A stretch of 64,000 nucleotides of DNA from Sordariomycetes sp. S80-01Y (lineage: Eukaryota > Ascomycota > Sordariomycetes). The position numbers and the translations under genes are program-made. Below the pieces are notes generated by a model. That model searched no databases and was not told the origin of the DNA. It was given only the letters and a program-made list of their open reading frames with translations. Every line of letters starts with the position of its first letter. The first letter of the stretch is position 1. Shown here one piece after another: positions 1 through 64,000 of this stretch. The stretch covers positions 620,001-684,000 of the forward strand of contig JAXQJY010000029.1 in the NCBI GenBank assembly GCA_037042185.1. The letters are read 5' to 3'.

Positions 1-504
1 CACTTTTTTAAACTTTGAAGCCAGTCGCGACGGGACTGTAGTGCGGCGAGTCTGCTAGCGGGACCCCCCGTTGACCGATTGCACTAACAGGACGAACAAT
101 GGCACGGCCCCAGTGGCTCCAGCGGTCCTGACGCCACTGGCCGAGACACTCGACCGCTGACGCTGGAAACGGGCAGGCGCCGCTGGGCAGCAGAGACAGG
201 GCCGGCACGGCCGTGCGACTTTCTTCTCGGCCAAGATCCAGACCTCAATCTTCCATTTCCAATATTACAAAACTCACGAGCCCTCTCTCTCCACGGCCAG
301 CTCGATCAATTGAACCCTTCCGTCAACCCCAACCTATAATCTCCAACCCCGAGTCCTGTCGACATCCTCCCCGACTCCTCACTGTAACTCGCCCCCCCGT
401 CTCTCCTAAACCGCGATAGCGCCCGCGCCAGCACCGGCCGACAGGAGCCTCACCAGGAATCGCACGCACCCTCCGTTTTAGAGCCTGTATCGCAGTCGCC
501 GCAA
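1..504. other. Upstream region of the FHA-RING gene
   Basis: No gene is supported here. From about 213 onward the plus strand becomes C/T-rich with few purine runs, which is typical of the 5' untranslated region and core promoter of filamentous ascomycete genes. It directly precedes the start codon at 505. Confidence 0.5.
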
Positions 505-2505
505 ATGTTGTTCACACATTCCGCCAGCTTTACCTCTCCAGCGCCCCCGGCTGGGCTATCTGCTTCTTCCACGACCACAACAACCACCCACCCGACACTT
601 ACAGGCACCAGCCCCCCAAACGAGTCGGCTTCTCGCCGTCGTCTGCGGAGACTCAGTCACCTGCGCAGTTACGCCCCTGGTCACCTGCTCTCCCGCGACT
701 CCAGCTCGACCAGTGGTGGTGAAGGAATCACGCGATCGGCGAGCGACTTCAACAACGTTGCTGCCATTCCAAGATCATCAAGACAGGTTGCCGATACCAA
801 CAACAGAGCTGCCAATCGACTGACGCTCGTTAACTCGGTGCCCGTCTCTACACGATCATCGAACGCCAGCCACAACAGCAACCTCGGTGCCGGTCACGTT
901 CTGAACGCAAACGGCCCCGACACCGTCACGACGTCAACCGCCCCTAGCGCAGCCGACGAGCGACAGAGTTCCTCATCGTTGGGAGCGTCGAACCCTATCC
1001 CAGAAAGCACCTCCCAGCCGATTGTTGAGAGCACGCCTGCGTCTGTTGCTGCCCCGTCCGACAACTCTTGCAGTCACCCACTGCAACCCCAGCCAGCCAT
1101 GACCAGGACTAGATCTTCGACGACAGGAGATGTAGCTGGAGTTGCTGCCGCGGCCACTACGGCCGCCACCCAGGCTGATTTCCTGCCCTCAATACGCTTC
1201 AGCGCTTATTACGATCCACGAGCGCAGCGCCCCTCGCTCACGTTCCCCGCCATCAGTCGCACCTTGCCCACGGGTACCGAGTCCATCCGTGTAGGTCGTT
1301 ATTCGGAGCGAGATAGCCAGGGAACGAACAATGCACCCGGAAATCAACCCTCTGCAGCCCCTGTTGGCTTCAAGAGCAAGGTGGTCAGCCGGAGACACTG
1401 CGAATTTTGGTACGAGAACGGAAAGTGGTACATCAAGGATGTCAAGAGCTCATCTGGCACGTTTCTTAATCACATCCGCTTGAGTCCTCCGAGCCAAGAA
1501 AGTAAGGCTTTTGTCGTGGGAGATGGCGATATCGTGCAGCTCGGAATAGATTTCAAGGGCGGCGAGGAGATGATCTTCCGGTGTGTCAAGATGAGAATCG
1601 AGCTAAACCGCGGATGGCAGAACAAGCTCAACACTTTCAAGTATGTTCTCCACGATGTTTTTTGGGCTGAACAGCACTGACGAATACAGCATGGCGGCTC
1701 ACAAAAGGTTACGGACGATGCAGAAGTCCACAGGAACACCGGCGGAAAAGGCTGGATCTTCGTCACAGGATTGCTCAATCTGCCTAAACATGATTGCTGT
1801 AAGTCGGCCTTGTACTTGAGAGTAAGCCCCATCTAACTGTGCTAGCCTTGTCAATCTTTGTTTGTGGCTCCGTGCTCGCACACATGGCACTTCAAGTGCG
1901 TCCGGTCGCTTCTCACGTCGCCTCAATATCCCATCTTCATCTGCCCTAACTGTCGCGCTGGTTGCGATCTTGAGGCTGATGTTGATGACCCCGCCGAGGA
2001 CTGGGAGCAGCTCGAGGCCGACGGCGATTACGCCGACAAAACCTCCGTCAACGGCGCGCCGCTCGCCAATCCGGCCGTCGCCGCCCTGGCAGCCGATGCC
2101 TCGATTGACGACGGCGACGTGATGGACACGACCATGGCACTCGGATGTACCGACGGCCCTGGGAATCTTCCGCATGCCACTTCCGAGCCTCTGCCTATTA
2201 GGAATAGGGCGCCTGGATCAGGACGTGCCAGCGAGGAGCATCTAGGCACACCTTCTCCGCCCCACGCCAATAACGAAGGTCCGATTACTCCTAGGAATGA
2301 GGTCGGTCCCTGGGTGTTCGACGGAGGTGCCGGGCAGCGGCCCAGAGAAGATGAGCACACTGATGGGATGCGGAGCTTGGACGCAGCGGCAGAGGACATC
2401 AACGGCCAGACAAACGGTCGAGTCAGCGGCTTGGACGGAATGAACGGTGTCAACGGGAGCAGCTCGCATTTGCCGAGTGATTCGAGTGAGGGGTCGATCC
2501 GATGA
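505..2505 (+). CDS. dma1: FHA-RING E3 ubiquitin ligase, Dma1-like
   Basis: Predicted 634-residue protein from three exons (505-1640, 1690-1798, 1846-2505), with introns bounded by GT at 1641 and 1799. A long Ser/Thr-rich N-terminus precedes a forkhead-associated domain at about residues 229-355, with the phosphopeptide-binding signatures VGRYSERD, VVSRRHCEF and SSSGTFLN. A C3H2C3 RING follows: C407, C410, C425, H427, H430, C433 and the pair in CPNC. The second intron cuts the RING between its first and second metal pairs. FHA followed by RING is the arrangement of fungal Dma1/Chf proteins, which ubiquitinate phosphorylated partners in mitotic exit and spindle-position control; that role is known of the family and inferred here. 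The C-terminal 150 residues are low-complexity. The start is the first ATG in this frame. Confidence 0.9.
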
Positions 2506-3189
2506 TCAGTCGGAGCTTTGTCTCAATCATTACCCAAGGGCGAACAGCATTTCATCAGGGAGACGGATGGACCAGTATAGAAGGGAATAGGCACATTGGT
2601 ATCTGGCTCAAATGATAGAGTCACGGCATAGGTAGGCAAGCGGTGTTAGGCGTTGTATTGGGCGGCATTGGAGCTTCAATGGCATTTTCTTTGGCCCTCG
2701 GGCTCTGCATCCTTCAAATGACTTTACGCCCGAGATTGCTTCCAGGTTAGAGCGGACCGAAAGATCAGGGCTGTGGTGAGATTCAGCCAGCTCTGCGACA
2801 GGGTCGCTAATGTTCCTGGTCTGCCCCAGGAGTTGAGGTTTTGGTCATACCATGTGATTCTGCGTATTTGGGGACGGGCCGCCCTGGCTCTGTATGTTTA
2901 ACATTGCACAGACTTAGAGATTTGCATATATTTACAGAGCCGCCACATCTCACCTGGGCCTCAGAACTACTTAGAAAAAAAGACGTGACACAGTTCCTCC
3001 GTACTTGATGCGGCAACTTCGGGCGACACACCGAGACCGCCGCGTCAAAGGCCTGAGTCGGGATGGATGATCCGAGCTATCGCCGAGGCCAACCGCCACC
3101 GAGCCACCGAACAATTTCTCCGCGGCCGGCAAACCAACATCGACCCTCCCAGCTGGTGACTCGAATCCGCAGCATCACCTTCCACAACG
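2506..3189. other. Intergenic, dma1 to MPP-alpha
   Basis: No gene is recognised. It should hold the dma1 3' untranslated region and the MPP-alpha promoter. A 100-codon open frame from 3063 overlaps the MPP-alpha start in another frame and was not accepted as a gene. Confidence 0.45.
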
Positions 3190-4945
3190 ATGTTGCGACA
3201 GTTCACCGCCCGATTACAGCCCCGCGCCCGGGCTGCGTGCTCCAGCATAACCAAATGCGCGAGACCCTCCCTTACACGGTCGCTGGCGACGCACGTAGAG
3301 GGTGTACAGAAGGTTGGCAGCACGCAACAGCACTCCCAGACTGGGAGTTTCGAGGGTCGGGCTAACTCAGAGACAGGAACCTACGGATCTTGACAGGATA
3401 ACGACTCTTCCAAATGGCTTGCGCGTCGCATCCGAAGCCCTGCCCGGGTCCTTCTCAGGCGTCGGCGTCTACATAGAAGCGGGCTCTCGCTTCGAAAACC
3501 AGTCTCTCCGTGGCGCGTCACACATCATGGACCGCCTGGCCTTCAAGTCTACAAGCAAACGCTCGGCAGATGACATGCTCGAAACCGTGGAGAACCTGGG
3601 GGGCAACATCCAGTGCGCCTCCTCTCGCGAGTCCTTGATGTACCAAGCCGCGACCTTCAACGAAGCCGTCCCCGCCGCGACCGCGCTGCTCGCCGAGACC
3701 ATCCGCGACCCAAATATCACAGCCGATGAGGTGGCGCAGCAGATAGAGACGGCACGGTACGAAATTGCAGAGATTTGGGGCAAGCCGGAACTGATATTGC
3801 CGGAGCTGGTGCACACGGCTGCCTACAAGGACAACACCCTCGGCAACCCGCTCTTGTGTCCCGAGGAGCGTCTGGGCGCTATCAACAGGGACACGGTGTT
3901 GATGTACCGGGATCTGTTCTACAGACCTGAGCGCATGGTCGTTGCTTTTGCCGGCCTGGAGCACGAGCAGGCGATCCAGCTCGCGGAGGAGCATTTCGGC
4001 AGCATGAAGAGCTTGCAGGAACCGACGACAAGGACAGGTTCCGAGACGAGCGCGTCAGAAGGATCAGGCAGTGAAGCAAGCTCGGTCTCATCCTCGCCCA
4101 GCTCATCGAAGGGAGGCTTTTCCAAATTCTTCAAGGGCTTTTCTTCGGCATCGCAGGACCCAGCCGCCGACGTTCTTGCGCCGCCATCGGATCTTGAAAT
4201 CAACCAGCCAGCTCGCTACACTGGTGGCTTCATGTCCCTCCCCCCTCAACCACCATCACTCAACAACTCGACATTCACATATATCCATCTCGCCTTCGAG
4301 GGCTACCCTGTTGGCTCGGACGACATCTACGCCTTGGCTACGTTGCAGACTCTTCTCGGAGGCGGAGGCAGCTTCTCGGCAGGCGGACCCGGCAAAGGCA
4401 TGTACTCGAGGCTGTACACCAACGTGCTGAACCAGCATGGCTTTGTGGAATCTTGCACGGCTTTTAACCACTCCTACACCGATTCCGGGTTGTTTGGCAT
4501 TTCCGCCAGCTGTTTCCCGGGACACACATCTGCCATGCTGGACGTGATGTGTCAACAGCTGCACAGCCTTACTTTGGACACTGGCTTCGCCCGTCTGCAA
4601 GACATCGAAGTCGAACGCGCCAAGAACCAGCTCCGCTCCTCTCTACTCATGAACCTCGAATCGCGCATGGTCGAGCTCGAGGATCTAGGACGTTCCGTCC
4701 AGGTCCATGGCCGCAAGGTCCCTGTGCGGGAGATGTGCAGGCAGATCGAGAAGCTCACCGTCAACGACCTGCGCAGGGTGGCGCGGGAGGTGCTCAGCGG
4801 CGGCGTGCGGAACCCCGGCGGCGGCAGCGGTAGCCCGACTGTGGTGCTGCAGGAGGCGCAGGCCTATGGGTTGACGAGCCACACGATGAGCTGGGATAAG
4901 ATCCAAGATCGCATCGATAAGTGGCAGCTGGGAAGGCGGAATTAG
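3190..4945 (+). CDS. MAS2: Mitochondrial-processing peptidase alpha subunit
   Basis: Predicted 563-residue protein from two exons (3190-3312 and 3377-4945). It is the substrate-recognising subunit of the matrix protease that removes targeting presequences from imported proteins. The first 40 residues are rich in Arg, Ser and Ala without acids (start MLRQFTARLQPRARAA), a mitochondrial presequence. The M16 peptidase fold follows, with ITTLPNGLRVASEALPG at its start, the YRPERMVVAFAG segment, and the glycine-rich loop GGGGSFSAGGPGKGMYSRLY near residue 366 that is diagnostic of the alpha subunit. The beta-subunit zinc motif HxxEH is absent, as expected. A Ser-rich insert lies near residues 255-300. 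The intron donor is a weak GTTGGC; GTACAG nine bases earlier would also keep frame. The 3' end faces the next gene. Confidence 0.95.
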
Positions 4946-5373
4946 GCATGGGTTTCCGTGCTTGACGATGTGGCTATGTATAATAGTGTAGATGAAAGAC
5001 TGTATCAGTATAGTGGTAGCCTGCCTGCCTGTTGGGTATAGAGCATAACTAATAGAGGCGTCGAGGCTGTGATGGTAATCAGCACATGGCGTTGTTGTTT
5101 CAGTTTCGAATTCGACGGCCACTGTGATGTAATCATGGCCCAATCCAGTCCATGACACTATTCGCGTACAACGTGCGGCTAGGGGCAGCTTCCTCATGGC
5201 TCGTCAGCCCTACTCGAGGTTCAGCCTCAACAACTTCATGAGCGAATATGTTGGCCTGTTTAGCGACGAGGAGTGGTATCTCAAGGGCAAGAATAGGCCA
5301 GTGAAATGCCATTATGTACCTATGAAGGCGTCTAAAATAGTATGTGTGGTATCAAAGAAAGAATCTATCTATG
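4946..5373. other. Convergent intergenic region
   Basis: It lies between the 3' ends of MPP-alpha (plus) and the hydrolase-like gene (minus). I see no coding signal; a short plus-strand frame at 5196-5483 runs into the neighbour's coding region and has no recognisable content. Confidence 0.5.
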
Positions 5374-7952
5374 TCATAACTTGCTCCTCACGGCCTCTAA
5401 CCTGTACTTCACATCTTTCAGGGCCTTGTTTGTGGGTTTCCAATCATCGAATTGCCGTAACAGCTCCTCTGTCTCAGAGCTGAGCTCCGTCTTGACGAAG
5501 TCCTCCTCCAACAGGCCCCTCATTATCCAAGGCAGGACGTAGGGGTTTGTCGCTTGCCCCTGAGCGCCAACGATTGTCCCTTTGTTGCGATGGTGGATCT
5601 CGCACTCCTGTCTTCGTGGAATGCTCGTGGTCTCGAGAGCATGCGAAACGGCGAGGTCGTAGACCTGCGAGTCGTAGTACAGCCGGGAGTGCCCCTCGCC
5701 AGAATACAGGGAGCCGGCGAGGGGCGTTGAAAGTTCGCGGATGAGGCCGTGGTCGGAGATACCGAGGTTCCGGAGTTTCAAGGCGAAGCCGACGAGGTGG
5801 GCGATAAAGTCGGGCGCGTGCACGCGGCCATCGATGAAGACGGCTCGGTATATGTAAGGGTGATGGGCCGGGGAGTAGACGGCGGACTCCATGGGCACCA
5901 CTTGATCGTCGATGCTGCCAATGAAAGTGATGCGCGCGCCGTAGTCGACGACACGCTTCAGGGACGACTCGTATCGCAGCGCGTTGAAGCTCTCGAGGTT
6001 GCCAAAGTCCCAAAGCTCAAGGGCAGAGCCCATTAAAATGCTTGACTTGTGTTCCGGAAAGGGACCCAGCGACACACCGGCCATGGCGCATACTCCTATC
6101 CTCGCAGTCGTGATAATTCCAAGGTCTATAAGCTTCTCTAGCAGCATGATGCTGACAGGAACTCCCTGAGAGTGACAGGAGATAAGGATGAGGTCGGCGC
6201 TGCGGATATGCTCAATCCAGTTGAGCATCAACTTCCACAAGTTGTCGACCCGTTCATTGATCTTGCCCTCGCCTTCGAGCGCGACCTTCTCGATCTCGCA
6301 ACTTGATGAGCCATGGCTGTCTACCCATCGCCTGATGGCTTCCGCACCGAGGCTGGCGAACCGTATCGATGTCCCTGTAGGCTGACCAATGATGGGCCGA
6401 AGGTACGTTGCCGGAAACAGTCCGTGAATGCCTATAGATATGGCCTTTCGAATCTTCGGAACATCCTTCACTCGATAGACGTGATTGACTGGCTTTTGTT
6501 GCGTGCGCATGACTAGCTGGGCGATTTGTTTGATGATGGATGGGTCCTGTTTCATCTGATATGTGCTCGAAAATGTTGGCAACAATAAGTTGCCTTGCGG
6601 TTTCGATCCTGTCTCGGAATCCGGGGCAGACTTGGTTGAATCGGTCTTGGCAGGGACTTGCCCCTGGATCGGCTCCTGAGGGGTCGAGGTCCCTGAAGGG
6701 GATGGGCTCGGCGATTGCGAGTCAATGTCCATCGAAGGTGGTCGAAGCCTCTTATTGTTCTTCCGCCATGTCGATTTCCCGCTCGCTTGCGCCTCCTTCT
6801 GCTTCTTTGATGGCGTAACGTCAACCTCGGTCATGGGCTTCGGCTGAGCTTCCGAACCTTCCCCGATTACAGCAATCTGACCTGACTCTTGTTTCCGTGC
6901 CGCTTCCTCTGAGACAGGTGAGTCTTTCGACCAAAAGGCCCAAGTTGAGCCCGCCTTGGGTGCAGGCTCGCGACTGCTTGGAGGCGGCGCGTCGTTCATC
7001 ACCACATCCCCGGTAGCATCAGTCTGTCCTGCCTCTGCCTTGTCCGTGCCACTCGCTACTTGTACGTCCGTTGGGGTAGCTGATGTCCAGAAACCAAACC
7101 ATGATGTTGATCGAGGTGCTTCGCTTGCCGCGTCCGGCGTCGGATCGCCCGCCTCAGCTGTTTGGGCCACTGGTGTGCTTGGTGGGGGAGGAGCTTCCGG
7201 CTGTGAGTCGTCGGATTTGACGTCTGGGTTGGCGCCGCTCTGCACAGATTGCTGTGAGTTTGTTGAAGTTTGGACGTCAGTGAAGGGTGTCCGAGATAGC
7301 CATCCCAGCCAGCTAGTCGATGTACCTGTAGAGGTGGCCGGTCGTTGCGGCGTGCTTGGCTCGACAGAGGGTGCGTCAGGATGTGGGGTTTCGTTGTCCT
7401 GCTGAATCGCAGCTTGGTCTGGTGTCTCCTCATGAGATTTCACATTCTCATCCGGCTTTGCACTTCCGTCTGTCTTGTCGTTCGCCATAACTTTGTTGCT
7501 CTCCGAGATTTTGGACAGTCCAGATGCGCTTGGTGCCGTGCTACGCAGACTCGCTGTTTCACTGCCTCTCGTCGTATCGTATCGACTCAGGTCGGGAGCT
7601 CTTTCGGATCTCACGCTCCCCCCGAAGATAGTCTCTTTTGCCACAGACGTCGAAGCGGATGCCTTTGGTGGTCGAGGCCAGGAACCATACCAGCTTTGTG
7701 ACTTACGCACCTGACAAAGTCAATAGCTTTTCAAATATCCTGCATTTTGCTGCATACCTGCTTCAGAGGCTTCTGCAAGTTCGTTTCGTGTGACTTCGCG
7801 TCCTCTGAGTTCGGTGGTGGCATGTCACTCTTCACGGTTGGTTCCGAGGTCGAGTTCGGGAGTGACGTCGACGCCTGTGATCGGGGGGTTGAAGGCGCGT
7901 TGGACAGGCTTTGATCAGCGGGGTTGGGCCTCTGCCTCTTCCTAGGAAACAT
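5374..7952 (-). CDS. Conserved fungal protein with alpha/beta-hydrolase fold
   Basis: Predicted 843 residues from two exons (7952-7758 and 7710-5374), joined by a 47-bp intron. About the first 430 residues are disordered, rich in Ser, Thr, Pro, Glu and Gln. The C-terminal half is well ordered: AISIGIHGLFPATYLRP resembles a first beta strand and oxyanion loop, and LILISCHSQGVPVSI looks like a nucleophile elbow with S579 in C-H-S-Q-G instead of the classic G-x-S-x-G. FIGSIDDQVVPMESAV fits the acid-residue strand of a lipase-like fold. I do not recognise a named orthologue, so the activity is unknown; serine esterase or lipase is the natural guess. It shares a 327-bp divergent promoter with RRP5. 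An in-frame upstream start would need a codon before 7952; the ATG at 7952 gives a basic start, MFPRKRQRPN. Confidence 0.75.
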
Positions 7953-8279
7953 TTTGACAAATGAAAGAGAAGTCCAGGCTCCCCTGTAAAGACGAATGGC
8001 CACGTCGCATGGCTGGGGCTTGTATGGGCTCAGAGATGCGTATTTGGCTTTGGTTGGTTTGCATGTGCAGCTGCCGTCACCGCGATGGATCGCCGCCTAA
8101 CGCGCCGGCCCCGCTCTTATCGTTATCGACTGCGATAAGTCCCCTTATCGCCCGTCCCGCCGCAAGGGTTCAGAAAAAAATTCCTGGACTTGAGAATCCG
8201 ACTTGGAGAAGCGAGCAATCCCACCGGCGCTCATCCGAGGACGCAATTGCAACGTCGCCATTGTGCCTCTTTAATCAAA
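7953..8279. promoter_or_regulatory. Divergent promoter with TTATCG cluster (8116-8150)
   Basis: This 327-bp region serves the hydrolase-like gene (minus) and RRP5 (plus). Between 8116 and 8150 there are four copies of TTATCG or its complement: CTTATCG at 8116, GTTATCG at 8122, CGATAAG at 8133 and CTTATCG at 8144. The core is a GATA-factor-like motif with a fixed flanking C/G. The clustering is direct observation; the function is inferred. Confidence 0.5.
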
Positions 8280-11200
8280 ATGGCGCCATTGAAACGAAAA
8301 GACGCCCCTGGTGGCGATCGATCAGAAAAGTCGGCCAAAAAGACCAAGGAAAATGGCGCGAAGGCCACCGCCGCCAAAGACGCGAATGCGACGAAGCCCA
8401 CCACCAAGTCGAATGATCGCCCCAAGTCCGTCGTTTCAGTACTCAAGGATGAGGAGCCTATGTTTCCTCGTGGAGGCGGTAGTGTCCTGACGCCGCTCGA
8501 GCAGAAGCAGATCAATGTAGAGGCGAAGGCAGATGCTAAGCGCGAGGAGGAATTCGACACTGCGAAGAAGGGTACCAAGAAGAAGAAGGCTGCCAAGGGC
8601 ATTCCAAAGGGCGGCAAGAAGGGAGATATCAAGGAGGATGACGATTCTGTCAAGGTTGAGAGTTTGAGCTTCAAGAAGCTTGTGAAGGGCTCTCTGGTGC
8701 TCGGCCGAATTTCCAAAATCAACGCCTTGGATGTTGAGGTTACACTGCCGAACAACCTCGTCGGCCACGTATCGATTGTTGCGATCTCCGAACAGCTCAC
8801 CGAGAAGCTTCAAAATGCCACGGCCGAAGACAAGGACGACGACGATGACGAAGAGGAGGAGGACGACACCGATGTGGATCTAAAGACGATCTTCTCTGTT
8901 GGGCAATACGTGCGAGTCTATGTCGTATCGACGATAGACGAGACCGTTGGAAAGGGCAAGCGCAAGATCGAGCTTTCATTGCGACCGACCGAGGCGAACA
9001 CAGGTCTCGGTCTAGACGAGTTGGTCCCAAACACGACCGTGATGGCATCTGTGGTCAGTGTAGAAGACCACGGATGTGTCATGGACATCGGTATTCCGAA
9101 GGCGAAGGCTTTCTTGCCAAAGAGCGAAGTTCCCTCCACCGTCGGCGAAGAGCAGCTACAGCCTGGTGCCGTGGTACTGACCTCGGTCACTGGAAAGAAA
9201 GGCAAGGTTGCGCAATTGTCACTGCTTGAGAAGCGTCTGACCAACGTCAATGCGGTCCCCTCTGATGCTACAACCATCAACACATTCCTGCCAGGAACCA
9301 CGTGCGACGTCTTGGTCACCGAAACCGACAGCCGAGGCCTTACAGGAAAGATTTTGGGCTCGCTGGACGTCACGGCCGATCTCATCCACTCCGGCGCTGG
9401 CCCGCTTAGCATTGATCTGGACAGCAAGTACAAGGTTTCGTCAAGGGTGAAGGCTCGTGTGATTTGCACATTCCCCTCCGCAAAGGAGCCGAAGCTGGGC
9501 ATTTCCTTACTCCCGCACATCACATCCCTGGGAACTAAAATGCCCGCTAAAGAGAAGAAGACGCCAACTGAGATCCTACCGATCTCATCCTTGGTGGAGA
9601 AATGCACGGTTCGCCACGTTGAGGGTGAAATCGGCCTGTTTGTGGACGTTGGCATTCCTGGATTGTCTGGGTTTGTCCACATTTCACGAGTGAAAGATGG
9701 CAAGGTCGATGCTCTCTTCGAGACAAGCGGAGCCTGGAAGAAGGACTCGGTACACAAGGGTCGTGTGGTTGGCTACAACGAAGTCGACGGCATCTTCCAA
9801 ATCTCTCTTGAAAAGAGCGTGCTGGAGCAGCCCTACATTCGTTACGACGATGTTCCCGTTGGTGAAATCATGACATGCCCCATCCAGAAGCTCGTGATCA
9901 ACGAGGATGGGGTTGGCGGTTTGGTTCTCAAGATCGCCGACGGCATCGACGGTTTTGTGCCTGAGCGACATCTCGCTGACATCCGACTTCAGCATCCCGA
10001 GAAGAAGTTTAGGGAAGGCATGAAGGTCAAGGCTAGGGTTCTATCGGTTGATCCCTCGAAGAGGAAGATGCGCCTCACCATGAAGAAGACCTTGGTCAAC
10101 TCTGAGGCGCCTGTGCTAAAGAAGCTGGATGAGGTCAGTGTTGGCCAGCAGGCCCCTGGTACCATCGTGAAGATCGTATCAAGTGGCGCGTTCATCCAAT
10201 TTTACGGAAACCTCAAGGGTTTCTTGCCCGTCTCCGAGATGAGCGAGGCTTTCATCGCGAACCCTGCGGAGCACTTCCGGGCTGGCCAGGTCGTGTCTGT
10301 CCACGTGCTTGACGTCGACCCTGAGAGTAGGCGTCTTGTGGTCTCCTGCAAAGATCCCGCAGCGTTCGGCCTCGACAAACAGAATGCTTTGAGAGATCTT
10401 CAGATTGGACATCTTGTCAGCGCAAAGGTGACTCAGAAGTCCGAGGACTCAGTGCACGTAGAGCTGGTCGGAAGTCTGCTCAAAGCGACACTGCCCGTGG
10501 GACATCTCACGGACAAGTCTGTTTCGAAGAGTCAATTCGCCTTGAAGCGTATCAACGTTGGTCAGACTTTATCCGAACTGATGGTTCTCGACAAGGACGA
10601 GCAGCGAAGGGCCATTACTCTCACTCAGAAGCCCAGTTTGATTGAGGCATCCAAGAACAGGAAGCTGCTCACCAGCTTCAACAAGGCGAAAGAGGGCCTG
10701 GTCGTAGCTGGCTACGTGAGAAACATCACGTTGACCGCAGTCTTCATCCAATTCGGCGGCAAGTTGAATGCCCTACTGCCTAAGTCAAGACTTCCCGCCG
10801 AGTCGCACACCAAGCCTGACTTTGGTCTGTTCAAGAACCAATCTATGGAGGTCAGAATTGTATCCACCATTCAGGATCTTCAGCGCATCCTGGTTGCGCC
10901 AGCGTCATCGCCTGTTGATGAGTCTACCACCAAGGCAGCGAAGGGCCCTGCACCAGACGATGACTTGACGGTAGGCAAGGTCACAAAGGTCAAGGTCACG
11001 TCCATCAAGGAGACCCAAATGAACGTGCAAGTTCTAGACAGCACAGTCCAGGGACGGATCGATATTTCACAAGTTTTCGACAGTTTCGACGAAATCGACA
11101 ATCCGAAGGAACCTCTGACCAAGTTCCACCGTGGCCAAATCATCAAGGCTAAGGTGATTGGTATCCATGATGCCAAAGATCACCGTTTTCTCCCCCTTTC

Positions 11201-13638
11201 TCATCGCTCAACTCACTCTATTCTTGAGTTCAGCGTCAAGAAGAGTCACATGGAGTCTGATGAACCTCAGCCCCTGGCCATGGAGCAGCTCAAGGTTGGA
11301 GACCAGCACTTCGCTTTCGTCAACAATCTTGCGTCTCAATATCTGTGGGTGAATCTTTCACCCAAGGTGCGAGGACGAATCAGCGCTATGGAGGCTTCGG
11401 ACGATTTATCCCTCCTCGATGACCTGGAAGCGAATTTCCCCTTGGGATCGGCTCTCAAGGTGCGAGTCACATCGGTTGACGCCAAGAATAACCATCTTGA
11501 CTTGTCTGCAAAGTCATCCGGCAGCTCAGAGGCTCTGACATGGAAGTCGCTGAAGAAGAACATGGTTCTCCCTGGCCGGGTCACGAGGATCAACGAGCGT
11601 CAATTGTTGGTCAGCTTGAGCGACCAGGTGAGCGGAGCTGTTCACCTTCCGGATATGGCGGACGACTACGATGAGGTCAACACCATGAAGTACAAGAAGA
11701 ACGACGTTGTTAGGGTCTCAGTTGTCGACGTTGATGCGCCGAACAAGAAAGTCCGCTTGTCACTCCGCCCATCAAGAATCATGAGCTCGACACTACCAGT
11801 ACAGGACAAGGAGATCACCGACCACTCCCAGCTTGCGGTTGGGGATGTCGTACGCGGCTTCATCAAGAACATTGCCGATAAGGGCATCTTCGTGCTTTTG
11901 GGCGGTCAGGTCGATGCCATGGTTCAGATTGCGAACTTATCCGATCGGTTCCTCAAGAACTGGAAGGACGAGTTCCAAGTCGATCAGCTCGTCAAAGGTC
12001 GTGTCATGTTTGTCGACCCTGCCTCCAAGCAAATCCGGCTCAGCCTCAAGGCCTCAGCGTTGGATGAAAACTACAGCCCGCCAATTACCATTAGTGACTT
12101 GAAGAAGGGCCAGATCGTCACTGGCAAGGTTCGAAAGGTCGAGGACTTCGGTGCCTTTATTCTGGTTGACAACTCTTCCAATCTCAGCGGTCTTTGCCAT
12201 CGCAGCCAAATGGCCGACAAGCCGGTACAGGACGCGACAAAGTTGTACAAGGAAGGTGACCTGGTCAAGGCAGTTGTGCTCGATATCGACGAGAAGAAGA
12301 AGCGGATAAGCTTTGGCTTGAAGCCTTCGCTTTTCGATGATGAGGACACGGACATGTCTGACGAGGGCGCTGCCCTTGATGCCGGGGACGACGACGAAGA
12401 TGACAGCGACGTCGAGATGGATGATGGTGGCGCCATGCTCAAGATCATTGGCACCGACAACCTCGAAGAAGACTCTGACGAGGATGAAGCAGATGAGGAC
12501 CTGGACGATGAGGAAGATGATGAGGGCGACTCGGAAGACGATGATGAGCCGTCTAAGCCGACAGGTCTTGGAGCTGGCAAGAAATCTAAATGGGCAGCAG
12601 ATCCGTTCGACAACTCGGAAGCCGAAGCCTCGGACGACGAAGATCAGCCATCAGAGAAGTCCAAGAAGAAGCGCAAAGGTACAGAAATCGAGGTCGACCG
12701 CACCGGCGACCTTGACGCCAATGGTCCCCAAACAGCCTTTGACCACGAGCGTCTTTGCCTCATCGAGCCTAACTCCTCCGAGCGATGGATCCAGTACATG
12801 GCCTTCCAGATGCAGGTCAGTGAGCTGGCCAAGGCTCGTGAGGTTGCCGAGAAGGCCATTCGCACCATCGACATGACGGAAGAGACAGAGAAGTTGGCCA
12901 TCTGGGCCGCGTATCTGAATCTGGAAGTTGCCTACGGGAACAAGAGCACGGTTGAGGAGGTGTTCAAGCGGGCTTGTCAGGTCAATGATGAGCAAGAAGT
13001 TCATGAGCGACTGGCTAGCATGTACATCCAGTCAGGAAAGCCCAAGGTACGTTCATTTCAAACAACATGTAGAGAATTCAGACTGACCCCAACAGCTTGC
13101 GGATGATCTTTTCGAGACCATGGTCAAGAAGTTTGGAGCCAAGTCTCCCAACGTTTGGACCAACTACGCTCACTTCCTCCACGTCACGCGCAAAGATCCG
13201 ACTCGCGCTCGCGCGCTTTTGCCGCGTGCGGTCCAACAACTCGGCAACAGCCAAACAATCATTGCCCGATTCGCTGCCCTTGAGTTCCGCTCACCAAATG
13301 GGGACCCAGAGCGCGGCCGGACCATGTTCGAAGGTCTGCTGGCTACTTGGCCCAAGAAGGGCGACCTGTGGAGTCAGCTCCTCGACCTGGAGCTCGGCAT
13401 TGCCGGTGATGATGCGGACTCCGCGGCTGTGAGGGACGTATTTGAAAGGAGGACGAGAGTGAAAGGTCTGAAACCCAAGCAAGCTGAGAGCTGGTTCAGA
13501 AGGTGGTCTGCGTGGGAGGAGAAGAGGGATCCTAAGGGCAAGGAGAGGGTGATGGCCAAGGCGCAGGATTGGGTCCAGAAGCAGAAGGCGAGGAAAGCCG
13601 CCGCTGAGGCTGAGGCTGAAGAAGAGGAGATTGAGTAG
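8280..13638 (+). CDS. RRP5: rRNA biogenesis protein RRP5
   Basis: Predicted 1769 residues from two exons (8280-13046 and 13096-13638). RRP5 is a nucleolar scaffold of the 90S pre-ribosome needed for both 18S and 5.8S rRNA maturation. After a Lys-rich start there is a long series of S1 RNA-binding repeats from about residue 133 (VKGSLVLGRISKINALDVEV) to 1350, seen as recurring units such as VGDVVRGFIKNIADKGIFVL and KGQIVTGKVRKVEDFGAFIL. A very acidic Asp/Glu tract covers about residues 1355-1425. From about residue 1486 to the end there are HAT (half-a-TPR) repeats. The order and size match yeast Rrp5. The only intron sits inside the HAT region. The start is the first ATG in frame and follows a divergent promoter with TTATCG motifs. 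Confidence 0.97.
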
Positions 13639-13909
13639 ATTGGCATTACAGGGTAAAGCATCAATGGCGTTCAAAAATTTGAAGAATATATCCCGTTTTT
13701 GTACTTTACTGGGCTATCCAGAACCTATTCTCTCGTACTTTCCAGTGGTTCGTAACTCAACTTTAATTCGTATGTCCCGCTGTAATCAGCTGCATAGGAG
13801 AAAAATCTGTACATGCAACCTGAGGCAGAACAGAACGTAAGCGCCTCTATGTAACCCAAACGCCGTTACCCAGCAAGATTTCATACGCATGCCAACGCAG
13901 CTAAGGATA

Positions 13910-14646
13910 TCACTCCACATCCATCTCGTCGGCGCTGTCCACAGCCATGGCCTCCTGCTCGCCAATCTCTTCCACACCTCCGTCGAGTCTGACCTTGAGC
14001 CTCCTCTTCTCGCCACCAAACGCTTTCCCGGTCTTCTTGACGCCCTCCTTGAGCATCTCCTCCTCGATCTCGTCCGCGTCGACACCTTCCTCCTCGAGCC
14101 TCTTCTTCTCGCTGCCACGAAGCCTGGGCAGGAGATGCTCGTTCTCCGCCACCAGCCTCCTGGCCCTGGCGAGCTCGCGCTCCTTCTTGCCCGCCATGCG
14201 CCTCTTGTAGAAGACACGCTCGCGGCGCGCGCGGATCTCGTTGACGCGCTCCATGGCTTTGAGGGTCTTCTGGACGAGGTCACGGTCGTAGCGGACGGGG
14301 ACGTTGCGACGGGCGCCGAAGGCGAGGGTGCTGTCGACGGTCATCTCCTTGCCGGCGGCGCGGCGGAAGGCCTTTGTCCATTTCAGCTTGCGGGGGTTGC
14401 GCTTCTTCTGGAAGTTCTTGTGGCATTTCGAGCGCTGCATTGACCGTCAGTTAATTTCACATATTGATTGAAACAGAGATTGAGGAGGGAGCGTACGCAG
14501 AATCGAAATGAACGGCCGTCGTTACGGTTGAATGTGATGCCCTTGCTGGGGTAGGACGGGCGTCCGCAGAAGAAACACGGATCGACACTGGAATTGAATG
14601 AGTATGCGCCTGTATTTTCAGAGATGCCTGGGGCTACTTACCGCAT
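13910..14646 (-). CDS. RLP24: Ribosome biogenesis protein RLP24 (L24e-like)
   Basis: Predicted 206 residues from three exons (14646-14642, 14587-14497, 14434-13910). The first coding exon is only five bases, ATGCG; the second encodes the zinc-ribbon half with [13 protein letters not shown] and FRFC, and the third begins RSKCHKNF. Together they rebuild the L24e ribbon C-x2-C...C-x3-C and the signature [22 protein letters not shown]24 occupies the eL24 site on pre-60S particles and recruits the AAA-ATPase Drg1; that is known of the family. The C-terminal half is a basic coiled coil followed by an acidic tail. It lies tail to tail with RRP5, 271 bp away, so two ribosome-biogenesis genes are neighbours. 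Confidence 0.95.
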
Positions 14647-15339
14647 CGTGACGGTGTCTCCCAGTTGAACTGGATTTGGTGATGGTGTTGAAGTCGGTCT
14701 GGCTCGAAATGCGATGGCAGAATTTCTGGTGGAACCAGATTTTTTTCCACCCCGCGGGTTTATCGATAAGGCGCAAGTGGGTCCGGCACGGTTCACCGAT
14801 GTTGACCGAGGGGAGTGTTACTTACACCGGTTCAGAGATGGACAACAGAGTAATGGCAGCCTGATCAATGCGAACTGACATCAGTCGAAAACACATGATA
14901 TCTTGGCAGCTTCCTCTCAGAGACGACTGCTGGTAACTGCTCATAAAATCTGTCTGGAACACACTTCCGCTGATCTCAGCTTAAGCCCGGGCACAGCTGC
15001 CGAACGAATCAGCAGTCCTTTCTTTAACCTACTGAGCAGGTCAATTATTGCGTCGCAGCATAGTTTTAATTAAGAGATGGCCAGTCTCCAGCAAACATCC
15101 ACCGAAATTGATCTCCAATATTTGTACTCTCCGGGAAATATAATCTTGATGAGGCTGATGCGGCTCCCAGACCGTATCTTACGCCAAGTCCCAGCCCCAC
15201 CTCCATCTCCTCAGGCTGATGCTCGATTCAAAGCAACTTCATATCAGTCATCACTTCCCACCCGCTCAATTTGATTGGTTTCACTCTTCTTTTGAACTTT
15301 GTGATTGTCTGCACGGAAATCCCAGGTCGTGACGCTGCA
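14647..15339. promoter_or_regulatory. Divergent promoter of RLP24 and an MFS carrier
   Basis: The perfect palindrome TTATCGATAA lies at 14760-14769, about 115 bp upstream of the RLP24 start, and contains the same TTATCG motif that is clustered before RRP5. A hairpin TCTGGT-GGA-ACCAGA at 14725-14739 is followed by a run of T residues. Nothing coding is recognised. Confidence 0.4.
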
Positions 15340-16882
15340 ATGTCGTCCACAACGGCTGTCCAGCTCACCGAGCTGCAGCCCACTCCGTCATCGGCGACCC
15401 AAAGACGCACTGCAACCTCGCAAGATGAGGCTCTGCAGGCATCCCTCGCCGCAGACGCTGATGTACCAGATGGTGGCTATGGATGGGTCGTCGTTGCCAG
15501 CGGTGCCGTCCTACTTTGGTGGTCCATCGGCATGACCTACGCCTGGGGCGTCATGCAAGCTGCTCTAGTCGAGGATGGTCTGTCAAAACCGTCAACGCTA
15601 TCCTTCATCGGCTCCTTGCAGGCAGCGCTTGTATCGGCCTTGGCCATCGTCAACTCGAAATTGATGAGGTCGCTTGGTGCTAGGTATACCTTGATGTTGG
15701 CGGTAGCCTTGATAGGTGGCAGTCAGATCTTGGCTGGCTTTGCCATCAAGAGTGTCGGTGGCCTGTTCTTCACTTCCGGTGTTTTAACAGGCATTGGTGT
15801 TGGGTGAGTCTACTTTATCTTAGGGTGTCACGAGGGTTCCATGGCTGATCGAACCTGCAGGATGTCTTTTACTGTGAGTCCTGGCACATACGGCGAAATG
15901 AGCTAGTCCGTGTGAGTTGCTAACACACAGGCCCAGGTCTCTGCCGCCGTTCCGGCCCAGTATTTTAGCAAGAAGCGCGGTCTTGCCAACGGTTTGCTGT
16001 TCGCTGGCGGTGGTTTCGGAGGCGCTGCCAACAGCTTCATCCTCGACGCCCTCATCCAAAGGCTCGGTACAGCTTGGGCGTACCGCATCTGTGGAATCCT
16101 GACCCTGACTACAGGACTCCCAGCAGCCTGGCTCATGAAGGAGCGGACGTCAATTGCACGCCGAGGCCTTGTTGAATGGTAATTACAACTTCGTATCGGC
16201 CTAGTTGCGCAACGCTAACAACGTAGGCGCTTGTTCAAGTCCCTCAATTTTGACCTCGTATTCCTGGGTAGCTCGCTGGGGACGTTCCCGCTCTTCGTGC
16301 CGCCTTTCTTCATTCCCATGTACGCCAAATCTATGGGCTTCTCCTCAAGCGTCGGTGCTACGCTCGTGGCGGGTTTCAGCATTGCTTCTGGATTTGGTCG
16401 CATTGGCTCGGGTATAGCTTGTGACAAGCTAGGCTCGCTCAACACCCTGACGATGTCCCTGTTCTTGACGGCCATCACCATGCTGGCGGTCTGGCCCGCT
16501 TCGACCTCGCTGCCACCACTGATTGCATTCGTCGTGATCAACGGCGCTGCTAATGGTGCATTCTTTTCCACGATGCCTACGGCTGTGAGCAACGTCTTTG
16601 GGAGCGCTAGACTTGCCATTGCCATGGGCATGATAGTCACGGGCTGGCTCGGAGGCTATCTCATGGTAAGTGGCCGATGCTTGTGTTGGGCTTGGCTGAT
16701 GTCTGGTTTTATAGGGTTCCCCTATTGCAGGATACCTTCTGGAGGCGTATGGCGGTACAGACGGAGGCCTCCAGGCTTACCGCCCAGCCATGTTCTACGC
16801 CGGGTCCCTGGCATTAGCTTCGGGGGTGTTGATCATGATAGCGCGGCTGCGACTGAACCGATCCCTTCTCGCGAGGATCTGA
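15340..16882 (+). CDS. MFS carrier, monocarboxylate transporter (MCT) type
   Basis: Predicted 443 residues from five exons (15340-15803, 15861-15873, 15931-16178, 16227-16665, 16715-16882). The second exon is only 13 bases. The MCT-family signature DGGYGWVVV lies at residues 44-52, just before the first membrane segment, and about twelve hydrophobic segments follow. The segment GGGFGGAANSFILDALIQRLG and the intracellular loop SGFGRIGSG are typical of fungal MCT-like carriers, which move monocarboxylates or related organic acids across membranes; some serve secondary metabolism. The cargo cannot be read from sequence. It stands head to tail with the following Zn2Cys6 regulator, 604 bp away, so co-regulation is possible but unproven. 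Confidence 0.85.
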
Positions 16883-17486
16883 GCGACCAAAAGTGCCAAT
16901 AACGTCGGTAGGGAGGACAAGGCCAATGACAAGGGACCTGTCTAGCTACATGTGCGACGTCGACCGTTGACAGGCGTCTGACAAACCGCGCTAGTCCCCG
17001 GCGATGGCGCAAAAAAAGACAGCTATTGGCTAATTTTGCTGCCTGTCAAATAGGGATCCCGAGGCAGCCCAAAGTCTAATCGTTCGGACAGTCGGCTTCA
17101 GAAGTTGGGTGTGGATGCATCACGCAACCGACCGACCATCTCTCACCACTGGTCCCGGCCTTCATTAAAAAGACATAAAAAAACACAACTCCCGCATCCG
17201 GTGACACTAGTGTCGATTCCTTGTTATCTCGATGAAGAACTACTGGGGCAGACTGGGGTGAAGATCCGGCAGGCTAACAGCAAGACGTCTTGAGGCCGCT
17301 GAAGCACGCCACCGTTGCGGGCCTCGATTGGGCGGCTCCACGACCATAGATTCCTGTGATATCGCCAACTCGGGTGATCGGCCGCGGGACCCGATCAAGA
17401 CGGTCGGATCATCGCGTCCCTGAAGTCCTTGCTTTCTTCACTGTCCACATTGTCTTTACCACTATTCATTGAGCTTGGCCGCCAAG
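16883..17486. other. Intergenic, MCT carrier to Zn2Cys6 regulator
   Basis: No gene is seen. Around 17375-17412 there are several CGG/CCG triplets in mixed orientation (CGGCCGCGGG, CCCGATC, ACGGTCGG), which could serve a zinc-cluster protein, possibly the downstream regulator itself. This is suggestive only. Confidence 0.35.
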
Positions 17487-20066
17487 ATGGGTTGTCGGGT
17501 GTGTCGAGCCCGCAAGGTGAGTCCCCCGTCTCAGTCAACTTTCACCCGAATCACCCTGCTCAACTTTGACAAAGGTCAAGTGCGACGGCCGTCCCAATGG
17601 CTGTCGAAATTGCGAACGACTTCAACTCGAATGTGTTGGCGACAATGGCTCGGTCGCACAGCCCGCGACCTCCCCCTCCTCGGTGCTCTCCCCTGAGCGC
17701 TCCAGCTTCTCGTCCGCGTCCCTGCGTAAGATTCGGACATACCGGTCTTGCACTAGCTGTCGTCTGTCCAAGACGAAATGCAACGGCGACAGGCCTCGGT
17801 GTTCCAGATGCAGCGCCAAGAGGATGGAGTGTGTCTATGATGGCGGCAGTGCGCCTCGGTGGACCAAGAATCTCAGTCAAAGCGTAAAAGGGGAAGACGA
17901 TGAGTCTGACGAGAGGCAGAGGAATAAGGGGTCGAGCGAGAGTGTAGAGGCTGAGGACAGCACGTTCAGGCCGATGATGGAAAGTGGGATGGCCCCTACA
18001 CCGACTACGCCTGGCTTCGGGCTTGAGCCGAACGATACTCTCTCATGGTAAGTTCTGAATCTAGTTTGGTCGCTTCGACTATTCCCGGTCGTCATATGGC
18101 TATGACCTGACTGGGTGTGAGAAGGCGCTAATCCGCCACGTCGCAGGCTGCTTTCTCCTGACCTTCCGCAACCTCGACACATCCGGCGACTGGTCGAGCA
18201 CTACTTCGCCAACATACACCCAATACGCTGCTTTGCCTTTGTGCATAAACCGTCTTTCATGCGAGAGCTCGACAGTGGCGTCCGCTCGGACGATGACTCG
18301 GCACTCCTCCACATAATCTGTGCGCATGGGGCCAAGTTCCACGCCTTGAGCCTGGGCCAGTTCGACCGAACTCCCAGTCCGACCTTTCTCCGCGCCGCCG
18401 GGGCCTCATGGGCGAAAAAGGCTGAAACGCTGCTCATGGGAAACTACGGCAAGATATCGGTCCCTCGGCTCATGACGGCCGTGTTGCTCTACGACTTCCG
18501 TTTCCGGTCCGGGGAGTACAGCCAGGCCCTCATGCTCAGCAGCTTCGCAGTGCGTATGGCGCAGGCTCTCAAAATCAACAATGAGTACTCGGCCGATATT
18601 CTCTGCACAGATGCCGGACATGGCGCCCCTTCGGTAGTCTCCCGAGAGTCGCGAAGGCGCTTGATGTGGGCATGCTATGTCATTGACTCTGTCACTGGTC
18701 GCGGCGCCGAACAGCTCACCATGCTGCGAGAGAAGGACATCGACATCCAATTGCCCTGCAACGAGCGCAACTTTGGACTCAGGATACCCTCTGTCACCGA
18801 GACGCTTGGTGTCGGTCATGTTCTCCAATTTCTCTCCCCAGCGATTGTCCCAGCCAAGCCAGCTGGTAACATGGGCATCATGGCCTACTACATCCGCATC
18901 GTGACGCTCGGCAAGCGCATCATCAAGTACATCAACGCCCCAGACGCGAGTGCTCCCCCCTGGCTCCCCGAATCCGACTTCTCTGCCCTCGACGCCGCCA
19001 TGACCCAATGGCGTCGCGATCTTCCCGACTTTGTCGAGTACTCTCCCGACACGATCTACGCGCGCTTAGATTCAAATCAGTTAGGCGGGTTGATGCTCAT
19101 CCACAGCACCTATCATCACAACTACCTGACCCTATACAAAATATCCATGCCTGAGCTGTTCTGTCTGACTTCGGCGCCGATCTTCCCGTACGAGCACAGG
19201 GAGAATCTGCAGGCACTGCAGGCAGAGGCATATTTTCATGCCAGGCAGATTGCAAGGTTACTCGCGGAGGCGGCGGAGCATGGAATCCGACTGCTGAGTG
19301 ATAGCGTCCTGCCGTTCTTTGCGTACGACAGCAGCCGGGTCATGCTGTATTACGTCGCGCGTGTCATGGACAGTGGCAGGGTGGATGCCAAGGAGAGGTT
19401 GCGGGAGGCCATCGAAGCCGTGGAAGGAAATGTGAGCTTACTTAGGATGATGGCCCCTCTTTTCCCCGTTTCGGACACTTTCGTAAGTTCAAAGGCTCTT
19501 CCGACCGAAAGTAAAGATGCTGACTCCGGAAGGCTGCTACTGTGGAGCGCTGGCTCTCCAAGGTACGCCGCGGTTCCCGCGAGCCCCTTCTTCCCAGCAC
19601 CCGACCCTCTGAAGAATTCTCGGCCATAGACGACGTGGAGATGTCCTCTTATGCCACTTCGGCCCCAAAAACATCTTCCGAATTCGCCCTCCCGCCCATC
19701 TCCGCCTCCCGTCAAACCCCCCTATACGCTGCATCCGACACTGTCTACCAGCCTCGAATGTCCCGAAGGACGAGCTGGACGCCGGCCAACGGCCCTTCAA
19801 GAGCGAACAGCAGCGTAAACAACAGTCCGCCGTGGGATGCGGCACAGCAGCTGGTTGGGTTGAGCAAAGGTGATGATGGAATGGACAAGGGGATGTGCGA
19901 GGGGCTGGATGTTGATGACTTGAGGGAGTGGCTGAGGTGGGATGTCTTCAGCATGATGGAGATGAGTGAGGCAGTGGGGGTTGGAGGGGGGAGTGGCAGT
20001 GGTAGTGGCAGTAAGCTCGAGGAGCGGACGGCGGAGACTGAGTGGACTGGGACGAGTTTGGGGTGA
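17487..20066 (+). CDS. Transcription factor with two tandem Zn2Cys6 clusters (TF1)
   Basis: Predicted 790 residues from four exons (17487-17516, 17575-18047, 18147-19482, 19533-20066). Two complete binuclear zinc clusters are present. The first is C3, C6, C13, C20, C23, C30; the second is C69, C72, C79, C86, C89, C96. Both have spacing C-x2-C-x6-C-x6-C-x2-C-x6-C, with a 38-residue linker between them. The first intron splits the first cluster after CRARK, a common intron site in fungal Zn2Cys6 genes. A fungal-specific regulatory domain follows (about residues 180-480), with ESRRRLMWACYVIDS and PCNERNF. The tail is Ser- and Gly-rich. It resembles the regulator at 41191-43290. The target genes are unknown; the adjacent MCT carrier is a candidate. 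Confidence 0.88.
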
Positions 20067-21205
20067 GATGACGGCAGTACACTTTGTTATGAGAAACGAA
20101 TGATGAGAGACCCTTTCATGGCATTTCGAGTATATATGCTGTGGTACCTTGCTTTCTTGGACTTGCTCGACCTAGAGTGGAGGCCTGTTTCGTGTAATTC
20201 GGTTGGCCACACTGGTCAGCCTACCCGGCAGCGTCAAGCTGTTCTTCAAGCATTGAGAGACTGGTAAGCATGAAGAACTTCCCAGCTTGGTCGACCGAAA
20301 GGCACATTTTGCAGAGTTTTTTCTGACATGACTTTTGCAAATTGCTCCAAGTCGTACTGTTATGAAGAACTTCCGGGTCTAGGCAAACGACACAACCCCG
20401 GCACGAAGCTATAGATACACTCACAAGGACACATCGTGCATACCCGAACATAAGTCTACGGAGCCAAGGATCGCAAGGCTGGACTACTTGTCTGAGGTAA
20501 TTTGATTTGAAGAAGACCAAGCCCATTTGGTTCTCTTGCTCGTGACTAGCCTGGTGGCCGCCAGGATTAATGGCAGTAGGGATAAAGCGTAAATGTGTAG
20601 TGGGCGCCTTCCCCTCGACCAGTGAAGTTATACCGCTAAAACCGGTCAAAGCCTCGGTCGCAGAAGCCCTTGCGCATGTGAAGGTCTTCTGTCCAACCAT
20701 TTCCCGTCCATCTCTAGATCTTGAAGTCGAAGTCAGGAGGACGCGATGATGAAACAGAAGCGTCTCGGTTGCCATGCCAACACCATCACGAGCCATTCTG
20801 GGCCAAAACACGCGCCGCTAAAAACAGTGGAACCCGTCCCTCCACACCATCAACAATACCGTGAAGTCACTTCTGCACCTTTCGCGGCATAACATCGATC
20901 CTCATTCTCTCTTTTCTCTCCCAGCCTCTTTGATGGCCGAGACTACCCATCATTCTGCACCAGCATAATATGCTCAGCGGCACTTTCGATTTTCGATGAC
21001 CACGAGCAGCGTGCACCGAAGGCACCTGAAGTAAACAGCGATACACCACCCACCCACTTTCGAGAGCGAGACATCGCCCCGCGACACCAACATTCCGATC
21101 AACAAACCTTGATCGCGTCTCGGGAGAATACAGCGTGACGCGCACGACCTCTGTTGGATAAACCCGCAGTCGCTCCTTTTGTCCTTTCGATTCGCCGCGG
21201 ACGTC
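20067..21205. other. Long intergenic region before ASE1
   Basis: No gene can be supported. A minus-strand open frame of 196 codons exists (20221-20811) but its product has no recognisable domain. A pyrimidine tract at about 20900-20931 is typical of a fungal core promoter and precedes ASE1. Confidence 0.4.
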
Positions 21206-23647
21206 ATGGATACGAGTTACCTGGCGCAGCAGGTCAACTCGAGCATCGGCCAGCTTCATGGCTTGTTCGACGAGATCGGTGTGCCGAGCCACGAGCGCGA
21301 AGCTCGCGAGGCAGAGGTATGCTTCGCCTCATCACTCCGATCGCGCAATAGTCTTGTGCTAACCCGTGCAGCTTTTCGAGGCTCTGTCCGAGGCGCTTAA
21401 TAGTCAGGTTCACCTTGTCAATGCCGAAAAGAAGCAGATGGTCGACGAGGCCAAGAAGATCATTACTACAATCCACCAGATGGAAATGTCCCTCGACGAC
21501 TCGAAACACAGTCGGGGACGCGACGACGACGATTTGCAGATCACGTACCCTCTGAACAGATGTCTGCAATACTTGAGGGAAAAGCACACACAGATACACC
21601 GCCTGCACAGAGAGCGATATGAACAAGTCAGAAGTGCGCCTTTCCTCTCTTCTGCCGTCAATGACTTTTGCTAATGCGCCCAGAACTTGTCGAAGCTTTG
21701 GAATCTTACTCGTCACACCTCGAACCAACCTTTGTCCAAATCGCCCTCCCTCCCAGCGATCCCAGCAAATCCATCCCACCCACCTTCGATCTCTCGCCGT
21801 CGTACGTCGACTCCCTCGACGCCGAATTCACTCGCGTTTACGAAGAGTACACTCGACGCATCGCGACCGTTCAAGCTCTTGCGGACAACATTATTTCCTT
21901 CTGGGCCGAGCTCGGCATCCCGCAAGCGCAACAAGACGGCGCGATTGTCAAATTCTACCGCGAATCTCCGGAACAGCTCGGCTTGCATGAAGAGGATCTG
22001 AATCGTCTCCGCTCGAAGCGAGACAAGCTGAGCGAGGAGAAGAAGAACCGCGAGAAGAAGCTGCAGAGTCTAAAGCAGGCTGTTGAGGCGCTCTGGGTTA
22101 AACTTGACATCGATGCAAGCGAGACGAAGGCGTTCCTGAATGGTAACCGGGGCTGCGGCGTGAGGCAGATCAACGAGTTCGAGGATGAGCTTGCAAGGCT
22201 GAACGAGCTCAAAAGGCAGAACCTGCATCTCTTCGTGGAGGATGCGCGCGTAAAGCTTCAGGAGCTTTGGGATGCGCTGTATTTCTCCGAGGATGAGATG
22301 CTGGAATTCACACCGGCCTTCTCAGATGTGTACAGCGATGCCCTTCTTGAGGCGCATGAGCGCGAGGTGTCGAGGCTAGAGTCCCTCAAGGAGCAGCGCG
22401 CCCCAACATTGGCGTTGATCGACCGTCACAAGAGCCTCATCAAGGAACGCGACGATCTGCAAACTTCAAGCCAGGATGCTTCGCGTCTGATGGCGCGTGG
22501 ACAGAAAGGCGAGAAGCGCGACCCTGGGAAGCTATTGCGGGAGGAGAAGATGAGGAAGCGCATCGCCAAGGAGCTGCCCAAGGTTACGGTCGAGGTGCGC
22601 AAGATTCTGGAACAGTGGGAGGACGAGTATGGTCGACCGTTCTTGGTGTTTGGCGAACGATACCTGGATGAGCTCGAGGCTGCGGACAACAAGGGCCGAG
22701 GAGGCGGACCTCGCTCCAAGACTCCCGCAGGACCACCACCTTCGGCGTCCAAGGTCGCCAAGTCCGCGACCAAATCTGTGCCTACAAAACCCGCAGCGAA
22801 GAACATTCCCCCTCGGTCGATGACCAAAACACCCACGGCCGGCAACGGCGGTGCAACGTACCGAAAGACCCCGGCAAAACCGGCAGCAGCAGCACCAAGC
22901 GGCAAGGGGAGCCCTAGTAGGATTCCCGCCCGTGCTCCTCTGTCTAATTTGAAGCATGGGAATAACTCACCTGAGCGATCACGGCCTGAGTCAAGAGGTG
23001 ATACGTTGCGCAATGGAGCACCCATGAGGGCACCTCCGCCAAAGATGAGGGCTTTGCAGAAGCCAGCATTGGAAACGCCTTCGAATCCGTACAAAAGTGC
23101 GGGTATAGACCGCAGCATTGTCAGGCCTGTTGAGCCGGAGGACGTCTATGATGACCGATCAAATACCTCGAGGGTGACTAGGTCAAACTCTGATGAATCG
23201 TACCAGCAACAACAGAGCTACTACGACGAGCGAGACTCGTATGACCGGCATTATGACGAGCCGTCCTATCAGGACCGCTACGCTACCGTTCGACCCTCGT
23301 CTCGCAACCCAGCGTACAACGCGATGGCCCCTCCGCCTCGGCAAATAAGTCACACATCCCAAACCTCGACCAACATCTCCGCTATCAGCGGATCCGAGAA
23401 CTGGGAAACCTACGACGACAACTCCGAGCCGGAACCCGACGCGTCGGATGCGTACTACGCGAAGCTGAAGGCTGCGAGAAACAAGCGCGAGTTCCATGAC
23501 GGGACCCTGCACAGCAGTCAGAACAAACGGGTCAGGGGGATGCCGCCGGCCATGGGGGCAAAGTATGCTGGGGCGGTGAGCATGATTGATGGAGATGGGA
23601 ATCGTATTGTCAGCGGGAGTGAGTGGACAGACGAAGATGCCTACTGA
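21206..23647 (+). CDS. ASE1: MAP65/PRC1/Ase1 microtubule-bundling protein
   Basis: Predicted 778 residues from three exons (21206-21316, 21372-21633, 21684-23647). Ase1 cross-links antiparallel microtubules in the anaphase spindle midzone and supports spindle elongation. The N-terminal half is helical and heptad-rich (coiled coil). The conserved microtubule-binding part includes NRGCGVRQINEFEDELARLN, the block LWDALYFSEDEMLEFTPAF, and LLREEKMRKRIAKELPKVT. From about residue 470 the protein is disordered, basic and Pro/Ser-rich, as in yeast and human family members where this tail is phosphorylated. Exon joins preserve frame at all three borders. The start follows the promoter pyrimidine tract. 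Confidence 0.93.
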
Positions 23648-24282
23648 ACGTGACGCTCAACGACTGCCGTTCACGTCGTTATGAGAGATGCTGGGCATGA
23701 TCATGATGGACGTGGTTTTCTTTCAAGATGTACATTTTGCCGTGGTGTCTGTATCACCGATGCTTTGCAGCTGCTGGTGGCGGAGCGAAGGGGTGGAGGC
23801 CTAATTGTGAAGCTCGGCGCAAGGATGGGAAGGCGGCGTTTGGGTAGCTTGATGTTTAGGATTGTGCAGCATTGTGCCTTTGGAGCCTGCGAGTCAATGT
23901 AGTTGTTCCTCTCAAATAAGGTCATTCGAGTGGCGTGACGCAACCTTGTCGGCCCCAGCCAAACGGGCCTACTCAACTGATGGGCGTGTCAGAGGAACTC
24001 GCAAAAGTACGCGGACAACGCCTCGCTGAGATCCCACAGTCTCCTGAGCGATGTCTCTGTCGCTAATCAATAGCCAGAATACGTGTCACGGTGAGGTGTT
24101 CCGATCTCATCAAGTGAGACCAATGGGTCGTTACGTGCTACTGTAGGACTTCTGACGTACCCTCTCAAGATTGCTCTCAAGGCTGACACGGTCCAGGCTT
24201 GAAAAGAATCGAGAAATTGCAGGTTTTTTTTTAAAAAAAAGGAGGAAAAAGAAAAGCGAGAGAAGAACAAAATAAAAACAAC
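23648..24282. other. Intergenic, ASE1 to tRNA-Ser
   Basis: No gene is seen. It contains a T9A8 tract at 24224-24240. The T-rich minus strand just below 24283 (a five-T run) would terminate RNA polymerase III transcription of the adjacent tRNA. Confidence 0.5.
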
Positions 24283-24363
24283 CGACGTTGGCCTGATTCG
24301 AACAGACGCTCCCGAAGGAACAAGATTTCTAGTCTTGCGCGATAACCACTCCGCCACAACGCC
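24283..24363 (-). tRNA. tRNA-Ser (anticodon AGA)
   Basis: Read on the minus strand, GGCGTTG at the 5' end pairs with CAACGTC at the 3' end (one G-T wobble), followed by discriminator G. The anticodon stem CAAGA/TCTTG encloses the loop CTAGAAA with anticodon AGA. A long variable arm (about 13 bases with CTTCGGGAG) marks it as a class II tRNA, as serine requires. The T arm reads GTCTG-TTCGAAT-CAGGC. There is no intron. A T run follows downstream as the Pol III stop signal. Confidence 0.92.
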
Positions 24364-25121
24364 GTGGATGAAGAAGTGAAGACGCGATCGGTATCCTTGA
24401 AGCCCACCGACGGTGCCCGCGGCTCCGGCAACCAGGGGCGCAGCCCCGTATTCGCGATGCTGATTTGAAGGTGCTTGGCGACCAGGCTCGGCTTTCTCGG
24501 CGTCGTCAGCTCCGTCTCGAATGTCGAATGTCGAATGTCGGATCTCCCAGGCTGGTGGCAGCAGGCAGATGCAGATTGCAAATGAGACCGAGGGACCGTC
24601 AGCATAGAGTTGCCTTTGACAGCGCTGATCCGCAACGTGGTTGGGCTTCTAGAAGGGCGACTGCCGCCACGGGGTCTCTGAGCGCTGCTAGTCTGACCTG
24701 TCTGGCTGTAAGGCTCTCTGTAGTCCTGCAACGGCAATCCACAGTGACGCCACGGTCACGCAGAACCCCTGGATGCACCGGACGTTAGCGCGCGTGCGCC
24801 CGAGGCAGTGACAGCTCCCAGGTTTCGTCTCCAACTTGAAAGGGTAACCTCCGCCTTCGTTTCAACTTCAGCTCCTTTCATTCCCAGTCTGCCCTACGCC
24901 GCGCTGCTATTGTATTGTTGTACTGCATTAGCGCTGCGTGTCACTCGCTTCATCAGTTTGCTTGTCTGTTTACCCACCCATATCTCGTGTCTAATTACCC
25001 CTCGAAAGCGACTCGACCGACCTCTCCATCCGCCGAGCCACCCCAGTCAGCAACCCGTGACGCCGCGATAGCATCATGACTTCGACATTGTAACGCCTGA
25101 CGACCGAAGACGTCCGCCGGC
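24364..25121. other. Intergenic, tRNA-Ser to IRS4
   Basis: Apart from a short tandem repeat at 24517-24540, I see no coding or RNA feature. The last 250 bases are pyrimidine-rich and probably contain the IRS4 promoter and 5' untranslated region. Confidence 0.4.
24517..24540. repeat. 7-bp tandem repeat, about 3.4 copies
   Basis: The unit TCGAATG is repeated three times in perfect tandem and a fourth partial copy (TCG) follows. It is a small microsatellite-like tract outside any coding region. Confidence 0.85.
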
Positions 25122-27341
25122 ATGACTTCCTCCGCCGCTCTCCAAGGCGCATCCCTGGCGTTCCACAAACGCAAGCCCTCCGCGCCCACCGGCTCGACAT
25201 CGCCCTCCCGCTCTCACGGTGCCCTCACAGCCGCGACACTAAGCGCTCACTCGACCGGCACGAGCACCGCGTCTCATCAAATCGGCCCCGATAAGAACCT
25301 CGTTGCTTCGAGGCTGCAGCAGCTCGGCCACGGACATCAGGCCCACCTGCAGCCGCCGGGCAACAAGGGTCACGATGGGAAGAATGCCAGCTTCATAGCC
25401 GCTACCCTGGCCGCGAGTCGGAGTGTAAGCCCGAGTCCCAGGAGGAGGATCAGCGCGGGGAGCTTGAGCGCCGTTGAGGAGCGGGAAAAGGTCGTCGATG
25501 AGGGGAGCATTGGGACCGCGGGGAGCCTTATCTCCATGTTCGAGGGTGGAAAGAGGCCGGAGGACCGAGGGGACGACGACGAGCTGGAAAGGACACCCAA
25601 AAGACCAAAATCACAAAATCTCTCACCGACGCCCTCGCCTGCTCTTGCGTCGGTGTCGAATGCGGATAGGATCAGGTCCGAGAGGAGTCCGAGGAGGGAG
25701 GATTGGAAAGGAATACCCAGCAAGTTGGCTCCAAACGGGCTTCCACCTAAACCCAGCACACCCGTATCGAGCGCTCCGAGACCGATCAAACCACCCAAAC
25801 CTGCGGTCAGGAGGTCGCTTACGCCGCCCCCAAAGTTTCAGCAGCAAGGGCCAACAAGAGGAGAGTGGCCCTTGAACGAGGACACCAAAGGACCAGATCC
25901 ACCGTTTGGGAATCCGGAGCTCAGAACTAGCAAGACCCTGAAGCCTTCGCCGAGGCCCATAACACCGCCACCGAAACCATTGGTCGAAAGTCAGCCACGG
26001 ACGAAGGACAGGACGCCGAAGGTGGTAGACGAGAATATCAAGAAGCCAAAGTCCGTGTCCGCGAGCCCGCAAGGTTTGAGCAGGAAACCAAGCAAACCGC
26101 CTAAGCCGAATCCAAGACCGGGGACACCACCAAATGACTTACCACCACGACAACCGCAGGTAGAATCTGTTTCATTCAACCAGCGGAAGCAATCGCCATC
26201 TAAGTCCCCTGCTGTGCGGACACCTCAGAAGCCTGTCACGGTCGACCAAGGCGCAACTCCGAAGGTCGAGCTATCAAAAGCAAAGGTGCTATCACCTCAA
26301 ACTTTGAGGAGTCCACAGACTCACCTACCACCGCCCACAACGCCGCAATATCAACGAGGCATCAGTCGCCCCGCTCCCGAGCTTTCACCTGGCGACCCCC
26401 AGAAGAATGATAGCAGCTTCAAACCCCAACCCCCTACCCCTCCTAAACCACGAGGGAGCAACAAGATTACTCGAACACCGACGGCTTCATCACGGCACGG
26501 CGCATCGAGACCTAAGACTTCGGACAGTGATCGAAAAGCTTCGGAAGCAGACTCAACAAACGAGGTCTTTGTCTCAGCTCCCACGTCTCCTGACTATGGA
26601 AGCTCGCCTCCGCTTCCCCTACGTCAGCAGTCAACGAGCAAATCCTCGCCGTCACCAACCAGGTTGTCTATATATGGGCGAAGACCGTCACATGCCGCTT
26701 CCTCTTCTAATCTCAACCTCGACTCCCTCACCAGCGCCGTGATGGCGGGCTCCCTAGCTGCTTCACGTCTAACACCATCAAATACGGGCTCGTCACTCCC
26801 ACCACCTCCTCGGCAGAAGTCCCCGCGTCTCCGTCAAACGATGCGCAAAACAGTTGAATCCTCTGACTCGGAGGACTACACCCGCCAGAAGGGCAGTCGA
26901 CGCGCGAAGCTACGAAGCGGCAAACACGCCCACCACGAAGGTTCCCGCAAGAGATGGCGCGACGAGATCCGACCTCGTGAACGGAAACGCTACGAGGCAG
27001 TTTGGGCTTCTAATCGCGGGTTGCACCTCCCCAACCCGTTTACGTCCACGCCTTCATCTAGCGTGCGCAGCGGCAAGCAGCCGGACTACTCGGGCTATGT
27101 CGCCAACGTTGTCGTTAGGGACATATGGCGTCGCTCCCGCTTACCGGAGGATGAGCTAAGTGAGGTCTGGGATCTCGTGGACCGGGAGAAGAGGGGCATG
27201 CTTGGACGGGCGGAGTTTGTGGTGGGAATGTGGTTGATTGACCAGAGGCTAAGAGGGAGGAAGATTCCGACAAAGGTCAGTGATAGCGTCTGGGGTAGTG
27301 CGAACGGAGTGAGGGTCTCCGCGCCCAAGCACCGCCGGTGA
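25122..27341 (+). CDS. IRS4: EH-domain protein IRS4/TAX4-like
   Basis: Predicted 739 residues in one exon. Nearly 600 residues are disordered and very rich in Pro, Ser and Lys, with repeated PPKP-type stretches. The C-terminal ~120 residues form an Eps15-homology domain: FTSTPSSSVRSGKQPDYSGY, then VVRDIWRRSRLPEDELSEVW, DLVDREKRGMLGRAEFVVGM and WLIDQRLRGRKIP. This matches fungal Irs4/Tax4, which positively regulate the phosphoinositide phosphatase Inp51 at the plasma membrane and affect cell-wall integrity, autophagy and rDNA silencing. The pathway role is family knowledge; only the domain is directly seen. The start is the first ATG of the long frame and lies in a plausible CCGGCATGACT context. 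Confidence 0.85.
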   Translation: MTSSAALQGASLAFHKRKPSAPTGSTSPSRSHGALTAATLSAHSTGTSTASHQIGPDKNLVASRLQQLGHGHQAHLQPPGNKGHDGKNASFIAATLAASRSVSPSPRRRISAGSLSAVEEREKVVDEGSIGTAGSLISMFEGGKRPEDRGDDDELERTPKRPKSQNLSPTPSPALASVSNADRIRSERSPRREDWKGIPSKLAPNGLPPKPSTPVSSAPRPIKPPKPAVRRSLTPPPKFQQQGPTRGEWPLNEDTKGPDPPFGNPELRTSKTLKPSPRPITPPPKPLVESQPRTKDRTPKVVDENIKKPKSVSASPQGLSRKPSKPPKPNPRPGTPPNDLPPRQPQVESVSFNQRKQSPSKSPAVRTPQKPVTVDQGATPKVELSKAKVLSPQTLRSPQTHLPPPTTPQYQRGISRPAPELSPGDPQKNDSSFKPQPPTPPKPRGSNKITRTPTASSRHGASRPKTSDSDRKASEADSTNEVFVSAPTSPDYGSSPPLPLRQQSTSKSSPSPTRLSIYGRRPSHAASSSNLNLDSLTSAVMAGSLAASRLTPSNTGSSLPPPPRQKSPRLRQTMRKTVESSDSEDYTRQKGSRRAKLRSGKHAHHEGSRKRWRDEIRPRERKRYEAVWASNRGLHLPNPFTSTPSSSVRSGKQPDYSGYVANVVVRDIWRRSRLPEDELSEVWDLVDREKRGMLGRAEFVVGMWLIDQRLRGRKIPTKVSDSVWGSANGVRVSAPKHRR

Positions 27342-28224
27342 GCGAACAGAGGTCGCAGTGATGGTGGAGGAGATATTATACCCTACAACCTGGAGAGGGG
27401 TGCATAGAGCTAGAAAGCTAGAAGAGCGATCCCGGAATGACGGGTCTCCCGTCGGTAGACGAAATACCAGTGCGAACGGTGTATATAGAAATGGATTCAC
27501 GACGAGTACCTTTCATGTTCACCCCCGGCTTCGTATCACTGTGGCCTCCTACTGTCCCTTATTTATGCTGTCTAAGGGGATGGACGTGCTTCCTCTGCTA
27601 CCCACGGCCGCCTCAGATTATCAGAGCCACCATCTGAGGTGTAGTTAAGGATCTTGAACTCACTAGATCTGAGGACCAATAATCTTTGATGGAGTGCGTG
27701 GCGCATCTCAGCGTCTTATGTGAGCACTGAGGCTTGACGGCGCATGAGCTCCTCTTGTACATGCTTCGGACAGACTTGCAATCGCTCGTGTATGCTTGCA
27801 ATCGTATGAAGCATGTGTTTTGGCAAAATGAACCTTCTAGCAAGAGATACTTTCTCTTTGGTGCAGGCTGGTCAGTCAGTAGCGCCCCTGGCTGGCGATT
27901 CCGAATCTTGAGAAAGACCGATTCGATTTCGCCAAGACAAGATCAGGTCACTCAAGATCCAAACATGCCGGCTGAGAATCGAGTCGTGCTGTTCCACGTG
28001 GGGACGGTAGCGTGTTGGAAGTCGTGCGACGCCTCGGATCCTCGCGCGACATCCGGCCGTCAACTGAGCCACTCCGACATCTATACCGAGTGGTTCGCTT
28101 CCGTTTTCGATAAATCACGGATCGAAGAAAGACTCACACCCGGGTTCTTGGTACGCTGCTGAGAAGTCTACAGATTCCAATTTTGTCCCTCTTTTACATT
28201 TTCGCCACGCCAGATCCGCCCACC
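27342..28224. other. Intergenic, IRS4 to sulfatase 1
   Basis: No gene is supported. This is the border between the core block and the accessory catabolic block. A 142-codon frame at 27734-28162 has no recognisable content. Confidence 0.4.
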
Positions 28225-29778
28225 ATGGGCTCCTTCACCCCAAAAACTCGAAGGAATGTTGTTCAAATCATAGCAGACGACCTCGGGCTCATGCTCAACT
28301 GCTATGGCCTCTCAGCCATCCAGACACCCAACATCGACGCGCTCGCTTCAGAAGGGACTCGCTTCACCAGAGCCTTTGCCAGCACGGCGTCGTGCAGCGG
28401 CAGCCGCTCTACTATCTACACTGGCCTCCACACCCACCAAAATGGACAGTATGGGCTGAGTCACGGTTGGAATCACTTTCAGACTCACGATCATATTGAG
28501 ACTGCACCTGCTATCTTCAACGCTTTGGGATATCAGACGGGTATCATAGGCAAGGTTCATGTTGGACCGAGGAGTGTGTATCCGTGGGAGTGGCTTGCAG
28601 AAAGTGACACGAGGGATGTTGTTGCGAACGCGAGGGAAGCGGGCAGATTCTTCGACGAGTCTGAGAGAACCAATCGCGCGTTTCATCTAACGGTTGGCTT
28701 CAGAGATCCTCACCGAGATGCAACTCGGGGCGGATTCGGGAACGACGAGGTCGACATCCAGCACATCCCTGTGCCCCAATACCAAGAATCGGCAGTCGAC
28801 ATACCAGAGTTCCTGACTGATGTGCCCGAATTGAGAAAGGAGTTGGTGCAGTATTACAAGTCGATCAGCAGGATGGATCACGGCGTGGGGCTGGTCATGG
28901 CGGAACTGCGGAAAAGGGGCTTGGACGGAAACACTCTAGTGATCTTCATGAGTGACAATGGGTCCCCTTTTTTGAACTCAAAGACCACTCTATACGACGC
29001 GGGCGTTAGGTTACCGCTCGTCGTCCGCAAGCCCGGCGCAGCAGAGGGGGTAGTTAACCCAAACGTCGTTTCGTTCCTTGACGTGCTGCCGACGTGCCTT
29101 GATTGGGCTCGAACCGACAGCTTTGGAATCAGGACCCAGAAGCCAGGCGAGGCCCCCGAGCGCCTCGGGAGATCACTGCTCCCAATCTTGAGCTCTTCTG
29201 GCATCAGGTCGGAAAGCGAATGGAAGCAACACGTCTTCGGCTCACATACTTTCCACGAAATCCAGAACTACTGGCCCACACGCTTCATGCGCACGCAGAA
29301 ATACAAGTATCACCGAAACATTGCCTGGCAGCTCATGTTCCCGTTCGGCACCGACTTGTACGGAAGTCTCAGCTGGGAGGGACTACGCAACCACGCAGTC
29401 GACGACGCCGCGTCAGATACCCCCGAAGTCATGCTCGGGCGGAGGAGGCTGACCGGCTATCTATACCGCGGCCCGGAAGAGCTGTTCGACCTCGAGAACG
29501 ACCCCGAGGAGATCAACAACCTCGTGAACGACGAGCGTTACGCGCACATACTTCGGGATATGAGGGAAAAGATGGAGGAGTGGCAGTACCTGACAGACGA
29601 CGTGTGGCTATTCAAGGACGGCGTGAGTGCTATTTCGAGCGCCGGGTATCAGAAGCTGGGACTGAAGCTCCCGGACCGACACGATTTTGACCTTGGTCGA
29701 CCTGGCAACAAAGGAACTAAGAGCTGGGTGCTCAAAGAGAAGAAGAACACTAGTGGAATTGATACAAGGATGGGATAG
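28225..29778 (+). CDS. Sulfatase 1 (PF00884 type, sulfamidase-like)
   Basis: Predicted 517 residues in one exon, starting at an ATG in a strong CACCATGG context. Metal-binding D18-D19 lie in IIADDLG. The catalytic box is C57-S-G-S-R61, i.e. C-x-P-S-R with Gly in place of Pro; C57 would have to become formylglycine. GIIGKVHVGP supplies the usual Lys/His and SDNG the second metal pair. TGLHTHQNGQYGL and the overall pattern resemble heparan N-sulfatase-like enzymes, but the substrate is unknown: sulfated sugar, sulfamate or aryl sulfate are possible. There is no signal peptide, so it is probably cytosolic. It is followed in the same direction by a sugar-porter MFS gene. A clear paralogue lies at 43647-45137. 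Confidence 0.92.
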   Translation: MGSFTPKTRRNVVQIIADDLGLMLNCYGLSAIQTPNIDALASEGTRFTRAFASTASCSGSRSTIYTGLHTHQNGQYGLSHGWNHFQTHDHIETAPAIFNALGYQTGIIGKVHVGPRSVYPWEWLAESDTRDVVANAREAGRFFDESERTNRAFHLTVGFRDPHRDATRGGFGNDEVDIQHIPVPQYQESAVDIPEFLTDVPELRKELVQYYKSISRMDHGVGLVMAELRKRGLDGNTLVIFMSDNGSPFLNSKTTLYDAGVRLPLVVRKPGAAEGVVNPNVVSFLDVLPTCLDWARTDSFGIRTQKPGEAPERLGRSLLPILSSSGIRSESEWKQHVFGSHTFHEIQNYWPTRFMRTQKYKYHRNIAWQLMFPFGTDLYGSLSWEGLRNHAVDDAASDTPEVMLGRRRLTGYLYRGPEELFDLENDPEEINNLVNDERYAHILRDMREKMEEWQYLTDDVWLFKDGVSAISSAGYQKLGLKLPDRHDFDLGRPGNKGTKSWVLKEKKNTSGIDTRMG

Positions 29779-30326
29779 ATGCTTTAGATACTTGATTAGA
29801 GAGTCTGCTTGGACTGAATGCTCGAGAAGGATCACTCACTGGCCCAGCGCCCCTCGCCTTTTGGCCTTTCTCCTCGAGGCGCTAGCCAACTCAATCAACA
29901 TAACACAAATCTCAAACCGGTCAAAGTAACCTTTTCGTCTATGAGGGAGTGATTCCATGAGATCACGTAGGCCTGTATGGTCCATCAGTCATGCTGCGTC
30001 AATTGCCTCCGCTACGAAGTTGTTAGGCGGAACTCGTGCGATATCCGGTCCCGCACTCCCTGTCATGAGCCGTCAGGGTCATGGAGCATTCCATGTCCTT
30101 GACCCTATTCTATTGCGCAATTCATCTCCAGTACTCCCTTGTGGTCCCGCGGGGTCGGGATCATACCTCCGGCACTTCGTTTGGCGTCTTGGTACGCTAC
30201 CCCGAGATCCGTCGATACCCAGACTATGAACGCATAAAGAGCGACAACGTTCCAGTCTCCCGGACACTCTTCAGCTACCTGCCAAATACGTCGTTCCCCC
30301 ACGTACGAGACTAAAAGGGTATTAAT
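29779..30326. other. Intergenic, sulfatase 1 to sugar porter 1
   Basis: No gene is seen. One GCGGGG hexamer at 30149-30154 fits the SYGGRG consensus of the carbon-catabolite repressor CreA/Cre1; a single site is weak evidence. Confidence 0.3.
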
Positions 30327-31896
30327 ATGGGATTCTTTAGCAAGCAGGCTCAGTCCTTCAACCCCCAACTCGCTTTCGCCTGTTCCCTGATCGCCCTCTC
30401 CTCCTTCAACTATGGCTTCGACAACCAAGCCTTCGCCACGACGCAGGCTATGGACGCCTTCGACAGGCAATTCGGTGTATATGACGAGGAAGCCGGCGAC
30501 TGGGTTCTGCCTCCGACTTGGCTCGCCCTCTTCAACTCCCTGAATTACATTGGCTTTGCTGCCGGGGTTGTCATCGGATCATACGTGTCCGCAAGATGGG
30601 GTCGTCGGATGTGTATGTTCGTCATGAGCATCTACGCGCTTGGCACGGCGACGGTTGCGGTTACAAGCCAGCACAAGGACCAAATAATGGCGGCGAGAGT
30701 GCTGAACTATGTCTACGTCGGTATGGAGCTTGCTGTTGTTCCAGCTTATCAGTCCGAGATCGTACCGGCTCCCGTCAGAGGACTGATCGTCGGTACATAC
30801 CAGTTCTCCCTAGTTCTAGGAGGACTGGTGATTAACTGTGTCTGCCTTGGTACGAGCAACCTCCCTGACAATCGGTCCTGGCGCATCCCTATCGGTCTTT
30901 TCTACATCATTCCCACCATCATTGCTGCCGGAATCTGGTTCCTCCCCGAGTCGCCCCGTTGGCTCCTATCGAAGGGTCGGGTGGATGAGGCCCGCGTCAA
31001 TTTGGGCAAGTTCCGTTCAGGGGCGTTCCAGGAGGAGGAAATCGACCGTGAGTTCAATGAGACCCGTTTCCAGCTGGAGCTCGAGAGCGAGAAAGGGCAC
31101 TTTTGGGAGATCTTCAAGCGCAAGAACCTGAAGCGTACAATGCTCGTTGTTGGTATCAACTTCTTTCAACAAGCCACTGGGCAGCAATTCTCCAGCCAGT
31201 ATGGAGCCATCTACATCAAGCAGCTTGGGTCCATAAACCCATTCGTCTTCACATTAATCACCGCGACTGTCAATGCCGTCGCAATCATGATTTCCCTGTT
31301 GACGAATGACCGAATCGGACGACGCCTGCCACTGATGCTCAGTGCAACGATCATGTGCGTCGGGTTGATGACAATGGGTGGCCTTGGCACTCCTGCTGTC
31401 ATCACGCACGGCATCAAGGTCGCTATTGTTGCTTTCCTGGTGGTCATGACTTTCGGTTTCTCGATTGGCCTGGCGCCCCTTTGCTACGTTGTATCGACTG
31501 AGATACCTGCACTGCGCCTCAGGGATGCGACCCTTCGCCTGGGTTTCGTGATCAACGTCCTCATGAAGTAAGTCTTTCTTGGACGCGGCCCCCAAGATGC
31601 ATGCCGCTAACAGCTTCAGCTTCGTATCAAACTTCATCCTGCCCTACTGCATCGAGGCGTTGAACTCCAAGACGGGATTCGTCTTCGGATCCGTCGCGTT
31701 TCTCGGCATTCTGTTCATCTACTTCTGCATCCCCGAGTGCAAGGGAAAGACACTCGAGCAGGTTGACCGGATGTTTCAAGAGGGCGTTCCGTTGCGAAAG
31801 TTTGGCGCATACCAAGTCGGCCCTTGGTACGTTCCCGAGGGGAAAGCTGGTGTTGAGTTTGTAGAAATCGAGAAGTGCCAGAACGTGGCCGGTTAG
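30327..31896 (+). CDS. MFS sugar porter 1
   Basis: Predicted 505 residues from two exons (30327-31567 and 31620-31896). Sugar-porter signatures are present: RWGRRMCMF after the second membrane segment, PESPRWLLSKGR at the central loop, NDRIGRRLPL in the second half and PECKGKTLEQVDRMF at the C-terminus, with about twelve membrane segments. Fungal members with the N-terminal FNYGFDNQAFATTQAMDAF block carry sugars or related polyols; the cargo is not readable. It is the closest neighbour of sulfatase 1, and a paralogue (45718-47569) neighbours sulfatase 2. The last intron has two possible acceptors six bases apart (31613 or 31619). The single intron matches the position of the last intron of the paralogue. 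Confidence 0.92.
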
Positions 31897-32216
31897 AGTT
31901 CTGGATTTTCTAGTATATTGAGGCACCTATAGTTGTTCCACAGAGATAAAGATCATTCAGACCGCAACAGGCTTGCGACAACGATTCCTATCTGCACACT
32001 CTCATGCGTGACTATCTTTCACTACTACCGGCAGTCGCTGCCAAGCCTCGTAAGGGAATGACTGCGTTGGCTCAGAAAATGCGGTACAACTCAGTGTATA
32101 GTCGTGCCAATAAACTTTGCATGCTATGTACGTTCATCTATCGTGCTAAAAGGCTCGAGGTCTCGTAACCCTCGTGAAGTGTCATAATTACGGCCAGATT
32201 TCCCACTAGCACTTGT
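31897..32216. other. Convergent intergenic region
   Basis: It separates the 3' ends of sugar porter 1 (plus) and the GMC oxidoreductase (minus). Nothing else is seen. Confidence 0.5.
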
Positions 32217-34116
32217 TCAAGCGGCAGCCTTGCGGTCCTCCTTGATCAAATCGGCAGCCTTCTCAGCCACGGCATAGACGGTCGTCTGGATATTACCGCA
32301 AGGCTCCAGGGGGAAGATGCTCGCATCAACCACCCTCAATCCTTTAGCGCCGTAGACCCTCAGCCTACTGTCGACAACGCCGCCCTTGTCCTTTGGCCTC
32401 ATCGAGCAGCTGCCCGCGGGATGGAAGTCACCGACCTCGGTCTGCCGGACGATCTCAATGGCATTTTCTAGAGTATCACCCTTGATGTCAGGGAAACGCT
32501 TGCCGCCGGGCTTGAGGAGGTCCGAGAAGGGAGCGGTCTTGGTCAGAGTCTCAACAAACTGAACGTGTCGTGCATGAATCTCCATATCGAGAGGGTTCGA
32601 GCTGAAGTTGGGGTCCCACGCCGGCAGCTGATTGACGTCGTTGCTGGTGATGTGGATGCTTCCCCGCGAGAAGGGGTGGTTAAGCAGGGTCAACAGAGTA
32701 ATGCAGTTCTCGGGTCTAGCAGGCGCAAGGTAATCCATCATGCTGTTGGGCTCGGGGAGGGTGGTGTTGATCTGGCCTGGGAAGAGCATGTACTCGATGG
32801 ACGGCTCGTTGGTGGTTTCGAAAAGCTCCCGCAGAGCTTGGCCGTCGGGAGTCTGGGCGTGCTTGTCGTTCGACGCAAACAGTGCCTTCTTCGCATCGGC
32901 GGACAGGACACCCTTGTCGTCGGCGATGGGGATGTAGGCAACGCTGATGTTTGACTGACCCATGGGTCCCTGAGCCCCGTCTGCGTACTGAGCGAGGAGA
33001 GCGTTGAGCACGTTCGGGTCGCGCAGGACATCGCCTGAAGGAACATTGTCGTTCACTTCGAACGATTGGCAGACAATTGGGTGGTCCTGAAGATGCTCGC
33101 CGACATTGTGGTTGTCTACGACGACGGGGATATCGTACTTCTCCAGAAGGGCCTTTTGGCCAATGCCGGACAGCTCCAGAATCTGCGGAGACATCAGTGC
33201 GCCTGCGCAGAGGATGACCTCGGAGCCGGTGAGCTTCTTCTCAGTGCCATTCTTGGACACTGCGAGGACACCCGTGGCAACAGGCTCAGGGCCCGAAGTG
33301 TCGAAGAGGATCTTCTTGACCGTGGTACTGGTCACGACTGTGAGGTTCTTCCTGCTCCTGATCTCAGCCGAATAGTGAGCTGTGCCCGCATAGCTCCTCG
33401 TCTTGGTCGCCGGATCGATAGAGGCCGGCTGCTGGAAAGCTCCCTGAGCACCGCCGCTCCGCATGTCACCTGTCATGCCCATTCCATGCTTCTCGAAGGC
33501 GTCGAACCAGGCCTTGTTGTTCGGCCCATAGCCCTCGCCGAAGGACACGTGGATCGGGCCATCGCTGGTCAGATTCTCGTCGTGGTAGGTCAGCCCAATG
33601 GCATCTTTCGCCTTCTGGGGCGGGTTGTGCACGGTGGCAAACTTGGCCAAATAAGGGGAGAGACTTTCGTAGTCCCAGCCTTCGTTACCGAGAGCGGCCC
33701 AGGTGTCAAGGCTGTTCTTGGAGGGGTACACCAGCATCATAAAGTTGAGCGCCGAGGAGCCGCCAAGCTGCTTCCCGCGCGGAGTGTTGATCCTGCGGTT
33801 GTAAAGCTCTTTCTGAGCGTCTTGGTTAACATCTGCAACAGACCCACGATCATGCCGACGATGGACATCGTCGACGTGCGGCACAGTCACTAACCTGGGG
33901 CACAGAGTTGAAGTTCCAGTCGTATTCTGGGTTGCCGTACATGCCACCCACCAGACCGGGCGTCAGCACCAGGGGGTCTGTGGTGTGATCACCGCCGGCC
34001 TCAATGACTAGTACGTTGACACCCGCATCTTCTGTGAGACGATCCGCGAGCGTGAGGCCGGCAGTCCCTCCACCGACGATCACGTAGTCGAAGCTCTCTT
34101 CTGGTGCGGATCCCAT
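32217..34116 (-). CDS. GMC-family FAD oxidoreductase
   Basis: Predicted 605 residues from two exons (34116-33895 and 33812-32217). The FAD-binding motif VIVGGGTAGLTLADRL is at residues 12-27, the first GMC signature NTPRGKQLGGSSALNF follows YDWNFNSVPQ, the second is GALMSPQILELSGIG, and the C-terminal active-site pair is the His of DFHPAGSCSM and the Asn of CGNIQTTVYAV. The family oxidises alcohols such as glucose, choline or aryl alcohols using FAD. There is no signal peptide, so it is probably intracellular. I placed the intron acceptor at 33813 because it gives the usual spacing between VPQ and the RINTPRG block; an acceptor nearer 33833 would insert extra residues. It converges on sugar porter 1, within the sulfatase locus. 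Confidence 0.9.
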
Positions 34117-35889
34117 CTTGGCGCTATGACGGTTACGGCGAGGCTAGACTAGGGAGTTGAGTATCGTGACTTGTGTGATCAAGGATTTGGCGGACAAGTT
34201 GGGCACGATGGACGATGTTGAATGATTTAAAGAAGAACAACACCTATGTATCTTCGGAGCGATTGAGGTGTCCGCGATGCAGCATCAAGCAGCAAAGAGG
34301 GGACCAACAGACTCCACACTCGCCTCTGGCACATCTTGGCCGATTGCCTGTATGCAATGGAGTCACGGAGTTGCAGTCCAGATGTGAGGTCCAAGACCAC
34401 TGGCGGCCGTTGGGGGCTGGCCCACGACACATGCGTCCTCGGCCCAGGGCTGCGGGAGCTTCCAACGAATCTGGATAGCTGCTCGGGCCTAGGGCAACGG
34501 TTTCGAGGGGTTGCTGGTGTGTTATGCAGGACCGATAGTTCTCAAGCAGGGTTTGAGAAGCAAGGAGGGAGCTCATTGGACAATTGGACCAAGCGGATAC
34601 AACATGATTTTTCTTCGGCAGCCGCCTGGCGGACCCCCCCGCTTGATGTCGAACACAGGGTCCGCGGGAGTTCCGAGAGATGGGTTCCGGCCGAGGGCTT
34701 GACTCTTGAAGAAGGCAACGTTGGGGTCGGAATGACTCGCACCCCACGCACAGACCAGAAATGTCTACGAGAGATATTAACTAAGTAATTGCTCGGACTC
34801 AACGTTGGAAGTGAATGTCTCGGGCGCCGGTTTGCGTTCGGCCGGGTGCGAAATGCTCGGCACAGTCCCACCCACCGTACCGTGCCGCAACAGGACTTGG
34901 AGCTCTTCTCGGACTAGCAGCGGGCCTCCTACCGCTATGATCGTGATGATCTTCACATGTAACGGGGCACAACCTTGGAAGGCCTGAGAGATCTTGGATG
35001 GCCCTTGCGAGCTCCGTTCTTCTCAAACAAGTGGCTGAACTTTGTCACAACTCGACCCCGGGATCGGCCAGGGGGGACATTGCGAGATCGCACGACGTGT
35101 CGTGCAGCTTGGACCTGGATTCGCGATCACATACAGCACAAGTCCGGGCTTGGATGGCCCGTTGTTTCCTGCAGGGGAAACTCAGAAGAATCAGTTTGGC
35201 GAAGCAGAAGAAACCGTTGGCAAGTCGCCACAGGACCAGGAACCCGCCCTCGCTACACAACTCTCCACTTCGCTTTAAGCAGCGTCCGTCTTGGTTCGAC
35301 GGGGAAGTCGAGGGCCAAGCCGAGAGCGCCACCCCACCCCGCGACTGTTCCGCTGCTCCCACGAGTCCGAATACACGAGCTTGGCAAGCTAACGAGCGAC
35401 GGGCCCCGAATTCCAGGTTTTGGTGGCAGCAGACGTTGAGGCTTGACAGCGGCAACGGCTCTCGCATTGTTTTCCATCAGCGAGCGTCCAGGGGGGATAG
35501 GGCTGCCCAGGCCGGTCTCAGTGAGCCGCACAATCTTCCAAGGAAATGGGGCCCAGCCGTTGAAGGCTTGACTCAAGATGCTCCAATGTTTTTTTCTCTT
35601 CCCTGGGCGTCCCTCGGTAGACCAGTAGCCGTCGGACGGAGACATTCTTGCTGCATTTGATGCCTTGCTGATGTGCGATTCTCGCCTAGCGCTTTCACGA
35701 GGCCGAGCCTTACTTCTACGCTACATCATCATATAGCCCATGTGGCGCGCAAAAGACCTCGGGGAGCCCCTTAAGTCTTCTTCTTCCTATACTTGCCTCT
35801 CCGCTTTGTTATCTATCTGTTGCTTGGGTAGCGTAGCCTTGATACTTGGAAGCGTCCGCCCAGCAGCAGGCTGACAACACGACCTCGAC
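34117..35889. other. 1.8-kb gap between divergent genes
   Basis: I find no gene here, although both strands have several open frames of 60-220 codons that overlap each other and lack recognisable domains. The 10-mer CCAGGGGGGA occurs at 35068 and 35488. The gap is the divergent upstream region of the GMC oxidoreductase and the Pth11-like gene. Its length is unusual for this gene-dense window. Confidence 0.4.
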
Positions 35890-37169
35890 ATGGCGCTTCA
35901 GGAGCTGAGCCTCCCGGTGAAGCCAATAGTCAGGACTCACTTCATTGTCAATTGTGTCCTGGTTGTCATCACGCTAGCTGTCGTTGCGCTGCGCATGGTC
36001 GCTCGCTTCATCACCAGCGTATCGCTCGGCTGGGATGACTACCTCATTTTGCTTGCCGTGCCCCAAGGCATAGGCATGCTCGTCATACAGGGCCTGTGTA
36101 AGTACTCTTCTCCTCTCCCGCGAGGGAAGCCTAGGGTGATCATCGATGTGGCCTGTCGAAAGACGACCAAGAAGCGCGGAGCTGTATCTGACTGGAACAG
36201 ACATGCCAATGGGCGTCGGCTACCCCATCACGGAGACAATCGCCAACCTCGAAATCATCCTCAAGCTCATGGTATCCTACTCCCTGATCTACACCTTCGC
36301 CATCAGCACCATCAAGCTGAGCGTCCTCCTCTTCTACCTCCGCGTCTTCGTGGGCCAGCGCTTCCGCCTCATCACCAAGATCGTCGCGGGCGTGGTTGTG
36401 GTCTACACCTTGGCCAACGTCCTGCTGCTGGTGCTCATATGTCGACCGTTCGCCGCCAACTACGACATGACTGTGGACGGGAGTTGCGGTGATCAGCCGA
36501 CGGCCTACATCAGCATTGGGGCGTACAACATCATCTCGGATGTGGTCATCCTGTGCTTGCCGATTCCGATGGTTTGGCGGCTGAAGGCGAAGAGGGAGAT
36601 GAAGATTGGCCTGACTCTCATTTTCCTTGTCGGTCTGATGTAAGTCATGTTCTGGTGTCCTGCTTAGAGCGTATGCTAATGTTTTGGCTCCTAGTGTCTC
36701 CGGCGTCGCTGTCGGCCGCATCTTCACCCTGAAAGCCCTCAGGCTGGCCAACATCACCGAGACAATGGTCTGGGTGGACTTCCTCTCCACGACCGAGGTG
36801 ACGCTCGGCATCCTTTGCGTCTCCATACCCATGCTGGGTCCCATCCTCGGCCGCGTCCTCAAGAACCGCGGCGCTTCCAAGCTCAGCGCCACGCCGGAGC
36901 GCAACCAGCAGTTCGGCTACGGCTCCGAAAGGAGCAGCAGGAAGAAGAGGACGATGGACGACACGCTGTGCATGGACACCATCTACGGGGACGACAACGC
37001 GAACCACGACGCCAACGTCGTGGGCGGCAAGGCGGACAGGGCAGGCGAGAGAGGGGAGGCGAGCACCGACGACGGGAGCGAAGCCAGTCTCAACGGGGGC
37101 AGGGAGCTTGATGGGGGGAGGGGGAAGGCGATTGTCGTGCAGAAGCAGTGGTCTGTTTCACATAACTGA
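35890..37169 (+). CDS. Pth11-like seven-transmembrane protein (fungal rhodopsin-type domain)
   Basis: Predicted 373 residues from three exons (35890-36097, 36201-36639, 36695-37169). Seven hydrophobic segments are visible: the first at residues 20-38 (VNCVLVVITLAVVALRM), then a block beginning SLGWDDYLILLAV, a GWDD motif typical of this family. Next come SLIYTFAISTIKLSVLLFYL, VVVYTLANVLLLVLICRPF and ISDVVILCLPIPMVWRL, all hallmarks of the fungal integral-membrane family that includes Pth11. No N-terminal CFEM cysteine domain is present. The ~100-residue cytosolic tail is polar and Gly-rich. Family members sense surface or chemical cues, but most are uncharacterised. It converges on the arylsulfotransferase gene. 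Confidence 0.85.
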
Positions 37170-37741
37170 GGAGCATCTTCATGATGCGGAGGCGTGGAAA
37201 AGAATTCTTCTGAAGCATAACACTCGGCGTTTGGCAAAGCATTTGGTGAAGGTTTACTCGGCGATTCATGAAGACTAGGGACGAACGACAAAGAAGCATC
37301 ACTGCGTACCTCAATGATTCAATAGGCTGATATCCGAGAATAGCAGCAGTCAAGGCTCCACAGCACTCATTTGGCTCAAAAGATGCCTAAGTACCGTTCG
37401 CACGGTCGAGCAATGGTTCTATGCCATCCATCTCCCAAAGCTCAATCTTCATGCTCGTGATTTCCACCGATGTTCACTTACACGCCTGACTACCTTTCCA
37501 AAAGAGGCTTCTAAACATACTGGGCCTGATGTAACGCTGTTGGTCGGGACGCCAAGGCCATGTTTTTGAACCAGAACGTGTGTATTAGGACACTATGCAT
37601 TACTAAAGGCGGCTGAGTCTGTAATCGAACGATGATGGTTCGTCCTAGGTGCACGCAACACCACGGATCATGATAACCAAAGGGTCCGAGTGGAAAAGGT
37701 AAGGTATGTCATTATCAAAGAATATAGGCCGTAAACACCGC
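37170..37741. other. Convergent intergenic region
   Basis: It lies between the 3' ends of the Pth11-like gene and the arylsulfotransferase gene. I see nothing in it beyond untranslated sequence. Confidence 0.5.
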
Positions 37742-39604
37742 TCAAACATCGTCGTCGTCGCTGGTATACAGCGGCTGCATCTCGTGCGGCTTCCCCTTTC
37801 TCCTCCCCCACTTTCTCCTCCTGTTCCACCAAGTCCTCGTCCGCCTGGGCACGCAGCAACAGCACCACTTCATGACGGACGGCTGAGCGAGCTGCCACGT
37901 CTTTGCGATGATCCTCCAGATCCTGCTCCTCAGCGGGCGGCAGGAGTCCCAGACGAAGAGGAACGCGCAGACCAGCACCACGTTGGCGAGCCACTTCAGC
38001 CAGCCCAGCACGACGCCGAGAATGTCGACGGGTGGCACGTTGCCCATGCTGCGGGACAGCTTTTGGGAGTGGATGAGCGTGTCGCCGTTTTTGTCAATGG
38101 ATGCGACACGGAGATAGGCGGGCATGCTGGAGTCGATGTCGAAGGTGGTTTCGAAGTAGCCGTTCTTCTCCTTGATGTCAATGTCGATCCAAGGTCCTTC
38201 CTCGGCGGCCTCCCACTCTGCGCCTTGGAGGAGCCACTTTTCAGTCTGGGTGTCCCCGTTCCAGCTGACGTGCAGCAGCCCTTCGGACGGATCGAAGAAG
38301 ACATCTGGGCGCTTGGTGGGCTTGCCGACCCAGTCACCCTTGAAGGCGCGGTAGCTGTTGACGAAACCAAGGTGGAAGATGGCCCAGGGTCCGAAGTGCA
38401 CATCGCAGAGAACCTCGCTGGTTTCCGTATCAAACTCGGTGAAGGCGGGGAAGAAACCGTAGTCCACCATCATGGAGCGCCCTTCATCCCAGAGCTGCGC
38501 CGAGCCTTGCGAGTCGGCATGCTTGCCAGCTGAAGGATCGAAGACTTCGTGGAGGAGCTTTGCCGTCTTCTCCTCCTGGTCGAGCTGAATGACTAGGCCG
38601 CGCGAGTAGTCGTAGGGAGTGGCGGGCCCGTCGCGTTCGGCCTTGGCGTTATCGAACATGGTGATGACGTCGTTGTCGTCGATACGGATGTGGTGCTGGT
38701 AGGTAAAGTCGATTGCCTTCCCATCCGAGAGATCCTTGAACTCGTTGTGCTTTCCGCCGAGGGTCCAGAGGAGGGTGCCGTCGGGGGAGATGCAGTGAAT
38801 GGTCTGGGTGTGGCGGCCGGAGACAATGTAGTTGCCGTCCTTGTCCTTGTCCATGCTGTTGATGTGGAAGTAGTCGAAGCCCTTTTCGGGGGTGTACCCG
38901 GTGTCACGTCCGGCGTAGTAGCGGATGGTGTCCTCTAGCGGGATGCTGCTGCTTGCGCGCCATTCAAACAACAGCTCCCCAGTCTCAATGTCGACTTCTT
39001 GGAAAACACTATCCATCAGCCAGCCCTCTTTAGGTCCGCCAATAGGGCTGAGGTCCCACGTTCTCGCAGTGTAGGCGGTCAGCAAGGCGGTGTCGTCCTT
39101 GGTGATGTGGAACTCGTGAAGGTCGCTGAGGAAACCCTCGCCATGGGCCCTGAATGTTCTGAAGACGTTGTAGTTCTCGTCGACCATGTAATGCTGACCG
39201 CGCCCCCAGCCCATGCTGATGCCCTCGAGATCCTTCCAAAAGGTGAGGTACTGCTTCCCCTTGTAGGTCTGGGACTGGAGGTCGGCAGCAACACCAAACT
39301 GCTGAACACCAGACCACACCAAGTTGCCCTTGCCATCCATGATCATGGGACCGCCCTTTTCCACCGCGCGCCCCTTGGGCGTAAACAGGTAGTATCCGTT
39401 CATGCATCGTTCATCCCACTGCAGAAAGTTGAGACGCGGCACGGGCGAGCCCTTGAAGGAAGGGAAATTGGTGACGGGAAAGAGGCCATACCAGCCCCAT
39501 TCGTAGAGATGATGCGAGCTGAAGACATCGCTCGTGGCTTGAGCGAGGCAGATAAAGCAGCTTATCGCGACCAGCGCGATACAGAGACGGGTGAGCCTCA
39601 GCAT
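37742..39604 (-). CDS. Membrane-anchored arylsulfotransferase (ASST-like)
   Basis: Predicted 620 residues in one exon. A signal peptide covers residues 1-23 (hydrophobic core LCIALVAISCFICLA). The body is a beta-propeller of the fungal arylsulfotransferase family: GPMIMDGKGNLVWSG, DLHEFHITKDDTALLT, GFDYFHINSMDKDKDGNYIV, DGTLLWTLGGK and FTYQHHIRIDDNDVITMFDN, giving several conserved His residues expected at the active site. Bacterial ASST enzymes move sulfate from one phenolic ester to another without PAPS; that chemistry is inferred here. Near residue 545 a hydrophobic helix (WLANVVLVCAFLFVW) follows, then a tail with CCCC and many Arg/Lys, ending in DDDD. Predicted topology is an outside propeller with a cytosolic basic tail. 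It lies between two sulfatase modules. Confidence 0.9.
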   Translation of the reverse strand: MLRLTRLCIALVAISCFICLAQATSDVFSSHHLYEWGWYGLFPVTNFPSFKGSPVPRLNFLQWDERCMNGYYLFTPKGRAVEKGGPMIMDGKGNLVWSGVQQFGVAADLQSQTYKGKQYLTFWKDLEGISMGWGRGQHYMVDENYNVFRTFRAHGEGFLSDLHEFHITKDDTALLTAYTARTWDLSPIGGPKEGWLMDSVFQEVDIETGELLFEWRASSSIPLEDTIRYYAGRDTGYTPEKGFDYFHINSMDKDKDGNYIVSGRHTQTIHCISPDGTLLWTLGGKHNEFKDLSDGKAIDFTYQHHIRIDDNDVITMFDNAKAERDGPATPYDYSRGLVIQLDQEEKTAKLLHEVFDPSAGKHADSQGSAQLWDEGRSMMVDYGFFPAFTEFDTETSEVLCDVHFGPWAIFHLGFVNSYRAFKGDWVGKPTKRPDVFFDPSEGLLHVSWNGDTQTEKWLLQGAEWEAAEEGPWIDIDIKEKNGYFETTFDIDSSMPAYLRVASIDKNGDTLIHSQKLSRSMGNVPPVDILGVVLGWLKWLANVVLVCAFLFVWDSCRPLRSRIWRIIAKTWQLAQPSVMKWCCCCVPRRTRTWWNRRRKWGRRKGKPHEMQPLYTSDDDDV

Positions 39605-41190
39605 GATGGGTCTGAGAATTTAACCGCGCCCTGAGCGAGGCTCGCGGCACACGTGCTCGGTTGCCACTCTGGTGCCCCTGACGTCGCAGTGAGAGCAGAA
39701 CTGCCGTCGCGCGGGATGAAGAAGAAAGGACGACTCAAAGCAGCTGCAAGTTGCCACGCAGTAAGGACTGGGCAGAGGTGAGGGCAAAAAGACGATATGG
39801 CGGCTGCTCGAGTTTGAGCGTCACAAAGTCGATCGTCGTTTGGTCTCTTTCGATGCGCCCAGGAAATTGGCGGCGGAGCCTGAGCCTGCAGACGTCGCCC
39901 ACCCACATGCACAGGCATGCATGGGGGAGAAACTCGCACGCTGTATGGCCGGTTCAGCGAGCGCAGGGGGATGAGGGTGATGTGGCGTAGCACTGGGAGG
40001 CGGGTCGACGTCCTCTGGCAGGGGCTTGAGGCGCCCGGAACAGGTGATGCTGGGCGGGTCTCGGTCGGGGCAGGTTAAGGTTTGGCAGGGCTACCGGCAG
40101 TGAGGGATGAGAGTCAATAATCCGGGATATGAACGCAGCAGTAATATGAGGATGCGAAAGGACGACCAGAAGTCCGCGGCGATGGAGGAAAGGAGGAGTG
40201 ACCGACCGGCGGGCCCCTGGAGAGTCGAGTCGAGGTGATGGATGCCGTGTCGGTGCCCCGTGGGAGTCAGCGAATAACCATAAAAGCGCCCCGAGACTAG
40301 AGCTGTTAGTGGTCGTTTTGGGGCTCTCAGCGGGGCTCCCCTCCCCCCCGTAGAGCATGTTGGGGGGGCATTTTGGCCTGTGGTGCGGAAGGATTTAGCA
40401 TTTAGGCTTCTGACGCGTGGCACGGCATGCCATCATTGTGCATCGTGCGTGAAATTGCTGTCGTCGTGACCTCGCTTGCCGTCTCCGACCTGCTGCTCGT
40501 ATTGCCCGCCTTGGTGGCCTGTCTTGGTGCCCGCGCGATATGGAATAAAGCCACGTGAGCTCTGACAATGCATAGAATCCGGTCTTCACGCCAAGCGCGC
40601 CCTGCGAACGCTGCCTCTCCACCGTCTGCAGGACTCAGACTCGGAGCGTCGAGTTGGCTGCGGCAGTGCAATCGCGGAGCATCGGCGACCGACCTGCCGA
40701 CTGGCAACGGCGCTGGTGGTGATTGGGCCACTGGCACACCACGAGTCAGGGGGCGGGTGGGCGGAGGAGTCTGACCTGTGCTTCACCCTGACATGTGCAG
40801 CACGTTTCGTTGACTTTCCTCTTTTCCCCCAATGGAAGCCGGTCCAAGGACTATGCTCAAGTCACGTGCACGCAGCACACAAACTACCTCAGATCAAGGA
40901 CGGAGCCGACGCTACTCTTCTTGTCGTTGGCTTGTAATAAATCTCGGAGGCCCTCCTAATGGCTACTGCTGCAGACGAGAAGCTTGAGCTAATTGCCCTC
41001 CAACCTGTGACCAAGGATTAAGCCATGAACCTCCGCTGCACATTGATCCTTCAGCCTAAGGAACCACTACAATGGCCAATCATGACTCCCAACCAAATTT
41101 CCATTGGCAACTGAAAGGCTCAGTCAAGCATCGAGCATCATCAACTTTTCGCTGCACGGGAACTGCGAATCTCGAGCTGCCAGGTCAGTT
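39605..41190. other. 1.6-kb gap upstream of the arylsulfotransferase
   Basis: No gene is supported. A C7 run (40343-40349) and a G7 run (40362-40368) form a short inverted repeat. The rest is presumably the arylsulfotransferase promoter and the 3' flank of the minus-strand regulator. Confidence 0.4.
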
Positions 41191-43290
41191 CTAGAACTCT
41201 GTCTGCATCCCGCGTGTCCAATCGCTGGGCAAGAAGATGGACGAATCCAGTCCAAAGTCGGGCAGTCCCAGATCTGGCAGCTCGTACAAGGATGCGTCTA
41301 TGCCGTGATAATCCCATTCCCCCAGAGTACTTGTGTCATCCAGAAGCCCGGACACGACGTCAGCTCCTTCGTTGTTTGCACGGGTACGCTGAGCTGCGTC
41401 TACCATTCCAGACGCTACTGGTGGTGCTTGGTTACAATCCATGGCTGGCGACTTGAGGGCTGTTTCAACGTGGGTCTCTGTGGTTGAGGGTGAAAGCAGG
41501 AAGCTGTCACCCTTGCTGGGCATGTCAATCTGCCCGATGAGGCTGTGCTTGGATAGGACGTGACGAGATCGCGCGTGCGTGGTCGGCGGCTCCATCATCT
41601 TTGGGCCTCGGGCTTGTCGCGTTGCAGCTTGCGCCGAAGGGAGCTCCTCGCTGACCAACGTCTCGGCGTCTTGTATCTGCGTTTCGAGTCAGCTTCCAAG
41701 GTGTTGAGACGCCCGAGGAGAACTCACAATGGCCTTTACTGCCGGAGTCGGAGCGAACATAGACCGCAGGAACCGCAGCCCTACCTGGCAACGATCTGTT
41801 ATCGTCTCATAAACCTCGTTCGAGCCCGCCGCGGTCGTGCAATACGACCTTATCATCACTCGAAGGCACTGATAAACGCACACGGCAACGTCGAGATCCA
41901 AGGGCACATCATCGACTTGAGCCGCATCTACCGCTGACAGCATGTCCGTGACCGCCTTTGGACTCTCCAAACACCGCTTCTCGCTTGCTGTTCGGAAATC
42001 CAAGTCGAGCTCAGCTGTCGTCTCTCGCGGCAGCGACTCCACGAGACCGTCTAGCACGAGGCGATGTAAGATGCAAACGACACCATGCCAAGTGGCATGC
42101 AGTGACAGGAAAATCGAGAGTGTAGTTGAATAGGCGTGGAGCATGATGTTGTGCTTCGAGAGCTTGTAGGCTGCTGGTAAGTCATCCCGGAAGGTTTCGA
42201 GGTCCCTTTGGCAGTTCAGGATGCCCTCAATGATTGCAGTCGTCGGCGTGCGTCTCTCGACAGCCTTCTTGGTGAATTGGAGAGCCTGGTGCCGCAATCG
42301 TGCCAGCCGCAAGATGAGCGCCAAAGGACTGTCTTCCCGCCTGTCGCTGCCGTCTCCTGGTGGCAGGTCCATTTCGAAATTGCGCTCATGGCAAGGAAAG
42401 TCGACGTGTATCATGTCGGACAGCGACAGCGCGAAATCTTGATATCCAGCCGCCAACGTCGAGTCGATCAGGTACAACGACCACATCGTTCGTCGACACG
42501 ATTCCCGAGCCAGGAAACTCAGCTGAGGGTCCTCGTAATTCAATCGCAGCCCGGTGGCAAAGCGGACGGCGATTGCTGAGAGCATGAATACACTTGCAAA
42601 GCGCTTTGTGAGCGCACGGTACTTGACGATGAGAATAAGGGCCTGGATTCGGGGTACCGTCGGCCGTTCCATATCATCGAGAACCATCGCGGCGGCTTCG
42701 TCGATGAGATTTTCACCCAGATCCCGAGTATCCTGCCCCAGATCACCCAGGAGGGAGCAAATCCCGACTATTGACAAGAGCAAGGCGCGGTCAAGTAAGC
42801 CGTTGCGGTACTGTTCGACTATGCAAGCTCTATGCAAGAAGGCGAAGACCGGGATGCGATCCAGCTTCTCAAAGAAGACTCGGAAGGCCAGCATCGCCAA
42901 GTCTCGCGGTACTTCGTTCTCCGTTGCTCCAAACTGGCCGTTCCCAGTAACATCCGGCTCTGTCTCGAACGAAGCTGAACTTGTGCCGCCTGCTTCAGGT
43001 TGGCTCTTAGGACCCGGATATGAGCAGCTCAAACCTAGCCTCGAACACCTCTGGCAAGTCGGCCTTTCCTCGTTGCATCGTATCCTCCTTGCATGGCAAG
43101 CGAAGCACGCGGCGTGGGCTCTTCTTCGGCGAATCGGTGGCTGCGAAACGGAGTTCCTGGGTCTCATTTCGTAAGAGCAGGTGAAGCTGAGGCGTTCGCA
43201 GTTACCGCAGGTCCCTTTGCGGCCATCGCAGCGGACTTTGCGTGCTCTGCATGTGGCGCAGGTATTAGGTGACTGACGGGAGGGCGTCAT
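41191..43290 (-). CDS. Transcription factor with two tandem Zn2Cys6 clusters (TF2)
   Basis: Predicted 682 residues from two exons (43290-41728 and 41676-41191). Two complete zinc clusters sit close to the N-terminus: C11, C14, C21, C28, C31, C38 and C62, C65, C72, C79, C82, C89, with a 23-residue linker holding a basic IRRRRAH. The regulatory domain (about residues 120-420) carries ESCRRTMWSLYLIDS and PCHERNFEMDLP, which align by eye with TF1 of this window. Unlike TF1, no intron interrupts the first cluster. The C-terminal tail is acidic and ends in LPDLGLPDFGLDSS, a likely activation region. Its place beside sulfatase 2 suggests it regulates the sulfatase locus; that is inference. Confidence 0.9.
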
Positions 43291-43646
43291 GGCCTATCCG
43301 GTGAAAAGCCTAGCAAGGCCGCGAAAGTTGACTCGCAGCTCACTGACGGGACTGATGTAGGTTGAGGTCGGAGAAATACCAAATTGTCGTGACATCCGCC
43401 ATCAAATAAGCGGGGTGGTGATTCTGGGGCCCCGGCTTCTTAGTCGTAGCTAATGGGGCTCTACCACAGATACCGGATGTCGGTCATCACCGGGTACGTG
43501 ACTAGCTGTGTCTCACTGTGGACTTTAACTACTTGTGATGGTTCTGCCTATGAGATCGATCGTCTTTTAGTATCACAACCGTAGGTATCTTGGGTTCTTT
43601 TCCTGGTTTTGTGGGATCGACTTGATGTCATTTGGCCAGCTTGTAC
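43291..43646. other. Intergenic, TF2 to sulfatase 2
   Basis: TF2 promoter and sulfatase 2 3' flank (both genes on minus). CGG/CCG triplets cluster at about 43470-43496 (ACCGGATG, TCGGTC, ACCGGGT), which would permit zinc-cluster binding. No gene is seen. Confidence 0.35.
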
Positions 43647-45137
43647 TTAAATCAGCTTATAAGCTGTAACACTATCTGTTCGCGGCGAATCCGCATCAAA
43701 GTCGAAGCGATCAGGCATGCAGAGGCCTTCGCGGGCGTAATTAGACGACAGGTATCTCATCACCGGTGCCCCGTCCCTCCACAGCCAAAGGTCTTTCGTC
43801 TGCTTCTGCCACGCCTCCAGCCGATGCCGCATCTCCCTCAGCGTCGATTCGAACTCGGGCAGCCCTGCAAGATTGTTCACCTCTTGGGAATCCTCATCCA
43901 TGTCGTAAAGCTCTTCGGGCGGCCGACGGATATAGTCTTTCAACTTCCTCGGTCCGATCATGGCCGGCGACTCCGACGTGCCCGAGTTTCGCATGCCTTC
44001 GAACGACAGCGAGGCGTACAGGTCCATTGCGAAGGGGAAGTCAAGTTTCCAGCACACATTACGATGGTATTTGAATTTCCGAGTTCGCATGTACCGTGTT
44101 GGCCAGTAGTTAGTGATCTCGTGAAACGTGTGAGATCCGAAAACACAGTCCCATCCCGGTTCGGGGCCTTCACAGCCGACGATGGGCAATATTGAGCGGC
44201 CGCTTCGCTGTTTCTTGTCGGGAGGAGCCTGCAGACTGATCTTACCGGCCCAGTCGAGGAATGTTGGGAGGATGTCGACGTAGGACACGAGATTAGGGTT
44301 GACTACTCCACCGCTGTTGCCGGGCACTTTCATCAAGAACGGCAATCTCACCCCAGCGTCGAACAGCGTTGTCTTGGAGTTGATGAACGGCGGCCCATTG
44401 TCGCTAAGGAAGAGGACCAGAGTATCCTGCGTTAGGTCCTGCTGTTCTAGACAATCGAGAATCAATCCGACTCCTTGGTCTAACCGATGGATGGCTCTGT
44501 AATATTCGGCCAGCTCTCGTCGTACTTCTGGCAGATCACTGAGATACGAAGGCACTATCACATCCTCCGGCTTGAAGATGTGATCCGTTAGTCGACTATC
44601 GTAGTTCCCTTCGACATTTCCAAAGCCCGCTCTTCTTTGTAGCTGACGGTGCGGGTCCACAAAGCCAACAGTCAAGTAAAAGGATTTATCTTCTGACCTT
44701 GCGTCTGCGAAGAAGTCGTTCACTTGCTCTGCGATCCACGCCACGTTTCTCGACTCGCTTTCGTTCTGAACCTGCCAGGGATACAGACTCTCGGGGCTGA
44801 CGTGGACTTTCCCAATGATACCAGTCTTGTATCCCATCTTGTTAAACACCTCGGGTGCAGTCTCGACGTCGGCGAAGGTCTGGAATCCATTGGCACCGTG
44901 TGTCAATCCGTAGCTCCCGCTCTGGTGCGTGTGAAGCCCGGTGTTGATGACTGTCCGGCTCCCGCTACAGGAGGCAGTGCTTGTAAAGGCCATATCGAAT
45001 TGGGTGCCTGACGATGCGAGCTTGTCGAGGTTGGGCGTTGGCAGAGCTGGGTTCCTGTAGCAGCCGAGCTGTTCGCGACCAAGGTCGTCAGCTATGAGCA
45101 TTAGGATATTCTTTTTCGGCGCCATTTTGCTCTGCAT
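43647..45137 (-). CDS. Sulfatase 2 (PF00884 type, paralogue of sulfatase 1)
   Basis: Predicted 496 residues in one exon; a second ATG four codons in (45125) has the better context, AAAATGG, and would give 492. Metal-binding DD at 17-18 lies in LIADDLG, and the catalytic box is C57-S-G-S-R61, again with Gly in the Pro position. It shares long blocks with sulfatase 1: STASCSGSR, GIIGKVHV, LTVGF-DPHR, NSKTTL-DAGVRLP, GVVNPN and GSHTFHEI-NYWPTR. There is no signal peptide, so it is probably cytosolic. The sulfated substrate is unknown. It is transcribed divergently from sugar porter 2 across 580 bp, and TF2 lies just downstream. Confidence 0.92.
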   Translation of the reverse strand: MQSKMAPKKNILMLIADDLGREQLGCYRNPALPTPNLDKLASSGTQFDMAFTSTASCSGSRTVINTGLHTHQSGSYGLTHGANGFQTFADVETAPEVFNKMGYKTGIIGKVHVSPESLYPWQVQNESESRNVAWIAEQVNDFFADARSEDKSFYLTVGFVDPHRQLQRRAGFGNVEGNYDSRLTDHIFKPEDVIVPSYLSDLPEVRRELAEYYRAIHRLDQGVGLILDCLEQQDLTQDTLVLFLSDNGPPFINSKTTLFDAGVRLPFLMKVPGNSGGVVNPNLVSYVDILPTFLDWAGKISLQAPPDKKQRSGRSILPIVGCEGPEPGWDCVFGSHTFHEITNYWPTRYMRTRKFKYHRNVCWKLDFPFAMDLYASLSFEGMRNSGTSESPAMIGPRKLKDYIRRPPEELYDMDEDSQEVNNLAGLPEFESTLREMRHRLEAWQKQTKDLWLWRDGAPVMRYLSSNYAREGLCMPDRFDFDADSPRTDSVTAYKLI

Positions 45138-45717
45138 AATTGCGAAGAGATGTAAGCCCAGACTGGAGAGGAATCAAATTGGGTAAATGTAATGCTTGGG
45201 GCATCTGTTGCTGAGATAGTCGTTGTGCGAGATTCATCCGGTTGACTATAGATCATTGGTAGGAACCGAAAGGGCGCGCGTATCTTTGTGGGATCAACTG
45301 GACGGTTGGATCCCTTGCAGGTTGAATTCCATCCTACGTGAAACGTGATCAGAACACAAAGGTTGTCGCTATTGTCGCTGCTCCGACAGCCTTCCCCGAT
45401 CGGTTCACTGTGTGCCGTGCCGATCGGAGCTCCGAGTGCCTAGTCAACTTCCCAAGACCAATATTCCCAGGCCTTGGTCTCCATACTCTAGATCAACAAG
45501 GCCGAAGACGCGGGGTGCCCTCACAGAAACATGGGGATATGATTGCCCCAGGTTGGATGTTGAGCCTTGATGCTAATATGGCGTGCTTGACCGTTGACTT
45601 CTGGACAGGCTTTTAAGGAATCCTTTCCCCAGACTCGCATACTATTCGGGGGACATCACGTTAGAGCGACACCATTCTCTATTAACATTCAACTCAAATA
45701 TTCCTGCAGTCCTCATC
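45138..45717. promoter_or_regulatory. Divergent promoter with two CCGATCGG palindromes (45396, 45420)
   Basis: The 580-bp region serves sulfatase 2 (minus) and sugar porter 2 (plus). CCGATCGG occurs at 45396-45403 and again at 45420-45427, with centres 24 bp apart. Each is CCG-N2-CGG, an everted pair of the triplet that Zn2Cys6 proteins recognise. They lie about 300 bp upstream of the porter start. Binding by TF2 is inferred. Confidence 0.5.
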
Positions 45718-47569
45718 ATGTTCGGATTTGGGCATTTAGCTCTCAGGGAGAGCTTTAACAAGAAGCTCACGCTGACAGTCCTTCTCATCACCGTGTCCCA
45801 GTTCAACTTCGGCTTCGACCAGCAGGGATTTGCCGCAACGCAGGCTATGGATGCATTCGCGAGGCAATTTGGTGTCTTTGACCCAGATTCGAAGACTTGG
45901 ATCCTCGAACCTGTCTGGTTGTCTTTCTTCAACGGGTTTAATTACCTCGGGCAAGCCGCTGGTGCGTATGGCCCGCAGCAACTCAGAGACGAGCGCGTTT
46001 ACTGACCCGAACCTTGACATGCAGGCGTCGTTATCGGAAGCTATGTTAGTAAGAGATGGGGTCGACGAATGTGCATGTTTACCATGAGCATATGGGCAAT
46101 CGTCGCCGCTACGATCGTCATCACCTCCAAGTCGCCCGATCAGATTCTTGTTGCCCGTGTCCTAAACTGTAAGCTCTCGTCTTCTGCACACATTCTGCAA
46201 TCTGCTCCTGACATGCATAGATATTTATATTGGCATGGAGCTCGCAGTAGTCCCAGTCTTCCAAAGCGAAATCACCCCCAAGCACGCCAGAGGCTTCGTC
46301 GTTGGCACATACCAAATCAGTCTTTTCGTGAGTGCAAAAGTCCCCTTTGGTTCGGGCAATAAAGTATCTGACGTAACAATCAAAGATTGGCGGACTGGTC
46401 ATCAACTGTATTGCACGTGGCACTGGTGATCTTCCCGGCAGGGAGGCGTACATGATTCCTTGGGGCTTGTTCTACGTTGTGCCAAGCTTCGTCTCGGCGT
46501 GTATCTGGTTTGTTCCAGAGGTGAGCTCCCACCATGGATGGCTTATTTCAACCGCTAATCTCACTCAGTCTCCAAGATGGCTCGTGCTCAAGGACCGCAA
46601 CGAGGACGCGATCGAATCGCTTCGCAAGCTCCGATCCGGGAAATACACCGACGAGCAGATTGATATTGAATACCGGGGCATTCTCGAATCGATTGAGCAA
46701 GAGAGACAGAAAGGGACATTCTTGGACATATTTCGCAAGAGACACGTCACGCGAACGTGGGTTGTCATCGGCGCCAACTTCTTCCTCCAAGGCACTGGAC
46801 AGCTCTTTACTTCTATCTATGGTGCCCTGTTCGCCAAGTCTTTGGGCACCATCAACCCTTTCACGGTCACGATCATGATTGCGGTTGTCAACGTCTTCAC
46901 ATCTCTTCTGGCAATGGTTTTGACCGACAAGTTAGGAAGAAGGTGAGCTGCTTCGTCCAGGAGCAGAGACATACATACTGACCGGACAGACTGCAACTGC
47001 TCGTCGGTGCTGCTATTCAAATGAGCGGCCACATGACTATGGGCGGCTTGGGTACGATCGCGGGGCCCAGTGATCAGGTCAAGGCCGGCATCGTCGCGAT
47101 GATGGTTGTCACAACTTTCGGTTACTCGCTCGGGTGGGCGCCCACGGCTCACATCCTCAGCGCGGAGATTCCTAGCACCACGCATCGTGATATGACGTAC
47201 AGGACCGCCTCGGTGCTTAACATCGCAACTCAGTACGACTCTCAAAGTATCTTGAGGATTTCAAAAGCTAATGAACTCAGGTTTGCGGTGTCCTTCTCGC
47301 TTCCTTATCTGCTCAACGAGCCTTATGCGGCGCTTGGATCGCGCGTAGGTTTCATCTTTGGGTCGATCTCGGCCGTCTCCCTGATTTTCGCCTACTTTTT
47401 CATTCCGGACGTATCTGGCAGGTCACTCGAGGACGTCGATCGCCTCTTTGACTCCGGTATTCCGTTGCGTAAGTTCAAGGGCGCCAAGCTCGAGGAAGTC
47501 AATTACGTGTCGGAGGACAAGATGGACAAGACTGGTAGTATAGAGCAAGTCAGAGAGGAAAGGGCTTGA
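45718..47569 (+). CDS. MFS sugar porter 2 (paralogue of sugar porter 1)
   Basis: Predicted 511 residues from seven exons (45718-45961, 46025-46168, 46221-46327, 46386-46520, 46569-46942, 46990-47232, 47281-47569). Porter 1 served as guide: QFNFGFDQQGFAATQAMDAF, VVIGSYVSKRWGRRMCMF, YIGMELAVVP and GTYQISLF align with it block by block. PESPR is interrupted by intron 4 after PE, and the C-terminal PDVSGRSLEDVDRLF matches the porter family. The sixth intron is 48 bp and free of in-frame stops, so an unspliced product with 16 more residues is possible. It is driven from the promoter shared with sulfatase 2, which suggests that import and desulfation are coupled. Confidence 0.9.
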
Positions 47570-48742
47570 GGATCCCTGGTTTATCGCGTACTGAAGCCGA
47601 TAGCCTCGGGCGAGGAAACACCATACGTGAAGTCCAGATCACCTCTATAAGGGAAGACTTTCCATCGAGCCGAGTTCTTCTTGAAGCAATCAAAGCGTCC
47701 CATTTCCTGACCGAAAGTTCTGCTCACGACTTCATGTACCCCATGGCCGTACCTCCTATCGCGGAGAACGCACAAAGAGTGCAGAGGGCATGATTAGCCT
47801 CCTTGTAATGTTGCGTGCAGATAGGGCACGTATCTGCGGCTCTCAAGTTAGCAAATCGTGGAGAAAGCCCGGTAGTAGAATCGTACGGAACCTGCACCAT
47901 TCGGATCTCCTGTGACCATCATACTCGACACAGAATAGAGTGCAACCCTCTTCTTTACACTCGACTCCTACGACTTCCATAGCGAGGTAGAGCTTTCTCC
48001 AGAAAAAGACTGTCTAAGAGATGCTGCACCAGTCCAAAAGTATGTGGTTGCGCTTGAAAAGAGCTAAGTACTCACGGGTTGTTCAAGCTACCGTTTCATT
48101 TATAGGGATACCAGTACCAGTAATTGCAAATGAGGCTGACCGTGATGCAATCTCGCGGCTTTCAATCGGGCAGCTGCCAAGAAGAATGCCTGACCGGTCC
48201 TCGTGAATTGCTGTACTGCACATTTGCGCATGTGTTGGCATGTGCAATTCGTCGAACGAATCAAGGCCATTTGTTGGTAAAGCTACTGGATCAGTGCATG
48301 CCACTCAACAGATACAAACGTTGCTTCACAGATCCGCTAATTATCTCCTCAAGGGTTTGAAAGATAAGGCGTCAAGCTTTACCCCCCTTTTCTCGACGTT
48401 CGAATGTCACGGGGAATTGATGATGGGCTTTCGAGGGCACACCACTACACTTCTTCATCATCGTCCTCGTGGAAGATCAATACCCAGGTACAAATGGAAC
48501 ATAACCAGTACCAAGAAACTTTCTTGTTTCTTTCGGTTCCCTCAGCCGAACTTGATTCATTTTGACGCGTTTGTGCATGGAGTGTGTCTCAGAGGAATGC
48601 GACATATTGTCGGGTCAGGCTTCTGAATTGCTATTTCAAGGCCGCGCAGTGATAGCGCTAAAGCAACGTGATGACTGATGAGAGTTCTTCGGCAGAATTT
48701 CAAGCTTTTGACGATTCTTTTGGCTATGAGATGACCAGAAAT
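47570..48742. other. Convergent intergenic region, 1.2 kb
   Basis: Between sugar porter 2 (plus) and the dehydroquinase (minus). No gene is supported. A small inverted repeat TGCACAT/ATGTGCA lies at 48217-48246. Confidence 0.4.
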
Positions 48743-49198
48743 TCATAGCTTCCCCTTGATCTTCATATGCTTTGCCGCAAATTCCAACGCAGCCTTGTAC
48801 CCAAACACACCCAGCCCGCAAATGACCGCCACCGCCTTATCCTGGAAATAGCTGTGGTGCCTGAACGCCTCTCTCGCATGCACATTCGTCACGTGCAGCT
48901 CAACGAATGGAATGTCGCTTCCGAGGAGAGCATCTCGGAGCGCCACGCTCGTATGGGTGAAGGCGCCTGCGTTGATCACAATGGCGTCGATGGATTCGTG
49001 ACGAGCCTGTTGGATGCGGTCGATGAGTGCGCCCTCCCAGTTGGATTGGAAGTGATCAAGGGTGACGTTGAGCTCTGTCGCCTGTCTCTGGGCTGCCTGG
49101 ACGACGTCGTCGAGGGTGGTGCTGCCGTAGAGGTGCGGTTCGCGGGTACCGAGCAGGTTGAGGTTGGGCCCGTTGATGAGGAGAATCTTTCGAGTCAT
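48743..49198 (-). CDS. qutE: Type II 3-dehydroquinate dehydratase (catabolic dehydroquinase)
   Basis: Predicted 151 residues in one exon, the normal size of type II enzymes. It converts 3-dehydroquinate to 3-dehydroshikimate. The lid motif [17 protein letters not shown] places Arg19 and Tyr24 exactly where the family has its catalytic pair. Other marks are [32 protein letters not shown] and [19 protein letters not shown], which contains the catalytic His. In ascomycetes a free type II enzyme serves quinate catabolism, while biosynthesis uses the pentafunctional AROM protein. No other quinate gene is recognised here. A longer frame begins at 49246, but the ATG at 49198 gives the canonical N-terminus. 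It is followed on the same strand by an anion symporter gene upstream. Confidence 0.93.
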
Positions 49199-49769
49199 GT
49201 TTATGTCTTGTGTATATCTTCTGGTATTTGAAAGGATGGAAGACACCAGAAGATTAGTGAGGATGAAAGCGATATACTGAGCAAAAGTGCACCTTTAAGA
49301 ACCCTGGAGCACGCGTCCGGGTGTTCGGCGGGGAAGTGGGGTCCGTCTCCGTAGCTTCTCCGGATGAACACTTACACGCGCCCAATGGGATTGAATCTTT
49401 ACATCATCACTTGTGAGAGGATTTATCCAAGTCAAGACTACTTCACGGGTCTGAGCCAAAAGCATATCTCAATTCCCCAGCCTGTCAAACATATGATCAG
49501 GTTGGGCTGGGATGTCATCCAGTGGGACACGGTGATCCTCTGCTGGCGGTGCTATCCATTGCCCGCTTCCCCAATAATGCAGTGGCAGCCAAAATATAAG
49601 CAGGAAAATCGTCACGTCGGGTTTGTTTAAAAAGCTCGTGTTGTATGGTTTTAACTATTCCGGTATTCGATGGCCCCAATAAGTCTTGTTGCCTTCCCTG
49701 AATCATCCAACGACCATATTGCTTCCCTCAGCCACCACTAGGCTGCGGATCATCTCCTCGCGATGCCGC
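49199..49769. other. Intergenic, symporter to dehydroquinase
   Basis: The promoter region of the dehydroquinase and the 3' flank of the symporter (both minus). No gene or clear motif is seen. Confidence 0.4.
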
Positions 49770-51394
49770 CTAGTAGATGTATCTAAACCCAGAAACCCTT
49801 CTGTCGCCTGTAGCTGCCTCAATGGGCACCTTCATACCTGGCTCACCCGCCTGAGCCGTCTCCTGTTCAATCTTCTCCAGCTTCTTATTCTCCCGAATAT
49901 GAATGAAGCGCAACAGAAGAGCGAGCAATGCAACAATCACGCAAACCGCTGCATTGGCGCTGCCTCCAGGAATATATCTCGGACCAGTCGACTCGGGGTA
50001 CATGTAGGAGCCGTAGATGGTCGCCGTGTTTCCGATCATGTTCGCGATGGCGATAGATGCCGAGCGCTTCACGAGGGGTCGAGGGAAGGAGTTGGCAACC
50101 CAAGATACGATAATCTGGTCTGTAATAATGTTTAGTCCGCGTCCCTCACATCCGATGCTTGACTAAAGAAGAGACTCACAGGCAGACACAGCCCCCATCG
50201 GCATTAGGAACAAGGCGAAGAATCGAGCCCCGATGCTCGTGGCGCCGGCTGCAATAGCATTGCCAATGGCCGCGACTATCATAAGCGCTGCAATATGCAG
50301 TGATCGATCCTTGGTCTTGGCGGAGCTTAGTGTCACACAGATAGAAAGCAGGAAAGTCGCGAACTACAGGGGTCAGCAATGATTGAGTTGTTGTGCTGGA
50401 CCATACATACCCAGCAAGGAGCAGTCAGCCAAAGCGTGACGATGCGACCATATCCAAGAGTACCGAGAATACTCGGGAAGAAGTACTGGAAGCTCTGGGA
50501 CAGTAGACTGATGTGTTGCATCAAAACAAAGATGTAAAGCCGATAGTCTTTGACGGCAAGCTTCACACCGTCCCAGACTGATGCATCCTTGTAGGCATCA
50601 ACTTCGTTGATGTCATCCAGCAAGCGCCATGCGGCAAATGCCTGCTCCTCTTTCGTGAGCCAAGTTGTCGTGTGAGGGTAGTTGGGCAGGATGAAGGCGG
50701 CAACCATAGCAAAAGCGATTGCAATGACACCCTCGATAATGAAGAGCCATCGCCAGCCTGCGAAGCCAAGGTCGCCCTCCAGGTTTCCCAAGATGGCAGC
50801 TCCCAAAAGGCCTCCAAACATATTGGCAAGGGCGTTTCCAGCGTACAGCCACGCGATGCGTCGGGTAAGTTCAGCACGAGTGTACCATGAGCTCATAAGG
50901 AAGACGGCACCGGGGAAGAAGGGCGCCTCCACGAAGCCGAGGAAGAATCTAATGACGACGAGGTCGGTGAACTTTTGCGCTGCGGCGTTGCAGGTGGACA
51001 CGGTGCCCCAGAGGCAGCAAGACGCTGCCAGGTAGAGCGACGGCTTGACTCTCGTGAGCAGCAGGTTGGAGGGTAGCTGCATGAGCAGATAGCCGACAAA
51101 GAAGATGGAGGTCGCAAGGTTGAAGTCGGTGCCGGTCATGCCCAGGTCGGATTCGAGGGTGCCTTGGCGGGCTTGAGCCAGGTTCGAGCGGTCGAGGAAG
51201 TTGAGCAGGTACATGACAACGAGGGTGGGCATAAGTCGGATGTCGACCTTGCGGAGGAGCTTCTTCTCGAAAGTCTTGCGCCACTCCTCATCCTGGCTCG
51301 TAAATCTGGCGACCCATGCCTCAGGGTTCGGCTCATTTGCCAGAGAGGAGTTGGGAGCCTCGTCTTGCTCCTCGAGACTCTTCTTCGCGTCCAT
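49770..51394 (-). CDS. MFS anion:cation symporter (allantoate permease family)
   Basis: Predicted 505 residues from three exons (51394-50411, 50363-50180, 50119-49770). The N-terminal half has the family marks LRKVDIRLMPTLVVMYLLNF and LDRSNLAQARQGTL, followed by SLYLAASCCLWGTVSTCNA and FLGFVEAPFFPG. Twelve membrane segments can be traced, and the second half holds SWVANSFPRPLVKRSA. Members in fungi (Dal5, Tna1, Liz1/Seo1 types) import allantoate, nicotinate, pantothenate or other organic anions; the cargo is not predictable from this sequence. Its neighbour, the dehydroquinase, makes an aromatic or quinate-type acid a reasonable guess. The start at the ATG 51394 (MDAKKSLEEQ) is chosen over a non-ATG extension. 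Confidence 0.88.
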
Positions 51395-52263
51395 TGTTGC
51401 GGTGGTTATGCCCAAGCGGTAAGAAGCAGAACGGTTGGGGGAGTCGTACGTGGCCCCTCAGAAGCGTTGTATGACGAGATTATATACCGGCACAAAGGCG
51501 AGAAATGCGAGTGGCTTACACCTTTTGGGAACAGTGACTGTCCCACTCCCGGCCACCAGTTGAATTTCCACCAAGAACGGCAATCTTCCCCGCACATGGC
51601 TCAACGATGCTCCAATAGTTTCAGTTTAGGTCACGGGACATCTGCCGATCCGCATATTGTCATGATGCTAGAGGGGAAGTTGGGTGTTGGGTCCCCCACA
51701 CCGTTGGGATTGGTGTGACGCTATGATTTCGGGATGCCCTGAGGCCATGTACGGAACTGTTGACGCCAGTAGGCCTCCAGTCTCTTCGCTGAATGTCCTC
51801 AGGTGAGTCTATCGACCCTACTAAAAACATACCAGGCGAAGCGGCAGTTGAGACACCAAGCCGGAGAAAAGGCAGTTTCCACCTATTTGCCGGGTAAGAT
51901 GCCGCCCCGTTTCCCCGCAGAGAGATTGACTCAAGTTCCACTCGCAGGTTGGAGGCTAGCGGCGGATTTTACCCGGTCTCCAACAACCCCGGATCCGATG
52001 CGGTTCAGCTGACTAGCCTGCGGACTCTCCGCCGTTGGGTGCGGAACGACGACATGACGATGCTTCTCCAATCCATGAGTGGCTGATCATCGGGACTGAA
52101 AGCAGGCAGAAGGCGTGCCTTGGCGTTGAACCCGTCGCGCGGGTCTTTGAACCCACGGATAGCTACAATGGTCAACAATATCGGACGTGTGGTTGAATGC
52201 CAATCTTCAATGAATCAATTTCAACATGCGGTCGCTCCTTTTTAGTCCTAAAAAATGCGCTGC
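51395..52263. other. Intergenic, fusion gene to symporter
   Basis: Contains the promoter of the symporter and the 3' flank of the GMC-hydrolase fusion gene, both on minus. No gene is seen. Confidence 0.4.
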
Positions 52264-55200
52264 TCACGACATACCCATTACCTCCTCAACGTGGCTCAAA
52301 ACCCTCGGATACACATCCTCATGCGCGCTAGAGCTCATCCAAGCATCAAGATGTCCTTTGCCCTGGAACACCTCCCGTTGATACCATTGCCTCCCATGCG
52401 CGCGGCAGAGGGTGGTGTAAGACCTGTCCGTGTTCTCTGCCGTGAACACCATGTTGCCGGTTCCCGAGAAGAAGAGAATCGGAATACCCTTCAGGCGTTC
52501 GATATTCTCGGGTGTGACGAGACTTTCCCTGGAGGGCTCGTTGGTGGTGACGTGCTCCTCGGACCCGGCCTTCATGAGCCAGCCGAGGGAACGCATCGAC
52601 GTGCCACCGAGGAAGTGCTCCAGGTTCACGTGAGTGTCCTCATTGAGATTCGCATGGGTCCAGAGCCTGTTTGGTTAGCGATTGAGCTCTTGTGGAGGGA
52701 TTAATGCATCTTACCGTCCAAACGCCAGTGAGCTTCTGTGGCAGACGACTGACTGGCACGTCTCGCGAGCGCTGCCGACGGGATACAACCGCAGTGCCTG
52801 ATTCACAATACGCTGAACCAAGGTATCGTCTGGAGTGCTGGTGCAGTCCCACCATGGGCTGATGAGTTTACTGTAAAGATTTGTAGGGAACACTGAGAGT
52901 AGGTTGTTGATCTTGCCGAATTTGGGGTTCATGAACACCATGGAAGCAGTGATACCTTTGATCCAATCTCCGGGAATGGTGCCGTCGAGCAGGCCGCAGG
53001 AAAGTGCCAGCGACCCAGCACAATGGGCGACGATGTAGATCTTCTCCGGTTGCTGCCCGCTTCGTAGACTCTCCACCTCTCGAATCTTAGCCAACGCCGC
53101 ATGCATATCCAGCCGAGCGTCGTAAGGGGTGTGCCCATTCCGCGCCTCAGGTGTCCGGCCGACCCTGTGGGTGATGCAGTACGATCTGTACCCTGCCTTT
53201 CGGAAGAAGCTGATCGCGTTATGCTTGATTGTTGGCAATGCGAATATGGTGTGGTCGACGGCAGCACCGGGAATGAATAGTATGGTCGGCATCGGGGACT
53301 CTGTCTCGTCGCCTTGCTTGTCGAATGGGTTCCACATGATCATCGTCGTTTTAACGCCGTCGCTTGCGGTAAGTTCAAATCTTTGGGAAGGTTGCTGGCC
53401 TTCGAAACCCGTATTAATAACAGGCCGAGGCCATTGTAGACGGCCCAGAGTCGATAGGAGGGGCCTGATCGTCTGTCCGGCAAAGAAGCCTCCAAAACCT
53501 ACAGCCACTCCTATCTTGCGCCACCAAGACGGCGCTTGGATCTCAAACGTTTGGATCTGCCGTAGGAAGTCCCTGAGATACACGTAGAGCGTTCCTCGAC
53601 CTACCACATTACCAAGGGTATCGGTTATGGTAACGTAAAGCGTGGTAGTCTGTCCCCATAGCCGCCAGGGGCGCAAGAAGACTGCAGAGTTGAGCACTTT
53701 GACTCCGCGGAAGTGAAGTTTGCGACCTCCAGTAGACTCCATGTCGAAGTCGTAAACCATGTTCCTCGCTTCGGGCTCGCTATCAGATTTGATAAACAGT
53801 TGGAACTTGCCGTTTGTGACGCTGAATGTTCCGCCGAGGGCGTTGCACATGAACGTGCCGGTCAAGTGAGCCGGATGCTCATCGTCATTAAGTACTCCTT
53901 TTTGTCAATTCTAGGGTCGGGGATTGGATTTAGAATGACTTACAGTCTGTGACTTGCCAGGATTTCACGTCAAGGAAGACGCGGGCTGCTTCGCACTGAC
54001 TCTTGGCAAGCTTCGTTGCGGCCTCAAAGTCGCCGATATCCGGTCCTGCGTGGATAAATCCAGCCATGACTTCGGAAAACCCAAGTGTCCTATTGCTGTC
54101 CCTTTCGGCTCCCAGAAGCGTCTCTTCAAGAGCAACCATGGGCTCGTCCCGGGGCATGGGGTGCGCTGGGCTGCCGAACATGTCCAGGATACCTGTGGCG
54201 ACATTAGCATCTCGCACACGTAGCACTGCTCGACGACTTACCATTCTTGGTCTCGTAGTCGATTACGATGTCGTACTTCTGTGCCATTATCTCAACTGAT
54301 CTCTCGGCCAGAGCAGTGATGCTGGCAAAGGGGTTAACCCCTACTGCAGCCGGGACCATGGAGCCGTCGCAAACGACTAGACCTGAGTGAGTGCCCGATC
54401 CCTTGCCGGTGAATACTTCACCCGTATGGTTGACGACCCCCTTCTTTCCGGTCCCGTCCGCACTGATGCGTGCTCCGCCACTAGGTGAGATGATTAGAGG
54501 AGAAATTCGACCGGAAAAGGGGACTCCTACATGGCGTGAACGGTGATCTGCTGTGCACCGAGCGCAGTCCAAGCTGGATTAGCTATAAAGTTACCACCAA
54601 TGGCTGCTGTCATCTTCTCCAGGAACTCATGGATCTGAGACACCGAATCTGACCTGCCGACCCCCGAGTATGTAAGGATTGGCTTGTCGTGTCGGAGCGT
54701 CAAGCTTCCCTGGCTGCCTGTATGGTAATCAGCTTTAAGTCAAAATAACCTGTCCTTCGCCGGACTTACTGTCGTGAGACATGATCAGGTACACGGCCGT
54801 CTTCGCCACGCTTCCCTTGACATTATGAGCGCCGAAAAGTCTGCTTACAACTCTGGAAGCCTTCTTGGCCGCCGCCTCTGTGGCGCCGTAGTCTGGTTTG
54901 TTGGGATCCGGTAAGAATTCCAACATCGGATACATCAAGGCCGAAAGCGCATATGGAACCGCACAATCCTCGACAACGAAACCAGAGAGAGGGTTATCCT
55001 GCTTTCGCATATCAAGAACTGAAGTGATGCAAGGCCCTACGGGACGTTCCGGATCAGTGACGGGCTGAGCGATGCAGTTGGCATCGTAGTCAGTGTTGTA
55101 GCTAAACGATCAACGTCAGTCAGCGTTACCGTACCGCGCGGGCTGTGACTTACCCAAACCCCAGCATATCACCGTTGCCACTCATCTCCGCACCCAGTTC

Positions 55201-56423
55201 GTCGCTGAGGGACAACCCAAATTGCTTGCTTCTCAGCAAAATCTCCGTAGTCCCCAAGCTGCCTGCACCAAAGAAGACGAACTTCTTTGCATGAACCCAC
55301 ATCAAGTCCTCTTGGAAGCCTTCGAAGCGGTCTCTTTTGCTTCCGTGCCAGGAGAAGTACACGATGTACCCTTCCCTATCCTCGGCCTTGGCCACATGCC
55401 GCACTTCACACTCGCAGAACATCTCGGCGCCCCAGTTCCAGGCGTCGCTGAGATAGTTCACCAGGGTGGTAGACTTGCTTCCATCGTTGATACCTGTAGC
55501 GTCCATGCCCGTGAGGGTGGAAGCTTTCATGGGAACTCCGGTGCTGTTGGGGCCATCGTGGAAGCGGGTTGTCTGCTTGACGTGGTAGAAGTTATCCTGG
55601 AGGCCTAGACGCTCGGCTTGCTTCTTCAGTAGCTCTGCTTTGGCGAGCTTCGGATAGGATGAGGGGTACTCCTCAGGCTCAAGCACACCCATTGCACGGT
55701 CATAGTCTGTTGCATATCAGCAAGTGGTCGCTGTTGACGAGCAGAGATACAAGGGGGTTCGAGATAAGACTTACACTTCCTCCATTTGTCTTTACCTCTC
55801 AGCTCTTCAGGCCATACTTCCATATCCAGAACCTCAGGCGTGGCTTCCAGAAACACATTTGCGTTCACCAGGCTGCCGCCACCGAGACCGTTGCCGACGA
55901 ACGCATTCTGGCCGTCACCCATCATGAAGTGGTACAGGCCCGTCGGGTTACCGCCACCGACGACTTTGCCGGGTATGCTTCTTCGGTCGCCAGGTGCGAA
56001 CTCGCCGCTGATGCGAATCTCCTTGGCGGCGTCCGTCAACTGCTCCGGAAACTCGCCAGGCCAACGCTCCAGACCACGCTCAAGAACACAAACTGATTGT
56101 CGTCCACGAGCCATTCGGCTGGCTGCTACGCCGCCACCATATCCCGTACCGATCACGACAACATCATACGACGAGCGCATTAGCTCGATGGGAATCGATA
56201 TCCGAGGGAATTTGCGGCTCGGTCTTGGTGCTGGGGTTGGTTTGACTTCTGCAGTCGGAGGCGTCGTCGACGCACTGGATGCTGCTGCTGCATCCTGCGC
56301 GAACTGTTTGAAGAAAGGGTCGTCTTCATGGAGGGTCGAGCCAGTATAGGGGTCTTGGTGAGTCCTCTTCAAGCTCCCAGGATCGAGGAAGGCCCCGCTG
56401 GATGGCGTGCGAACCTCAGCCAT
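52264..56423 (-). CDS. Fusion of cholesterol-oxidase-type GMC oxidoreductase and alpha/beta hydrolase
   Basis: Predicted 1263 residues from eight exons: 56423-55775, 55706-55154, 55101-54770, 54717-54531, 54480-54242, 54192-53944, 53894-52715, 52666-52264. After an 80-residue polar leader, YDVVVIGTGYGGGVAASRMA (Gly92-Gly97) binds FAD. GNGLGGGSLVNANVFLEA follows, and the C-terminal GMC signature is the His572 box VHAIGG plus GVNPFASITALAER, as in cholesterol oxidases. Residues ~740-860 form a beta-rich linker region. From ~870 an alpha/beta hydrolase is seen: ILFIPGAAVDHTIFALP, the elbow VAHCAGS with Cys1028 at the nucleophile position, then a lid and GKGHLDAWM with the catalytic-type His. All joins keep frame; the seventh exon's acceptor (GAG before 53894) is the weakest. 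Substrate probably lipophilic (sterol or ester); inferred. Confidence 0.82.
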
Positions 56424-57490
56424 GGTAACTTCTGCTCGTCCACTCAATTGCAGAATAGTAAAGAAACCAACAAGAGATGGACAGAAGACAGGGGTTTAAA
56501 AAAAAATAGTGCTAGCACCGTCAGTTTAGCAACCAAACACTGGGATCATTGAGCGTCAAGCCAACTTACAAAAAGAAGAGGCTTTTCATTTAAGAGCTCA
56601 GCGTCGCCCAGGAGTTAGCTCGTCACGTTTCGAATACAGACCCCCTCGGAAACGCCGACTTGCGAACTTCGATATTTTATCACATTGAAGCTGCCTAGAA
56701 ATCAGCGTTCTCAGCCACGAACGATAGACGCGCCGCCATTCGACGCCGTGTAAGCCGCAGGGATGACATCTGACCACCTCCACCCCCCTCGTGCAACCCA
56801 GCCCGTCATCAAAGGCTATCTAACTCCCTGGGCGCAGCGAGCAGCTCGTAAACGGGCGGGAACTTTCCCATGTCGTAAGCTCAAGCCTTGCGTTGGAGGC
56901 CGGCCAATGGAATGTTTTTGTGACGTGAGTGGTTCTCAGCCCTGCGGCGTGCATCCCGGCACGCAACACCCACCACCTCAGCCGCAAGCCATGGGGTCCG
57001 GAATTCTGGGCGGCTCAGCTTGGGACGGGAAGTCAGCATTTCTGATTGCACAACTGAAATGTTGGCGCGACTGGCATGTGACGGCTTGTCTCAACTGCTC
57101 GTGCGCTACCGGTGAACCTCAGAGTCCAGACCATCCATTGGCAGTGGACTTCTCGGCATGCGCGGTTGACGCAGCTTACAACTGCAGGTCACGGCATACT
57201 TGCATATGTGGACTGCGCCTCGAGTAAACGATTATCTCCTTATGATCTTCAGGGTCGCTCCGAATGGCATCGCCGGGAAAAGCACATGCAGTTTCAGCCC
57301 TACAACCAAGAGCATCACAGCGATGTTCTGGACCCGAAGACATTCCGCCCTACAGGGCATGACGTAGAGCGAACTGTTGAGCGGGTTGGGCTCGAGATTT
57401 TTCGCTCTATGTGTTGGGTATGAGATCTCTTAATGCTGAATTTTGGCCCCATGTATGTCTTCAGTGTCGGGAACAGAACTTCCATGTACC
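56424..57490. other. Intergenic, histidine phosphatase to fusion gene
   Basis: Upstream region of the fusion gene and 3' flank of the phosphatase gene. A plus-strand 154-codon frame (56763-57227) is unsupported. No gene is seen. Confidence 0.4.
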
Positions 57491-58422
57491 TCAACCTTGA
57501 ATCCTCTGTCCTTTGACCAACAGTCCGACACTTGTACCCTCTCTAACTTTGAACACGTTGGCCCCAACAACTTCCAGGATCGCCCTCAGCGCAATGCTGT
57601 GCATCACCAACGCCACGACATCCCGTCCGCCCTCCCTATCCCAAATGTCCTCTAGCGCCCTCTGTTTTCTGACTCTGTGCTCCTCGTCCGTCTCCGCCCT
57701 TTCCGTGCTGCCAAGCCTATCCTCTTCCGTGAAGCCATCCTCGATCAGATACCCCTGACTCACCCACTTCTCCTCAATCCAGGACCGAGGACGGCGCTTA
57801 TCGCACGTATGCAGCGTCCAGCGTTCGCGGAGGTCCTCCTTGACAATGGGGTGGAACGAACCAGGAAACAGGGGCTGATAGACGAACTGACATGTCTGCA
57901 AGCAGCGAGCTAGGGGGCTGACGTAGATTGTCTGAGGAAGGGGGGCGTTCTGGTTGGATGTGAGGTCTGTCCAGAATGTCGAGAGGTCGCGCGCTTGCTT
58001 TTCGCCTTCTGGGGCCAGGAAGGAGTCAAACCAGGTGGTGACGCCGTCTGTATCTTTCAAAGACCAGTTGTTCTAGAAAAAGTCAGTACTGGGATGAAAC
58101 CATGGATCTTAGGGGTATTCACGTTCCACTCATCCTCGCCGACCTCGGCATGCTTGATGTTATGGAACCCAATGCCATGCCTTGTCAGGTAGAGAATCTT
58201 GTACTCGACACCTTCAGGTGCAGCCTCATTCAAAGACTTGACGTAACGGTAGAATCGCGTCCAGTCGCGCGTGTCATCAGCGACTCGATCATCAGACGGG
58301 TAGGGTCTGGTGAGAAGACCGAGGGATGGCTGCGTTTCGATCTTGTCCTTGCGCTCCTTCTGGATAGTGGACGGGTCAAAGAAGACGTCCGAGACGGTTT
58401 CAAACTTCCACTTGTTGACCAT
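57491..58422 (-). CDS. Histidine phosphatase (phosphoglycerate-mutase-like) protein
   Basis: Predicted 293 residues from two exons (58422-58123 and 58072-57491). The phospho-acceptor box is LTRHGIGFHN, with Arg81-His82-Gly83. The second catalytic His sits in ALVMHSIALRAIL, and PLARCLQTCQF carries the next conserved Arg. The DLRERW block matches the branch-specific Glu motif. Fungal cytosolic members of this group have no defined substrate in most cases, though some dephosphorylate sugar phosphates or inositol compounds. The frame is open further upstream to 58719, but this extension lacks conservation-like content, so the ATG at 58422 (MVNKWKFETV) is preferred. Confidence 0.85.
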
Positions 58423-59138
58423 TTTGAGGGTCTGGCCGTGTTTTGGCAAATTTGAAGGTGATGATGATGCGTGTATTGAGTGAGACACGACGATGAGCCG
58501 GCGCCGGTTTCGCCATCGGAAAGTGGGGGCATCAAAAAGGGGCGGGGCATCAACATCACGAGTTGCCTCAGGGGTCTTCTGAATAGTTGTAGTACTAGGT
58601 AGGAGGTAGTATATAGGCTGCAAATATCTGAGAGTTAGCATTGTCCGCTCTTGTCCAAGAATTAAGCTGCTGAGGCCGATTGGCCGATTAGAACTGAACT
58701 GAGACCAAATCGACGCCAAATCCGCGAAGCAAGCCGTGAATTCCGTGTCTAGCCTCTTTGAGGTCAGAAGAGGCTTTGTCGTCCACGTCGTTCACCGAGC
58801 CTGCGTACATCCTCATGTGGCATTCCCGACTATCTTATCACACGCACTGCTCCGAGTCAGACAGCGACTTGAAATCCAGATCTCGGAGTTGCAGATATTG
58901 TTAAGTCAGCATCACTAAGCCCGGAAACCTGACCCTCCTCCAGGCTTTCTGACCAATAGCACGCCAGGTATTGTCGAGGTACCCGCGCGCGAGCCACGAG
59001 CGGTTTGGCGTCAGGCCAAATTCGGTCTTTTGCGGCCCCCGAGTTCTTGATCTTTTCCCTCCGAGGACCTGTATAAAATTTCCATTCTCGATCTATGCTG
59101 TTCTTGAGATATTTCTACAGTGGCTACATAGAGGACTT
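58423..59138. promoter_or_regulatory. Divergent promoter, phosphatase and hemerythrin genes
   Basis: A 716-bp region between a minus-strand and a plus-strand gene. It is presumed promoter sequence; I see no clear motif and no gene. Confidence 0.35.
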
Positions 59139-59872
59139 ATGAGATCATTCGCGCGGGCTGCAACGAGATCTGCAGTGAGAAGATCTGACAGGGCTGGACC
59201 GAGACGCTTACCTCCCTTATCCCGACTTTCATCATCCATCGCCCACCCTACACCCCAGCCCTACACGCCCAATATGGCGACAGACGGCGCTTCAAAGGCG
59301 TGCGATGATGTCAAATCTTCAAAGGAAAAGCTGCCACCCTTGTCAGACCGCGACTTTCGGATATACAACAACATGGCGGACCACATGGAGCTGTTTGTAA
59401 GTCACACCCGCTACACCCCTTCTTATCTAAGTAAACTGACGGCTATCAGCACAACAACTTCCGCCGCTCGTGGGAGCTCCTCTGGACTGCCTGCTGTAAC
59501 AACAAACGGCCCAAGTCTATGACGCTTAAGCAGTTCATCGACGAAGGCCTTCGCTTCGCTGAGCACCTCACGTTGCACCACTCCATCGAGGAGCGGCACA
59601 TCTTTCCCCTCCTGGGCAAGAAAATGCCCGAGTTCAGGGGCGACCTGCAGGCTCAGCACAAGGAGATCCACAAGGGGCTGGATGGGTTCGAGGAGTACTT
59701 GAAGGGCTGCAAGAGAGGCGACTGTGAGTTCGAATTAAGGGGGTTGAAGGAGAAGATGGAGACGTGGGGCGATGTGTTGTGGGAGCACTTGGATGATGAG
59801 GTCAAGACGCTGGGGGCGGACAACATGAGGCGGTATTGGACGAAGGAGGAGATGATGAGAATGCCCATGTAA
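59139..59872 (+). CDS. Hemerythrin-domain (HHE) protein
   Basis: Predicted 226 residues from two exons (59139-59396 and 59450-59872). A basic, Arg/Ala-rich N-terminus (MRSFARAATRSAVRRSDRAG) looks like a mitochondrial presequence. The hemerythrin cation-binding four-helix bundle follows, with ligand-type residues in ADHMELFHNNFRRSW, FAEHLTLHHSIEERHIFPLL, AQHKEIHKGLD and WEHLDDEVKTL. Such domains bind a di-iron centre; in fungi they are linked to oxygen or nitric-oxide handling and iron, but function is mostly unknown. A second ATG near residue 46 (MATDG) would give a shorter cytosolic form. It ends with a short convergent gap before PEX11C. Confidence 0.86.
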
Positions 59873-60076
59873 TGTGGAATATGTTTATGGAATGAGAAAT
59901 GCCGTGACGCTTCATGCTCTCAATCGTGAAGCCAGGCACGATCCGTCATCATGCCTTCGGCCTTGCCTGTCCTGCCTGTATCCAACAAATCTAGTTCAAA
60001 GATTCGCTTGCTCTTCTTTTCAAATTGCCCTACCTCTGGGTTCCCGTTTCTTGCTCCTTCAGGCCGGCTCAGCTCT

Positions 60077-61027
60077 TTAAGCGTTCGCCGCCCATAGCTC
60101 CCTCATCTGACTCTGCGCCGGGTGGAACGCCAACGCGCTCAGGGCGAGATCACTCAAGAAGCCCTTCTCAACACTGTAATGCAAGGTGATCGGACTCCAA
60201 GCCAGGTTCCTGAAGAAATCCGTCTTCCACCTCCGACTCCACTCCTGGTCCTTGGCCGTCAACCGGCCTCCGGACGCAGCCACCCTCCTTTGCCGCTCGA
60301 TGGTCAACCTCCCCAGCTCCATACCGATGTACAAGGCCCACGATCGGACAGAGATCTTGGCGAGTCGACCTTGTGTTTGGGGCGAAAAGCCGAGAATCTT
60401 CTTGGAGGAGAGGTAGACGATATTCTCGGCGGCCTGGAAGGAGATCAGGGAGGCGATCTGAAGGACGGAGAGGATGGCGTCGAAGCGAGACTCGGCTTTC
60501 GCATCGGCGGACTTTTCTTCGGCGGGTTTGCTCTTGAGAGAGACGAGGAGCTTTTTGGCGGCAAAGTAAAGTCCCAACAGACCCCAGAGCCGGCCAAATG
60601 TCCTGACATCGCTGAGCAATGCGCTGGCATTGTTGAGCCTGGCCGCCAGGTTCAAAGCCACGCCGATGACGGGGCTGGCGCCAATGATGTTCTCGCTCGT
60701 AAATGTGACGGCCGCCTGGGGCGGTAGCTGCAGGGCCACGGCGACGAGCTTGTTCGCCGACGAGCGCAGGGCGGCACGGGATCCGGCTTCGAGGAGACCT
60801 GCCGACAGTCGCGTCGCGTACGTCAGGAAGAAGAGGACGGCATCGGCGCCACCGCGGGACGTCGCGCAGCGGTGTAGTCGCGAGAGGAAGGCGTCGACTG
60901 ATGTCGCGGTCACGGCAACGGCCGAGGGCTTTCGCGGTGGAGGAGTGGCGGGAGCGTTCGCAGAGTCGATGGGTTCGCCGGACGGCAGGCTGGCAACGGT
61001 CTTTTCGTTGCTCTCCTGCGTAGCCAT
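60077..61027 (-). CDS. PEX11C: Peroxisomal membrane protein PEX11C-type
   Basis: Predicted 316 residues in one exon. PEX11 proteins tubulate and divide peroxisomal membranes. The N-terminal 40 residues are polar; the body has SVDAFLSRLHRC, FLTYATRLSAGLLEAG, the conserved segment SDVRTFGRLWGLLGLYFAAK, and IASLISFQAAENIVYLSSKK. RSWALYIGMELGRLTIERQRR and a C-terminal hydrophobic stretch complete the fungal PEX11C pattern. No peroxisomal matrix targeting tripeptide is expected of this membrane protein; the C-terminus is ANA. The open frame extends upstream to 61273, but MATQESNEKT at 61027 is the natural start. Confidence 0.85.
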   Translation of the reverse strand: MATQESNEKTVASLPSGEPIDSANAPATPPPRKPSAVAVTATSVDAFLSRLHRCATSRGGADAVLFFLTYATRLSAGLLEAGSRAALRSSANKLVAVALQLPPQAAVTFTSENIIGASPVIGVALNLAARLNNASALLSDVRTFGRLWGLLGLYFAAKKLLVSLKSKPAEEKSADAKAESRFDAILSVLQIASLISFQAAENIVYLSSKKILGFSPQTQGRLAKISVRSWALYIGMELGRLTIERQRRVAASGGRLTAKDQEWSRRWKTDFFRNLAWSPITLHYSVEKGFLSDLALSALAFHPAQSQMRELWAANA

Positions 61028-61603
61028 AGTGACGTCGGAATTCGAGAAACACACGTCACAGAACAAAAGACGAAAAGCAAAAAGGCTGGCGAATAGCTGA
61101 GGGAATTGAAGGAAGGCTGCGACCGTTGCAGCCTGGCAGTTGGACTGTGGAGGACGGCGCTGGCCGGTTGGAGCAAAGCTGGGGCTTATCAGATCTGTCG
61201 GAGGGGCATGATTGGCTGGAGGGCGGGCTGTCTCTCGGTCCGCTGCAAATGACGCCCGAAAATACCGAGGCACGTGGAGAAGCGCAACCGAGACCGGAAC
61301 ACTCGCCGATTTTTCCTGGATGAAGAAATACCCTATGGACCACTTCGAGAGCCTCTAGCGCTGGTGTCTTTTTGACACCTGCTGGAAATAGTTCAGTAAT
61401 TCTAATACTTTATTGACTGCCTTAAAATAGGTCAAAGTCCAAGGTCCTGCCTTGCATGCGGCTTGATTTGAAGGCCACCACACATCACGTGAGTGCAGGT
61501 TGGCCCCAAACTTTGAGAACGACTCGGACTCCACGCCGAACGTCCCATTTCACCTCCGGATCCCAAGCTCCAGCAGCTCTCGAGCCCTCGCTCTCGAATG
61601 TCA
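61028..61603. other. Intergenic, wax-synthase gene to PEX11C
   Basis: Promoter of PEX11C and 3' flank of the acyltransferase gene, both on minus. Nothing else is supported. Confidence 0.4.
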
Positions 61604-62791
61604 TCAAGCGAAGGGCGGCAAGACAATCGGCCGGTTGGCTTCCGGATGCCTAATGTTTCCGTAGAACCATCTCGGCGCCGTCCACCACATAAACGCCCAC
61701 AGCCACAGAAACCCAACGACGCTTCTCACGCGTCCGGGGATCGGCCAGCTCTTGGTCGCCGCCTGCACCGCGTCCTCCGTCATGATGCCGAGCGCCTGCA
61801 TCGAGAAGAAGACGATGGACAGCAGCTCCTTGTCGTTGCCCCACGTGATGTCCATGGCGTGGTGCAGGGCCCCCGAGATGAAGAACGCCAGGAAGAGGCG
61901 CATGTAGCGGGAGACTATGGTGCCCCGGCGCAGGCAGAGTACGTTGTCGGAGATGTAGTCGCCCCAGCCGGTGAGTGTTTTGCGCAGGGTCTGGTGCCAG
62001 ACGACGCTGTGAAGGTCTTAGTGGTGCGAGCTGATGAGTGGGACCGACGCTTACCTCCAGAATCCACGGATGGATGTCAGATTAGTTGGCGATGCCCCGT
62101 GCACGCGAGGCCATGCCTCGGGCTTGCTGAGGCCCAGGGCTACGGTGATCGGTGCCATAGTATGAAGGATCAGGTAGTTCCCGTTGGCCCCCATAACCCA
62201 CATGAACGTAGTCGTGACCAGGCGGAAGACGACATCCTCGACTGTGAAGCCCCGGAAGTCCCAGAGACTCTGTTTGTTTCCAGACATCAGCCTTGCTTCG
62301 GGCGGTGGCGCCGCAACAGCCAAGTCCATGATCAGCAGGGCCATGGTCACGGTGCACATCTTGTAGCCTACGAAGCCCCAGCGAGACTTGGGGATGTTGT
62401 AGCTCAGATCCTTGACTTCCCATTTCGTGCCCACTCTTCGCAAGTTGAAGTAAAGGCACGACGCTCTGTACAGCAACGCGATCTTCCCGACCCTCTCCTC
62501 CCCCTCATAGATAAGATCCTCCTTCGCGGCGCGTGAGACAAACAGCAGCTCCCCTGCTGATAGGGTGGCACACCAGGTGAGAGTCCCGACCGCGCCTTTG
62601 AGTACCATTGTAGGCATCACCTCGACGGTCAACCGCCATATCGGCACGTTGAGTGCCAAGAGGGCGGCGAAAGCTGACAGGCGGTTGAGCGACGCATCTC
62701 TGGGCGTGTAGACGATTGTGACGGCGAAGAGGGCAAAGAAGGTTGGCACAGCCGTCAAGAAGCTGACCCAGTCGTCTGGTATTGTGCTCAT
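61604..62791 (-). CDS. Wax-synthase-like MBOAT acyltransferase (PF13813 type)
   Basis: Predicted 379 residues from two exons (62791-62055 and 62006-61604). About eight hydrophobic membrane segments are present. The family marks are a GFWSVVWHQTLRK-type segment (made by joining the two exons) and the catalytic-type His in FFISGALHHAMDI, followed by FFSMQALGIMTED and a Trp-rich FLWLWAFMWWTAPRW. Enzymes of this group esterify fatty acids or acetyl groups onto alcohols; many fungal copies acetylate terpenoids in biosynthetic clusters, but no terpene gene is near. The start at MSTIPDDW (62791) is the first ATG; a longer non-ATG extension was not used. Confidence 0.82.
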
Positions 62792-63266
62792 CGTGTTGAG
62801 AGTGAAGCTCTTTTCCAATAGAAAGCCCACAACCGTCTTGCCTCAAAGTAGGACCCTTCGTGAATGCAGCAGAAAGGAGGTCGGGTGAGACAGCGGAGAC
62901 TTTATGCTTGTCAGACGTCGGGTCAGCGCGGGCCCCAGCCGGTCATCCTCATTTTGGAATTAGACGCAAGGCTTGCACTTAGGCCTGTCCGATTCGCTCC
63001 TACTTTTAGCGCGTTAATTCCGGGGCGGGCGATACGGACATAAGCCTTAACAATGAGGCTCTTAGTTATTCGAAAGACGTGCAGAAATATTAGTGCTGAT
63101 TGCCAAGCCTGAATACAAACAACCTGTCCGCCGCGAAGATCAGCCGCTGAACGGCTATGCGTTATGCGACAGCGCAATGGAGAGGCACTGCCGTCAACAG
63201 GTAGAGAACAGAGATCTGCACAGTCTTTAATATATTGCCCGTGGAAACAGTTTTTCTGTCTCTCTT
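62792..63266. other. Intergenic, aldo/keto reductase to acyltransferase
   Basis: Promoter of the acyltransferase gene and 3' flank of the reductase gene. The ~62930-63160 part is AT-richer than its neighbours. No gene is seen. Confidence 0.4.
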
Positions 63267-64000
63267 CTACTGATGCCCGTCGATCTTCTTTGGCTCGTAG
63301 AGCTCCTCGAGATAGCTCTCCTCTTCGTCGGTCAGCACCTTGCCCCTCGCACCCAGGGCCTGGTCAATCCGCTCGACCTTGCTGAACCCGATGATGGGGC
63401 TCGCGATCCTCTTGTTCGTCCACGCAAGCGTGACCTCGGTCATCGTCCAGCCCCTCTTCTCCGCAATTTCGACAACGCGCTTGACAATCTTCTGGTCGAG
63501 CTCGCTCTGCCCCGCCTTGCCCGCTTCCTCGTTGGCGCTGCGCTCCGTGGACCTGAAGTCCTCGGGCTTGCGCGCCAGGTGGCCGCGGCACAGGGGCGCC
63601 CACGGGATGAGCCCGACGCCCGTGTCGTTGCAGAAGCGGTTCATCTCGCGCTCCTCCTCGCGGTAGAGCAGGTTGTACTGGTTCTGCATGCTGATGAACT
63701 TGGTCCAGCCGTTCTTCTCGGCGGCGAACTGCATGCGCGCAAACTGCGTCGCCCACATGCTGCTGGCGCCGATGTACCGCACCTTGCCGGACTCGATGAG
63801 GTCGTGCAGCGCCTTCATGGTCTCCTCGATGGGCGTGTTGCGGTCGAAGCGGTGGATCTGCAGGAGGTCGATGTAGTCCGTGTCCAAGCGCTTGAGGGAA
63901 GCATTGACCTGGTTGAAGATGGCGGTGCGAGAGAGACCAAAGGCGTTTTGGTAGTCTTTTGAGGCCTCGAAGGCTTCCCTGTTGCTGAAGTGACGGACCT
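63267..64000 (-). CDS. Aldo/keto reductase, partial (5' end outside window)
   Basis: The visible 244 codons are the C-terminal part of an NADPH-dependent aldo/keto reductase; the gene continues past the right edge. From the edge the frame reads [20 protein letters not shown], then [20 protein letters not shown] and LLQIHRFD, whose His belongs to the catalytic tetrad. [48 protein letters not shown] and [16 protein letters not shown] follow in the family order, with the last giving the coenzyme-binding loop. It is close to the aryl-alcohol dehydrogenase and versiconal reductase branch. No introns are seen in the visible part. The substrate cannot be named. Confidence 0.9.

Follow-up and report, generated by a model that had tools for sequence, protein, structure and literature searches.

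The locus at positions 28225-47569 of the window (the whole stretch of fungal DNA that was analysed, 64,000 nucleotides long) probably contains a duplicated nutrient module, which pairs an MFS sugar porter with a cytosolic, SGSH-like S1 sulfatase and would be dedicated to a small sulfated sugar or glycoside. We hold this reading with moderate confidence. According to the proposed mechanism, the MFS porter would import the sulfated sugar or glycoside and the sulfatase would cleave off the sulfate ester in the cytosol, with the released sulfate entering assimilation and the sugar entering catabolism. In alphaproteobacteria, an enzyme of this kind has its gene downstream of those for a sugar ABC importer.

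The gene list of the initial annotation was confirmed by Pfam matches above the curated cut-offs, and its two PF00884 sulfatases, each with an adjoining MFS sugar porter, were recovered by both Pfam and refined gene models. Within 19 kb, the two sulfatases and two porters flank the genes of an arylsulfotransferase-family protein (ASST), a GMC oxidoreductase, a Pth11-like receptor, and a regulator:

28225-29778, + strand: sulf1 (Sulfatase 1), 517 aa, one exon, PF00884 (1.6e-35)
30327-31896, + strand: MFS1 sugar porter, 507 aa, one intron (31568-31613), PF00083 (5.2e-72)
32217-34116, - strand: GMC oxidoreductase, PF00732 and PF05199 (GMC N and C domains)
35890-37169 (introns left out of the model), + strand: Pth11-like receptor, PF20684 (9.2e-35), one reading frame
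37742-39604, - strand: ASST, 620 aa, PF14269 Arylsulfotran_2 (6.6e-51)
~41191-43290 (ends approximate), - strand: regulator, two Zn_clus stretches and Fungal_trans PF04082
43647-45125, - strand: sulf2 (Sulfatase 2), 492 aa, one exon, PF00884 (3.8e-37)
45718-47569, + strand: MFS2 sugar porter, 511 aa, seven exons (spliced model), PF00083

The amino acid identity between sulf1 and sulf2 is 53.2% (257/483 aligned positions), and that between MFS1 and MFS2 is 51.4% (257/500). This nearly equal divergence of the sulfatase pair and the porter pair is the pattern expected of a duplicated two-gene unit. The orientation differs between the pairs, as sulf1 and MFS1 both lie on the + strand whereas sulf2 (-) and MFS2 (+) are divergently oriented and share an upstream region of 592 bp. 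PF00083 scored above its cut-off for the MFS1 exon 1 frame (243.6 bits) and for one MFS2 exon frame (76.4 bits), the sugar porter profile TIGR00879 reached 224.5 bits for MFS1 exon 1, slightly below its cut-off of 237.8, and the PDB matches of MFS2 were of the GlcP/STP/GLUT type. We infer that MFS1 and MFS2 carry the sulfated substrate.

Both sulfatases contain the S1 sulfatase fold domain (PF00884, above cut-off), and in each the S1 residues for catalysis (Cys) and for the binding of metal and sulfate are complete (D, D, C, R, K, H, H, D, N). As a simple and strict hydropathy scan, which picked up no more than 8 and 5 segments in the two porters, detected no membrane or signal-like stretch in sulf1 or sulf2, both enzymes are probably cytosolic. 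Among solved structures, the nearest to them in sequence is that of human SGSH (PDB 4mhx; E = 7.4e-80 for sulf1), which is assigned to SulfAtlas S1_8 in a passage of PMC5066984. The fungal enzymes share 40% identity with SGSH (179/442 and 176/433) and keep 10 of 12 reference residues in addition to the Cys. The position of SGSH Arg282 is occupied by Lys in both (Lys253 in sulf1 and Lys251 in sulf2), so that neither has the Arg expected of a sulfamidase (EC 3.10.1.1), and the position of Asp399 by Gly/Ala; Lys is also found at the former position in all 19 bacterial loci described below. The SGSH structure paper, in a passage on the active site, ties Arg282 to N-sulfate binding and names Asp399 as its salt-bridge partner (PMC4014121). 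Taken together, the two substitutions point to O-sulfatases, and the linkage cut by sulf1 and sulf2 would be an O-sulfate.

The active-site motif reads CSGSR in both enzymes, with Gly at the place of P/A in the canonical motif for formylglycine formation (C-x-P/A-x-R). Among the bacterial relatives this position is Ala in 18 of the 19 loci and Gly in L015 as well as in the Salipiger plasmid sequence. The FGE-type family PF03781 was matched in five of six bacterial genomes, with no match in G001, and fungal arylsulfatases appear to lack the formylglycine modification according to a passage of PMC5857272. An assignment as choline-O-sulfatase was rejected, since the two enzymes scored 105.5 and 112.2 bits against the TIGR03417 cut-off of 433.45.

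Relatives of the fungal sulfatases were found at 19 loci of alphaproteobacteria, with an overall identity of 52-62%. sulf1 aligned with 18 of them at 52-57% across most of its length and with L016 in two pieces (60% and 49%), and sulf2 was 57-62% identical to its relatives in six of six bacterial genomes. In all 19 loci, same-strand genes upstream of the sulfatase encode a PHP-like protein (counted in L003 from a fragment at the contig end), a substrate-binding protein (SBP), two permeases, an ATPase, and a PfkB kinase. A Gfo/Idh/MocA dehydrogenase is present in all loci except L003, in four of them, which begin inside the gene, with only its final ~90-110 residues. The resulting operon layout is GntR, Gfo/Idh/MocA, PHP-like, SBP, two permeases, UgpC-type ATPase, an optional SIS-domain gene, PfkB, and sulfatase, and the gene order in the annotation of a Salipiger profundus plasmid is identical.

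Solved relatives of the operon binding protein include MalE3, SmoF (E = 5.8e-61), and a trehalose/maltose-binding protein, while the top solved match is named merely ABC substrate-binding protein. The Gfo/Idh protein has 8qc2, a GH188 SQase according to a passage of PMC10755693, as its nearest solved relative, at a weak similarity (E = 4.1e-17; best stretch ~167 of 417 residues). The model of the PHP-like protein (pLDDT 64) had a PHP phosphoesterase as best Foldseek match, which points to no substrate. The trehalose-type binding protein prompts sulfotrehalose as a guess at the substrate; among the matches listed, no paper ties the compound to this operon. When the operon proteins except the sulfatase were searched against the window, the best E-value was 0.24 and no homologue of the Gfo/Idh, PHP-like or PfkB proteins was detected, which indicates that the downstream pathway is not in the window.

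The initial annotation had proposed the uptake and desulfation of a sulfated sugar or phenol. Of this proposal the sulfated sugar gained support, as all 19 bacterial loci encode a complete ABC importer for sugars and a sugar kinase together with the sulfatase, whereas a phenol became less likely because both porters are sugar porters by family and the bacterial genes stand in a carbohydrate context. By analogy, the fungal and bacterial sulfatases would act on one substrate class, and these data suggest that the fungus and the bacteria both feed on some sulfated sugar.

Three other proteins of the window served as controls for the sequence similarity to the six sulfatase-bearing bacterial genomes. 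The M16 peptidase showed 28-33% identity in part matches, the GMC oxidoreductase had relatives in six of six genomes (28-42%, part matches), and MFS1 exon 1 reached 25-27% in three of six. The contrast between these values (25-42%) and the 52-62% of the sulfatases makes an inter-domain transfer likely, and the common sulfatase lineage of the fungus and the alphaproteobacteria probably reflects horizontal transfer in either direction. When human SGSH and weak sulfatases formed the outgroup, the two fungal sequences grouped with each other at 90/90 in a tree that carried a long-branch warning; with better outgroups the pair was placed firmly neither within nor beside the bacteria. A more specific scenario, in which a sulfatase lineage for one small sulfated glycoside passed between alphaproteobacteria and the fungus, an MFS sugar porter stands in for the bacterial ABC importer in the fungus, and the fungal porter-sulfatase unit was duplicated, is put forward tentatively and with less confidence than the module itself. 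If true, it would represent a nutrient module shared across domains and would reveal a sulfated sugar that is abundant in nature but not yet described (e.g. a sulfated alpha-glycoside or amino sugar).

The regulator is of the Zn2Cys6 type with a double N-terminal zinc cluster and a Fungal_trans domain (profile match; C-terminal exon read), and as a neighbour of the core genes it may control the module. Word sharing among seven upstream regions (21 pairs, four word lengths, 100 shuffles) was at shuffle level for most pairs. The sulf1 and MFS1 upstream regions have two overlapping 11-mers in common, a number reached by 2 of 100 shuffles (1 of 100 for 10-mers), which is a weak excess in one pair among the 21 tested at four word lengths. 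The regulator upstream region and the sulf2-MFS2 region weakly share 12 8-mers (5.6 expected; reached by 5 of 100 shuffles), and no 8-mer is common to all three core upstream regions. For the site pattern of CYS3/MetR-type sulfur regulators, the strict form was found in none of the seven upstream regions, and the loose form occurs once, in front of MFS1. CACGTG occurs upstream of sulf1 and of ASST (2 of its 13 occurrences in the window). Inverted CGG-CCG zinc-cluster half-sites showed no spacing common to all three core regions; CGG-N16-CGG direct repeats were present in all three core regions (sulf1, MFS1, and sulf2-MFS2), but two further regions have them as well.

ASST scored above the cut-offs of PF14269 (173.9 bits) and PF05935 (70.3 bits) and is hydrophobic near both termini (residues 7-25 and 531-549 of 620, by hydropathy). 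It is related to 9kf4, a bacterial-type solved structure named 'Sulfotransferase' (E = 6.5e-53, ~430 residues), in which H163, H247, N249, R264, and H304 have the same letters, within motifs that resemble the EcAST active site (reference residues His252, His356, Asn358, Arg374, and His436, compared without direct alignment to ASST and differing in spacing). Its fold predicted without alignment had a pLDDT of 35. The ASST ectodomain probably faces the outside or the lumen, a compartment other than that of the sulfatases.

Three alternatives to the porter-sulfatase module were weighed. The initial annotation had joined all eight genes into a single cluster, in which porters and sulfatases act inside, the membrane-anchored ASST moves sulfate outside, and the GMC and Pth11-like proteins belong to the pathway. 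The whole set does lie within 19 kb along with a zinc-cluster regulator, ASST keeps His/His-x-Asn/Arg/His motifs like those described for the active site, and both the CACGTG upstream of sulf1 and ASST and the weak word sharing of the regulator region would fit co-regulation. However, word sharing for most upstream pairs is at shuffle level, PF05935 (in a search that left out PF14269) had no match in six of six sulfatase-bearing bacterial genomes, no GMC relatives were among the operon genes identified in the bacterial loci, and the ASST ectodomain is probably separated by compartment from the cytosolic-looking sulfatases. Moreover, bacterial ASTs accepted aryl, not alkyl, sulfates as donors in one study cited in a passage of a review (PMC13426309), a finding at odds with a sugar sulfate. 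We thus consider the eight-gene cluster quite unlikely; ASST, GMC, and Pth11-like genes are treated as neighbours of the core whose membership is unproven.

Sugar porters are numerous in fungi, and the porters could be chance neighbours from a large family, next to a paralogue cluster of broad sulfur-scavenging sulfatases. This would agree with the lack of a clear regulatory motif uniting the genes and with a passage of PMC8351168, in which the number of sulfatases ranges from ~2 to 22 among fungal genomes, because of which two clustered sulfatases by themselves are less telling. Yet each sulfatase adjoins a porter of one subfamily with similar divergence, and a sugar importer stands beside the bacterial relatives in 19 of 19 loci, so that we regard scavenging as unlikely. 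True sulfamidases, which would remove N-sulfate from glucosamine and let the module feed on heparan-type or other sulfamate sugars, would be in line with the closeness to SGSH, with an SIS-domain gene of weak GlmS/NagB-II similarity in 4 of the 19 loci and the Salipiger plasmid, and with a passage of PMC5857272 that lists the fungal sulfamate-desulfurizing enzyme as unidentified. This reading is set back by Lys at the Arg282 position in fungi and bacteria and by Gly/Ala for Asp399, and a search of the remaining 15 loci did not find the SIS gene; we deem it quite unlikely. A small sulfated sugar or glycoside carrying an O-sulfate remains the substrate that we favour for the porter-sulfatase module.

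Among the matches listed, no title or abstract of open-licence papers describes the fungal module or the bacterial operon. The gene-level map of sulfate-ester use in fungi is poor, and a passage of a 2018 review notes orphan fungal sulfur sources without known enzymes (PMC5857272); here, a concrete porter-sulfatase module is linked with a bacterial operon that is strongly conserved.

Compared with known systems, the fungal sulfatases resemble SGSH in the metal ligands, the catalytic Cys, and the positions of Arg74, Lys123, His125, His181, His368, and Asp401, but differ by Lys at 282, Gly/Ala at 399, Gly for Pro in the motif, the lack of a signal-like stretch in the hydropathy scan, and the adjoining sugar porter. 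A sulfamidase-like scaffold with an O-sulfatase active-site residue is a warning against naming heparan N-sulfatases by similarity only. With the fungal choline and aryl sulfatases treated in a passage of PMC5857272 they share the S1 type and the link to alternative sulfur sources, although sulf1 and sulf2 fall far below the choline sulfatase cut-off. ASST, of putative function, resembles the PAPS-independent arylsulfate sulfotransferases EcAST and 9kf4 in its PF14269/PF05935 domains and active-site-like motifs and differs by a C-terminal hydrophobic stretch with a basic tail. Sulfoquinovose glycoside pathways are similar through the SmoF-like bacterial SBP and the weak resemblance of the Gfo/Idh protein to 8qc2 (an NAD-dependent GH188 SQase), but involve sulfonate C-S chemistry, in contrast to the sulfate-ester hydrolase of the fungal and bacterial modules. 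The closest counterpart is the alphaproteobacterial operon, which has the same sulfatase subfamily (52-62%) and is likewise tied to sugar uptake, although through an ABC importer instead of an MFS porter and with extra catabolic genes missing from the window.

The window is fungal, as seen from its Fungal_trans, Zn_clus and fungal rhodopsin domains and its short GT-AG introns, and Pfam confirmed every gene type assigned to it in the initial annotation. The core genes are two sulfatases and two MFS sugar porters, which are accompanied by a regulator:

28225-29778, + strand: sulfatase 1, one open frame
MFS1: porter paired with sulfatase 1, gene model with one intron
~41191-43290, - strand: regulator whose N terminus carries a tandem pair of Zn2Cys6 clusters instead of a single one
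43647-45125, - strand: sulfatase 2, one open frame
MFS2: porter paired with sulfatase 2, gene model with seven exons

In a hydropathy scan, neither sulfatase showed a membrane or signal-like stretch, and the arylsulfotransferase showed one near each end. Beyond this block, 50333-51457, 55150-56495 and 57491-58072 (- strand) hold a further MFS_1 transporter, two GMC-type reading frames that score below threshold, and a domain of the histidine phosphatase type.

The two sulfatases share 53.2% identity (257/483 aligned) and the two porters 51.4% (257/500 aligned). Sulfatase 1 and MFS1 lie in tandem, and sulfatase 2 and MFS2 are divergent across 592 bp. Because the sulfatase pair and the porter pair are similarly diverged, these two identity values fit the duplication of a two-gene unit whose orientation would have changed later.

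Bacterial and archaeal genome contigs were scanned by means of a two-sequence alignment and two peptide patterns, which more distant relatives can escape. Of 46 stretches with a pattern match, 20 encode a relative, representing 19 loci whose best segment is 52–60% identical to sulfatase 1. Judging from titles and families, we take these loci to be alphaproteobacterial, many presumably of marine or saline genera, except for L016 (titled Marinicella sp. W31), which has a gene order identical to that of the other loci. The reading frames of L016 are in pieces, perhaps an effect of draft sequence. Relatives of sulfatase 2 with 57–62% identity over nearly the full length occurred in all six genomes searched. 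Among 289 genomes from the class of a seed genome (G004), four had a match to sulfatase 2 with an E value of 1e-25 or lower, namely the seed and three at 30–34%, and among 299 genomes from its phylum the seed alone matched sulfatase 1, with up to five candidates scored per genome in both searches. Matches to sulfatase 2 at E 1e-30 were found in 29 of 72,556 plasmid records; the best 15 of these were led by Marinovum and Salipiger (53.7% and 52.6%), followed by 37.0%. Human N-sulfoglucosamine sulfohydrolase (SGSH) is ~40% identical to the fungal sulfatases. With 52–62% inside versus 30–34%, 37.0% and ~40% outside, the fungal and alphaproteobacterial sulfatases thus form a tight group with a gap beneath it. 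On plasmid 3 of Deinococcus deserti (L043), the gene immediately after that of a carbohydrate ABC permease encodes a more remote sulfatase, with 32% identity to sulfatase 2.

Three other window proteins were compared with the same six genomes. The M16 peptidase (28–33%) and the GMC protein (28–42%) gave part matches in all six, and MFS1 exon 1 matched at 25–27% in three; the sulfatases, at 57–62% over nearly their full length, stand out against all of these. In a 25-row tree with Bacteroidota, Gammaproteobacteria and Deinococcus as outgroups, the fungal pair and the alphaproteobacteria were joined at 100/98. Within that clade the long fungal branches took no firm position, and a clade of bacteria alone was not rejected (p-AU 0.246). 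Removal of sulfatase 1 placed sulfatase 2 at the base, and removal of sulfatase 2 placed sulfatase 1 with the Nitratireductor rows at 86/85, a value that the program did not flag as significant. An older outgroup set joined the fungal pair at 90/90. Horizontal transfer of the sulfatase between fungus and alphaproteobacteria is likely on these sequence comparisons, and may have occurred in either direction, by one or two events.

All eight proteins of locus L012 served as queries against each of the 19 loci in full. A PHP-like protein, a binding protein, both permeases, an ATPase and a kinase were found in all 19, always upstream and on the sulfatase strand; in L003, which is truncated by the contig end, the PHP-like gene is fragmentary. 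A dehydrogenase was located likewise in 18 of 19, four loci beginning inside its gene. The operon domains are Gfo/Idh/MocA, SBP_bac_1, BPD_transp_1 (twice), ABC_tran, PfkB and Sulfatase. The best solved match of the binding protein was 6jai, an ABC substrate-binding protein whose name gives no ligand; next came MalE3, SmoF and a trehalose/maltose-binding protein. We read the operon as a putative pathway in which a sugar or glycoside is taken up and a sulfatase acts inside the cell. The PHP-like protein had a sub-threshold DUF3604 match only, and its structural model (pLDDT 64) best matched a PHP-family metal phosphoesterase; at ~515 residues (L012:1361-2905) and with homologues in 19/19 loci, it is a constant operon part without a family name. 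A GntR regulator lies upstream in both loci examined (L030 and L032) and on the annotated Salipiger plasmid; in L012 a LacI-family regulator (9399-10415, - strand) adjoins the sulfatase on the opposite strand. A SIS-domain gene between ATPase and kinase (4/19 loci, also the Salipiger plasmid) hints at a possible amino sugar or aldose-ketose step in some operons. This optional gene, which shows weak similarity to GlmS and NagB-II, was noted in L002, L008, L011 (frame broken), L018 and L039. PF03781, which we take to hold the formylglycine-generating enzyme and other proteins, was detected in five of the six genomes with the operon sulfatase; none was found in the sixth (G001), which counts against a simple formylglycine story.

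Among proteins of solved structure, the closest to sulfatase 1 in sequence was SGSH, a sulfamidase (E 7.4e-80), with an S1_8A sulfatase far behind in second place (1.2e-38). Twelve residues that the paper on the SGSH structure (PMC4014121) singles out were mapped, and all of them were found in the SGSH segment without numbering offset. Ten of them and the catalytic Cys are kept in both fungal sulfatases; Arg282 is replaced by Lys in both, and Asp399 by Gly and Ala. Where that paper discusses Arg282, it describes salt bridges with Asp32 and Asp399 and a Lys at this position in the O-sulfatases compared (PMC4014121). Because Lys occupies the Arg282 position and Asp399 is also replaced, the fungal enzymes are predicted to be O-sulfatases on an SGSH-like scaffold. 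The motif at their catalytic Cys is CSGSR, with Gly where 18/19 bacterial loci have Ala. Formylglycine is described as seemingly absent from fungal arylsulfatases, and the fungal sulfamate enzyme as unknown, in a review (PMC5857272); sulfatase counts per fungal genome are put at about 2 to 22 in another source (PMC8351168).

The initial annotation had united both sulfatase-porter pairs with the arylsulfotransferase, GMC oxidoreductase, Pth11-like receptor and regulator in one cooperating sulfo-ester locus. The two pairs were borne out, but the wider cluster gained no support. With the eight operon proteins as tblastn queries, the two sulfatases were the sole matches in the window, with no kinase, dehydrogenase or PHP-like homologue (others E 0.24 or worse). 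Seven upstream regions (21 pairs, four word lengths) were compared with shuffled sequences, and word sharing was at shuffle level in most pairs. Weak excesses occurred between sulfatase 1 and MFS1 (two 11-mers, 2/100 shuffles; three 10-mers, 1/100) and between the regulator and sulfatase 2/MFS2 (twelve 8-mers versus 5.6 expected, 5/100), and CACGTG upstream of sulfatase 1 and the arylsulfotransferase accounts for two of its 13 occurrences in the window. Because the comparisons were so many, none of these signals carries conviction. A solved sulfotransferase, 9kf4, is a relative of the arylsulfotransferase and has five identical active-site-like residues, but nothing further ties the arylsulfotransferase to the sulfatase-porter module. 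PF05935, the one arylsulfotransferase family searched for in the six bacterial genomes with the sulfatase, had no match in any of them. For bacterial enzymes of this kind, one study cited in a review gives aryl, not alkyl, sulfates as donors (PMC13426309), and among other fungi an arylsulfotransferase gene is named in a Beauveria bassiana gene cluster (PMC12142624).

Neither a fungal sulfatase-porter module of such kind nor the bacterial operon was found described among the titles and abstracts listed from the open-licence literature. The connection made here with a conserved bacterial operon is the most useful product of this analysis, as it turns a guess about the substrate into a testable question.
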